Shown here: in pieces, positions 1 to 64,000 of the stretch | How positions within the stretch are numbered: the stretch's first letter is position 1 | Layout of the letters: each line of letters opens with the position of its first letter | DNA from: Tribonema minus | Lineage: Eukaryota > Sar > Xanthophyceae > Tribonematales > Tribonemataceae | Direction: 5' to 3' | DNA: 64,000 nt | Assembly: GCA_017506865.1 (NCBI GenBank) | Contig: JAFCMP010000523.1 | Location: 124,001-188,000, forward strand | The notes under the pieces: model-generated | The model's database searches: none | What the model saw: only the letters and a program-made list of their open reading frames with translations | What the model was told of the DNA's origin: nothing | Translations under genes and position numbers: made by a program

Positions 1-1281
1 CAGCAGCAGTAGCAGCAGCAGGCGTAGCAGCAGCAGAAGCAGCAACAGCAGACCTTTGTGAGCCGTAGGCGGCAGCATCAGGAAACACGTGCAGGAGTTG
101 TGGTGCAGCGGTGCTGTGCCGAACCGCATGCGATATGCAAAGCTGCTGCGAGGCAGCGCATAGCTGCGCGATGCCACCGTTGAGGTGGTACAATGGGTTC
201 ACTCCCAATGCGTCAGCCACAACGCCGGCGGCGGGTCTGGAGGCGCTGCGACCGCTCTTTCTGATCCGGCAGTAGCACAGATCGCTGCAATAAATGGCTC
301 AGCACAACGACCCGCACTTGCACGCGCCAAGAGAAGGATTTCAGAGTGCAGGGAGAGTCCATACAAGCCCAAGGGTAGTCCACATGTGCAACGCGCAGGA
401 GGCATGACAGAATGAGAGTCAATTCCACCTGCTGCCTTGCATTTGTTTGCTTGAAGTGCCAAGCACCTGCGCTAGTGAATTCAATGCAACACACTCAATG
501 GAACGGCCAGGGCATAAAACTTGTAGCATCGGCCGGGAATACACTTTGCTGTCACCTGGTCAGCGATTGCAATGCGGCAAGTCGCCATTCATGATGGCTG
601 TGCAAGTGACTGTTGCCAGTACTCATCATATTTGTCTGCCGCTGCACCTGCATATGGACGTGCCCGATGATGCTGTGGCTGCACATTAGAGCTGTTTCCC
701 TTCCTCCGTGCCCATCGAATATACAGAACATTGATATGTCTGGCCGGCCACCGACGCTGAGCACGCAGGTGTGAGCGTCCTCCATGCTGCAGCAATAGAG
801 ACAGGTTGTTGTGGCACAATTATCAGCGTATGCATGCGCCAGCAGCGCCTAGGCGATGCAAAGCAATGGCGTCACACGCCGTGACACACGGCAGTACAGA
901 GCCTTGAGGCGGAAACATCGGCGCGCACAATTTAGACAAAAAGCATGGCCACTTCGAACGCTTTCTTGCAGAGCATAAGGTTTTCTCACCTGTGACGCCA
1001 GCCCTGCACGCAAGCAGTCAAGCACACCCGAACACCAAGGAAACAGGCGAGCACGGAAATTGTCAGCGACGGAGCCGAGATTGCGAAATCGATGACGCGA
1101 CGAGGTCAACGCTGCAAGCAAATCTCGAGATTCGCCAGTGCAAGCTTGATGCAGCATCGCCGCATCCACGACACTTCAAAGTCCCCACCTGAAGCGCCGT
1201 GATTCCGTAAGCGACGATGCCCTGTGCCTCTCCTCCATCGCTCTCCTGGTTTTGAAGCGGAGCGCTAGCTCTTGCTCCCAT
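1..1281 (-). CDS. PP2C-family Ser/Thr protein phosphatase, N-terminal part (gene continues past the left edge)
   Basis: Metal-dependent phosphatase that removes phosphate from Ser/Thr. Three exons read leftwards: 1281-1189, a 14-nt microexon at 1003-990, and 786-685. Phases 0, 2 and 2 fit. The joined start reads MGARASAP...ALQ, then GWRHSMEDAHTC, then CIFDGHGGRE. This is the classic PP2C opening: MEDAH supplies a metal-binding Glu/Asp pair and DGHGG the second metal-binding Asp. The MGA start fits a myristoylation-type N terminus, common in the family. The third exon's donor (GTGCAG) is the least certain junction. I could not identify later exons in 1-684, which holds low-complexity CAG/CTG runs at its left end, so the catalytic core must lie to the left. 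The start codon faces the next gene across 264 bp. Confidence 0.82.
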
Positions 1282-1545
1282 CTGAGATCGAGCACTTGTG
1301 CATGTGCGGCGAAATAAGTGTCTTTGGTTCGCAGCCTGCGTGCATCATGTGTGTCATCATTCCCGGAATAAAAAAGCTGTTACAGGTTGGATTCTTTTTT
1401 TTGACCGGTAAGATCTTGTTCCAAAGATCTTTGGAACCAAGCAGCAGGCGAGAGTGCCCGACGCGGTGGCTTCACATAAACCGCAAATACTAGCATCGAC
1501 AGCAGAACAAGCGCCACCGCCACGCATCCAGCCCTGCCACACACA
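1282..1545. promoter_or_regulatory. Shared bidirectional promoter region, PP2C / six-module secreted protein
   Basis: The 264 bp between two divergent ATGs. It holds an A/T-rich stretch near 1365-1405, including T runs, and a 20-bp perfect palindrome at 1418-1437. No TATA box can be assigned with confidence. The promoter role is inferred from geometry only. Confidence 0.5.
1418..1437. promoter_or_regulatory. 20-bp perfect palindrome in the bidirectional promoter
   Basis: Half-site GTTCCAAAGA is followed directly by its exact reverse complement TCTTTGGAAC, with no spacer. It sits near the centre of the 264-bp divergent intergenic region. A homodimeric transcription factor site is plausible but unproven. 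Confidence 0.6.
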
Positions 1546-4500
1546 ATGATGAGATTAGCGCCTTTGCTGCTGGCTGTGGCGGCGGCGGCGGCTAGCGCAC
1601 AAAATGTCCTGTTGTCGATTCCCGTGAAGTTCGAGGACGGCAGCGAGCCGTCAATTATGTCTCTCCATCAAGGACAATCGTTTGTGGAGGTGAGGTTGTG
1701 CTGCTGCTGCAAACATCCCAGTCGGCATGCCAATTCCATGATGTTGCAGTTTGCTCACCAAACGAGCCGGCCTTTACGTACGACTCCCGTTGCAGGCAGC
1801 GAAATCTTTCTGCGACGCGAACGGCGTCTCTGCGGAGGCAGCGGAGGCGATCGTGCCTGAGCTTGCCCAGGCCCTGCAGACGTCCCTTATTGAGGAAGTG
1901 GTGAGTTCCGTTTTTCCTATTAAGTTCCCGTTTTTCCGACTGTTATTATATCGAACTAATTCAGCCACGACATTATTCAACATGTTTCTAGTAACTTGCC
2001 ATACTCATGAAGTTGACCTGCATTTGACTGGTGGCGCTATGTGATGGTGTGCGCACGCTAGACTACTCATCTTGCTCCCCATGTGCTGATCCTGTAGCAG
2101 GTGAACATGTGATTGATAGTGGCTGCTGCTGCTGCTGCTGCTGTGTTGTGAATGCGCAAGTGACGCATTCAGCTGCTCGTTTGCGCCATGTTGGATCGAT
2201 TGAATTCTGAGCATGGTCACGGTGGCCAAGGAGGGCGGGCCAAATGCCTTGCGCGATCGTCGATCGTCTGCTTGAACTGCACCTCGGTGCCAACTTGCGT
2301 GCACATGGCTCTGGTTTCCTTGACGTTAACCTCGGCAGATTGTACTTCTAGCGTTCTAACCCCAACGTGGGCAACTTGCCATAGCAGCAGTGCCTGCACA
2401 TACGGCAACGCATGCACCGACGGCCTATATTACCCACCTCATTGCTTCAGCGTCTCAGCTCAAAGCCAAACTGCGCTCGGCACACCAGCATCGCGTGCAC
2501 CCAGCACAGCTCCCCCCAGCACCGCGCCGCGCTTTCGCCGCGCTGACTCTCATTTCCATGTAACCCTGATACATACATACCCACATGGGCTGCATGCGCG
2601 CGCAGGGCAAGCTGCCGGCGACGGTCCAGGTGGACGTGGACGAGAGAGCCGTGCCCGTGTCGCACACGCCCGGGCAGGACGTGCGCCAGGAGTCCGCCGT
2701 CTTCTGCAGCGCGCTCGACCTCGGCGCCGCGCAGACGTGAGAGTGCGCGATTAGGGTTAGGGTTAGGGTTGAAGCTAGAGCGACTCAGGGCGCCGCATTG
2801 GGGTGAGGGGGGGGGGGGGCACCAAGGGTGCCTTGCCGCTGGTGCCAGGGCATGATAAGTGAGCAATGGAGCCACGCGCGAAGTCAGGTGCAGCAAATAC
2901 TCTGCAGCGTTGCGCGAAGAGGTTGATGTTGGACCCCAGTGCGCTTCTGGTTGCTGATCTAGTAGTTTACAGGCATGACACCGTCCTGCATCCATGTGTG
3001 TGCTCCTGTGTGTATGTGTGCTCATGAAGATGGCGTCAGACTTGTGTGCGCAGTGTCCGCCAACGGGGGTCCATCGCTTGCGAACGGTGGCCTGGATCAG
3101 CCAGGTGTGCCGCGAACGGAAGTCTGCGCGCAGCCGCGCAAGCAGCACGGAGCTGGCGTCACGTCTTGAGTACCTTAGAATCTTGCAAGTGCACACTGTG
3201 AAACTGGTGCCGCCTGTGGGAGGGTTAGGGTTAGGGTTAGGGTTAGGGTTAGGTTTAGGGTTAGGGTTAGGGTGTGTGCGGGTAGCCCTAAGCGCGCGCT
3301 CGCGCTGCGCGTCGTGCCCCCCCGCCATCAGCACGCGGCAGCGGCTGCACGCGGGCACGCCGCTGCCGTGCGCGTCACAACTGCTCAGCCAGGGAGAGCG
3401 CGGCAGCCACTCCCCGACGCCTGCGCGCGTGCACCGCACGCACTCCAGCACAGCGACTTCCACCACTTGCACGGCACAAGTGTGTGTGTGCTTGCCGAGT
3501 GATCCACAATGATGCCCCCTCTCTCGCGTGGCTGCGCAGCGAGGGGTGCGTAGACGCGGTCTATCGAGCGCTGCTGGAGGCGCTGGTGGAGCAGTTTGCG
3601 GCGGCGCGAGCGGCGGCGGCGGCGGCGGCGGCGGCGGCAGCGGCTGCGCCGGCGGAGCCCCTGCTGACGATTCCGTTCAGTGTGGACGGCGCGGAGGCCT
3701 TGACGGTAAGTGCCGCTTATCACGTGTGTTGTATATGTCCAAGTGCGTTATGAATGATACGCTTGAAGTACATGATACTTCTGAAGGTGTACAGATCATA
3801 ACCTTGTACGATTGAAGTATAGTGCCGGTGAGCTGCTGAGCACTGCACCTTCTGCTGACCACCTCTCATTGATGTACCACATCATTTATAGATGACGGCG
3901 AGCACGGCACATTATCTCATGTCATGATTCACATGACATTTTAAGGTACAGTACATGTTGACAATAACACCCGGTTGTAGCCGTTTTGAACATGTTGAAG
4001 GTTCGTACTTCCGGGGTCTGAACCTTGATGGTTGAGCCTTTCAGAAGGCTTCAGCAATACCTACCTTGGCGCATCTCTACTTCGCATGGATTATAATCTG
4101 CTCTCATCTGTCCCAAATGATCTGTCCGGTCAAGAGTAAACGTCTGCATTGCTCTGCACTCTTTCACTATGCTTTGCAGCGATTCTGCTGCTATGGTGCA
4201 GCATGGTGTGAGCGGTTGCATGTGCAGAGTCAGTGATAGCATGTCACCCACAAGAGTTGTGCTGCCGCTGCTGTGCATCGCCCGCTGCGCGCGCGCCACT
4301 GCAGATGAGCTACTACGCGGGCACCTCCCCTGAGCAGGTGAGGGCGCAGCACGTCACCTGCTGAAGTTCACACGCCTTACCGCCTGCCACACAAGGATGA
4401 ACTTCCATTTCATTGAGCCAGTGGAGACACGTGCGCGCAGGGCAGGCGCCACTAGCCCAGAGAGATCCGCAGCACATGAGCATGGCGCACTCAACACGCC

Positions 4501-7500
4501 GCTCAGCCTGCCCAGTCAGTGCTCAGCATGACTTGGTCTACACGTACTCTGGCACCTGCCGAAGCGCGACGCTGTGCGGCATGGCAAGGCCTTGAGTATC
4601 ATATATCAATATGAGTATCATATTGAGTATCATCGCGGTCGCTTGCGCCTTCCTGGTGCGCATCGCTAGTGCCACCGCAGCTGTTCAGCACTGTGATTCC
4701 TGATGCCGGTGATAGTTGCACTCAGAACTTCTTTGTCTGACGTAACCAGGTGTGCATGTCCTGTTGAAGCTTTGAAATATTCAGTTGGCGGCGCAAGATA
4801 TCTCCATGACTTCCAGCAGTCGTCGGCGCAGAATTCATGTCCACAACAGCGAAGCTGAAGCCATGCTTCAACTTCAATGAGGCTCCGGCACGTCAACAAC
4901 ATGTCGTGACAAAGCGGTGCTTGCGTCCGAAGCGCAGGCTGCGGAGGACTTCTGCCGGGGTGCGATGGGGGCGGAGGCCGCTGCGGAAGGGGTGCGCACG
5001 TGCGCGCAGGGCGTCGCGAGCGCCATTCAGCAGCGGCTGCAGCAGCAGCAGCAGCAACAGCAGGTGAGAGAGCGCGGCTTTTTCAGTGGCACGGCAAGAG
5101 CACATGTGTGTGCTTCAAATAGGGCTGGGGCTAGGGGTAAGGATTGCAGTCCTGGGGGTATGGCGTGTGCGCCAAGGCTCAGCAAATTTATCATGCAGCC
5201 ATGCGCGACACGCGACAGCGGTCCTTCTGGCCCTAGCTAGTGGCGGCATGCGTCATTTCGCTGCGCGTAGTGTAATGACTTGGATCAGTGGAAGGGCACA
5301 TGAGTGGACGAATGCAGAGCATCTTGCCTTGCGATGGCCAACGTGACTAGGGATGATCACTAGTGCATGCGGCAGCACAGAGGCAGCAGTGTGACGCACA
5401 CCACAGCAGCAGCCGCGAGCAGCGCCAGCAGTAGCGCTGCGGTGCCAAGCGGGAAGCCATGCCGCTGCTTGACGTCATGAACCATGCACTACATGGCAAC
5501 ACAGTCCATGAACACGTGGCTGTGGTTGTGATGGCGCACACGCATGTGTGCACACACATGAAGCATCACGTGGACGCACAACTCACGTTCCATGCAAGAT
5601 CTTGCCGTTAACTGTGATGTTGCAAATTGTGAACAATCGTGTGCAGTGCGACCTGCAGTCGGTTGCATTGCTGTGTGCTGCATTTGATGGAGCCTAGTGG
5701 TCGAGCCAGACCTGTATATCAACGTGTACTTCATAGAGCAATAAACGCTGAGAGCGAGTTGTCAGAGTAAGCTTCATCTGACAAGGTCAATGAAGCAGCA
5801 AGCAGCTTGGTGGAAGCATACCTTGCCATGCAGCGCCTGCGCTTGAGTTGACCTTGGCACTCTGTCTCTCTGCTGGGCGAACCCTGCAGGAGCGTCACAC
5901 TTGATGTTTTGTCCCGGGAAGGTTTTTGTCCCTGCGCTCAAGTGCCAGGAGCCGACGCACTGATTGTACGACACGCGACTGAGAACTGATTCCGACATGC
6001 TGTTCGACTGCACGATGTGCGTTTTGCCTGTGACGTCGCCGCAGGGACCGCCGCCGACCGTTTTCGGCAGGGTCCCGCTCTCGCTCAACGGCGTGGAGTC
6101 GCAGCTCGACATCGTGGAGGGCAGAACGCCCATGCAGCTGGCCAGGGTGAGAGTCTGAAGCCCACGCCGAAGTATACATCGTGCTCTGAGCGCGATCGGT
6201 GCATGTGAAGTTTTCTTGTGAAATTTGCAACTTCGATAATCTACTTGCCGGCTTGATGCTGCGCACGGCAGTGTCGGCACCGCGCGTGTGAATGCGGTGG
6301 CACAGAGAGGTGCCGGCAGTCGTGGCGGACAGGCGCAATGGCTGCACAGTTGCCGCCGCTGCTGCCTTTGCTGCTGCTGCTGCTGCCGGCGCATACAGCC
6401 GCAATACCGGAATGCCGAGCCCAGTTCGTTCGCGCGCCGCAGAAGCGTCCGCGCGGCGCGAGCACTGCCACATTTGTGTCACCGCGTACTCTGAGCGCTG
6501 TCACGCCGTGCCGCGCGCCGCCGCAGGACCTGTGCGCGCAGGACGCCTTTGGCCTCGCTGCCATGGGGCAGGCCGCCGTCGACGACTGCCTGCTGCAGGT
6601 GGCCAACGTAGCGTCGCAGGTGAGAATGCTGTCGCTTCGCGCACGCTGTCTCAGTGCTCGACCAGTGCGGCCCGCGCCGGACGCTTCCTGTTCTCAACTA
6701 GCCGATGGTCGTCCACGTCAGTCTCCGGTACAGCCAGCAGTTCATTGCCAGCATCGCCCTCCTGGCCTAGCGCGTGTGCCTTCTAGGCTGTATAGCGGGG
6801 AGGTCACGAGACTGTGACAAGACATCAGTGCGTCAGCAAGCGTATCGACACAGCAGGCTCGCCAGCGCTCCGAGCCGCCAACCAGCAGCGGCGCACTCCT
6901 GCCCGAGACGCACGTTGTGCTCGCAGGTGCTGTGGTGGCCAGTGCGCTCAGTGTAGTCCACGCGTGCACCTCAGTGCTCAACGCTGTGTGGCCCTCACCA
7001 CTACGCATCTCACCGCAGCAGATACGCGCGCCGCGCGCCGCCTGCGCCAGCATGCTACTCCCACTCACCCCCCCCCTCTCCCGGCGTGCGCTGCCGCCGC
7101 AGGCGCTGCGGCAGCTGGCGGAGGCGGCCGCCACGGCGGCGGCGGCAGCGCAGGCGCCGCCAGCGGCGGCAGCGGCAGCAGCGGCAGCGCAGCAGCCGCG
7201 GCGGCCCGCGCCGCTGAGCGTGCCCATCACCATCGGCGAGGCGACGTGGCTGGCGGAGGTGCGCACAGGCGAGCCGCTGGCGGACGGCGCGTCGCGCTTC
7301 TGCGCGGAGCACCGCGACGACCTCGTGAGGTGCGCGGAGGGGAGCGTCGCAGCGTGCTGTTGTTGTTGAAGAAGTAGTGGAGTGTGCTACTTCAACGCGA
7401 GTGTGCCTGCTTGCTTGACTGTCAGCGTACGTTCTCCGGACGCGCTCCGCATAATGTGTATGCGTAGCAAATGAGCAGGCCGAGCTCGCCCTCTTGATGG

Positions 7501-9046
7501 CCCAGACTCTGCAGTGTTGTTGAGTCGATATGTGACCAACGCTCAGCGCAGGTCAATGAGACTTTGCTGCCCCTTGCGCAAGCAGCGACGCACTTCTCAC
7601 CGCACGGCTGGTCACTCTGCTGATGCCTGCGTGCAGAGCCTTTGAGGACAACGAGGAGATAGACACGGACACAGCGGTGGCGCTCTGCCTGGAGGCTGTA
7701 GAGAAGGCGCTTGGCGTCGCGGTGGAAGGCCTGCGCTTGGCGGTTGAGCAAGGTACGACGTGTGGATGCTCAAGTTCAACTTGAACTTCACTTCATGACT
7801 TGATGGCTTGGTGGTGACAGGCGCGGTCAACTTCTGGCTGGCGCGCCTCATGCATTGCTGCAGCAGTTGCTCCTGTACGTGGTGAGGAGCAGCATGACAT
7901 GCCTCTGTCTTGGATTCAACTTCACCAAGGGCAGGCACAAATACGTTCTGGTACAATCAATGCAAATGCTACAACAGTAGATGCAACAGGTAGGTACAAA
8001 TGGAACCGTTAGGTGCGTCTGCAGGGACGCGCAGCAATAATGGCCACAACTCGGCCAGCTTTTGGTATGCATGTATCGTATGCTGTCCAATCTGTCCAAG
8101 TGTCGTTCAAGGTTAACTTCAACCTTAAACTTCATCTCATCTGCAGCGGAGCTCGAGAACCCCGTGGTGCGAACCGTGGAGGTGGACACCGGCGACGGCC
8201 GCGTGCGCCCCCTTCAGATCCGCCAGCAAGATACGGTGGGTCTCATATGCGCGCTGTTCACGAGGGCTCGTCTTTGAGCAGGACTGCTTTCATTGACTGC
8301 TGCTCTCAGTGGCGATAGGCACAGGATTGCATCAAGACACGCAGCACCAGAATTGTTGTTGCGCGCTTGTGCGCTCATAGTTGCTGCTCTGTGCTGCTTT
8401 GGATCGGCCGTGGCTGTTGCTGTACCCGGAATCTTTACAACAGTCGAGTTGTTGATGTTGAAGTCGCGGTTCAGCAGTGCTTCTCGGATAGCTCGCGATG
8501 CTGTTCGCGTCTCGAGTTCGATAACAGTTGCATTTTGGGTTGGCTTCATTTGCAAGTGACAGAGACCTCTGCAGAGCGCTGCGCAAATGCGGAATGAGTG
8601 AAGGGAGTGCGGGGGGACAGCCGAGCGCTTTCCACCGAGTGCACAACATGCAAGTAGGCAGCTGCGGGCAGTGTGTCCACAACACTCCACGCCTTCGAGC
8701 CTGAGCAAGAAGCACTGCAACATTTCATCACGCCTAGACACTGTATCCGCTTCCACCTTGTACATCAAGTGTTGTCACTCATTGATGCTGTCGCCGCTTG
8801 CAGCGACACACATCATCTACCCACGCCGCCGCCTCATGGGGATGGGGGTGTAATCGAGATTGCGCGGCACATCACAACTCATGAAGAAATCGCGGTGGTC
8901 AGACCATCTTCTCCTCTGTTGTCGTACGGTCGACACAGGCGGCGACGGCAGCGGCGGCCTTCCTGGCCGAGCACGGCCTCGGACAAGAGTTTGCGGAGGA
9001 GCTGGAGACGACCTTGCAGGACAAATTCATAATGACAGAGCGCTAG
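1546..9046 (+). CDS. Secreted protein of six tandem hairpin-plus-helix modules (12 exons, 479 aa), function unknown
   Basis: Exons: 1546-1689, 1796-1900, 2606-2736, 3540-3705, 4305-4337, 4938-5063, 6045-6146, 6527-6619, 7103-7329, 7637-7752, 8147-8235, 8939-9046. They total 1440 nt with consistent phases and a TAG stop. Residues 1-18 are an Ala-rich signal peptide. Six modules follow, each a short beta-type stretch (for example LLSIPVKFEDG, LSVPITIGEATW) with a Gly-containing turn, then a helix with an Ala-Phe-Cys signature (AAKSFC, SAVFC, AAEDFC, ARDLC, ASRFC; AAAAFL in the last) and an amphipathic tail. Poly-Ala and poly-Gln linkers separate some modules (about 145-160, 228-235, 310-330). 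I do not recognise a named domain; an extracellular or lumenal binding scaffold is a guess. Exon 9's donor was set at GTGCGC because only that choice keeps frame with exon 10. Confidence 0.8.
2752..2771 (+). repeat. Short TTAGGG tract in intron 3
   Basis: About three telomere-type TTAGGG units starting some 15 nt after the donor of exon 3 of the six-module gene. Confidence 0.9.
3221..3272 (+). repeat. Interstitial telomere-like (TTAGGG)n, about 8 units, in intron 3
   Basis: Near-perfect TTAGGG array with one TTTAGG variant, inside the same intron as the tract at 2752. It lies well inside a gene, so it is not a chromosome end. Confidence 0.92.
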
Positions 9047-11540
9047 ACCCGGGGGGGGGGGGCGCGCAACGCAGCGCAAGCCGCCGCGGCCACGAGCCGA
9101 AGCGCCGCTGCGGCTGCGCAGAATCGCACCGGCTATGCATGCAGCCAAATGCGCGATGCTGCCTGACCACAACTGAGCGCTGTGCACGCCTGTGTTGAGC
9201 GCTGACAGTTGTCGGCGAGCGCGCACGGCTGCGGCCGCATGTGACGCACGCGGCGGCTCATCACAGGAGGCAACTTCTTGCTGCCATTGTGCGCCTGCTG
9301 CATGGTCACCTGGCACAGCTCAGTGCAGTCCGCTATGGATGCCGTTAAGGTTACCCACGATCCTGTGCATCCTTCTGATGAGCGCCGCATGTATATTCTT
9401 GACCTTCAATGACCACGACTACAACACTGCTGGTGCTGTTTGCAGAATGTTAGCTTGCATCATATATCTCCAGCAGCCTCAAGGTGTGATGACTGACTCA
9501 GCCGCAAGCGCTGAGGTGTGTGGCAGCCATCGCTGCCCGATCTGCTCACAGATCGGTGTTCTCTTTGTGGTGCTGCCTGTACGCTAGCATGGGAGCGGCA
9601 CAGATTCTACTACAGAATGCATGTGCATGTACGGTGCATGTGCGCACGCACTCACGTGCGCGACGTTAATGCAAACGCGTATGCGAAACGCAACTCTTCA
9701 GTCTTTGTGCACACACGTCACCAATGTCCAACCCTCTAGGCAGATGCATCGACAACGTCCAGCACCTTGGGTACGCATGTGCAAGGGCATCATAATGACT
9801 GATGCCGCAGTGTCTAGCCTGCCTTCTTAGTGGAGCACATTCGTGTATGCCTGAAACGTCTCACGTTGTGAGGGAGCACCTGTACTGGAGCATCCTGTCA
9901 TCTAATAATAAAGGTGCTGCGTAGAGCAAGCTTCAGATTGATGACAAATATGAGCTAGGCCACAACTGCGAAGGGAGGAGCAATGCTGACTGCACCGGAG
10001 CGTGTCACCAGGCACATCAGCAAATCTACGCATGCCCATCAGTAGGCACGCAGGGCGTACACTCCAGCCAGATTGAGTGAATGCTACACATCATTGCAGT
10101 CATGATGGCAGCACCACATCGCCCTATGCGCATGCGTCACAAGCTAGTGTCGGCAGCTGTGCACTGCATGAGGACGAATGGAGGTGCAAACATGCACAAC
10201 ATTACATGTATGCCTGTCGGTCGACAGTCACGCCCTGTGCTTCAAGCATGTGCCACGGCACCAGCACGCACGCGCGCACTCACCTTCAGACCATGTCTAC
10301 GATATTTTGATTCGTTTTCATGTCAGGTCATGTGTCTGAAGTGCGCCGAAAACTGCCTCAATCATATGATACATGCCACACTGGCCGCACGGCCGCTGCC
10401 GCAAGCAGCTGTGTCAGTGTAGCATTGCTAGACGTTTGACGCTTTGGTGTGTCTGGCGTGGCGCTTTGTTAGTCTAGCGGCGTTGTAGTTGCCGAAGGGC
10501 GCACCAGTCAATGACGTGCAATACAGCTTTTGACTGCAGCCAAAAGAGTACCCTCACCTGTCTGACCATATGATGATGCCTTCTGTAGCAATCGATGGCA
10601 AAAGAGATGAGCATGCAGAGAGAGGTACAGTGGCCGCATACGCCACTTCAAGTGTATGCGCATGCCCAGATCAAAAGGTAACATACAGGCACAGCATGCT
10701 CTACAAATCGTCTCTGCCATAGCCATACATGCAGTTGGCAACGCGAGGCGTTGCACCATCATTGACATGCAGTAACACGTTGCACCTCCTGTGACATGGC
10801 TTCAACAAGCCATGGGCCGCAATGACATAATTCAGGCGTGTTTCACGTTGGGGCTTGGTGTTCCCAGAGAGTCAAAGGGGTGCACTGCTGAGGCCGCCAG
10901 AGGGCCGCAATGACATAATTCAGGCATGTTTCACGTTGGGGCTTGGTGTTCCCAGAGAGTCAAAGGGGTGCACTGCTGAGGCCGCCAGAAGGAAAGAAGA
11001 TGCACAATCATAATGCTGGGCGGCGCGACTGCGGTTCGACAAGCCTCACAACGCGCAGCAGCAGTGCAAGCCCAATCCAAGCCTAAAAGAGGTTCGCACT
11101 TTGAAAAAGCTGAATGCTATTAAGCTTCACCTTTGGATCTACGCTAAAGGGGAGGGGGGGGGGCAGCAGCGTACAGCAAGGAATACCGACGACCACCACC
11201 ACGGGACAAGCCCGAAAGCAGCGCTCGCAGACTGAGCTACCACAGAATATGGGTGTCCCGCCGCTGAAGTGTGAAAGCTGAAGATGCCGTCAAACACGGG
11301 CACTCGCCACACACTGAGGGCCCATCACTAGAAAACCAAGGACCTTCAACATGGGAGTTTCTTGAAAAATCGGGAAATGAAGAAAGATTTACTGACCCAT
11401 CAAACACACAATATTAACACTGCGACCAAAGCACGACAGCATGACTTTTGCAACTCTGCTGGCCGCGCAGGCAATGGCTCCTTGATCTGGGGCCGCACTT
11501 GATTCGCTGAAATCGGTAATCTTTGATGTGTTTCTGGACC
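9047..11540. other. Gene-poor interval
   Basis: No exon with homology or consistent splice signals was found on either strand. The segment begins with a poly-G run at 9051-9061, has lower GC around 9850-10500, and contains the 88-bp tandem duplication at 10814-10989. The first part should include the 3' UTR of the six-module gene; an AATAAA-like string lies near 9907. Confidence 0.5.
10814..10989. repeat. 88-bp perfect-spaced tandem duplication
   Basis: Copy one is 10814-10901 and copy two 10902-10989. They begin GGGCCGCAATGACATAAT and differ at only one position that I can see (GGCGTG against GGCATG), so the duplication is recent. Confidence 0.93.
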
Positions 11541-11792
11541 TCATGCGTTCGCGACGCTAACCTCCGCGTTTTCAGCAGAACTTGGAGCTGCTATTTGCCT
11601 CCCGTAGAGGTCATTCTTCCCCAAGATGCCCTTGCTCGTCAGCCGCAGGCGCCGCCTCTCCCTGGCATTCGCCGCGTGTGCCTTTAGATCGAAATTCTGT
11701 GCAGCGCCCGGCACTGTAGATGACGGCGCTGGTTCAAGGGACGCAGATGCTGCTGCCTGCTTGTCTCCGCCGCTCACTGAAATCGCCTTCAT
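11541..11792 (-). CDS. Possible small basic protein (83 aa), divergent from NTF2
   Basis: A single uninterrupted frame from a true ATG (11792) to TGA at 11541. It has a polar Ala/Ser-rich N terminus and a basic central stretch (ANARERRRLRLTSKGILGKN). No family is recognised. The main support is context: its ATG lies 183 bp head-to-head from the NTF2 start, matching the divergent spacing of four other gene pairs here. A GT inside the frame (after MKAIS) could be a donor, so the structure may differ. It may also be chance. Confidence 0.4.
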   Translation of the reverse strand: MKAISVSGGDKQAAASASLEPAPSSTVPGAAQNFDLKAHAANARERRRLRLTSKGILGKNDLYGRQIAAPSSAENAEVSVANA

Positions 11793-11975
11793 GCTGCTCC
11801 TGTGTGGAGCTGTCGAGGCTTTAGTGCGATGTTGGTCAAAATGAAATTTATGGAGCTTTGTCCACAGAGTACAGTGTACACTAAGGGAGTTCGCGAGAGT
11901 ACACTCTCCAAAACTTGCTGGAAGGACGTCGACGGAGCGCTCTGGTGGCCAAGCAGCAGCGGGTGGGTGTCGATC
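11793..11975. promoter_or_regulatory. NTF2 upstream region, possibly bidirectional
   Basis: The 183 bp between the small divergent frame and the NTF2 ATG. It contains TACACTAAG and TACACTCTC near-repeats around 11877-11910. No core promoter element can be named. Confidence 0.4.
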
Positions 11976-13871
11976 ATGTCGGCGGAGGAAGTTGCCAAGG
12001 CCTTTGCGCAACACTTCTATCAGGTGTGTGTGCCCGTGCTTTTCGTCATTTGCACTCGGATCCAAGCCTGCTTAGAACAAGCAAGAGGTGGCCCGCCCTA
12101 CAGTCTCAGACCACGTCGCGGGCGCAGTACATGAGAACCGTGTTTCTTCTTCAGTTGTGATTTCACCTGCTGCCAGTACCTGAGCATAGGCTGCATGAGG
12201 GGATCCAAATAGCAGCAACGGTCTGTTCCTGTGACAGCACGCAAGATCGCAGAGCCTGAGAGTCCGCTTTCGCACATGTTGCTGATTTTGCGTTTGTGGC
12301 TTGTGCCATGCAGACATTCACAGCAAATGCACAGAGCCTGGCGCCGTTGTACAACGACCGGTCCATGCTGACTTTCGAGGGACAGGCGTCGGTGGGAGCA
12401 CAGGTGCGTCATGCTGCAAGCATCTGCTGCGTGTGAATCAATACTGTTGCTTGTCACTTAGCCTCAGGATTTCGCATGCAACCTTGCAATCACACAATGC
12501 TTTGCGGAAATCTTGTGCATGACCTGTCTTAATCTTGCAGCACACACAAGCTCAGCTTCTGCTCGCCTGGATGCAGAGGCCCACGTGACTGTCCCTTCGT
12601 TGCTGGAAACCAATCACTGTGAAACACTTCTGAAGTATCTGATTACGTCCTGTGCGCCTTACATTTTTGACAGCGATGTTGTCGTGTGGACCCGTTTGCG
12701 GCCAATTGTCAACGTGCCTCACAGCAAACATACCCCTAATGTTTACAGCATATGACGCGCAGCCACCTGCTGAAGCACCTGATCAACCACTGGCGCTCCA
12801 CGTGCACACGTGTGGTCTCACTTCCCTCTCGTTGTGGCTACTTGCACACGGCACGCTGTCTCAGGCGATCATCCAGAAGTACGTATCCATCGGGAAGCTG
12901 GCCTTTGACCAAAACACACTGGACGTGCAGGTGAGATCAGGCCGCAGTGCTGATGCAATACCTCTACATTGGCTCAAGCACCAGCACCGAAATTGGTGAA
13001 GCTGCACCTGTCGATTGCTGAGCCTGCCAGATTTAGGGTCAGAGTCAGGGAGAGCACGGCCTGGTAAGGTGAGGGTTTGGCAGAACACCGGCAATGTAGG
13101 CCTCTGCGGAAGGTGCATGGCACGTTCATCTCAAACTTGATGAGTTACGCTGTCACCATCGGCGCGCATTGCTGCACTCTGAACTGGCAGCCCTCGCCGC
13201 CCGCGTCAGTGCTGCAAATGTATGCTGCGACCACAGATGCCTCTTCGCGCCACGCACTGGCGAGTCGTTACTCTTGAGAACTGTGCCGAGGCGCGCGTGC
13301 CGTTCACATGACCGTGCGTCGCCGACACCTCGGCCTCCCGCGTTTGCTCCCCCTGCAGCCATCCGTGGACGCGAATGCCATCTGCATCCACATCACGGGG
13401 AAGGTCAAGATCGACAGCAACAACCCCATCCACTACACTCAATTTTTCCAGCTGGTGAGTGCGCGGGGCGGCCCACACATGGGCACGCGCGCGTCAGACG
13501 ACGACGCCGCCCCCTATTCATCGTCTGCGTGCCTCCTGTCATCTCTGAGAAGAACCGGCTGCGTGTCTTGCATGTTGAAGTAGACAATGGAAAATGCCTT
13601 GCTGAGCCTTGCAACCATCAGGGGGACTTGTCAGGGCTGGTATTGGGTATACGATCGTGCGCTGCTTGCGCAGCGCTTCACTCCGTCCTCATTGCCTGCA
13701 CCGTTCCACCGTTTGCAATCGCGAGCATACCTTCCACGGAGACATGCTGTGACCACAACCGTGACCTGAACCTGCGACTGACGCGCACTTCTCAACGCGC
13801 GCACGCAGGTCGCCTCGGGGCCATCGCAGTACTACGTTCACAACGATATTTTCCGGCTCGTTTACGCATGA
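11976..13871 (+). CDS. NTF2: Nuclear transport factor 2 (NTF2)
   Basis: Imports RanGDP into the nucleus and binds FxFG nucleoporins as a homodimer. Five phase-0 exons: 11976-12023, 12314-12403, 12865-12930, 13359-13454, 13809-13871 (363 nt, 120 aa, close to the usual 120-127). Family signatures in order: MSAEEVAKAFAQHFYQ at the N terminus, LAPLYNDRSMLTFEGQ (18-40), AIIQKYVSIG with KLAFDQNTLDVQ (47-68), ITGKVKIDSNNPIHYTQFF (about 80-99) and the C-terminal YYVHNDIFRLVYA. These cover the whole cone-shaped fold. The missing residues relative to animal proteins fall near exon junctions and may reflect a true short form. Donors include GTGTGT, GTGCGT, GTGAGA and GTGAGT. Confidence 0.96.
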
Positions 13872-14817
13872 GACGAACCCCTCCACTGGCGGCAGCGAGC
13901 GCTGCGGAGCGGCGCTGCTGCCTGAGCGCTGCCGCCCACGCGCGCGCGGCAGGGGGGTGGGGGAAGGAGGGGAAGGAACCAGGGGCTGTGGGGGGGGGCA
14001 TGCCCCCCCCCCCCGGGCCACCCATTGTAAGGTTCAGGCGCAGCAGCCGTGGCGTTGCTCAGGAGTAGCTGCCGCTGCTGCGCGCACGCACGCTCGTGGG
14101 CCGAGGCGATTGCGGGGCGCTGCAATACGCGCCGGCGGCGGCAGCGCTGAGTGGTGCGCACACCGCGCACGGAGGGCGCGAGGGGGTGAGGGGGGGGGGA
14201 GGGAGGGGGGGAGTCGACAGTTGGCACCGATGTCGAATGTGAATGGAACTGTTACTGCGTTTCAATGGCAGCGCGCAGGTCAGGTCGTCGCTACGCGCTG
14301 TGTACTGCGCCTTGTCCTGCATGCAATGCAAGTTTTGTTTTCCATTTCCTTGGGGGGAGATCTGGTGCGTCATTGTCTATGTCAGAGTGAAGTGTGTGTC
14401 GTGTGCAACGCGCGGGGTTGCTTGCGCAACACCTGCGCCCGCTGCAGCAGCGCACAATGTCATCGGCAACACGCATTGCGAGCAAGCAACCGTCAAGGGC
14501 GCACGAATATTGTAGGATGATGTCGTCATTACACTCATGGTCGCAAGTGTCCCCTGCCACCCGTATCGCTGGTGCCGGCTGTTGCGCACCAGCACCGTGG
14601 GCGCATTTCGTGCAGCGCTACGGCAGTATACGGCACGCACATCGAAGGGACAGACACGCAGCTGCAACAGCTCAGCAGCTGCTAGACACAAGACACATAA
14701 AAACACTTGCTCTGGGTGCCCCCCCCCCCCCCCCTCCGGCGCCACGCGCATCCCCCCGCTGCCCTCCCTCGACCGCCTGTCCAGCGTGGAGCACTGTGCC
14801 CGCTGCTGCGGCAGCGC
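13872..14817. other. Convergent 3' interval between NTF2 and the EF-hand gene
   Basis: It holds long G and C homopolymer runs (about 13990-14020, 14186-14212, 14719-14734) and no supported exon. Both neighbours' 3' UTRs must lie here. Confidence 0.5.
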
Positions 14818-17800
14818 TCAGTGAGCGTAGGCCGCGGTGGGCAGCTGCGCCGCGGAGTGCACCGTGCGCAGCAGGTCGTTGTACTGCAGCGACGGCATGG
14901 CGTCAGCGCCGTGTCCGGCCTGGCGATGACAGACGTGCGGCGGGAATGGGAGCGGCGGTGAGGGGTGAATTACCGTAGGTCACTTTGGCGCCCATGAGCC
15001 GACCATGAGCGCGCTGTTGAAAAGTTGTCAGCAGAAGCGATGCTCAGCAACCTGCGGCCCAGGCAGCACGCGCGCTTTGAAGCGCGCGAATGTTGGGAGC
15101 CCGGAGGCAGGCCAGCGTGTAGCTGAGAAACTCTAGCAACACAGAGTGCTCATTTTCAGTGCATGCAGCGAGCAAACAAGCAACATGAGGCGCCATTGCT
15201 GCTGCCCAGTATGGCACAGGTCAAGCGATGATGATCAACAATGTTGACTCTCAACACGGCCGTTGTCAGCGACCCCAAAGCACATGAGCCAGAGTCTTGA
15301 TATCCTCGGAGCAGTACACGCAACACACGACGCCTCACACACGTACCTTGTGTGCGGACACCGTCGAGATGCTGCCGTAGGCCTGCGCCCTGTGCCTGTG
15401 GGCCTTTAGCAAGGCTTGCAAGTCCTCGGCGTCCACCGCCAGACCTGCACACGCAGTGTTCAACACGGCATTTGCAAACGCTCAGCGTGCATTCCCTCCA
15501 CACTGTCTTGATGTGCTTGCGTCCACGTGCCCGGCCCTCATGGCCGCACCGCTCGGCAGGGCGTGCGAAGCGTGCGTGCATCGCGCAGGTCTGGGCTGCT
15601 GGCAGCGCGGCTTGTGTGACCGAACACGCAACAACTCCCGAGCATGGCAATGTGTCGGTGCATGGCAACGCATGTAATCGCAGCGCCACTCAGCGCCGTG
15701 GCAAGGCGCGCTGATAAGCCGGGTGCCACGCGGTTTCGTCGGGATGACATCAATATGGAGATCGCTTTTCACGCAGCACATGGGGCATCACGGTCTGTGC
15801 GCTGCAGCATTTGGTGAGATGTGAGCGTCTGCTGCCGCTGCAGAGCATTGCCACGTGGTTGTGCGCACGATGGCGGAGCACTTGTGCTGCCGGACCGGCG
15901 CGACTCGAGTCGACGCAACTCATGACTCGACTCACCATGCTTGTGGGTGATGCGCTGGAAGTCCTGGGCGCTGACGACGCCGCGCCTGTAGGGCGACTCG
16001 TGCTGCTTCAGGTCGGCCCTGCGCGGACGCGGATCGCACGCATTCGGCACGTGTGAGTCGCACGCTTGAGTCGCATGGAATGCGCACGGCCGGCTTTCAC
16101 ATTCAATCAAAGTTTGCTGATGTTTGCGGGTGTGCTCTCTGCCAGGCTGCATCAGTCCCGGGGACGGCTGAAGATGCGGCAGTGGCCCACAAAGCCACGC
16201 GCACTCTGCGCCGCCGTGCGCAGCGCGATCAACACCGCAGCCAGTGCCTTCCACCGACGCAAACAGCGCGGCAAGCGCTGCACACCCGCCTCCCCGCCGC
16301 TGACGCTCCACCAACCCCACAAACTGACAGCCAAGCACCACTTCTGGAGCAAATGGCGGTCACACGCTCTTCTTTTGCCGTCTGCACACTCAACGGTCAC
16401 GGCTACCGGCGCGCGCGCCGTCGCTCACTTGAGAGCGCCCATGACGCGCAGCATGTCGGCGCGCATGAGGCGGTGGATGTCCTGCGTCCGCGGCAGCTCT
16501 GCTGAGACGCCCAGTGACGGCAGCCCGCCGCCGCCGCCGCCGCTGCTGCCGGGCTCGCGCGCCTTGAAGCTGCCGGGCGCGCCTGCGCCGCCCGACGCGC
16601 GGCCGCGCACCCACACCGGCCTGTCGAGCACTGCCTCACGCGAGAGGGGGGCACGGGTGTGTGCGAATGAGTGAGTGAGGGAGTGAGTCAATGAGTGAGC
16701 GAGTGAGTGAGTGAGTGAGTGAGTGAGTGAGTGAGTGAGTGAGTGAGTGAGTGAGTGAGTGAGTAGTGCACCCACACCGGCCTGTCGAGCACAGCCTCAC
16801 GGCGCGAGAAGGGGCACGTGTGTGTGTCTGCGAGTGAGTGAGTGAGTGAGTGAGGAAGTGAGTGACTGATGGTGGTTCTGGCCGTCAAGTGAGCTTCAGG
16901 CCTGCGTTGTGCTGTACGGTGCGTGGTCACAGACCCCTCGTTTCGGGCCATGCTCCGATTTCAGGTTCTTGGGGGGGTGGGCGCTGCTGAAGTGTTCACT
17001 GTGTGGGGATGTGTATACTTTTTTTACATGTAGTATCAAGCCGTTGTCTGGGTGCGCGTGCAGCACTGGACCATCCGCGGGATGCACGACGAGCAGCTTC
17101 CCAGTACTCGAGCAAATGCATCACGGTGGGTGGGCAAACGACGTGTCCTCAAAGACTACGTTGAAGCCCATTAAGCTGCAGAAATGTGGACAAGAGGCTC
17201 ACAAGCCTTGCTGCCTTCGTGTGACAGCCACATCGAAGTTTGAGATTTGTCGTCACGGCCACCTCATACGGGGCCGACCAGCGCCGTTTCGCAACACCAC
17301 TCAATATGTACATGCATTTCATTTGCGACAGTGCATCAATTCAAGTGCCGCTGCGCGGCGAGTGACGCACCTACGCCCACTCGCGCGCAAGAGTTCTGGT
17401 TGGTGATGCGCTTGGAGTAGCCTGTGCACGTGCTGGCCAGGCTGTGAGGGGGGCACGGGGGGGGGGCAAACATGCGCAGCAGTGATCAGCAGGCGGCGAC
17501 ATAATGTCACCTGATGAAGTTGAACGCCTGCAATTGGGAGGTCCCCGCAGTCTAAGCAGTGCCCTGAGCGTCGAGCATAGTGTGCAGCGCGTTGTACGTG
17601 AGGAGGTGCATACTTGCCGACCATATAAGCGCACGATATAATAACAAGTGCCCGCCTGCCGCGAAGCAGCCTGAGTCACAGGCGGCGCAGCAGTGGCGAA
17701 CGCAGTACGCAACACACAGCGACACCGCATCCCCTCTGCTGACCACTACCAACTCGTGCAATCGCCACCGCACAAACCACCTGCCCCCCCCCCCCACACA

Positions 17801-20250
17801 CTCACCTCTCGGCGCTGGCGCAGCCGCTCAGCGTCCCCCCTACGCCCGCCGCAGCAGTAGCAGGACGCGCGCGCCCCGCCGCCGCCGCTGCCGCCGCCGC
17901 CGCCGCCGGCGACCGGTAGCCGCGCTGGCTCAGCGGCCGCGACGCGACGCTCGCACTGCTGCTGCCGCCGGCGCTGCCGAGGGCGCCGCGTGCGCGCATG
18001 GTGACGAGGCAGCGCTTGAGGAAGTCGGCGTAGGCGACGGCGCGGCCGCCGGGCGCCGCGGCGTCGTCGCGCGCGTGCTTGCCGATGTACGCCGCGATCT
18101 GGGGGGTAAGGGGGGGGGGGGGGGGGGGAGGGGGGGGGAGGGGGGGGTGAGCACCTCGAGCGGTTTGCAATTGCCGTCATCTGAATCACAGAGAAGGAGG
18201 GGGGTAAGGGTGCACGCGGCAAAAATTGTGCGAGCCACAATCTGAAGTGTAAGGGGGGCGTGGGGGGGGGATTGAGCACATCCAGGGTGTATACATTCCG
18301 CGATCTGAAACAGAGAGAAGAAGAGGGGTGAGGGTGAACGCGGCAACACCACGTGCGCAAGCGCAGCGGTCGCAGATTGGTGGCGCTTTCAGCGTAAGAT
18401 GTGTGGCTATGGCAGCTGATGCGTGTGAAGTGCCGATGTGCGGCTCACATTTCAAATATATGCCTTCAAGCTGCCCTGCAGGCGGCTGACTATGCGACAG
18501 TCCTTGCATAAGCACAAAGCCGGGGGCAGAGCAGACAGTATACTGGCGGCTTAGCGAGACATCATAGCCGCAGCTTGCCGGCGCGCCGCTGCTGTTGCTT
18601 AGCCACAAACAAGCACCGCCCGGTGCAGGACTACAACAAAGTTCAGCTCGCATGCTCAATACGCCAATACGGGCACACTACCACACATACACTCTTGCAC
18701 AAGTACTGCGACCGCAATACAAAGTGCGCGCGCAGCCCGCCGTCCGCACGCGCGCGCGCGCCTCATTTCCGTGGGCCCCATGCCGTGCGCGGCGTGCGTC
18801 ATCTTGAGGACGCCGTCCGATGCGAAGCCACAGACGGGGGCCTGCCCAGGTGTAGTGCCAGCATTGAGTTCAGCTCGCATGCTCAACACATCAGTATGGG
18901 CACACTGCCACAGGTGCATACATTCTTGGAGGACAGACACTGCCACCGCGGTGCAAACTGCGCGCGCCTCACCTCCGTGGGGCCCATGCCGTGCGCGGCG
19001 TGCGTCATCTTGAGGACGCCGTCGAAGTCGCGCTGGCTCACCCAGCCCGTGCGCCGCGTGTCGAGCTGGCGAAACGTGTGCAGCAGCTGCCGCCACCGCC
19101 CATGCATCTGGAGTGCCATCTGCTCAGGGAGGGGGGCGGGGGGGGGGCATGGCATCCGCGCAAGTCATGCAGCCGCCTGTGCATCTGTGGGTGGTGGCGG
19201 CATGAGCACGCACGGCCTACGAATGCGACAGCACCGCAGCCGCCGCGCAGCGAAAATGGCTTGCAGGCATTGCATATTGTTGGCACCAAGCACTGTTATT
19301 GGCACCAGCAAGCAACAGTGCGTGCATTGACGGCAACAGGGGGGAGGGAAGGCATCCATCCAAATACCCGACTCGCGAGCGGAAGAGGCGCCCGAGGCTC
19401 AGCTGCTGCAGCGTTGCGGCCGTGCCGCCCCACCGCCACCACACCGCTGCTTCGACGCTGCGCTACGCCACTGCTGAGCACTGCCATTGGCGCGCACCTC
19501 TCTCGCGCGCCCAGCACTCACCTTGATCTCGGCGGCGTCGACAAACCCGCGCGACCCCGGGGCATCCTCACCGCCGCTGCCGCCGCGGCCCGCCGCCGCC
19601 GCGCCCGACAGCGCCTCCAGCGCCGCCGCCGCCGCCGCCGCCGCGTCGCCCGCGCTCGCAACGCGCTGCAACGCCGGCGCCGTGGCGGGCCGCTGATCGG
19701 CGGCAGCACCGTGTGCGGCGGCGGCAGGTTCAGCGCCCGTGCGCAGGAAGGCCTTGAGGTGCGCGAAGTCCCACGTGCGGGGGACGAGGGGGGAGGCGCC
19801 GGCGGGGAGGGGGGCGGCGTGGCGCGCGAGCAGCTGCTGCAGCGCGCGGTTCTCGACGGGCTCGGTGACGCCGAGGTGCTTGAGGCACGCTCTGGGGGCG
19901 GCGGCGGTGGCGGCAGGGGGGAGGGGGCAGCGTGCGCGTATGAGCGCACGTCAGGCGGCCGCGCGTGAACGAGCTGACTTAGAGGGGGGGGGGTTAATGG
20001 GGCGCAGGTGCTGCAACACGCGCCGGATGTGGCGGCGCCGCAAGGCGCTGCAGGTTGCATGTGTATGAGGTGCAGGTTGAGCGCCGCCACCGACGAGTGA
20101 GTCGCGCTGCCGGCGGCAGCAGCATTAGCAAGAGCAGCAGCACCAGTAGCAGGAGCGGCGGCAGCAGCAGCAGCAGCAGCACCGCCAGCTCCAGCAACAG
20201 CAGCAGCGGCGGCGGCAGCAGCAGCAGCAGTAGCAGCGGCAGCGGCGGCA

Positions 20251-20346
<96 letters not shown>

Positions 20347-23300
20347 GCAGCAGCAGCAGCAGAACCATGAGCGTACCTGAGGCCCGCTGCATTGATGGCG
20401 TTGACTCCCTTGGGGTCCATGGCGGCAAAGCACTCAATGGGCCTGCTGCCAAAGGCCCTCTCTAGGCCCGCGCGCAGCAGCTGCTCCAACGCGTCTAGCT
20501 CCTCCTCGGAGGCCATCTCCTGCGGTCGAGCATGGTGCCATGTGGTCAGTTAGCGAAAGCAGTATGCGCTGTGGTGTGGGCATGTATAGCGGCACGTGCA
20601 GCATTCAGGCGGTGAGAATAAGTTGGTTATGGTCACGCCCCTGTGTGCAAGGGGCGGTGTTGAAAGTTACTGATTCACTGATTCCCCTGGGCCATCCCAC
20701 CTTGAGGGCTAGAGATGAGAACAGAAGGGAGCCAGGGGGGCAGAAGTCGCCGTTCTACGCATTCAGGAGGCGATCCGGCATAGAGCGGTACAGGCCAGGT
20801 ATTGACATGATGCATGACAACACGTGCGCCGCGCATGCCGCGCTTCCGCGCACCACTATGGTAAAGCTGTGCCGCAGGTCTGCCGGTGCCTGCGCCGCGG
20901 CTGCGCACGTATCATATCCAGCCAGTCCACAACAATTTTACAAGGGCGTTGCATGGACCAAGTCGCCCTCCGGTGCCATCACACACGCTGGGTTGACGCT
21001 CGCCGCGATGCTGCCGGTGCACACACAGCATCGAGTTCAACTACCTAGCACCGCTTCAAGAGCACAGCGCGCCGCCGCTCGACGACGCACAACTTCACAG
21101 TTGAAGCACCAATGCACAACTTCAAAGGCGTGACGCCCCTCGCGCATGCGCTCACCCGCTGCGCCAGCGCCTCCAGGTCCGCCGGCGTGAGCGGCGGCGG
21201 CAGCGCCTCGCTGTCAAGGATCGTCTCGATGAGCTCCTGGAACGACACGGCGCCGCGCGCGCGGCGGTCGTAGCGCGCAAACAGCTGGCGCGCCTGCTCG
21301 TCGGTCGCGCTGAGCCGCAGCGACACGAGCGCGTCGCGCAGGTCCGGCGCCACAATGTCGGCGGTCTGCGGGGGCGGCAGCGTCAGTGGCGGTGTGTTGG
21401 CGGCGACGGTGGCGGCGGCGGCGACGGAGGCAGTGGCGGTGGCGGCGGCGGCGGCAGCGGCAGCGCGGCGGTGGCGGTGGCGGCGGCGACGGCGGAAGCG
21501 GAGGCGGAGGCGGCGGCGGCGGCGGCACCGCGAGAGTGCGCGCGGGCAGGCAGGAGCAGAGGGGGTTAGGTCCTGATGGCGGCATTAGCAGCGGCAGGCA
21601 CACGTGTCTGGGGCTAGTGGAGCGGGGCATAGGTTTCGGACAAACCAGCTACCACCGTGCTGACACCTGACACGAACTCCATGTGACGCAACTTCACCTG
21701 CATGGCACAACTTCGCTGCTCCTTCAGCGACACTGACATGGCCGAGACATGGCAGTATATAGGGCGCTGGCGGTCGGCCTCAGTGTCATGATGCTCGGCC
21801 TCAGTGCCATGATGCCAGGGCCATCAACGAACTGGTAAAGCATGGTAAAGCACTTGATTTTGCCGGTGCTACATTCGGTGCAAACAAAGCAATGCATCGC
21901 TCAGTCCAGGCTGGCGAGTGAGCAACCGACAGCAGTTGTTCGCACAGCATCCCGCATCGCTGGGACAAATCACGAGTGCTGCACTGTACGCACTTCCCTC
22001 GTCCCCGCCAGCCATGCATGCACACATTACGGCACACGTCGATTGTGGTGTGACCACACACTTACACACATGCACACACCTGCTTGCGAGTCACGCGTCG
22101 GAATGCGCGCAGCATCTCGTGGGGGCCCGCCTTCATGCTGGCGGCGATGCGCGCGCGCAGCCGCGTGTGCAGCTCCGCGAGCGCAGACTGTCCGCCGCCG
22201 CCGCAGCCGCCGCCGCTGCAGCCGCCGCTGACAATGACGCAGCCGCGGGCGCTGCGCTCCTGCGCAGCAGCGATCTGCAGAAGGGGGTGGGGGATGGGGG
22301 GGGTGGGGGGATGGTCAGGGCGCCGCAGCTGCTGAGCAATGTGGTGCTTCATAAGTGTTGTGGTGGTACAATGTGTGCTCTTGGACAGCTCGTCAGATTA
22401 GAGGATCATGCAGGGTGCCAGTGCTCTGCGTGTCTGCTGCGGCGCACCTGGGACCGGCATCGGCGGTGCGCAGCGATGCACGCGTGGCGGCGTGCTTCGG
22501 GCGGCCTCGGTGCAGTGCATCCAGCCACTGTTTATTGCACGCCGAGCTCAGGTGATCGCCACGCGCACGCAGCATGCAAAGTCGTTCCAAGGCGCAACGA
22601 CCCGCACGGCCCTCACCGTGGTCGGTGCCATCTCGACCCCCAATCGCGATTCTGGCGCTTTTACCAACATTTTAAGCCTCACCTGGCGTGGGTATGCATT
22701 TCTACCTCACTTAAATTCCAGCCCCATTTTCGATTGTGATTTTGAGCCATCATTGAGGCGTGATTGGCGCCTTCCACGGCAGGTCCGTGCTGGCGGTGAC
22801 GCTCAACGTGACCCCAACTTCAACAGTACTCATAACGTCAACATTAGCCCTAATGTCTACCTCGACCCCAACCCTCACCTTGACGTGGTCGGCGCCCCTC
22901 AACCATGTTGGTGGCGACGCTCAGTGTGACCCCAACTTCAACCCTGCTTCGACCTCAATCCTAGCCCTCACCTTAGCGTGGTCTGCGCCCTCTACCAGCA
23001 GGCCCGTGTTGACGGCGACGCTCAACTGCAACTCTACTCCTAACCGCAACCCTAGCCCTCACCTTAGCATGATCCGCGCCCTCCACCAGCAGGCCCATGT
23101 TGACGGCGACGCTCAGGTTAAACCTCAACTGCCACCCTACTCCTAACCTCAGCCCTAGCCCTACTCCTAACCTCAACCTTAGCCCTCACCTTAGCGTGGT
23201 CGGCGCCTTCAACCAGCAGGCCCGTATTGGCGGTGGCGCTCGCCGTGACCCAAGAGCGGAACTCGGCAAAGTCAATCATGCCGCTGCCGTCCTCATCAAA

Positions 23301-26300
23301 CTTCTGAAAGAGCGCCTTGGACTCCGCATCGCTCAGCTTGATGCCGAGCTGTCATCGGCGGCAGCGTGAGGGCGTGGTGACGAGCGAAGAGAGGGGGGCG
23401 ATTAGCTCGCGCGGCGCGTGAGCTGGCGCAGGGTGCTTCAAGCGCGCAGATGCCGTGCAGTGCATGAAATATACACTTCAAAGTATATCGACAAAGTCAA
23501 TCATGCTGCTGCCGTTCTCATCGAACTTCTGAAAGAGCGCCTTGGCCTCCGCATCGCTCAGCTTGATGCCGAGCTGTCATCGGCGGCAGCGTGAGGGCGT
23601 GGCGGCAAGCCCAGAGAGAGAGGGAATAAGGTCGCGCGGCGCGTGAGCTGGTGTGGGGTGCTTCAAGCGCGCAGATGCCGTGCAGTGCGAAAAATATACA
23701 CTTCAAACTACATCGGCAAAGTCAATCATGCCGCTGCCGTCCTCATCAAACTTCTCAAAGAGCGCTTTCGCCTCAGCATCGCTCAGCTTGATGCCGAGCT
23801 GCGATCGGCAGTAGTGTAAAGGCGCGGCGGCGAGAGGAGAGAGGGGGGGAATAAGGTCACGCGGCGCTTGTGCTGGTGCGGGCGCTTCGAGCGCACGGCT
23901 GCCACGTAGTGCACACGGTATACTTCTACGTTTGCTGTGCGTGGCTGGACGCTGACGCTAGTGCTTGTCACAGCGTGCACCCTGTTGTGCCCCCACTGTG
24001 CACGCATGAGCAACTACTACGTTGAGGCTGCAGTGAGAGCGGTGGCGCCTGCGCGGAGTGCCTGTCCGACGCCGGCATTGATCGCGCACTGAGGGCAAGC
24101 CTTGAGGCAACGAACTGGCGCCGCGGCAGCACGGCCGAGCACTGTCATGGCCACCCTGCTGCAGTCGTCGCTAGCAGCGCACGTGCCACGCTGCGCAAAG
24201 CCACACTCTTGTGCATCGGGGACACGTTCTACAGGGCTTGTGCGCAGTGCTGTGCGAGAAAACCTGCAATCTCGCCTCAGCATTTCCAGGAGATTCCTGA
24301 GGCACCTCCAAGCGTGCTTGCGATGCGCTCTAGACAACCCTCAAAAGTGCAGACGCCAAAAGCTGCTGCATTTCAAGCGCGCAGTAACAACGCAATCCCG
24401 ACGCGCGCTGCCGATGCCACGTGTGGCAGACATGCTCGGAGTGTCACCTGCTTAATGCTGGTGTTGAAGTCCTGCTCGTTGAGCAGCGCTGCACGGCCCT
24501 TCATGCCGACCTTGAAGTTGCGGAACGCGCGCAGAACCTCGTACTGGCCACCCGACACCTGTGTATTAGGTGAAGGGGGGGCGGGGGGGGGGGGGCAAAT
24601 GCAGGCAGAAAGTCGCAAAACATCAGAATGGCACGCCCTTCAACTTCAAGTGCTGAACAGCTGACGGCGCACCATGGCATGTCTCAGCGCTCGCGGCAGC
24701 ACAGGCGCCCTGACACATCGCTGACACACTACGGTTTAATCATGGGCCACTGCACGGTGTGTGCAATTGTGGCACGCGACGATGCGATGCCGAGCGGTGC
24801 CACGCGTGAAGGGCGTTTGCTCGCAATGCCGTTCTCACGAGGGCGTTTGCTCGCAATGCCGTTCTCACGAGTCCGACTCGGCAGCGAGCACTATGCGCCG
24901 AGCATAACACTTCCAGGGGGCTGCTCGAATCCCCGCCGTGCCTCGCGTCCCATGCCGACGGCGGCGCGTGCGCAAAGCCGCAGCAGCGCCGGCAGCAGCA
25001 ACAGCAGCGCCCGATTGGCGCCACTGTATGCAGTTCTGTAGAACCGGCGTGCGCTGTCACAGTCACGCGCTTTCATCACATGCAATGCGGGCAGCCACAG
25101 GCACACCAACATTCACATGCGACGACTGACGAATGACTCGCGGATGACTCATGTCGACTTGTGCTCGACTCATGACTTTCCTTGGCGAGTATCTTGGAGC
25201 GCAGCTCCTCCTCGGGGGTCTGCTTGGCGTCGGCGCAGCTGCCCACGCGCGCGCCCGCGCCGTCGCCGCGCCTCTCGACGTGCGACGGCAGCCTGCAGCG
25301 GCAGCGCGCGCGTGTGTACGAGACGTGATGGCAGCGGCGTCAGGGCCAGGGTGATCTTGGAGGCACGATTACTTGTTGTTGTTTTAGGGAGCCACGAGCA
25401 GCACTTCAAGACCCGCAGCGGCACTCGCATTGCGAGATTCGTGCCGTGTTCTAACAGGAGATGCCACTCGCAGCGTTGTTCAGTAGGCGCGTGGCGCGGC
25501 GGCATTCAGCAGGCGTGGCGGTAGGTAGGTATAGCTGGTAGGCATCAAATGTGGCAGCGCTCAGCAGGCGTGGTGTAGGTAGGTATAGCTGGTGAATGTC
25601 AAATGTGGCAGTGCTGAGCAGGCGTGGCGGTACGTAGGTAGCTGGCAGGTGTCATATGTGGCAGTGCTCAGTGAGGGTGGCGCCACGGCAGCGCTGTCGT
25701 TTTCACTGTTTGTGTCGCTTTCAGACCTGGCCTGTCGCCGTCACAGCACACCTGTCACAAGGCAATTCATCGTACAATGCCTCTGACCATCATGAGCACT
25801 GGGCACTGCAAAACTACAAGCATCCGACGCTTACAACCCAGTATTCAGTCATCATTGTCATTGCAGAAACTAGCGCTTTTTGCACGCGAATGCACTCGCC
25901 TCAGGCCGGTGACGGCCTCCTTGCCCTCCAGCCACTGGCGGAACTCGCTGTAGTCTATCTCGCCGCTGTTGTCGGTGTCAAAGTGCGCAAAGAGCTCGCG
26001 CATCTCCATCTCGGAGAGCCCCAGGCCGTTCTGCTTGATGGAGTCGCGGAACTGCGGGGTTGAAAGAGGGCATACATACATGCCATACGAGTGTCAGGGC
26101 CTCATTGTGTGGCACATGCAGGGTCAGAGACAGGTCTTTCAAGCTGTAGTCTATTTTGCCGCTGTTATCGGTGTCAAAGTGCGCAAAGAGCTCGCGCATC
26201 TCCATCTCGGACAGACCCAGGCCGTTCTGCTTGATGGAGTCGCGGAACTGTGCAGCGCAGCGCGCGGGGGATGGAGTGGGGGGCATACATACATACATGT

Positions 26301-29300
26301 GAGCGTCAGGGCCTCTGAGTGTGATAGACGTGTAGGGTCAGGGACAGGTCCTTGAAGCCGAATCGAGCGGTGTTCATGCCAGGACTAATTTGGACAACGC
26401 ATTCACTCAAACACCCTCCGCAAGCACCCAGCCAGACGATTTAGCTATACTGCGAAATTTCAAATTGAGGTATACTCGTGAATGTTATCCCATGAACAAG
26501 AACTTTGAACTACGCTCTCAAAGTGGTAGTAGACGGCGTACATACATACATACCTCAAATTGAAGTACGCTTGACCAAGAACTTCAGACTACACTCTCAA
26601 GTAGTATTACAGTAGGCAGCGTACATACATACATACCTCAGCGTAGTCCAGGAACAGACGTCTGCCGGCGCCGGCGGGCCTGAAGTGCCTGAACGCGCGC
26701 AGCATCTCAAAGGAGCCCCCCTTCACCTGCAGCGGTGGGGCAGGCGGCACGCGGAAGTCACAGCACAGCATGTCAGCACGGGCAGAGCCTTGTGTGTGCC
26801 AGTGCTGCGGGCACAGGGACCCATGCGCATGCATTGGAGCGCTGCTTTGCCTGTCGCACGCAGAGCGACCAGCGCGCGAGACAGCAGTGCACGGCAAGCT
26901 TGCCCTGCTTTTGGGAGCGTCACGCTATGACTACTTCAAGTGCAACTCTCTTCAACGGCGGCATGGACCGCTTCGTCAGGGCCCAAGGATATGCTGCAGT
27001 GTCGGCAACGCGCACATGCGCCGCGCTCCCTCTGCGACTCCCTCCCTGGGACTGGCTCTGGCTTCATGCTGGCAAACTTTAAGTTGGAACTTCAACTGCA
27101 TTTGGTAGCGTCACGAGGCGGCCCGTTTCACCTTGGAGAGGATCTTCTGGCGCAGCAGCTCGTCCAGTCGCGCCTTCTCCGCCTGAGCGCGCAGCGGCGA
27201 CACCGCGCAGTAACTAAAGCGCGTCAGCAGTGCTCAGCTCTGGGCGGTGTGAGCAGCAGATCAGCGGTGGGTGGTACCGCCGCGCAGTGTCAGGTTCACG
27301 GTTCTCACTGAACAGGCACGCCACTGTAAGATGACATGGCATTGTTGTACTTGCACCGGCGCCGCTCTCATGATGAGAAGCAGTACCTTTCGACAGAGGA
27401 AGGCATGCAGGACGGCATTGTCACGGACTGAGAATCAGCTGAGGGGCGCACCTGGGAGAGCGACGGCGCGTCGGGATCGGACTTCTGCCTGTTGAGCCGT
27501 GCTATCCAGGTGGAGCCGTCATAGTCATCGGGAACCAGGGGGTTGGTGCACATGAGCCTCTTGTCCTGAGGGCGGTGACACGACAGGGGGCAGGAATGAT
27601 GGGGTGTCACAGCATGAGTGCTCGCAGCATACTTCGTGTTCGTGGCAACACCCGCAGGTGTACAGTTCACAATACACAGCTGTACGCAGCTCAACACTGT
27701 ACAGCTGAGCACTGTGTCCAGATGCCTGAGCGCTGCGCACAGCATTGAGCGCTCTCGCACTCTGAGCACCAGCGCAGATGACAGTCCACGGTACACAATC
27801 AGCGTCCAGTGTGCGCAGCTGAGCACTGCATGTAGCTCAGCTCCGTGCAGGGCTACTCACAGCACTGCTGAGCGCTGAGCGTTGTGTCATGCACCTTGAG
27901 CTGGCGCAGGTGCTCCTCCTCCTCCAGCGCCCAGTAGTCCTGCGGGTTCTGCCCGGAGGCGATGGAGCGGCCGCTGCTGACCTTCTCCACCCACACCATG
28001 AAGTCAGACAGATCCACGGCGCCGTCGCCGTTGTTGTCCATGCGCTGCGTTACACGCACGGTGCACGAGAGGGACGCAACGCGTGAGGTTCAGTGCATGG
28101 TTCCACAGCGCTTCGTGCTCGACCGTGAGGCAGCGGTGGCGCTGCTACAATTTCCACGGCGCCGGCGCCGTTGTTGTTCATGCGCTGCGTGTGTGCACAA
28201 TGCGTATGCGAGGGCACGCGGCGCGTGATGTTGCTGATGCGCGGTGACGCGGCAGCAGTCTGTAGGTGATCACAAAGCTGGCGGTTGCTTATGCAATTGC
28301 ACGTTGCGATGCTGCGGTTGCGCTCGTGTTCCAGAGCAGCAGCTGTTGCTGCCCATGCACTTGCGCACCACCATGTACGGTGGCGTGTTGCTCGAAAGCC
28401 GTCGACGCACGCAAGTTTACCGTCGCCGACTTAAGCATATTGCTGATTAGACTGGTGTGCAGCAACACTCGACAAGAGGCTGCGGCAGTGTCCATGGAGC
28501 AGGAACAGCGGCAGCGCCCGCTGCAGCACTGCGCAATACGGTCCCTCAGGAACCCTGCTCCACGGAGCACCGCGGCGGCACTCGACACAGAGGCCGCAGC
28601 AGCGCTCAGCAAGGCGAAGCACTTGCCGCAGCAGCAGCAGCAGCTGTGCTCAGGATCCCCCCCCCGCTGACCTCGAAGACGCCAGGGGACCTCATGGCTG
28701 ACAAAGAGGCTACAACAGTGCTCAACAAGGCAGAGCTGATACCGCAGCAGCGCTCAGCATCCCCCAATCACGTGGCAGCGTTACCTTGAGGACGCCGAGG
28801 ACCTCGTCACTGACAACAGAGGGCTGCAGCAGTGCTCAGCAAGGCAAAAGCGGATGCTGCAGCAGCAGCGCCCAGGACCTAACCCTAACCCCAACCTTGA
28901 CCCCAACCCCAACCCTAACCCTAATCCTCCATCACGCGGCAGCGCTCACCTTGAAGACGCCAAGGACCTCGTCGCCGTCGGTGAGGTGCTTCATGAGCGT
29001 CGCCATCTCCGCGCGGAACGCCTCCCACTGCAGCTTGCCGGAGGGCGCGCCGCGGCTCAGCTTGCGGAACGCGCTGCAGGACGAGGTGCCGGACACACGA
29101 GACATGAGAATTTGGGCGTGGCGCTGCCGCCAGTGACATGATGGCAGTGATGCTGCAAGTCAACGGCGCCAGACACATGAGACATGAGAATGCGGGTGCG
29201 GCGCTGCCGCCAGCGATACATGAGTGCAGTGACGGCGGTACGGCAGACAGTACACAAGCTGAAGGCGCTTGTTGAGGACTGTTCCGGGACTTGCAGCACG

Positions 29301-32300
29301 CGCGCGCATGGACAGCACATCAATCAACAGCAGCGAATCGTTCGCCGCCAGCACTGCACTGGCGCGGCAGAGATCAACCTCTTCCACGAGGCAGCGCCGG
29401 CTGCCGGTCTGGTGACACGAGTCGTATGTGCTGGCGCATGTTGCAGGGGGTCACGCACATGAAAGTGTCTAAGCTGAAGTTGCCGCCCTCGCCGCCGCCG
29501 GCCTTGGCGTGCTTCACGACCCTGACCCCTGACCCTCACCCAAACCATAACCTAGCCCTAGCCCGAAGGAGTGCGCGCAAGCGCGGACAGCACATCAACT
29601 CATTCGTGGCCCATCGTTCACATGCTGGTGCATGTCGGCACCTGAGCGTGTCAAAGTTGCCACCCTCGCCGCCGCCGGCCTTGGCGTGCTTCCATAACCC
29701 TGACCCTCACTCAAACTCTAACCTAACCCTAGCCGGAAGGGCAACTTGAGGAGCGCGCCTGCCTGGCGCATGTCGCAAGCGGTCAGTCACGCACCTAAGA
29801 GTGTCAAAGTTGCTGCCCTCGCCGCCGCCGGCCTTGGCGTGCTTCTTGATGCGCTCGAGCAGCATGATGTCGATGAGGCCCTTCTGCGCGTCCGTGAGGC
29901 ACGGCGCGTGCAGGCGGCTGTGCGGGGGCGCAGGAGCGTGGGGGTGGGGTTCAAATTAGGTCTGGGGTAAGGTCAGCTTCACAATCACTGGCAGGGTTGC
30001 TGTCCATCGGGCACGGCGCGTGCAGGCAGTTGCGCGGCGGTGCAAGAGGGGGGGGGCAGGATTCAGATTAGGGCTAGGGTTGAGGTCAGCTTCACAATCA
30101 GGGTTGCTGTCCATCGGGCACGGCGTGTGCAGATTACTGCACTGCGGCGCACGAGTGCAGGGATAGGGGTCGAATTAGGTCTAGGCTCGAGGTGACACTT
30201 AGGGCTACTGTTTGTCAGGCGCGCCGCGTGCAGCCGGCTGATCGCTGCCAGAGCGCAGGAGTAGGTTTTGAGTTAGGTCTAGGATCGATGTCACAAGTAG
30301 CGTTACTGTCCGTCAAGCGTGCTGCATGGAGCAGGCTGCGCGGTGGCACAAGAGTGCAGGTGAGAGTTTTGATTAGGATTAGGGTTAGGGTCAGGGCGAC
30401 AATTAGGGTTACTGTTGGAGTTGCTATTGATGAGGCATGGTCATCCTTGGGGGTGTAGGTTGTAGACATCAAAGAAGGGAGGGGTGAGGGTGATCTCGAG
30501 TTCAAGTATGAAACGAGCACTCTGTACTGCTTCAACATGCCTTGACAGGCATGCGCCCCCTAAAGTGCCAAGCACGCCATTCCACGTCTGTTTGCCACGT
30601 CAAGATGAAGATCGCAACGGCTTGTACTCTTTTTACTCTGGTCCACACCACACCATTCTTTCCAGATCTGATCCTGTGCAGCACTGAGACTTCTCTCTGG
30701 AAAACACACGCGACCACAGTGACTCGCATTGGCACTCAGTGCTTGCGGTACAGCGGGCGCAAGGGGCTTGAATATGCAGGGAAGAGCTGCTCACGCTTCC
30801 GCCGCTGCCGGTTCGATGAGCGAGGGTTAGGGCTAGCTAGGGTCAGATAGCCCCAACTCCACCCTCACCCTGAAAGTACATGCCAGGGCTGCCATCCAAC
30901 TTTGTGGGCGAATCCCGCTCCTTGCTCTTAAGGAGGTGCGCCTGGGGCTGCTCAGCGCTGGTGCGCCAACAATCCACGGACATGGTATGTCCGGCATCAG
31001 GTCTACACATTGATTGGTCCGCGCACTACTCACTCCTTGTGCTCGAGGAGGTGCTACAAGTTGATTGCCATCGATGGTTGATGTGCGCACTACTCACTGC
31101 CTGTGCTTAAGGGGGTGCTACGTATTGGTTGCCGTTAATGGTTGGCACGCGCAATACTCAGTGCTGACATCAGGTAAGTCCGACATCAGGTGTACTGGTG
31201 GGTATGCACGCATTAGGTGTATTGGTCGGCATGCGCACTACTCACTCCTTGTGCTTGACAAGGTGCTGAATACTTCTGAAGAATTGATTGCCGTTAATGA
31301 TTGGCACGCGCACTACTCACTCTTTGTGCTCGAGGAGGCGCTATGAACACACTTATTGTCATCAATGATTGTTATATGACATACTTGTTGCCATCAACGA
31401 ACTGTATGCGCGCTACTCACTCCTTGTGCCTGAGGAGGTGCTACATGTTAACTGCCATTTATACTCAATGTGCACGCTACTCTCTCCTTGCATGCGGAAT
31501 ATTCACTCCTCGTGCCCACAAAGTGCTGACATGGTCAGTCCGACATCAGGTGTGCTTTCTGTCATGCATACATCAGGAGTATTGATCGGCACACACATAA
31601 TTCATCAGGCGTATTGATCGGTACACACATAATGCAGGTGTATTGATCGGTACACATACGCACTACTCACTCCTTGTGCTTGAGTAGGTGCGCCTTGAGC
31701 TGCTCGCGCTCCAGCTGCTCAGCGCTCAGGCGCCGGTCGCGCCGCCCGTGCTGCTGCCCCGCCGCCGCGCCCTCCTCCTGCGGCACGTCAACCGGTGCAA
31801 CAACCATGGGTCATGAAGTGCAACAAACTGCAGTTGAGTGTACTCCTCAGTAATGCTGGGAAAAAAGAGCACAGATATAAGCTACACTTGGCGACGACGC
31901 ATGTGCAGGGGGGCGGCGACACAGGGGGCGGGGGGGGGGGGGTCGGAGCCTTGAGGGGCCTGCTAGTCCTGTTTTTAACATTGAGGTTGACCCTGAACCC
32001 TGATTCAACCTAACAGGTGGTGGAAGATGCGATCCTCGAGCTGCTGGCGGCCCGCAAGGGTCACCACGACAAGCGCCATGGTCAGGCCTTGTTTGGGGGG
32101 GGGGAGAGGGGGGGAGGGGGGGCAGAGCTGATGACGGCCGCAAGAGTGGGGGGGGAGTCAACGAAACTCTCCCATTGACTTTTTCAGAGTTCATGGCATC
32201 TCTCGCGGCACACAATGCATAGCCGCAGCCTACACGAGTATGCCGAGACATGCATGTAGCCTGCAGTATGTATGCAGGAGCATTTCAAGCCCTGCACATC

Positions 32301-33555
32301 GATGGTCCACGCGCGAGAGAGTCCTCCACCAACAGTCTCCCTTGCGAAACGTACGACCGATGGAGACCGGGCACAAGTTTCAGGGCGTGCACGCAACACA
32401 CGCACACCCACTTGCCCCCCGCCCCTTGGTAAACTTCAACTTTAAGTGCCCGCGCTGTGGCACCTTTACTGGCGGGGGGGGACGTGCCTTCGCCGCCGCG
32501 CCGCCGCCGCCGCCGCCGCCGCCGCGCTGCTGCTGCGCGCCGCGCTTGCCCGTATCGAGCCACGCACAGAACTCGTCAAAGTCGAGCTGCCACGTGCGCG
32601 GCACCGTGTCAAAGAGGTCAAACGTCGCGCGCACAATGTCAGGGTGCAGCTGTCCGCCGAAGGCCTGGCCAAGGCCATCCTTGAACTCCTCGAAGGTGAG
32701 GACGTGGCCCTGGGTGTGAGAGGAAGGGGGGGGGGGGGGTTGAGGTTGGCGAGCGCATGATGTGGTGTGAGAGTGCGGTTTGAGGCTGGTGCTGAATCGG
32801 TCCGGAGGTTGAAATGGGCTGCTGCCTTAAAAGTGGGCGCCATCACAACGTAGATCAGTGGCAAGTGCATGGAACTCTCTCGTGTCCTGGGCTTCACGCC
32901 GGCGGTCATGGCTTAGACTATGTTGTTGTGAAGTTTTATATTTTTGGTACGCGCTGCATCACCTGGTCTGCCGCTACAACAAATGGTACATGCGTTTGCG
33001 CGCGAGCGGCAGCATGCTCCCTCAGCAACACGACAACATGCAGCACCAGAACGACTTTAGCAGCGAAGCTCTGAGCTCTGACGACCTTGACACCAACGCT
33101 GCAACACTATGGCCATTCTGTGTAGGACATGTTATTACCTGTCCCCTGTGGAGGTGCCTGAAAGCACGGCCCACCACCTCCTTGCTGCCCCCCCCTCCCT
33201 CCCCCGCAGTGGCTTTCGCAGCCCTCACAATTTTCTCTCTCAAAAAGTCCCCAAACAGCAGAGATGTCTTCTGGTTCATGTCCAGGCCCTCAGCCGACAC
33301 CGACCCCTTGCTGTGCGCCTTCGGAACTGTGGTGGCTGGTGCCACTGCCTCGACTCCCTCTGCATCACGCTGCGGCTCGAGAGGAGTAGGCGGGCGCTGC
33401 GAGGGCTTGGGAGTGGCCGCGCGCGACGACGACAGCTGCCCCGGCGGGTCCGCAGACAACCTCTTCTTGCGAGGCGCGAGTGCCTGGTTTCTTATCATCA
33501 TCTTTTGCCCATTGATGCCTGGCGGTCCCGCTGAGGCGATTATGTCGACGGTCAT
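14818..33555 (-). CDS. Large multi-EF-hand calcium-binding protein (24 exons, about 1279 aa)
   Basis: Exons, 5' to 3': 33555-33139, 32709-32470, 31777-31671, 29917-29795, 29073-28950, 28044-27895, 27565-27452, 27182-27132, 26726-26637, 26051-25900, 25292-25181, 24558-24448, 23348-23214, 22274-22080, 21365-21156, 20519-20377, 19891-19522, 19119-18973, 18098-17806, 17441-17371, 16630-16429, 16018-15936, 15444-15347, 14919-14818 (3840 nt, frame kept). About eight modules follow one plan: a basic helix (ELLRQKILSK, ELRSKILAK), a MLRAFR-type helix, then an EF-hand pair. Three loops are canonical: DNNGDGAVDLSD (340-351), DTDNSGEIDYSE (497-508) and DEDGSGMIDFAE (615-626); most others have lost acidic ligands. 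The plan resembles EFCAB6-like or flagellar EF-hand proteins, so an axonemal or calcium-scaffold role is inferred. Least certain points: the donors of the exons ending at 32470 and 25181, and the GC donor after 25900. Confidence 0.85.
16669..16765. repeat. (GAGT)n microsatellite, about 24 units
   Basis: Tetranucleotide run in an intron of the EF-hand gene. It lies between the real exon starting at 16630 and a partial copy of that exon start near 16783-16812. A shorter GAGT run follows at 16831-16856. Confidence 0.93.
18110..18345 (-). repeat. Ladder of four splice-acceptor copies upstream of an EF-hand exon
   Basis: Read on the minus strand, pyrimidine-rich stretches end in TTTCAG, CTTCAG and ATTCAG just before 18304, 18241 and 18180, then in CCCCAG before the real exon start at 18098. 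Each is followed by AT and a degenerate version of the exon's first bases (ATCGCGG). Spacing is about 61-82 bp. Confidence 0.7.
18641..18972 (-). repeat. Duplicated 3' end of an EF-hand exon plus intron
   Basis: The last about 55 nt of the exon at 19119-18973 (encoding GVLKMTHAAHGMGPTE) recur at about 18825-18767. The flanking intron sequence is also copied: GTTCAGCTCG at 18641 and again at 18868. In the copy the donor GTGAGG has become ATGAGG. Confidence 0.85.
20145..20365. repeat. Trinucleotide tract with about 30 uninterrupted CGG units
   Basis: Mixed CAG/CGG repeats, with a pure CGG core at about 20251-20342, inside the intron after the exon ending at 20377. On the transcribed strand it reads GCC. 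Confidence 0.95.
22780..23214 (-). repeat. Minisatellite of exon-donor copies with CCCTAA-like spacers
   Basis: At least four degenerate copies of the segment around the donor of the exon ending at 23214 (plus strand: GCGCC, then CAGCAGGCCCGT, then GACGGCGACGCTCA). They are separated by AACCCTAGCCCTCACC-type spacers. Confidence 0.8.
23271..23945 (-). repeat. 225-bp tandem triplication of an EF-hand exon start and its intron
   Basis: GTCAATCATG recurs at 23271, 23496 and 23721, a spacing of exactly 225 bp. Each unit holds the intron 3' end, the acceptor and the first about 75 nt of the exon coding for the DEDGSGMIDF loop. Only the 23271 unit continues into a complete exon. Confidence 0.93.
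25505..25667. repeat. About 54-bp minisatellite, three units, in an intron
   Basis: Units start near 25505, 25561 and 25615. Each contains CAGGCGTGG, GTAGGTAGGTA or a near match, and ATGTGGCAG. Confidence 0.85.
25900..26335 (-). repeat. 196-bp tandem duplication covering the 5' half of an EF-hand exon
   Basis: GTGTCAAAGTGCGC occurs at 25975 and 26171. The real exon is 26051-25900. The upstream copy (about 26250-26140) encodes the same FRDSIKQNGLGLSEMEM start through DNSGKIDYS and then departs from the exon. Confidence 0.93.
28017..28215 (-). repeat. Copy of an EF-hand exon start (period about 138 bp)
   Basis: CATGCGCTGCGT, the acceptor and first codons of the exon at 28044-27895, recurs at about 28177 with flanking GTTGTTG upstream and GCGTGA downstream. 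Confidence 0.75.
28660..28990 (-). repeat. Copies of the donor end of the exon at 29073-28950
   Basis: The plus-strand string CTTGAAGACGCCAAGGACCTC at the exon end recurs, diverged, at about 28672 and 28788, with CAGCAG and GTGCTCAGC spacers. Confidence 0.75.
29460..29850 (-). repeat. Copies of the donor end of the exon at 29917-29795
   Basis: The string CCCTCGCCGCCGCCGGCCTT followed by GGCGTGCTTC is in the real exon (from about 29816) and again at about 29483 and 29664. Both copies are followed by CCCTGACCCTCAC telomere-like spacers. Confidence 0.9.
29905..30375 (-). repeat. Copies of the acceptor side of the exon starting at 29917
   Basis: GGCACGGCGCGTGCAGG occurs at the exon start and again near 30008 and 30118, with weaker versions near 30220 and 30320. 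Spacers contain TTAGGTCTAGG and TTAGGGCTAGG. Period is about 100 bp. Confidence 0.85.
30935..31680 (-). repeat. Array of donor-end copies from the exon at 31777-31671
   Basis: The plus-strand string ACTACTCACTCCTTGTGCT (the donor and last codons on the minus strand) recurs with small changes near 31025, 31092, 31228, 31311, 31412 and 31661. The copy near 30940 also retains upstream exon sequence (GGTGCGCCTGGGGCTGCTCA). Confidence 0.9.
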
Positions 33556-34587
33556 GTTTTTCAGTGCCACTCCTACAGGCTGAGTGGCGCCAGCGTGATA
33601 GCTCTCCTGATGTAGCAACGCTTTGTCAGTCGGAGACCTCGCCTCTGCCGGCGCTATGCTCCTGATGCTACGCCCGTTTCGCTCCCGTTACGCGTGCCCA
33701 GGTGCTAGCCTGAAGTCTCTGTCTCGCTCTCACTCAGTCAAAAACGACGTTACACTTTTTGGCGTTTCGTTGTTGCATACATATGAATTAGCGCATCAGC
33801 ATCAGCCACCGAATACATCAAGTGTATAGCAAATAGGTGTGTGATGTGAGAGTCACCTGATGATGCTATTGTATGCATGAACGCGAGGAGCACATGCGCC
33901 TGCAGAAACACTAGCGCCTGCAGAAAACAACATAGAGAACCATGACACCTGTGATTATCAGGCGATCCATCAACATATTCAATTTGCTGCTTGCTGCAGC
34001 AGTGCTAGCTAAAGCAGCCCCGTACAGGCGCACACGTGGCTTGACCGCCAGTGCTTTGTGTCATCAACCCCTTGAACAATGTGGACGATAACAAACGAAC
34101 CATTTGCATCATCTGTCCTGTTTGAGCCTAACAGTGCGTGCCCAGGTGCCACAACAACACATAAACTTTGCCAGAGCTAAGAAAGCGCAGTGCCGCGTCA
34201 CCATCCGGCAGTGACGTCGCGGGCAGCAGTGCCTGACCTGCACTAACGCCCTTGCGCCACACAACAGCTTGCTTTGAACGGTGGAGCGTCACCGGGCTCC
34301 ACTCTCGAGTCAAGTACAAGCACGACAGCGCCTTCACAGCGCGGCGCATCCTGCTTCTAGAAGAGCGGCGGCGCCTGCTGCTGGCAGCAGTGTGGTGCCG
34401 GCGTCTGTCTATGTGCAGCCGTCAGCAGCTGCACCAAATGCGCCGCCGTACCCAACGCCTCAACCTCTGCGTGCACCGCGTCACGCGCCGACGCGCGGCG
34501 CAGCCAAACGAAGCCGCCGCCGCATGCAGCTGCGCGGTCAAACAGCGACAGCGCTCGCTCTGCGCCGCGCCTCAGAACGCTGCGCCC
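33556..34587. other. Interval upstream of the EF-hand gene and downstream of the PGAM-like gene
   Basis: No supported exon. It must contain the EF-hand promoter and the 3' UTR of the PGAM-like gene. Base composition is lower in GC (33760-34140) than in the flanking exons. Confidence 0.5.
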
Positions 34588-37583
34588 TTAGAACGTGAGC
34601 ACGACCGAGCGCAGCTCGCCCGTGCGAAACCACTCGCGCAGCGTCGGGTCCGCGCCGCAGTCCAGCACGCCGTTGAACAGGTGCAGCAGCACGGCGCTGT
34701 GCGCGACGACGGCGACGTGGCGCCGCGGCGTGGCGCCGACGCCCGCCGCTGCTGCCGCCGCCGCCGCGCTGCCGTCCGCGCCGCCGCCGCCGCCCGCTGC
34801 CGCCGCCGCCGCTGCCGCTGCCGCGCTGCCATTTGTGCCGCCGTCCGTCTCAGAGCACTGCTGCTGGAGCCACAGCAGAAAGGCGTAGGCGCGCGCGAGG
34901 ACGTGCGCCGAGGGCTCGCGCGCGTCCGCGTCCCACGTCGGGTCGTGCTCGTGCTCCACGAGCGCGAAGTCGACGGCGGGGAACTGCGCCGCGAGCTCCG
35001 TCTTGGTGAGGCGCCTGCGCGAGAGAGATCGCGCGTGCGCGGGGGCGGCGGCGCATGGCGGTATGTGCGGTCAGCGGGCGGCGCGGAGGCATTGGCGGTG
35101 CTGCGCCACGCGCGTTGCCGTGCATGTCGCGCTCGTGCTCATGCAGATGCTGGCGGTGTCGAGCCGAGCCTCCAGGCACTCGGTGCGCTGAGGTGCTGGT
35201 GATGTACGAGTTCAGTAACACTGTCTGTGGAAGCGGACAATGAAGGTGCAGCAGTCCGCCGCCTTCACGTGCAGCGGCGCATGCGCTTCGTGCCACGCTC
35301 TCACGCGCAGTCAATTTCAGCTGGTGTACGTGCAATGAAGCGCCAATCGGCGATGGTGGCCCCACACATGGCGCAATGATGATGGCCACAGAGATGGCGC
35401 TCGTCACCGCGCTTGTGCGCGCAGCACTCGTGAAGATCCAGCTGTGCTACAGCACCATGCAGCAGTCCTTGCGCCCTTGCAGGCAGCCTGTATATGCATA
35501 GTTGGCCCCAGGCAGCTCTGGTCGTTTGGACAGGCAGGCAGGCAGCGAACACAAAAACCTCTGCTGTCCCCTGCACCACCTCCGCTACCTTGAACAATCA
35601 CAGCAGCGCTCGCCAACAACGTGACCGTGGACCGCGCCCCTCCCCAACATCACCTTCCTGACCGCCGACTTCACTTCGCAGAACGCAAGAGCAGGGCGCA
35701 CACCCCCAAGACGGCCAGACTTCACACTTGAAGAAGGGGGGGGCGCCACCTTTTGTCGCAGTGGTGCAGGCCGCCCTTGCTCGTGCAGCCCCTCGTGCGC
35801 GACGAGGCGCACCGGCACAACTTCACACTTGATAAGGGGAGCGTCACCTGTCGCAGTGGTGCAGGCCGCCCTGCTCGTGCAGCCCCTCGTGCGCGACGAG
35901 GCACACCGGCACAACTTCACACTGGTTAAGGGGAGCGTCACCTGTCGCAGTGGTGCAGCCCCTCGTGCGCGACGAGGCGCACCGGCACGACATCAAATTT
36001 GAATAACGGGGGGAGCGTCACCTGTCGCAGTGGTGCAGCCCCCCCTGCTCGTGCAGCCCCTCATGCGCGACGAGGCGCACCGGCAGGCCGCGCGTCGCCT
36101 CCAGCGCCGTCTCCACGGCGCGGCGCAGCGGGCTCACGTACACGACTGCGGGCGCCGCGGCCGTGGCGACCGCGCCGAGGTGCGCCGCCAGCATCGGCTG
36201 CGCCTGCGCCGCCTGGCTGCGGCCCAGCGGCGTCAGGTGCGCGTCCTCCGGGCACAGGGGGTCCGAGTAGGCGTTGCCCTGCGGTGGGAGGGGGGGGGGC
36301 GGAGCGAGGAGGGGTGGGGGCGCTGGTGGCGCGTGTGATGCTGCTGGTGTGATGGGGAGGGGAGGGCGCGAGGAGGGGTGGGGGCACTGGTGGTGCGTGC
36401 GATGCTGCTGGTGTGACGCGCTGCGGTCGCATGGCTGCAGGACTGCGACAGTGTGTGCGGGCGCTGATATGCTGCTCATAGTTTCAACAGCTGGCAGGTA
36501 TTGGCGCATCAGTACAGCTGTACGTGCCATGTGTGGCCTTCTCGTATTCAGCATGGCGTCAAGCAGCGTGTGAGCAAGTGCTATCAAGTCCTGTTGGAGC
36601 TTCCCGAAAGTGACTTCTGATGGAGGTGGCGGCATATGCACAAATCATGTACCGAGTGTGTAACGTTGATGCATGGCGTTGGCCGGGCCTAGTGGCGCTG
36701 GCTGAAAAGTCAAGCTGGCTGCCATTCCCTCTTGTGTAACAGAAATGCTAAGGCAGGCAAGAGAGCATGAAAGAGCATTCACATGCTCGCAAGGATGACT
36801 GAGCTGCACTGCTGCACAGACAACGAGCACACAGTCACCTGGTGTGCTCCTCTGTCATGTACTGTTGCTCTGACGCTGCCAGGTAACTCTCACACCATGT
36901 ACGCAACATGTTGCTCTGCCAGAGTGCGTACTTTCCACATGCACTTGCTGCAATTGAAACAACTGAAATGCTCTTGCCCAAAACTGCAGGAGGCAATACG
37001 CTTGAAATATGCAAAGTGCCACGCCGATTGATGTCCACGCTGAGCGTGCATATAAGACGCCTATAGAGTGGATGTTGTGACCAGGCTCAAACATCTGTAT
37101 GATGGCCATCGCCAGCGAATCACAGATCTGTTCAGCAAAAAGAGTGATTGTATCTGCAAAATGCAACTTTGAGCAAGCGCTGCGATTCTATTTTTCGCTC
37201 CTCACCGGCTTGCCAGCCTTGGCCCACTCCGCACCCCAAACATTGTGCTCCCCGATGCCGTGCCTCATGAAGTGCACGATCCACGAGCCCGGTGCTGGTG
37301 CATCGCCGTCGTAGGTGACAGCCTGTATGCGGATCGGGCGCTCGCCAGCTGTGGCAACCGCGGATGCCCGCAATTCATCTAGTGTCGCCTGTGCCTCCGC
37401 TTGCTCGTGTGGCGCGAGGGTCGGCTTGCCCGTACTGCCACTGCTGATGACTGACAATGGTTCAGACATTCTGATCAAAGCACTGCTTCGATGCCTGTGA
37501 AAAAAGCCTTGTTTGGTCGAAAAACTGGATGTCGGCCTGATCAACAGAAACAACAGCAGAGCGCTGAGAGTTCTCGTATGCAT
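34588..37583 (-). CDS. Histidine-phosphatase superfamily (plant-type phosphoglycerate mutase-like) protein, probably organelle-targeted
   Basis: Exons 37583-37206, 36278-36022 and 35014-34588 (1062 nt, 353 aa; junction phases 0 and 2). The N terminus is a hydrophobic signal (LSALLLFLLI), then SSFSTKQGFF and a basic stretch, like a bipartite pre-sequence for a complex plastid. Exon 1 ends with the catalytic FMRHGIGEHN motif (first catalytic His). Exon 2 has DAHLTPLGRSQA and VYVSPLRRAVETA. Exon 3 starts the LTKTELAAQFPAVDF and VEHEHDPTW block and ends with VVAHSAVL, the second catalytic His. The order matches plant PGAM-like proteins in which a CDKRR-type sequence precedes FPAVDF; here it is HCDRRLTK across the second junction. 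An Ala/Gly-rich insert lies in exon 3. Substrate is unknown; many relatives are broad phosphatases, not glycolytic enzymes. Confidence 0.92.
35728..36087 (-). repeat. Tandem copies of an exon 3' end and donor in the PGAM-like gene
   Basis: The real end of exon 2 (36087-36022, coding VRLVAHEGLHEQGGLHHCD) is followed in the intron by copies at about 35987-35942 (18 nt shorter), 35910-35848 and 35818-35753. Two copies keep the GTGACG donor; the last has a changed one. Spacers share CACACTTGA. Confidence 0.93.
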
Positions 37584-37772
37584 GCAGGTTCCCCACTACG
37601 GGTTCAAACTACACTACTCACCCCAACTTCACTACCCAACTTCAAGTATCGTCAAGTGCGTACTTGAGTTCTTTGGAGGGGATTCCTTCTGGTGTGATGA
37701 GCCTGCGCCGACGCATAGCCCCGCAAACTTAGTGTGAGAGCCTGGTAGAGCGCTACAAGCAGCAGCAGCAGG
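37584..37772. promoter_or_regulatory. Shared promoter region, PGAM-like / CNOT1-domain genes
   Basis: 189 bp between divergent ATGs, with repeated ACTTCACTACC and CAACTTCA strings around 37605-37650. The promoter role is inferred from geometry. Confidence 0.5.
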
Positions 37773-39481
37773 ATGGAGCATATACGGCGACAATGCGAGA
37801 GCGATCCAGTCGACCCCGAGCTACAGCATGTGGTCGAGACGGTGAGTGGCTGCTCATTGAGGATGATCGGAGATTGCAGCCCCCGAGTTCGCGGTCATAG
37901 TAAAATACCACCGCCTTGCAGTGGATACAGGCGAGCAAGGGCCAAGGCACATGATGCAGCCGGCGTAGAGCACATCAACGATGACGGTATCCATTATCTT
38001 GGGCTGATCCATTCCTCCGGCTGCCTGGAGATCAGATATCGTGGCGGCATTTGGCTAAGCTGTGATGTCGTGCTGAGGCGCGATACATTGACACATTCTT
38101 AGAAGCCCTGTTTGGCATGACATCTCAGCTGATCAGTGAACAGCATTCAGCTGAGTGCAGATTTGTAAATATGTAGAGATGTTAGTATCTTGCATCTCGT
38201 GGGCGGAGTAGTAATACCTAACTTTCTTCTTCACATACATAGTTCACATACATAATTCGGGAGCGGTCATGGGCGTAAAGCTGTTGGGCGTCCCTGCGAA
38301 GCAGAGTTGTTTCTGCCGAGGGCCGCCTGCATGCGCCGTGTCCAGACGCCCGCCTGCCTAGCCCCTAGGCACGGCCGAAAACTGATTGTCAGCTGAAAAA
38401 ATTAAAATCATACATATGTAGCAGTTCACAGATTACAAATTATTCTTTTTTTTCAAAACCGTCATGGCCTTTCAGTGCAAAAGTAAGTCTTTGTGAGGTG
38501 CCCTGCGGTGCCACAACATGGTTGGCTGGTACATACATGCTGCCCTCATCTGCCCTGGCTGGTATCTCACTTGAACACACGCTGCAATGGTTGTGATTGC
38601 TTTGGGAAACAATTGCTACATCGGTCACTTGTAGATTTGCAACACCTCATACAAGTGAGACCTGTACCAAACGTGACCTGGTTGATGTGCAGGCGGGTAT
38701 GCTCTGCCCCCGCCTGCCAATCAGCAGCAACAGCAGCTGCGATGCATATTCTTTCACCATCTCCCGCTTTCCGCACACGAAAACGCTCAGGCAACTCTCA
38801 CTCCTGCGCTGTTGCCCTTCCTGCCAAATGCAGGCCGCCAACGACTTCTATGCGCAAGTGTACCAGAACAAGCTATCCATTCCAAAGGCGGTAGAACGGT
38901 TACAACAGCTGCAAAATCAGTGCGCCGCCGCGCCCCCGTGCGCCGACGCTGCCCCCATGGACGCCCCGCCGCCGCTCACAATCACTACTAGCAGCAGCAG
39001 CGGCGCCTGTAATGGCGGTGCCGCAGCGGCGGCGCTCTCGCACGCGACGCTCGACTACACGCTGCGCGCGCTCCTGGACCAGTTCCCGCACATCGTCAAG
39101 TACGCCGAGACGGAGCTGCGCGTCACCGCCGTGCTGCTAGGCACCATGGTCAACGAGCGCGTGCTCGACGGGCGCCGCGCCGCCGTCGCGCTGCGCTTCG
39201 TGCACGAGGCACTGCGCCACGCGCCGGGCCCGGGGACGGCCGGCAAGCTGTTCCGCTTCGGCCTCTTTGCGCTCTTCCAGTTCAAGCCCCGCCTCGCCGA
39301 GTGGCCCGCGTACTGCGAGAGCGTCGCCGCCGTCCCGCACCTCGCGCGCTACCATCCGGACCTCGTGTGCCAGCTGCGCGCGATTGCGGACGCCGCGGGC
39401 GATGGCGGCGGCGGCGGCGGCGGCGGCGGCGACGCCGTGTTTGAGCTCCCCCCCCGCGGCGTCAAGCGCGTCCGGCGATGA
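37773..39481 (+). CDS. Stand-alone CNOT1-type HEAT (TTP-binding) domain protein (238 aa)
   Basis: Exons 37773-37841 and 38834-39481, phase 0. The N terminus MEHIRRQCESDPVDPELQHV leads into AANDFYAQVYQNKLSIPKAV, a Pro/Ser/Ala-rich insert (about 52-85), then LDYTLRALLDQFPHIVKYAE, ELRVTAVLLGTMV, ALRFVHEAL, LFRFGLFALFQFKPRLAEWP and YCESVAAVPHLARYHPDL. These match, in order, the CNOT1 region that in animals binds tristetraprolin, part of the CCR4-NOT deadenylase scaffold. CNOT1 is normally about 2000 aa; here the frame ends soon after the domain in a Gly run and KRVRR. Either a separate domain-only gene or a shortened duplicate. An upstream exon cannot be excluded. Confidence 0.85.
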
Positions 39482-40897
39482 CTCGCGTCGCGGCAGCTGA
39501 GCTACGCTGCCGCCGCTGCCGCTGCCGCTGCCGCCGCCGCTGCTGCTGCCGCGGCTGCTGCTGCTGCTGTTGTGGCGGCGGCGGCGGCAGCTGCGCATCA
39601 GCGCTTTGACACGCGTTCGCCGGCCTATCGCCGCGACCAGCTGGGTGCACGAGCGGCTGGGAGAGCGCTGTCGGCGCTCCACCATTTGCAATACGGAGCT
39701 TTAAAACCGCACTTGCGTTGCAACTTTGGACACGACAGGACGGGCTGCGAGCCCCACTTGAGGTGCATCTTTGGACACGACAGCGCGCGGCGCGCTTGGG
39801 AGACTGCGTGCGCTCGCTGCGGCGGCTGCTGCCGGCCGGCGCTGCGCTGGCGGCTGCGCTGCGCACCTGCAGCTGCCGCCCACGTCAGCGGCGCCGCCGC
39901 CTGTGTGCGCGGATTCTAGCCCGGGTCTCCCACGGCTGTTTATACCCACCCCCCCTCCTCTTCGCCTCCCCCCCCCTCTTACCGCAACCCCCCCCACGCC
40001 GATCAGCGCAATCATGCCCTACATCATCGCAGTGCTCAGCAACGACCGTGCCATCAGGTCGCTGCCGCTGACCTGCTGTAACAGCAGCGGCAGCGGTGCT
40101 GCAGTTGGCAGCGCCAACGCAGTGCCCCCCAACCACGCCACGCCGCCGCAATGGCGGCTACAACCGATGGCTCTGAATAGGTGTGCCATTTGGGGGGTGG
40201 AGTCCCCACCTCCCTGCCCCTCTGTAGCTACCCACGCCACAACGTCTTGAACCAGCTCAGTTCGAGGCGACGCGGTGCATCCGTGTTGCCTCTTGTAGTC
40301 ATCTGTGAGAAGCGACCGCCACCAGTGTTGTCAGCGCGCTGCCTCTATTCGGGGGGCGCGCGCTGTGTGCATATCATGCGCATACTTTGTATACAGGGGC
40401 AGGGGAGGGGGGAAGGGGATGTGGACTAGTGTCCACACCCTCGGCTGGCTTGAAAGTGGGTGGTTTGGCCGCGCAGCGAGTAATAGGTAGTGCACCAGTG
40501 AGTGCTGCGAGGCATTGTTAACGATGCACCGGCATCTGCGCGTGTGGCGGGCAGCTCTGTCTCAGGATCCCACGATGTGCCGCTGCCCGCCGAGTGACGC
40601 GCAATAAATCATTGATAGAACAGAAAATTGCCTGTCAAGTCTGTGCAGTGCCCTTGCAGCGTTCTGCTGTGCGATGTCGTTGTTCGCTATGTCATGCATG
40701 TGCATGCACTCCCTTTTGCCTGCGAGTATGCCTGCACGCTTATTTTGAGGCACGCAGCGCGCCAGCATCGCACTTCAGTGCTTGACGCGTGGATGCTTCG
40801 AGGTGAGTCATGCACTGAGCTTGTGTGCAGCAGCCATCGATGCTTGCTGCGTCTCAAGCACTGCAAGGTGATTGTGCAACTGGTCAGATCATGCTGG

Positions 40898-40941
40898 TGT
40901 GTGTGTATGTGTGTGTGTGTATGTGTGTGTGTATGTGTGCC
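40898..40941. repeat. (TG)n/(TATG) microsatellite
   Basis: Interrupted GTGTGTGTAT repeats over about 44 bp. Confidence 0.9.
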
Positions 40942-41719
40942 AGCACTGCGGCTGCTGCGCCAAATGGCGTCTGACTTAACCCTGCCTGTCACCTGACATT
41001 GACCCCGCAGATATAAGCAGTGTAGCGAATGGTCTGGTTTTCGCAGCTGGTCCACATCTTATTGGCTACTGGATCCTGCATACTTGAAGGCAAGCTATAT
41101 GTAACAGCTCACAAGAATTCAACATATCAATACATCCGAGACTTGCCTTCTGTTCCGACGATCAAAGCCACCAAGTAGACTATGTAGAGTTATGTATGTA
41201 GAGAGCTGTTTATTGTTGGTGGCTTCAAGTGGTTACGCGCTGACACAATAGCGAGCTTGCTGCCTGAAACCCTGCTGGGTAAGCATATGATCGCATTGAG
41301 AAGAGTGATGGTTCAATTGGAAGCATAGAAGCATGGACTGCAACATGGTCCAGAGCCAATTGTTGTTGCGATTTACAGTGTTGTCGAGTGGGTGAGCCTA
41401 CAAAAGCGTCACCAAGGTGAATATCGCTGCTTCCCCTGTCAATAGGGGCATGCTGGTTCTTTCAGACCAGCTACAGACACAGTCAGCAAGAGCCCCTTTC
41501 TTGTGGTTATCCTATTGTGCGTCTGCACGCCATACAGAAGCATTGCAGCTGGTCTGCTCTGACTGTTGCGCTTCTGATCGCAGCAATGCTCATCCGCATG
41601 CAACAACAGCCAAGAGCCTGTGGGCGCGCTGGGGCTCACTGCAACAGCGACTTGTCATATTTTGCCAATCAGACATGCGCGTGTGATCTCAACGTCAGCC
41701 CCACCAGTGAGCTTTTACT

Positions 41720-41952
41720 CGCAGCTCCGCAGGCGCACATGAGCTGCGCACCAGCAGCGTCTAGGCCGGCTAGCGCTTCGCTCGCGACCCCTTCCATGCG
41801 CCGCCGCCAGAGCTGTTGAGCCCGGCCGGCTGTCTATCCTCCGCGAACAGATGCGTTGCCCACAGCCAAATGCGCATGCATCATGCCGCAACACGCCCGC
41901 CTGGCTGCCTATCCATTGCATACAGCCAAATGCGCATCATGCTACAACGCGC
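41720..41952 (+). repeat. Dispersed repeat, copy A, with internal about 64-bp duplication
   Basis: Matches, in inverted orientation and with clear divergence, the segment at 49333-49510. Shared blocks: GCAGCTCCGCAGG, CCAGCAGC, CCTTCCATGCGCCGCCGC, GGCTGTCTATCC and GCATGCATCATGC. The last block is partly duplicated at 41896-41952. Confidence 0.8.
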
Positions 41953-42051
41953 CCACCGCCGCCCCTGCCGCCGCCCCTGCTAGCGGCCGCCCCTGCTAGC
42001 CCCCCCCCCCCCGCCCCCCCCCCCCGGCAAAGCTCCCCAGCGCGGCTGCTT

Positions 42052-45000
42052 TTACCCCTCCACCGCCCCCGCGCGCCACGGCGGCCAGTACTTGAATACC
42101 GCGCGCCCGATGACGTTCTCCCGGGGCAGGAAGCCCCAGATGTGGCTGTCCAGCGAGTGGTTGCGGTTGTCGCCGAGGACCATGACCTTGCCCGCGGGAA
42201 CGACCATCGGGCCCCACTCGTACTCTGTCGCAGGGGGGGGCCAGGCGTGGGGGGTACATGCCGTCTGGTGAGGAACGGAGCGCGCGCTTGCGCGATACGC
42301 AGTCTCTGTGTCTCAGCCGTAGTTCAACAGCACGGCCGCCCGGAGGTGCGTTGATGAAGTTGCTGGTGCTGACACGGCAAGTGCGCAGTGTTGCAGTAAC
42401 GGACTACAGCCGTGAAGTGAGGCATGACACAGCGCAAAACGCATCCTGCAAGACGTTGCGGCGGTGCTGCAAGGCATGGCGCTAGGCGTGCCGTATAGAA
42501 CACGGATCGCACCAGAAGCCCCTTCAAACATATCTGGCGACCCATGTGATGCAGCGCGTTACTGCTGAATCAGTGCTGATGGCCCAGCACCGCAAGCAAA
42601 GGTATGTGGAGCGTCACCCGGATGCGTGGAGCGTCACCCACTGACACTAACAAAGCGCACTGCGGGCTATCTGCTGCGCTCGCCAGTTCGTCCCTCTGGC
42701 GCATTACATACTGGTGAAAGTCAGCGACGTGCAGTGCTGTGCACGGCTCGCACGGCACGCATCAGTATGTACAACAGTGTGCGCACAGTCACTTCGCCCC
42801 TCAGCAAAGTTATGCCGCAAATCGCAGTGGGGGTGTGGAGCGTCACCCGATTAGCGCAACTGCTGCAGCGCAGTGCGGACTATTCGCTGCGCTCACCAGC
42901 TGATCCTGCTGGCGCATAGCATACTGCTTGTGCTGAGCCATGTGCGGTGCTGTGTACGACTTGATTGGCACGACAACGACCTCGGAGCATGCACACCCAC
43001 TTGTCCACTCAGCGAGACTTTGCCACAAACAGTCCTACAATGTATACAAAGTGGCATGCAGAGGCTGCAGTGGCTTTGTTCAAGTTCTGCATCCTATTTG
43101 GCTCCCTCTCAGCTGCCTACTCGGCGCTATTGCTTCGCCATCAACTTTCGCCGGTTATGCCATGAAGCCTCTCCATGGCTTGAGTGCTGCTGTCATGTAG
43201 AAGTGCGTCATAAGGCGCCGCTCTTCGCAGCTGACCAATGAGGAGTGCAGTCAACAAATCGTTCGATGTTCTGCTTAGTAGGACTTGCAGCGAAATTGCG
43301 CCCACCGACTGCTAGAAGTCTTCAATGCACACTCGTCAACCCCACATTCCTGGTCTTTTAGCAAAAACAACCACCAGCGCACACCAACTTGAGCTGCGGC
43401 AGCTTGCGACAAAGGTGGAGCTGAGCAAGGCCGTCTTCGCCAACTCCATACAGGTGCTGCCTATGATTACTACATGTGACGAACAACCAGTTTACCACAC
43501 GTAGAGACTGACAGCAGTCACGAAGAAGTTCGTCATGAGGTGCCCGCGCTATGCAGTTGACCAATGAGGAGTGCAGTCGACAGGACGTACGACGTGTCGC
43601 ACCGCAGCACCCGCAGAGAAATTGCGCCCATCTGCTACGAGACGAGTAGAAAAGTAGTACATTGATGATCAAACAATACCGCATGTAGAGACTGACCTGG
43701 CTTGTCCGTCACAAACGGCTCGTCTTGCGCCTGCCCGTTGAGGTAGACCTTCCCCCCCCTGATCTGCACCGTGTCGCCCTCCACCGCGACGATGCGCTTG
43801 ATGAGCGCCTGCAGCCAGCCAGCAGCAGCGGGGCGCGCGCCACAGCGATGCGGGTGAAGTGTCAGCACGCTTCAGCCAGTAGACCGCAAAGCTGAGTGCA
43901 GGTAACTCGCTCGAATTTCAACGGCCGGGCTGTAGCAGCCAACGGCGTGCGGGCAACTGGCAGATGCATTAATGAATACACACACACAGGTGCCCGGCGG
44001 GATGCCGGCAGCCGACAGCGCGTTGGCAACTGGTAGAGGTACTACGTGACTGCGTGCACGGAGGCGGCGGCAGCCGGAAGGCATTGCAAGGCGCCCAGGG
44101 CAGGTCCATTGGTGGTGACGCGTAGCCGCTCCAGATGCTCATGCCTCCAGGGCATGCTAAACGCGATGCATGTTGAAGCTTTTGGCAATTGCATGCTCAT
44201 TGCCGCTTGAGCGCTTGGCTGTTAGCTACGGCAGTTACACTTGCGGCGGACAGACTCTCGCACAGCCACTGCCAGCAGCACGCGAGTGCCGTCAGCTTTC
44301 TAATGCATTTTGCGCCTCGATGTCTACATCTGGCAGTGTGCACCAGCAGGCCAATGAGCAGCACGCCTCTGCATTGCATCAATGCACATGTCTGCGGCGG
44401 ATGCTCAGTGCTCAGCGACTTGAGGCGCTCACCTCGTCGGTGCCCCTCGCGCTGAACAGGCTGAACGCTTCTGGCGGGTAGAAGACCACGACGTCGTGCC
44501 GTGAGTACGGCCGATAGTATCGCGTCACCTGCGCAGTGACAAGAGGTTTGCAAGGGCCAGGTCAGTCTCAACGCTGAAGAACATCTTGCCCATGCGCTGG
44601 TTTTGTGAGTAGTCCTGTGCTTTTCTTCAGTGAAACACAGCTTTTAGCATTGACTACCTGCATGCTCGGGACATTCTTGTGCTTTTGTCAAGGAAGCCTG
44701 TTTTGCACACTGAGGTAGGGTTTACATTGAATTATTGTAGGATGTAGGAGTTTGTGCGCACTGCAGTCGTAGCCTTTCTTGCATGTGCATACAACACGAT
44801 CACATCAGACGTTCTTGACTTCGCAGGACATCAGCTGGTGCATTGTAGGTCCGGGCCACACCCCGCAAGTGTGCCGGTGCTCCTACCACGCATTTGCAAC
44901 AAGTGCTGAAGTGAGTGCTCAGTGTCAAGAGGGCGAGTGATTCGACGTCAGTACCTTTTCTACTGCCAGCTGATCCCCCACTTCAAAAGTGGGGAACATG

Positions 45001-45743
45001 CTCAGCGACGGTATGTATCGCGGCTCCATGACGAACGTCCTGAACAGCAGCGCTGCCGCCAGGCTTGAGCCGTACACCTTGAGGTCACTGACACCGTCCA
45101 CTGCCCACCACCGCTTCAGCCCTGCAGGTGGTGTGAGTAGTGAGTAGGTGCACAAGTCGTGCAATTAACACTGAGCTGTTGCTTGCAGCAGTGTGGCCGC
45201 AGCTGGATGACTTTGGTGTCGCAGCAGCAGACATGAAGCGCCATTTTGTGGTGCCTGTGCCGCAACAGCACGCTTGGCGGCCAGCATCAACAAGGGCAAG
45301 CCGCTCACGTGCTGGATGTTATGACCGCCAAGACGGCGTGCTGCACTTGATGTGCTCCCATTACGTCAATGAGCCCAGCATGTAATGAGAGGAGACATGA
45401 GAAGCTGTTGAAGAGCAATGCATTATGCAAAGCTTGACGGCGAGCAATCGTGCATGCATGATTAACTCCAGGTTGAACCACCACGCGATGCACCGCCGGT
45501 ACCTGCGAGCAGCCCTGTCTCTTCCGACAGCTCTGCGATGGGATCCTGGTCAGCAGCAGTGTCCGCTGGGGCGGCAGCACCTTCCTCGTCATCTACCTTC
45601 ACCCACCGCGGCGGTCCCCGGCTGCTGAAGTAAGTCGATGAATGGCGCAGTCCGCCAAACCGTGGTGGCCGAGGTGCAAATGCCGCAGTCTGCCCCAAGG
45701 TGGCAAGCGCAATGCCGGCCAGCAGAGCTGACCTCGCCACCAT
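42052..45743 (-). CDS. Plastid-targeted signal peptidase I (S26 family, thylakoidal processing peptidase type)
   Basis: Cleaves signal or thylakoid-transfer peptides with a Ser/Lys dyad. Exons 45743-45503, 45121-44955, 44528-44433, 43808-43697, 42224-42052 (789 nt, 262 aa; junction phases 1, 0, 0, 1). It opens with a signal peptide ending in QTAAFAPRPPRF, the AFAP-type cleavage site of proteins sent to red-derived complex plastids. Catalytic boxes: YIPSLSMFPTFEVGD (nucleophile Ser in SMFPT, exon 2), YSRHDVVVFYPP (exon 3), LIKRIVAVEGDTV (general-base Lys, exon 4) and VLGDNRNHSLDSHIWG plus NVIGRAVFKYW (exon 5). All family boxes are present and in order. A membrane anchor probably lies around SLAAALLFRTFVM in exon 2. 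The frame upstream of 45743 has no earlier ATG. Confidence 0.94.
42600..42975 (-). repeat. Tandem duplication (about 215-bp period) in signal-peptidase intron 4
   Basis: GTGGAGCGTCACCC occurs near 42608-42635 and again near 42835. Each is followed by similar sequence containing GCGCACTGCGG or GCGCAGTGCGG, CTGCGCTC and CTGGCGCAT. Confidence 0.85.
43190..43700 (-). repeat. Second duplication in signal-peptidase intron 4, next to an exon donor
   Basis: GACCAATGAGGAGTGCAGTC occurs near 43234 and 43558. GTAGAGACTGAC, the donor side of the exon ending at 43697, occurs both there and at 43501. Confidence 0.8.
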
Positions 45744-45949
45744 GGCGAGCTTCGCGCGTGGTGGTTGAGGCAAAACAAAAAAGTACCTCAACTTCAAGAG
45801 CGAGAGTCACCATGGCGAGCGACACCAGAGACACAGTGAGTCAATGAAAGCAGCCGCTGGACGCTTGGATTGCTGCACAGGTCACGGACGACAAACATAG
45901 CGGCACGCTATTTACAGCATTCCGCAGCAGAGCACAACTAGGCAGTAGC
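45744..45949. promoter_or_regulatory. Shared promoter region, signal peptidase / DCAF13
   Basis: 206 bp between divergent ATGs. It contains AAAACAAAAAAGTACC near 45771 and CTATTTACAG near 45909. Two copies of CACCATGGCGAGC lie at and just beyond the signal peptidase start. Confidence 0.5.
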
Positions 45950-48266
45950 ATGAAAATCAAGACCATCAGCCGACTGGAGGAGCACTATACACGAGACTGC
46001 AAGACAGATGTAGTCAAGATTCACAGAAATTTGGACCCAAAGCTGCATCCATTCGAAAAGGCGAGAGAATATGGCAGAGCGCTGCAGGCGACCAAGCTTG
46101 ACAAGATGTTCGCCAAGCCTTTTATCGGAGCGCTGGACGGCCACACGGACGGAGTGTTTTGTACGGCAACAAGGTGGGGCATGCATCGGAGCTACATCAG
46201 TGCCAGTTGAAAGCATTCGCAGGCATGACCATTCGCATCTGATAGCACTTAAGTGTGTGAAGACCAATAGTTGAAGTTGCTACAGAGTGCCGAGAGGGCG
46301 AGCGCGAAGTACCTAGTGCAGTTCCTCTCGGGCCCGTTTGTCGGCGAGGTCAGCGAGTGGGACCTCAGCCTGGCTCATGACCTTCACATCCATATGTGCT
46401 GCAACTGAGTCAACTCCAACACCCCCTACCCCCGTGCAGCCCCAAAAACCTGGTGCAGTTCCTCTCCGGCGCGTGCGACGGCGAGGTGCGCGTGTGGGAC
46501 CTCAGCCGGCGCGCGTGCGTCTGGAAGGCGGCGGCGCACACGGGCTTCGTGCGCGGCGTCGCGGTCACCCCCGACGGGCGCTCCTTCCTGTCCGCCGGCG
46601 ACGACGGATTGGTGAAGCGCTGGGACTTGGCGATAGCGAGCGATCTGGAGGAGCGGCCGCGCCCCACGGCGCAGTGGACGGGCAAGATGGGGTTCCGCGC
46701 GCTGGACCACCACTGGGGCGACGCGACGGTGAGCGGGCGGGGCGGTTGCGTAACTGCCAGTGTAACTGCCGAGAAGCGAGGCTAGTAAGCCGGCGGCGCG
46801 GACGCAGTGCCGTAACGGCTGCGCCGCTGCGGCGATGCGCCTGGACGCCATTGTCTGTTATCGCCGCAAGCTCATCGAAGGGGGGGGGGCGGGACTGCGC
46901 TGCACGAGTGATGTGCAATCACGCCGTGCCCAGTTGCAAACAATCTTCTTGCATATGGTATGCAAGCTGGTCGTCATGCCGCAACCGCTCAGGTAAGCGG
47001 AAGGGCCGCAGGCTCACTACCTCAGTTTCTTTAACGCAAGCGCGCAGTGCACACAGCGCATACGACACAGAAGCGGTGAATGAGCCGCAGCCGCCCATGC
47101 GCATGACTGATGCGGCACCTTGCTGAGCTATGACTGATGCGTCAAGTGCCGTGCTAAGGTGCTGCGTCTGCAACGACACAGTGTCTGCACATTGCCGCAT
47201 CGCGCTGCGACAATAGACATCGCGACTGGGCCGCACATGATGGATGCAATGCAGGTCTTGCCTTCATACACCCCAGCTGCATCCCCCCGTCCCCCCACAC
47301 GTCCCCCTCTTCCCCCTCGCATGCGCGTCAGCCTTCCACAATACCTACTACACTTCTCATCCAGGCGCCATGCGCACAGCTGACAGTCACTGACCGCAGC
47401 GACAAAAACGCCGCGCGCCTGTGCCGCCGCCCCGCCAGTTTGCGACGGCGAGCGACGCGGTGGAGCTGTGGGATGCGGAGCGCGCGGAGCCGACGCACGC
47501 CTTCCGCTGGGGCGCGGACGCCGTCAACAGCGTCCGCTTCAACCCCGCGGAGCGCTGCCTGCTGGCGAGCACGGGCTCCGACCGCGGCGCCGCGCTGTAC
47601 GACGCGCGCGCCGCGGCGCCGCTGCGCAAGGTCTTCCTGCGCATGCGGTCGAACGGCGTCGCGTGGAACCCGCGCGTCCCCGCGCAGTTCGCGCTCGCGT
47701 GCGAGGACCACTGCGCGTACACGTTTGACGTGCGGCGCCTCGGCGCGGCGCTCGTCGTGCACAAGGACCACGTCGGCGCGGTCATGGCGGTCGCGTTCTC
47801 GCCCACGGGGCGCGAGCTCGCGACGGCGGGCTACGACCGCACGCTGCGCATCTTCGGCGCGCGCGACGGGCGCTCGCGCGAGGTGTACCACACGCAGCGC
47901 ATGCAGCGCGCGTTCTGCGTCGCGTACTCGGCGGACGCGCGCTACGTGCTCAGCGGCTCCGACGACACGTGCGTGCGCATCTGGAAGGCGCGCGCGAGCG
48001 AGCGCCTCGGCGCGATCGTCCCGCGCGAGGCGCGCCGGCTGCGCTACCTCGACACGCTCAAGCGCCGCTACGCGGACATGCCGGACGTGCGCCGCATCGC
48101 CAAGCACCGGCACGTGCCGCGCGCCGTGCGCGGCGCGGCGCGCGCGGAGGGCGTGCAGCGCGACAAGGCCAAGCGCAAGGCGGACAACGTGCGGCGGCAC
48201 GCCAAGGACGGCGGCGACGCGCCCGTGCCGGAGCGGCGGCGGCGCGTCATCGCGGAGCAGACGTGA
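45950..48266 (+). CDS. DCAF13: DCAF13/Sof1, WD40 protein of the small-subunit processome
   Basis: Nucleolar WD40 protein needed for 18S rRNA maturation; also a DDB1-CUL4 substrate receptor in animals. Exons 45950-46173, 46440-46728, 47439-48266 (1341 nt, 446 aa; 445 is typical). The N terminus MKIKTISR, RNLDPKLHPFEKAREY and ATKLDKMFAKPF is diagnostic. WD repeats follow: LSGACDGEVRVWDLS, HTGFVRGVAVTPDG, ALDHHWGDATFATASD, SVRFNPAERCLLAS, GAVMAVAFSPTGREL and YVLSGSDDTCVRIWKA. The C-terminal Sof1 domain has YLDTLKRRYADMP, VRRIAKHRHVPRAV and a basic tail. Codon use in exon 3 is extremely GC-rich at third positions, producing long spurious open frames on both strands. The exon 1 donor is GTGGGG; a diverged copy of the start of exon 2 lies in intron 1. 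Confidence 0.97.
46290..46378 (+). repeat. Decayed copy of the start of DCAF13 exon 2
   Basis: Still readable as KYLVQFLSGPFVGEVSEWDL, beside the true KNLVQFLSGACDGEVRVWDL at 46446-46505. The copy has lost the WD-repeat Cys-Asp pair and has no clean acceptor. Confidence 0.88.
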
Positions 48267-49935
48267 ATGCACGCGAAGTTCGCAAAGTTTGTGATTGGAG
48301 AGAATGCGCGGCAGCCTTGATTCGTCTGCGTGTGTTGTTCGGTGCTCGCTGTGCGCTGCGGGTCCGATGAAACCGCTCCATATTCTCGTCGCAGCGCTGC
48401 GCGCTCGCGGAGGGATGGTGTGCTGCACATTGGCGCAGGCGGTGTTCTGCTGCCGGAAGCCGCGTGCGCCGGCGATGCCATGCATGTGTTTGTGGATCCA
48501 CGCCGTAGTCGTAGCGCATGGCGTGCTGCCATGCTGCACATTCCTAGGCTTGAAAAGCCTAGGACTTAGCCGCTGGGGCGTCAAACAGGAGAATGTATGA
48601 TTTCCGCAACTACCCCTGATGGGGCGAACCAGGCAGTGATAGGCGGCGCCCTCTTCGACTCAGCCTATACGAAGTACGAGGGGGAAACTAAGATACGGGC
48701 CCGCATAGCTAGCGCGAGTGCCTGTGTGTAGAGCGACACTAGGGATTGTCAGCTTTTTCCGGTTGAAAGCCGAGGAAGGCAAATTGAGACCCGATAACCG
48801 GCGCGCTGCCAAGATCTGTTGACAACCTCCTCGAAGCAATAGCAGTGGTCCACGTAGCTACGTAGAAATGCAAAGCAAGACGGGCTTCGTCCAGGCCTGA
48901 TGATTAGCGAGTCACGCTCGCGCAACCCAACTGGAAGTACCCGTCATATGCGCAATTTTGCCGACGCCTGTTTTTGACGAAGTCCAGTACCTCGAGCATA
49001 GCAGAGCTTGATCGTAACAGCGCATGATAAATAAGGCTCGACAAAGGCGTCGTCAGGTCAGTTGTGGCAGGTTAGGTTTGTCTCTTAGTAATGTAGCAGC
49101 GCGTGGGTCAGATTGTCAGCGTTGCGGCAGATGAACAACGTAGGTTGACAGCGCGAGTTGTGGCAGATTAGGCTTCGGTCAACACCGCATGGCAAATAAG
49201 GCTTCGTCAGGAGTCCGGACAACAGCGCAGCAGAGGCTTCGTCCACTTGAGCCTAGGACTTCGCAGCGGCGCACACGAACGAGCGTGATCGCAGCTGCCG
49301 TTCACGTCATTGTCAGTGCACTGCCGCCGCAGCTGGCGTTGTAGCATGATGCATGCACTTCGGCGGCGTGCAATGCATCAGTGCGCAGGGGATAGACAGC
49401 CAGCCACGCACGAGGGCTCTGGCAGCGGCGGCGCATGGAAGGGTTTGCGCGCGAAGCGCCGGCCGTAGATGCTGCTGGCGCGCAGCGAATGTGCACCTGC
49501 GGAGCTGCGGGTACAACCTCCAAGGCGCCGCCGCGGTTGGCCTTGTGCGCAGCGGGTGCAGATTGGCTGCCGCTGTTGCTGCCACACGCCACACACAGCG
49601 CCATCAGATGCCGGTGCTGGTTGCACCAAGCGCTGGTCTGGAGCCTTTGCTCGCCATCTCATGGCTGGCGTAACATCCTACTCCCCCATCATACACACTT
49701 CAATCTGTTGTGTGCATCCCCGCGTGTGCTCTCGACACGAAATTGATATACTAAGGCTCTTGCTCTAGGCGGTGGGTACATGCCTCGTCTTTATTGCACT
49801 CATCATGTAAACGGCAGGCTGCATCGGCGCTGATCCTAAGCACAAGCACTGATCACGCTTAACCTCAACTTTTTATTCTCACGTGCACTTCAAGTGACAT
49901 TGCCTCGGTTGGATCGCGGTGACAAAATTGCAGCA
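48267..49935. other. Interval without recognised gene
   Basis: 48600-49260 has an even base composition and repeated GGCTTCGTC strings (near 48884, 49205 and 49240, with a GGCTTCGGTC variant near 49172), but no frame or RNA family that I recognise. 49333-49510 is copy B of the dispersed repeat. Confidence 0.45.
49333..49510 (-). repeat. Dispersed repeat, copy B (inverted relative to copy A)
   Basis: The reverse complement shares ordered blocks with 41720-41893: GCAGCTCCGCAGG, CCAGCAGC, CCTTCCATGCGCCGCCGC, GGCTGTCTATCC and GTGCATGCATCATGC. No terminal inverted repeats or target-site duplications could be fixed by eye. Confidence 0.8.
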
Positions 49936-52454
49936 ATGAGTGAGACGCTGCAGTGGCGCCTCTTTGGCATGGCGCTGGCTGTGACTGCCGTGGTCGGGCT
50001 GAAGCTAGCTGACGAGGGCAAGGTAAGGTCCCAGTTTATGTAGTCCGACACCTGTTGCTGCGCGACTCACAGGTTCGCTGAGCCAAATTGCAACGCCAGC
50101 ATCAAGACAACCGCATGCCTGACGCATTGTATTTACACAACCACTCGCGTCCTGTACGTGCCGCAGCTGGAGAAGCTGCTGCTGCGGGAGCTGGAGGAGG
50201 ACGTGGATATACACGAGCAGGAGGAAGACAGGTAAAATATGAAAAGCTTCATGCTACTTTCCCATCATCGGTGCTTCTGTTGATGTCGTTGACAGCGCCC
50301 CCTCCCCCTTAGTCAGACGGGAATGCGAGTTGTACTGAAGCCTAGGTGTTTCCTCAGGCTGCAGCTGCATGTACTGCTCAGTAAAATCCTTTATTCCGCC
50401 ACGCCCTGCAGCGCCTCTACGGGCCGTGAGGCACCGTATCAGCTGCGCTCACATATGTTGCGCTCGCGCGCTATGCACTCTTGATGCGCCGAGCCCAGGC
50501 GCTGCCTGCATGCCAGGTCTTGGCGCCCTTGCAGATCGAGTCGATCTGATCGAAAGTCGTTCACGTGCCATGACCAGGTGCCGCAGCGGCACGGTGTACA
50601 CCACAAGCGGCGCGCCGTCGCCGCACACGCCGTGCCGCGCAGACAGCAACACCTTTACTGACACGTCGCGCGCATGCCCCCCCCCCCCCGCAGCAGCGAT
50701 ACCGAGGAGGGATATGGAGGCGCTGCGGAGGAGGAGTATCGGGAACCTGGCGCAGCGCCTGCCGCCGCCGCTGCGGCAGAGGTGCGTTGCAGGCCACGTT
50801 GGCTCGCGGCTGTGCTGCGCAGCCAGCGCCATGCGCAGGCAGACAGATGCTGTTGCGGGCGGAAGGGGGCGCCGCTGCAGTGTCTGCGCGACGCGACTCT
50901 TTGACGTGCGCGGCATTGCCCTTGGATCCAGCTGTGCACATGAATTTGCGTCAGCGATTTGAGACGCGTGCTGCACGCCGCGCCACAGCGATGCCCCGCC
51001 CCCTGGCCTTTGGCTGCAGTGACCTGGTGAACTGCACCTCGAGTGCGTAGCTGGAAGTTACGCAGCGACCTCTGTGAAGAGGCAAGGCTGTCATTCTCGG
51101 CTGGCGGCGGCGGCATGCCAGCTCGGACAGACATTGCGCATGGAGAACCGCTGGCACTCAGCGTGACGTGTTGGCAGCCTGCCAGCTCCTGGATGATACG
51201 CGTCCAGGCCGTTTTACAGCATGCGCTGCGGCACTGTGCAGGACGTGCACAGGGCTTTGGTTGCCGTCAACGCTGCCGATGGATTTGCGGAGCAGTGCTA
51301 ACGGCCGTCGCTGGGCCGAGCGCTGCCTCCCTCTCAGACGAGTACTGAGCCGTGTGGTCACTCTTAGTCACTCACTCACCTATTCACTCTCGCTGACTCA
51401 AAGCAGTGCACGGTCGCGACGGCGGCGGCAGCGCTCTGCCAGCGTGCGCCCGCATGCTGCCAAGGCACTCATTTCCGGTGGTCCCTGTCACTGCGCGTCT
51501 CTCTGCTGCGCGCTGGCAGGCGGACGGCTCGAGCAAGCGCGCGGCAGCAGCTCGCAGAACGGTAGGTGGTCGTTGAGGATGCGCATGTCGCGTATGATAG
51601 GCCGTATGAATTCTGGGATGACGGCATGGCACACTGAACCCCGTCAATGTGCGTCCGCCAACCTCACGCTGAGGGCGAGAGTGGGTCTCTGCCGCACGTG
51701 TTTGCCGCAGAGAGACGGCGGAGTTGAACTTATGGGTGGAGATGGCTACAAAGTGTCGCACACAGTCGTCACTTGCGCCATGGTGATCGTGTGGATGGCG
51801 CAATCATGCGTCGCTCGCGCAGCCGCCGCTTCGCCAAACCGCAGTGTGTGAATGCCCAATCTCTCTCTTGGGGGTATAGCTTGTCGGTAGGTATGTATGC
51901 ATGCCGCTGAGCACTGCAGTGGCTCCAAGAAGCGCAGCAGGAGGCTGTACACAAGCCAATCAGCATCCTCACTCAGGCCCCTGACCTTTGTTAGGCCTGT
52001 ATCACGTCATGCCTGCCATCCCTCGGGAAGTATTCAATGCATGCTATTCGTGCTACGTTCAGAAGATCACTGATGCACATTGATGACACACCTTCACGTT
52101 CATCTTCACGACACCATCCACATCCGTACATGTCGTCAATCCTGTCCGTCAAACTTGCTCCCGCTGGAGGCGTGGGTAGCTGCTGAGCACTGTTCCACAC
52201 GTGCGCGCTCACGCCCCACGCCAGCATGCTACACCAACGAAAACATCAGGCGCACCACCAAGTGTTCCTACCTATGGCAATAGCACACAGCCTGTGGCCC
52301 ACCCTCTGGGCGCGCGCCCCGCTGCTCGCAGGAGGCGTGGCTAGAGGAGGAGCGCTGGCGCGCGCGCATCCATGCGCAGGCCGCAAAGGCCGCGCGCAGG
52401 GAGGCGCCGCAGCTGCGCGCGCGGCCGCAGCGCAGCGGCTGGCTGCTGTTGTGA
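49936..52454 (+). CDS. Small single-pass membrane protein, unknown function (134 aa)
   Basis: Exons 49936-50022, 50167-50231, 50694-50781, 51520-51561 and 52332-52454 (405 nt; phases fit throughout). Residues 10-22 form one hydrophobic helix (FGMALAVTAVVGL). It is followed by a charged coiled-coil-like stretch (LEKLLLRELEEDVDIHEQ), an acidic Ser/Glu/Gly segment (SSDTEEGYGGAAEEE), a poly-Ala run, and a basic C terminus (EAWLEEERWRARIHAQAAK) ending RPQRSGWLLL. The short N terminus before the helix suggests a signal-anchor protein with the tail on one side; topology is not determined. No family is recognised. Exon 4 is only 42 nt. The frame-matching of five short exons is the main support; exons 3 and 4 are low-complexity and less certain. 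Confidence 0.6.
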
Positions 52455-54223
52455 GCGACCGCGCTCGTGCGCCGCAGGCGCCGCCGCTGCCGCTGCTGCG
52501 GGCGGGTGCGCCACAAGCAGCACCAGCGGCGCGGTCCAGTTGCTGCGGGGGACGCTCGGAAGGGGATTCAACTGCGACGGCGGCGAGAGTGCGTGAAGAG
52601 GCTTGGGGGCGCCTGCCGCAGCGTGGCGCGGGAGGCACGCTCAGCGCCGCTGCTGCTGCTGCTGCGGGCTGCGCGTCACGCTGCGGCGTGGCGCGGTCGC
52701 TGGCGCAGCGGGCGCGGCGCGGCCGCTGACGCAGCGGACGGGGATGCGGCGTCGTGGACTGCTGCGGTGCAAGTGCGTTGCGAAGCCGGGGCGCCGGGGC
52801 GCCGCGGCATGGCTCAGCGCCGCCGCCGCAAACTCGCTTTGTCCCGACGCTGCTGTGGTCGAACGCCAGCAAGTCCAGTGCGCACAGCCCGTCACCGCTG
52901 TTGAAACGCCGTGGAAGGACCACGACGGGGCGGCGAACGCTGCCGCAAGCGACGGCGTGCGGAGGCGCGCTGCCCCAGGCTGCGATCCGATGCGTGCTCG
53001 TCGACTCGGACCCGTCCCGACAGGGGCTCAGGTTTCGCTTCACAACTGTAGCTGGTCGCTGATGCTGGGCGCGGCAGCGACGCGGCGGCGCGCTGACTAC
53101 CGGTGCGGGCGCTTTGGCCGGTGTTGAGCGCTGCGCTCCCTTATGGGCTCTGCGCACAAGTAGCGCCCTGGCCTCTACACGCCATATGCGCTGCGCATCG
53201 GAGCACTTAAGGCCCATCACGGTACGCATCGTCGTTGGGGTCACAGTGGAGCCACCAAAGGCAGCCTACTGATTTCGTGAGACACTCAAGCGGGCTGTGT
53301 CAAAGAAGTGCTCAGCGGCCAACGCATCAGGACCAGCAATAGGATTTATAATGACACCAGAGTGAAAAGTGTTTTCCCGCAGTGTCAGTCATACATGTGC
53401 TGTCGCTTGCTTGAATGTCCAGCTTCTTCTGGTCTGCACTGGCAACGCAGCAGAATTCGATGGGGCTGCGGCGTTGAGTGATTGGTGGCATGATGCCATC
53501 ACACCATGCCCATGCTAAGCACTGGACACCTAAACGGCGCAATGTGCTGCTGGAAAACACATCGGGCTGCCGCAAGCAGTACTTGAAGTTGAGAAATCAG
53601 AGATTGATAGGTACCACTGCTTAGCATTCACTAAATAGTTCAGCTGAACTCATCAAGCGAAGGCCATGCGCTGTTGTGCCCAGTCTTAGATCACGGGGTT
53701 CTTGCGTGCAGGTGCTAATAGGGCAGTACGCACATTGCAATGTGGTCCCTCATGTCTCATTCTTTGTTGTGCGGCAGCAAGGTCAGCGCCAACAATGCGG
53801 GCACGTCAATGGTTTCGCCACGTGGCAGTCTTTCAACACCAGCATAAATTCAGGCAATGCTGCATATCATACAAGCACACATTTGAATATGCACACTCAT
53901 GTGACCAACAAGGCGAGGTCACGAAGTAGCATTGCTGCGAGTAATGCCGCAGCGCCATGCTGAAGGGGCGCATGCCGCCAGTTCACGCGCTGCCGGCCAC
54001 ACCAATGGCGGCTGGGCCTTCTCATTGCAATGCATACTCAGCAACTTGAACGATTCGCCGGGGTGCAGCGCCTGTCCCCGCAAGGGTGCACAGCTGTTTT
54101 GACGAATGCGTCAAACTCCCATGATGGCAGTCGGCAGCGTCAAAGCAAAGGCAGTGCGTACCCGAATTGCAATTGATCGCATTGTATATTTACAATAATT
54201 ACATGTGCTTTGAATCATCAACA
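52455..54223. other. Convergent interval, no supported gene
   Basis: 52455-53130 is very GC-rich and open in several frames on both strands with Arg/Ala-rich, low-information translations, so I do not call a gene. 53130-54223 is lower in GC with no exon-like frame. The 3' UTRs of both neighbours should lie here. Confidence 0.45.
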
Positions 54224-55331
54224 CTAGCCCAGAAAGGCAATGGCTGACATCATCACCAATGCCAATGTCCAGAGAGCCAGCGTGATTCTTGAAGCAGCTG
54301 CCTCCACTGCGAAGAGAGGGCAAAACGCAGACAGGCAACAACGGCCGCAAGTGTCTTGTGAGCACACAATTGTCTCTGCATCGTGCGCAAAAGCTCTAGC
54401 ATCATGAGTGCTTGAAGCCCTGCTGAGCATCCATGCAGGCGTGCACGCAGAGCAAGGGCGTGGCAAGTGATGGTTGAGGTTGTGGCACTGTGTCTCATTG
54501 TCCTTTGAAAATGTTACACTTTGAATCGCAACGAGGATTACTCTGTGATGTAACAGCACTGCTCCGCAATGGCAGCATTGGAATCAACAGCAAGGCGAGG
54601 GTGGCAGGCTCCGCCTTGCAGACGGGCTACATCACGTCAATGGTGCATGGATGGCATTGAATGCTCTATCAAGTTGAAGCATGGAGCTGACTGCGCAAGC
54701 GTGCCCGCCGGCAGCTGGCGCGCACCCCTATGCGCCACAGGCGAGCCCTTGCTGCAGCTGGTGCACCCCCCTCTGTGCATACATGGCGCCCTACTATCAC
54801 AACAATGCAATTCTACATACCTTCCTTCACAGAGTACATGCTTGCAATAGGAATATTCCACACTGCCTTTGCTGAGGCAGACAGCGCAAACTACTCTTGA
54901 GACTGCACGCTTTCTATCTAAACCAACGAGTGTACGATTTCTTCAATCATGCACACAGTGCATGCTTTCTTTACTGGCGCAGACTCGGCACTGCATGCTT
55001 TCTATACCGATGAGTGTATGCTTTCTTCACGCATGCAGACAGCGCACGCTTCCTCTACTGACGCAGACGGCGCGCGCCCCGCCCCCCCCGCCGCGCACTC
55101 ACTCGCGCACGCGTCGTGCGGCGCCGCGCCGCACCCCTGCGCGCGGCACTCGCTCTGCAGCCCCGCCGCCAGCGCCGTCCCCGCGCAGCCCGCGCGCTGC
55201 ACGCACGCGATGGCGTTCGGGTACGCCGCCGTGTAGTTGGCGCGCGCCGCGCCGCGCCGCCCCAGGTCGACGTACTGCGGGCAGCACTGCGGCTGCGCGT
55301 CCAGCGTGAGCGCGTCCATCCTGCGCGGTGG

Positions 55332-55363
<32 letters not shown>

Positions 55364-56546
55364 AGTGGCGCGTGGTGAGAGCGGTGCGATGGGGTGCGTG
55401 GTTGAGCGCTTGTGGCGGGAGGGCTGACAGTGCGAGCAGGCCAGGGCTGTGGTGTGTTCAGCTCTTTGGCATTGGACTGAACCCGGATACGGTTGGGGCA
55501 CCCGTCTTGCGGTGTTGCTGCTTGTGCTACGTGCTGCGGTCAATGTGGAAGGTGCTGGGTTGAATGGGCAATGTGTTGGCGTATGCATCGTGCACGCTGA
55601 CCGTGCTGCACACGGTCTTGACGTCACCTTGCGCTCTTTGGTTCGTCTGAGGAAGGCGGTGCACAGTGCTCACAACATGCTCGGCTATTGCTGCTGCTGA
55701 GGTTATTGCTAATGCGGCCTGAGTGCAGCAAGGCGCCTGTCTGCAACGCGCACACTGGCATGGCAGTGACTTGAGATACAGTAAGCGATTTGGGCTGGGT
55801 CAGCCCTCTAGTCTATACTCCACAGACACCGTGACGGGTGCCCGAGCATGTTGTTATTGCAAGGAGACAGCAATGGCTTTGAGGCGCATTGAAGGGTACC
55901 AGTGAATGATGATGGAACACATTCACAAAAGTGTATACTGCAACAACAGGCAGGCCTGCCTTTGTGTGAGTTTGCACTTGATATTGTGGCATCAGACGTG
56001 CATACACTCACATGCAGCCTGGCGGCACATCGCCTGTCTTGTTTTGACGCATGTCAGACAAGCACTTCATGGCGTCCAGGTACTGGCATCCGGGGCAGTA
56101 GTCAAACATTGGGCCCGTTTTCCCACCGCCCACCTTAATGCAGTTGGCTGGACCCTCCACTGATTTTGAAGAGTTTTCAGCAGCAGTAGGACAATCAGTC
56201 AGCCAACGGACGCAGATTTTGTCTAAAACCCACTTTGTGCAGGTGATAGGGGTCACGCAGCAGCTGCAGAATATATGTATGTAGTGGCCACTCTCAAGTG
56301 ATGTGTGCTGGGTGTGAGCAAATTTGTTGACGATACACCATGGATGGAAGATCGAGTATTTATACATCTGGAAGATCTGGAGGACGCACTTGCGATGACT
56401 CTCGACACTGCTCAAAGAAAGCACTGCAGGCCTCTGATAAAGTGTCAAAGCATCGGCTGCTCACCATATCCCCTGGCACTCTGGAACAGCATCAGCAGCG
56501 CAGAAGCATTGATGCTTCGCGATCTCAACCGCGGTCTCGTCACCAT
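54224..56546 (-). CDS. Cysteine-rich surface protein with C-terminal hydrophobic tail (197 aa)
   Basis: Exons 56546-56465, 56222-56012, 55320-55103 and 54306-54224 (594 nt; junction phases 1, 2, 1). The N-terminal 25 residues are basic then hydrophobic (INASALLMLF), a plausible signal peptide. The body has about 15 cysteines, with pairs and near-pairs (FDYCPGCQYLDAMKC, QPQCCPQYVD, ECRAQGCG), and three N-glycosylation sequons (NSS, NKT, NYT). The protein ends SRITLALWTLALVMMSAIAFLG, a hydrophobic C terminus without a cytoplasmic tail, as in GPI-anchor signals or tail anchors. I infer a secreted, disulfide-bonded, membrane-held protein. No known domain is recognised. The last exon was found because the phase-1 donor GTGAGT and its acceptor restore frame. 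Confidence 0.75.
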
Positions 56547-56710
56547 CGGTGATGGCTGATGCTCGCCTTGTGCGTCAGCACTCTGCTGCCTTCTGTCAGC
56601 TGAACCGCCAAGGCTCGTGCGCACATGCACGCACTGAATGAAGGCGTGCTCCGTTTTCCGTTTCGCGCCAACTCTGAGTTGAACTTCAGTTTTGGATCTG
56701 CACCAGTACT
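56547..56710. promoter_or_regulatory. Shared promoter region, Cys-rich protein / REV7, with E2F-like site
   Basis: 164 bp between divergent ATGs. TTTCGCGCC at 56661-56669 matches the E2F consensus (TTTSSCGC) and lies 42 bp before the REV7 ATG. The site is sequence-based; function is inferred. Confidence 0.55.
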
Positions 56711-59700
56711 ATGGACCTGATGGACCAGCAAGCGGAGAATGGGGGGTTTCCTGACTACAGGCGGGGATCTGTGGAGCGCGACGCAGCGGAGCTGAGAGCC
56801 GACGTGTTGCTGGAATTTCTGGAGGCCGCCATTCACACAACGCTGCATGCTCGAGGTGTATACCCAGCTGGTGAGGTGGATGTTGTGCTGCACGCGGAGT
56901 CTGCTTGGTAACCACCTGCGCGCATTGCAGACAGATGTGGCACATATCGGGTATCAGCGTCATGCTGCGACTGCTTTACGCAAGAATGCATGCTCCAGCC
57001 AGAGTCTTTGCAGCTGCCAGTTCAACTGCATTGAAGGACAACAGGCTGGCCATCCTTCATCTCAAATGCGAAGGTACAACCTGCCGTGTATGATCAACAC
57101 ATAGCAGATTCCAGCACACCAAAAGACCATTTGGCTGCCATACCAGGTCGTTGACCGATCAACGTCATTCTGAGGCCAACGCTACTGCATGCTGCATTAC
57201 ATGTGGCGAAAGCGCTCGATGCATTCAAGCCTGCAGGTATCGTGCGGCATTCATTCGACAGCGAACAGATGTCAGTGAGCCTGCTGCAGCAGGCAGTGTT
57301 CAGCCGCAATCTGAAGCACAAGTCCCTGGTGTTCATGCCTGGCTCGCAACGCACCCGCAGCATGCAACGGCACAGGAGACGGCGCAATGACTGTGTAGGT
57401 GCGCCGCTCACCACGCACGCCATCCATCTGCTACTGGTGACCCAGCAGTGAAGTAGCGCTGTTTGCTTGCGATGACTGCCCCAGATGGCTCGCTCCCTTG
57501 GGGCCCATTGCAGCAGACTCATCACTCACTCGCACACTCAAGCCCGCACAGCAAGAGCAGAACTACACCGACATATGCTACCTGCGCTGCGCTGCACGAG
57601 CCGGCTACACATCTCGGCAGTGACAAGTGCGGACTGTCGTCCATCAACGCGCGTTTACGATGCTTAGCAATGTGTCAACTTGACGCCCCCTGTGGTGCGC
57701 CCCTGGAAACCTGTCGCCGTCTCGCGCAGGCATGTTCGAGCGGCGCCGCGCGTACGAGGTGCCCGTGTGGATGAGCCGGCATCCCGAGCTCAACGAGTAC
57801 ATTGCGCAGGCGCTAGCCAATGCGCGCCCGCTGCTGGTGGAGGTGAGCGTCCCCGTCTTTCGGATTGCACATACGAACTTTTGATTCGTTTCCATGAGAA
57901 TACTTCAACTTCAAATCAGCAGTTGACGCTCCACACCTGCGGCCGCATCGCCCTCGTGATTGGCGCACGCCGACTCTGCGCAGCTGCACAAGGCGCGGGC
58001 CGCGGCGAGTGTGTAACCGCTCCTGGCGCGAATGGGGGTTCTCCCCATCACTAGTCTATTGAGCGGCGTACATGAGCTCTATGCAGACGATGCACGCGGG
58101 GGCGTTCGCTAGAGCGCGCCTGCGCCGCATGGGGTGTGTGTGCTATAGCGTATCAAATGTGTCCATTAAAGTGTGCTTGTCTGCATGGCATCGCATCGTG
58201 TTCTGCTCCTTGAACTGTCGTACACGGTGAGCGGTGCCTCCAGCGCGCGCGCACGCACCAGTGCTACGCAATCTCACAACGAGCGAGTGCGCAGTCACGG
58301 CCAGCTGCGCTTCCGCTCCCGTCAGCCGGGCGCCCTCGCGGAAGGCTCTGCCCGGGACCGTTCCTGGGCAGCTGGTCGTGAACCTGCAGAATGCAGAATG
58401 AATGCACTCGTGTCATACCACACTTGCCCTCAGGTCCTGCCTGAGGCTGTTCCTGGTGGGTGATCTTTAAAGAGCAGGGAAAGTGCACTCGTTTCATCGC
58501 CACCAGGACTGCGCTTGACTCAAGTTTTCCCTGGGCGCTGTACCTGGATAGTTGGTCGTGCAACTGCAACACCAGTGCACTCTTTTCATCGCTGCCGCTA
58601 CCGCGCTTGCACTCATGCCGCGCCGCTCGCCCCCGCAACCGCCGCTCCCCGCCTGCGCCGCAGCGCCTGCTGCACCGTGTGTACCTCTGCTTCAAGCGCG
58701 AGAACGGCGCCATTGAGGAGAGCTTCGTTTTTGAACTCCAGGTATTGTGGACACATCCTTATGCCCACGGCTGCTGCTGTATGGCACGCGTCGCTTCGCA
58801 GCCAAACAAGCTCTTTTGACTCCTTCCAGAACTTGTCAACTTCAAGACCTACGTGTGCATGCGTGTGTGCGGCGCCCCTGGCAGCTGCGGCCCGTGCGCC
58901 TATGCCTCCTCGCTCTGTCGCTGAGTTTCATCTGAGTTACAAGCAAGTGTGGCTCTGAGCGCTGCTGCAGAGCATCGCTGCTGACGGTGACCGTCATTGC
59001 CGCTCAGTCCAAATGCAGGCGCAGTCACTGGTAGAGCGCTGCTGCACGTTGCCGCGCAGAGGAGCAGCGCGCTTGCGATGTTGCCCGCTGCCTCTGCGCC
59101 GCATCAGCAATGTGCCGCCAGCCATGTATATGCATGTATGTGGTCGCGCCATGAATGAACTTCAAGTAGTATGTCCGTTGCAAGGTGGTGCTCGCCTGCA
59201 CATGGCGCACCCGCGCACTGCAGCCATGCGTGCATAGGACAAACTCTGATAGGCAACAGGTTTCAGGGTGGTGTACATGTGGGCATATGCTTCCAACCCT
59301 AACCCTACCGCTAACCCTAGCCCTAGCCCTAGGTCGGCCGGCGTCCCACGGCGCAGTCCGGACATTGGCATGTGCTCATCAGACGCTGAGCGCTGCTGTG
59401 TGCCCTACTGCCGCCGCAGGAGAGCGACGACGCGCCTGCGGGCCCCATCACTCTGGACGCCGTCACCGAGGTGAGCGCGCAGTGCAGCATCACGGCACAA
59501 CTTCAACTGCCGGCGTCAAACGGGAAACTGGATACGTACGTGTCGTGGCCGCCGCGCCCAGGATGGCGCGTCGATCGCACTGCTCGGCGCGTAGTGCAGC
59601 GTAGTGCAACATCTTGTGCTGAGCCATGCGCGTTTGCCAAGCATCGGCGCCTGCTCGTCTGCGGTGGCGATGAGCACTGCTGTCTGCAACCCCACCTGCT

Positions 59701-61480
59701 GTCTGCCATGCTGATGGACCGCACAGAGTGTGCCACAGCGATCTGCACCAGTAAGTAGCCGTGACCTCATTGAATGATAGTCGTTGTTGTCGACGCTGTT
59801 AACGGCGTGCGCAGCACTGATGGGCGCTGATGCTTGCGCGTGCGCCAGCCTGTGACGGTGTGGCTGTGAGCACTGCTACAGCCGCTGCTGCTGCGCGTGA
59901 CGGGTGTCTGTGAGCACTGCTACAGCTGCTGCTGGTGCGCGTGCGGTCAGCGGCGCGGGCGATGTGCGACACGCCCACTTCGAGTGCACCAACTTCAAGT
60001 GCACGGTTGGCACGCCAGCGAGCAGTCTGTCGCCGCGCCACCGAGCGCTGCAGCAGTGACTGCTCGCCAGCGTAGCCTATGCTACGCGTCGCTTTGCACG
60101 CATTACGCTGGCAATTCAGCAGCCCGAAAAGGTAGTGAATTGGCCGCCATCCTCCCCTGCAATCAAACTGAAAACGGGCCGAGGTGCTCTCGCCAGCATG
60201 TCTTCGCTGCGCAAGCACACGAGCGCTGCATGTGTGAAAGCCGCGGCTGTCGGGAGCTGCGCAGGCTGGCCGCGCATTCGTTGTTCTTCCACCCAGCCTG
60301 CACTCATTCATTGTCATTCAGATACGAGAAGGTCTGCTGTTGTGCCAGGCCTGTCGCCAGCGCACAGAGGCACGTGGGATTGCATGCACGCACCTGCGCC
60401 GCCTTCTGATACCCCCGCTCTCTGTCCCGTCCTGCAGCTATATCATGTACTTATGTACATGCCCGCTTTCGATGTCTTTGCCCTCTGTGCGCCATCGTGC
60501 AGCTGGAGGCCCACCTGCGCGCGGTGCTGGTGAAGATCAACATGTCGGGCGCGGCGCTGCCGTCAAGAGAGGGTGCGTCTCACCTGCGTCAGCTGCTGAC
60601 CATGAACAAAACTGTCATGCACTCGCGTGTTTGTAAACAAGAGCAGCTGCAGTTCTGCAACTACGGCCATCGTTTCGACGGCTTTGAACGAATGGTACTG
60701 TCACACTGGTAGTGCCGAGTCTTCCTGAACTATGTCTGCATCTTGGTGCTTACACACTGGGTGTATACACTTGGCGTTACAAAGCATGCGACGGTGGGCG
60801 TGAGGGCGATGTGTGCTGCTCTTCGCCACCGCGTTTGGCGCGCGAGCTGCCTCTGCTGTGAGCCATGTCACCAGGCCGCTAGCGTGTGCCCGGCACACGG
60901 CTTGCACTTTAGAGAGTGGCTCTTCTTAGAAGCGTGCAGCCCTTCTTTTGTTGACAACCAGCTCACTGGAAGTATTGTGGACACATTGCATCTGCTCTTC
61001 AATGGCGCGCCTGCTTCGCACGCCCGTTGACCGCGCTCGACCGCGTCCCAGCCTCTTTGAACCCCGCCTCTTTTGTCATGCGCGCCCAACACTTGAACTT
61101 TGCCGTTGAAAATGTCCACCGCTGCCGCCGCCGACTTGCGCACTACCAGCGGCAACGGCAAGCCCCCCCATAATCCAAACCAGCAATACCCCATGCAGCG
61201 CCACACACAAACCCACTTGCGAAACCGCTCCCCCCCCCCTCCCCCCTCCCCGCCGCCGCCACCCGCAGGCTGCACATTCTCGCTGCTCATAGGCTGCGCG
61301 GGCGCCGGCGCCGCCACGGCGCGCGCCGCCGCCGCCGCCGGCGACAAGTGGCTCGTCAGCGATGCTCAGGATGGACGGCCCGCAGGCGAGCTGCGCGTGG
61401 TGCCCGTGCGCTCCGTGCGCGTGCCGCACTTCCGCCTGCAGGCGTACGCACTCGTCGCCGCGCCGGAGGAGGAGCTGTGA
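56711..61480 (+). CDS. MAD2L2: REV7/MAD2L2, HORMA-domain subunit of DNA polymerase zeta
   Basis: HORMA adaptor that bridges REV3 and REV1 in translesion synthesis and regulates mitotic and repair complexes. Exons 56711-56870, 57730-57842, 58664-58741, 59420-59470, 60503-60572 and 61269-61480 (684 nt, 227 aa; human is 211). Signatures: ADVLLEFLEAAIHTTLHARGVYP (shown in part: VLLEFLEAAIH), then GMFERRRAYEVPVWMSRHPELN, LANARPLLVE, VYLCFKRENG with EESFVFELQ, LEAHLRAVLVKINMSGAAL, and the C-terminal safety-belt region GCTFSLLIG through WLVSD and LQAYALV. Exon 4 is a short acidic linker. The N-terminal 25 residues (MDLMDQQAENGG) are an extension. Introns 1 to 5 range from about 0.7 to 1.0 kb; intron 2 contains degenerate about 100-bp repeats. 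Confidence 0.95.
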
Positions 61481-62613
61481 CGCGGCAGCGGCAGCAGCAG
61501 CAGCGGCAGCAGCAGCAGAGGCAGCAGCAGCAACAGCAGCAGCACCAGCAGCAGCGGCGGCAGCAGCAGCGGCAGCGGCAGAGCAGGAGCAGCAGCAGCA
61601 GCGGCAGCAGCGGCGGCGGCAGCAGCAGCGCTCAGCATTGCGCGAGTGCTGCCCCCCCCCACACACACACGGTCCCTCAGCGTTCACTCCGTTGTGGAGG
61701 CGCTAGGCGTGCTGCCTCTGCAGCTGCGGCCACGTGAGTGCGCGCAGGCGCAGCGCGGCGTGCCCGCGCGGAGCAAGGACTGTGCATTCCTCTTCTTCAT
61801 GTCGCCATCGAAGCGGCGACACGGCAGCAGCAGAGGCGCCGCCGCCGCTGCGGCTGCCGCAATGAGCGATGCGCACCGTCAGGCATGGATTGGCAGCACC
61901 CCGCTGCCCGCCAGCGATGACCACAAAGCACGCAGGGACAATGCAACAACGGCCGTTCACAGAGCCGCTGCGCGTGTGCAGCAGCAGTGTTTGGGGCTGG
62001 TGCCATTCGCCAGTAGCTCCAAATTTGCAGTACCCTCCGGCCGCTTCCTGACGGGGAGCGACACAAGCGTGTCAGCAGTGCTGCGCACCGAGGCATCTTG
62101 GGCAACGCGCAGCATGCGCGCCAGTGGTGGGCTGGCACAGTCAGACATATATTGATGCTGGTCAGCTGATGTCGCCATGCACATATGTGCGGCCGACGGG
62201 CACACCGTGCTTACGCAGGTGCTCTGCAGTGATCCACACAGCAGGCGTGCGCAAACGCCCGTTGCAGTCAGGCGCATGCAGCATTGGCGTGAAAGGGACA
62301 AAGCATTGACAGTACGCGGCAGATGGGACCCAGGCACAATTCATGCATCAACAACATACTTGGCGTTGTGGGCATGACGGCTGCTGAGCGTTGCTGCTGT
62401 GCACATGTGGCATATGATGTCCGGACCGCAAAGACTGCAGTATAGATCGGCAACAAAAAGCAGTTCACAACCTGGCACAAAAAGTACTTATGATCTTGTA
62501 TTTATAGCAGCCCCAAGGTGGGCTTGATGCGTTGGATAAGATTGCAAAAAACTAAAACCAGACGGGCCCTTGGAGCCCTGCGTTGCAGGCTTGTACTTTT
62601 TATTAATTCTCGC
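61481..62613. other. Interval with CAG/CGG triplet tract
   Basis: 61483-61640 is a mixed CAG/CGG repeat starting directly after the REV7 stop, inside its 3' UTR. A frame with a true ATG at 61801 runs to 62155, but its Ala/Ser-rich translation has no support. 62160-62613 lies downstream of the retroelement stop and likely includes its 3' UTR. Confidence 0.5.
61483..61640. repeat. CAG/CGG trinucleotide tract in the REV7 3' region
   Basis: About 50 triplets, mostly CAG and CGG, begin within three bases of the REV7 TGA. Confidence 0.93.
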
Positions 62614-64000
62614 TCAGGGTGCGAAAAAGCCCAGATGATTGGCATCTAGCTGTAAGGAATCTACATGTCGTATGACAGTCTGAAAGTGTCGCAACGACAA
62701 CCACTCGACCCCGCCGCCGCCAAATGGCATCTCGGGGTCCTCCCCTACGTCCTCCTCCATGTGCCCCCCCCCCCTGGATTCTGCCATGTGTGTCATGACA
62801 CGGCCAGAGTACGCCATGTGGAGCGCTGCCGACAGTGCCGAGCGTAAGCGCGCCAGGGCGATGCCCTTGAGAGCTTTAGGGCGCGCTCCTCCGGGCACTG
62901 ACATCCTGCTGGCATACTCCGTCGCCACAGCCTCCAGCAGCTTCCGCCCCTGCTCCCCGATGCTGCCAAATGACCCTATTGCCAAAGTGGCAAGTTTGTA
63001 GCAATTCTGATCATAATGACCAGAATAGTGGGTAGTCTTGGCGGCCTCTTGGTCGCGGCAGCATCGCTCGGGTCTGCTGCAGTCTTCGCCGCCCGCGACG
63101 CCACCTGTGCCTCGAAGCAGGTAACGTCCACCATGAGCGGTAGGTGGCGTGTCGGGTCGTCGTAGCCGGTCACCGGGAAGGCGTCGGCAGGCAGCACGAT
63201 GTCCATCCTGCGACTCCCCGGCAGCCCGGCGGACCCCAGAAACGGCGTGTAGTCCTCGTCCACCAGTCCCGTTTTGAGGTATTGTCGCAGGAGGCGCTGC
63301 GTGGCCCTCTTGACGCTGTTGTGGACAATGGTGTCGTGCGCCTTGACGCGTGGCGCTTGACACAGCCGTGCATGCAGGGTGCCGCCCGGCGACTTCCTGC
63401 ACAGCTTGCAGCCTGCCGTCTGCTCCGCTACTCCGATGGCGCGTTTGACGGCCAGCTGCCAGGATGGGCCATCGAACGAAGCCGTTGTGGAGTACATGGG
63501 CTCGTTGAGGAATGCCATGCCGATCGAGTGCATGTGGCGCTGCGACCGGAATCGAGCAAGTGCTTGCGTGCGTTGCGTGCCCTGCGGCAGCTGTTGCAGG
63601 TCCGCCTCCACCTTATCTGCAAGCTCGGTAGCGACGGCATCTGCAAGCGCACTCTGATTGGGGCGCTTCAGGCTACACTGCAACTGCAGAGCACTGGCGT
63701 CAAGTACGCAAGCGGCATCCGCACCAGTGCCACCACCTGCTGTCGGCCGCAGCGGCGGCTGCTGCGTAGGTGGTTGCTGCTGCAGTGGCGTTAGCGCTGG
63801 TGGCAGTATATGTTCCAGCTTGTCACCTGTTGCTGCACGTAGAGATGTGGCAGCTGTGGCGATCGTCCGCATGAGGGGCAGGCGCGCCACCTCTGCTTCT
63901 GCTGCGCCTTGTAGCATTGCTGGTGTGGAACGCGCAGCGCCTGCATTGACGGCTGCCGCTGCTGCGTGCGCTGGTGCTGCAGCTGTGCCGCCTGCCGTTG
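62614..64000 (-). mobile_element. 3' end of a non-LTR retroelement (RLE-type endonuclease C terminus), frameshifted, partial
   Basis: Frame one is open from the right edge to 62976. It carries a zinc-knuckle-like CKLCRKSPGG...HARLC, then VHNSVKRATQRLL, then GSRRMDIVLP and LPLMVDVTCFEAQV, the order and spacing of the restriction-like (PD-(D/E)XK) endonuclease that ends R2-type and related reverse transcriptase proteins. The conserved continuation (KTTHYSGHYDQNCYKLATLA and IGSFGSIGEQG, then an Arg/Ala helix) lies in another frame that runs to TGA at 62614-62616. The frames swap around 63045-63062. An AATAAA-like signal lies just past the stop. The RT domain would be beyond the right edge. The break suggests a dead copy, a sequencing indel, or less likely programmed frameshifting. 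Confidence 0.78.

Follow-up and report, generated by a model that had tools for sequence, protein, structure and literature searches.

Genes and Repeats in the Analysed Window

The window, that is the whole 64,000-nt stretch that was analysed, is nuclear DNA of Tribonema minus, a yellow-green alga (Xanthophyceae), in which a search against Rfam at gathering thresholds gave no match. The PGAM-like gene has its own stop and is therefore separate from the EF-hand gene; the family of the signal-peptidase-like gene was named by eye and is putative.

14821..33555 (-), EF-hand gene, model exons A to T and three further exons taken from the public annotation P0121
Exons A to E (-): A 33555-33139, B 32709-32470, C 31777-31671, D 29917-29795, E 29073-28950
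Exons F to J (-): F 28044-27895, G 27565-27452, H 27182-27132, I 26726-26637, J 26051-25900
Exons K to O (-): K 25238-25181 (uncertain), L 24558-24448, M 23348-23190, N 22274-22080, O 21365-21156
Exons P to T (-): P 20519-20377, Q 19891-19522, R 19119-18973, S 18098-17806, T 16620-16429
Further exons from P0121 (-): 16018-15936, 15444-15347, 14934-14821
34588..37469 (-), PGAM-like gene, exons 37469-37206, 36278-36022, 35014-34588
42052..45743 (-), signal-peptidase-like gene, exons 45743-45503, 45121-44955, 44528-44433, 43808-43697, 42224-42052
45950..48266 (+), DCAF13/Sof1-like gene, exons 45950-46173, 46440-46728, 47439-48266

The original prediction held that introns of the EF-hand, PGAM-like and DCAF13 genes contain repeats of the adjacent exon end together with its splice site, here termed echoes. 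These repeats are real, and the estimate of about a dozen cases was confirmed in the window and extended to other genes of the genome, including a kinesin exon. For the signal-peptidase-like gene, which had been named as a related fourth case, the evidence is weak; its repeat lies in the interior of intron 4.

16607..16865 (-), exon T (EF-hand) acceptor echo: true copy 16607-16698, echo 16768-16865
18640..19023 (-), exon R (EF-hand) donor echo: true copy 18867-19023, echo 18640-18817, with 51 nt of exon
22758..23241 (-), exon M (EF-hand) donor echoes: true end 23170-23241, several echoes within 22758-23114
23263..23913 (-), exon M (EF-hand) acceptor echoes: unit 225 bp, 2.8 copies, true copy 23263-23464, echoes from 23488 and 23713
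25947..26358 (-), exon J (EF-hand) acceptor echo: true copy 25947-26144, echo 26143-26358, with 105 nt of exon
26493..26640 (-), exon I (EF-hand) donor-side repeat: just 4 nt of exon, borderline
28013..28232 (-), exon F (EF-hand) acceptor echo: true copy 28013-28090, echo 28153-28232
28759..28973 (-), exon E (EF-hand) donor echo: true copy 28924-28973, echo 28759-28808
29073..29232 (-), interior repeat whose inner copy starts at the exon E boundary (EF-hand)
29431..29845 (-), exon D (EF-hand) donor echoes: true copy 29763-29845, echoes within 29431-29692
29890..30415 (-), exon D (EF-hand) acceptor echoes: unit ~112 bp
31011..31691 (-), exon C (EF-hand) donor echoes: numerous short copies, with 21 nt of exon
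35712..36085 (-), PGAM exon 2 donor echoes: true copy 35983-36085, echoes from 35712, with 64 nt of exon
46311..46507 (+), DCAF13 intron 1 echo: 46311-46370 echoes 46448-46507, similarity being detected from 8 nt inside exon 2 onward
43189..43630 (-), interior repeat in signal-peptidase intron 4, no junction spanned
25508..25671 (-), interior repeat, unit 54 bp, no junction spanned

The Echoes Are Decayed Local Tandem Duplications

The echoes are local tandem duplications straddling an exon-intron junction and now decayed. Family periods are ~64-230 bp, with a few larger, and units well below 60 bp escape detection. In the best-preserved families the copies lie head to tail with no filler, and the aligned length is about equal to or greater than the offset, as in 23263/23488 (offset 225, aligned 426), 25947/26143 (196, 217), L006 5318/5384 (66, 67) and L019 6016/6245 (229, 377); older families are too decayed for this comparison. 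The exon part measured at most 65 nt in 23/25 cases compared to 47% in uniform simulations. At the kinesin P-loop exon, an independent, out-of-sample search revealed two donor echoes with identities of 90% and 89%, and the exon part of ~112 nt in the kinesin echo demonstrates that 65 nt is not a strict limit.

A GT or AG splice dinucleotide was retained in 46/51 echoes, so that splice-site copies are multiplied as predicted; one neutral simulation gave a fraction of 0.81 (p = 0.11). Enlargement of the affected introns was likewise borne out, introns with a junction family having a median length of 910 bp (n = 20) compared to 636 bp for the others (n = 67; p = 0.004), a comparison that is partly circular. 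In the curated models the echoes lie within one existing intron and each exon appears once in the protein. Several genes carry echoes, which are nearly absent from one gene with 18 introns; the EF-hand gene and a topoisomerase-like gene are rich in them, and a Sec7-like gene is free of them. The public annotation P0121 of the EF-hand gene includes the exon J echo (26143-26358) as an extra exon, and echoes thus mislead gene finders.

Splice Junctions Are Overrepresented among Repeat Families

The bias towards junctions was analysed in 87 introns from the window and a genome sample representing 0.16% of the genome, with exons that are mostly predicted. For 59 of these introns the exons come from a purpose-built gene finder, which, when run on its own training exons, reproduced 23 of the 33 curated ones exactly. 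L003 (GC 0.715, dense intronless frames) was left out of all exon and family analyses, as were exons with a gene-finder score of 10 or less and, in the probe tests, exons shorter than 60 nt. Introns were required to measure 250-1800 bp and to have two tested flanking exons, which dropped L008, L010 and L011 from the set of 87.

The junction or exon end was included in 26 of 32 repeat families, comprising 13/17 families in the curated genes and 13/15 in all other introns. At four detection thresholds the ratio of junction to interior families was 28:7, 26:6, 25:5 and 17:2, the strongest repeats thus being the most biased (17/19). Uniform duplication simulated with purifying selection and neutral decay yielded average junction fractions of 0.28-0.50 across variants whose introns were either shuffled or real and others that had shorter ancestors, allowed synonymous drift or included balanced deletions; the highest of 256 replicates reached 0.71 and none the observed 0.81. 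A sliding null predicted 11.3 junction families compared to the 26 seen (0/200,000). To approach the data, duplication at junctions had to exceed interior duplication ~10-15 times in the simulation (0.73-0.77; reached in 5/24 and 7/24 replicates). Interior families occurred at a density (6 in 68.7 kb) similar to that of gene-free DNA (2 in 32.1 kb, a small sample from three places), which locates the excess at the junctions. When all loci are counted, 36 of the 63 families reach a confident junction, and many of the others lie where no exons are predicted.

According to the original prediction, intron repeats should match exon junctions more often than exon interiors or random intron positions. 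The first part held, repeated probes being found for 37/231 junctions (16.0%) and only 2/190 exon middles. The second did not, since a systematic intron scan, which counts each echo copy, gave 128/970 positions (13.2%) and no clear junction excess by itself (Fisher p = 0.29). Passing real and simulated sequences through one pipeline gave a junction:interior ratio of 1.21 for the real data, which is high compared to 0.41-1.00 in 8 simulated replicates. In the sample examined, these data support a junction tie exceeding that expected from random tandem duplication and protein-level selection. The polarity of the echoes and their decay with distance, which had been put forward as evidence of a special process, were rejected as sole proof, because both are unavoidable once a segment is tandemly duplicated and the protein stays intact; the earlier interpretation is supported in part.

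Decay of the Echoes

Between true copy and echo, the similarity of the exon side exceeded that of the intron side by 0.131, and none of 48 matched neutral replicates reached this gap (maximum 0.108). Exon parts of echoes are therefore closer to the true exon than the matched simulation allows, which leaves a share of the probability to slower echo loss. At T = 0.6, 9/24 matched neutral replicates had an echo-echo gap at least as large as the real one, which thus lies within their range, and both gaps were within the range of the uniform neutral simulation. When the simulation was biased towards junctions and its exon parts were limited to 65 nt, the gaps came to 0.014 and 0.021, below the real 0.131 and 0.079. 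Differences among echoes showed an excess at third positions (0.248 versus 0.143 and 0.146), as expected for echoes that split off at various times while the exon itself was accumulating synonymous changes. In L011 at 3792, exon parts are nearly unchanged and the adjoining intron parts unrecognisable.

Origin of the Junction Bias

We consider it about an even chance (roughly 0.5) that in T. minus ~64-230 bp of junction-straddling DNA undergoes tandem duplication at a far higher frequency than the rest of the intron DNA. If local duplications instead arose at random, exonic events being purged and intronic or one-junction events tolerated, the polarity, the gradient, the decay and the absence of exon-middle echoes would all be accounted for, in agreement with the about equal coverage of junction and intron positions in the raw scan; however, all simulated variants and the sliding null fall short of the observed junction families, and we regard this account as rather unlikely. 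Still less credible is that gene prediction, small sampling or assembly produced the pattern. Most introns do rest on the exons of the gene finder and few genes dominate the data, but the bias is present when only the curated exons, homology-checked or in-frame, are considered, the conserved kinesin exon has junction echoes too, and the copies differ by 10-35% and hence are not assembly duplicates.

Alternatively, duplications might arise evenly, with copies carrying an exon end and splice site being kept, or kept similar, because decoy splice sites are under selection, because the true exon converts them or because exon-like sequence intrinsically mutates more slowly. The true-echo gap beyond all matched neutral replicates, the high retention of splice dinucleotides and families such as that in L011 argue for such slower loss, and the failure of the matched simulation to reproduce that gap raises its odds and lowers those of a hotspot. 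Nevertheless, the echo-echo gap is neutral in the matched simulation and both gaps are neutral in the uniform one, the third-position excess is what budding from a drifting exon would leave, and the junction fraction climbs rather than drops among the strongest repeats, so that slower loss appears improbable as the main cause. We infer that the junction excess arises at duplication, as a mutational hotspot. Its cause may be breaks or paired nicks that form at splice sites while the gene is transcribed or its RNA spliced and that are repaired by fill-in and end joining. Duplication of a junction-straddling stretch would give the intron one more exon end with its splice site, and the outer original junction would still join the same exons. 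With the protein unchanged, the duplication would be tolerated and recur; the inner copy would decay, and later rounds would push older copies outward. More tentatively, splice junctions of this lineage might be duplication hotspots, where some aspect of transcription or splicing provokes tandem duplication of exon-edge DNA time and again, so that introns grow from their ends and become filled with dead splice-site copies of their own. If true, RNA processing would be coupled to heritable change in intron length.

Mobile elements and random insertions are the usual explanation for longer introns. The introns analysed here carry a recognisable, datable record of growth from their junctions, in which each echo preserves the exon end as it stood when copied. 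Should the junction bias hold genome-wide, a link of transcription or splicing to DNA duplication becomes testable by sequencing.

Comparison with Known Systems

The pattern is one of small tandem duplication with a junction tie and is neither intron gain nor an introner system. No prior description of junction echoes was found in the open-access literature, most subscription papers being outside its scope. Small tandem duplications in rice, attributed to patch-mediated double-strand-break repair, are head-to-tail, local and mostly 50-200 bp, and are tolerated outside exons and purged within them (PMC7971508, PMC7407515). The echoes share arrangement, locality, similar unit size and tolerance outside exons, but the junction preference and the outward arrays of splice sites in Tribonema are not reported for rice in the cited passages.

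Introns or exons gained by tandem duplication in potato (PMC4974935) and Drosophila (PMC2891723) likewise involve a duplicated segment with splice signals; in potato RdRp, intron and exon sequence were duplicated together, and an intronic duplication of 83 bp is also mentioned. The outcome in these cases is an additional intron or exon, whereas the Tribonema echoes are confined to introns already present and the models keep the same number of exons. Intron gain was rejected accordingly, the curated models having one copy per exon. Introners, in which a single element occurs as dispersed copies across many genes (PMC9860276), also reflect a recurrent process acting on introns, but each echo copies its own neighbouring exon. 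They were rejected for the one echo queried (DCAF13, 46440-46720), for which two genome-wide matches among the best candidates scored both fell in its own locus. Tandem exon duplication resembles the echoes as a local exon copy and differs in that nearly all families copy one exon end and hence lack a complete exon. One family in a kinesin gene (L012, 5082-5340) may represent a whole small exon.

Intron Repeats and Their Junction Content

Self-comparison of the window yielded 36 matches, 34 of which were direct and at most 637 bp apart. The 28 introns of the curated gene models contained 17 families of related tandem copies, seven including the donor, five the acceptor and one, in DCAF13, solely the exon end, the other four being interior. 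The original observation that intron repeats carry pieces of exon junctions stands and was borne out for the repeat unit, in which the exon slice is always joined to the splice site and intron sequence. Decayed intronic copies of this kind will be referred to as echoes and the functional original as true. In the best-preserved families, the copies follow head-to-tail without filler.

No account of junction-anchored echo arrays was found in the open-access literature searched. PMC4974935 and PMC2891723 describe new introns arising from tandem duplication, and small tandem duplications are, according to PMC7971508 and the review PMC7407515, the commonest 50–200 bp insertions in rice, attributed to patch repair of nicks. 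PMC8155215 reportedly ties a splicing factor to nucleases acting on R-loops.

An inverted pair (41709–41892 and 49338–49520; 187 bp, 79% identity, 7.6 kb apart) may represent a dispersed element. Telomere-like short repeats (AGGGTT/CCTAAC) occur at 3221–3273, 28878–28928 and 59297–59332, and also inside intron repeats near 22850–23190 and 29530–29730.

Junction Bias

The test set comprised 87 introns, each flanked by confident exons, and contained 32 families (13 acceptor, 12 donor, one exon end and six interior), a junction fraction of 0.81. From lenient to strict thresholds the fraction was 0.80, 0.81, 0.83 and 0.89 (junction:interior 28:7, 26:6, 25:5 and 17:2).

Random tandem duplication combined with protein-level selection was modelled by spreading duplications evenly over exon-intron-exon, retaining them only if the protein was unchanged and applying the same detection; introns decayed freely, and exons were either fixed or drifting at synonymous sites. 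Mean junction fractions were 0.42, 0.43, 0.39 and 0.50 (80 replicates; maximum 0.71), and 0.42 on the curated introns (40 replicates; maximum 0.64). Real intron sequence and balanced deletions each gave 0.33, and limiting the exon part to 65 nt gave 0.28 (40 replicates each); the four thresholds gave 0.43–0.44 (16 replicates). No replicate of any uniform-duplication null reached 0.81. When the real families were slid over their own introns, 11.3 junction families were expected and none of 200,000 draws gave 26. The ordinary explanation, as modelled, does not yield the observed bias; the simulation requires 10–15 times more junction than interior duplication to give 0.73–0.77. Within the sample, the junction bias is real.

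The side polarity and decay with distance that had also been claimed are both present but do not prove a special process. Tandem duplication across a donor leaves copy 1 on the exon and places copy 2 in the intron, and across an acceptor the arrangement is mirrored, the exon keeping the second copy and the first being intronic; this polarity arises because every alternative outcome alters the protein. A gradient is expected since the array copy adjoining the original is on average the latest to separate. Of 15 untied families, 11 had a nearest echo better preserved than the farthest one, and simulated tandem duplication gave a like gradient (54 of 74).

Origin and Fate of the Echoes

True-echo identity was 0.797 on the exon side versus 0.681 on the intron side (25 families), as expected if just one exon copy decays. 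Differences were highest at the third codon position in both true-echo (0.103, 0.093, 0.182) and echo-echo comparisons (0.143, 0.146, 0.248; 29 families), which is consistent with echoes having split off on separate occasions from an exon drifting at synonymous sites. The exon-intron gaps (true-echo 0.131, echo-echo 0.079) were similar to those of uniform neutral simulation (0.097 and 0.075). With matched junction duplications and exon parts, the real true-echo gap lay above all 48 replicates (maximum 0.108), and the real echo-echo gap was matched or exceeded by 9 of 24 replicates at T = 0.6 and by 4 of 24 at T = 0.9. Conversion, mild constraint or quicker decay of real introns could each account for the excess true-echo gap. 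Of 51 echoes, 46 retained the splice dinucleotide GT or AG, which is not significantly more than under neutrality (p = 0.11).

The density of interior families (6 in 68.7 kb) resembled that of families in gene-free stretches (2 in 32.1 kb; L013, L014, L021 and L022, loci picked for absence of predicted exons), and all intron families combined were denser than gene-free DNA (Poisson p = 4e-5). Test pieces from two of these stretches were unique or low-copy and contained no long frames. As the source of the junction bias, more frequent origin is tentatively favoured over slower loss.

The exon part of an echo measured 4–105 nt (median 51), with 23 of 25 being no longer than 65 nt; in uniform simulations 53% were above 65 nt (KS p about 1e-4). 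A kinesin echo with an exon part of about 112 nt makes this limit a tendency.

Echoes in Other Genes

Echo families were also present in genes recognised by eye from their predicted proteins as kinesin (L012), topoisomerase I (L019L020), a WD-repeat protein (L009) and a P-type ATPase (L011). The 18 tested introns of a Sec7-like gene contained no echo and one interior family. Genome-wide profile searches gave, as best candidates, at least 137 kinesin and at least 99 myosin exon matches. Among those listed, at least five extra short matches were seen by eye to repeat the neighbouring exon's end on the expected side, two of the five being weak (E 0.0025 and 0.21). One of the five, at a kinesin P-loop exon on contig C511, was examined in sequence: the exon has a first donor echo, 90% identical across 151 nt, that keeps the donor GTGCGTCACC, and a second that is 89% identical across 64 nt.

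Locus L003 (C1:50001-60000) has a GC content of 0.715, compared with 0.582 for C1:1200001-1220000, and carries long, almost intronless frames on both strands and two inverted arrays with units of about 206 bp; it is possibly foreign or inserted DNA. In L008 (C100:50001-60000), positions 1–2634 hold an inverted repeat (99.6% over 1137 bp) flanking a short-unit coding repeat.

Gene Models

The source genome comprises 554 contigs (158.18 Mb in total), the window being C520:124001-188000. The three-exon DCAF13 model predicts a protein 100% identical to a Tribonema minus record over 446 aa, so the DNA is nuclear and xanthophyte (stramenopile), and the green-algal origin hinted at by its composition is rejected. 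Five in-frame exons form the signal peptidase model. The EF-hand gene, on the minus strand, encodes 1149 aa from 20 exons joined in frame, most of which agree with the public Tribonema protein P0121 (JKP88DRAFT_264966) and several of which are also matched by Scytosiphon and Ectocarpus homologues. P0121 includes the acceptor echo 26116–26253 as an extra exon ahead of the true one, where brown-algal proteins have a single copy. P0121 also lacks exon K of the EF-hand model, starts exon T 11 nt earlier and joins the EF-hand gene to the neighbouring PGAM gene, which is modelled here with a separate stop at 34588. Exon K would require GAAAGT as its donor (window 25181), and for exon J the donor would have to be GC (window 25899).
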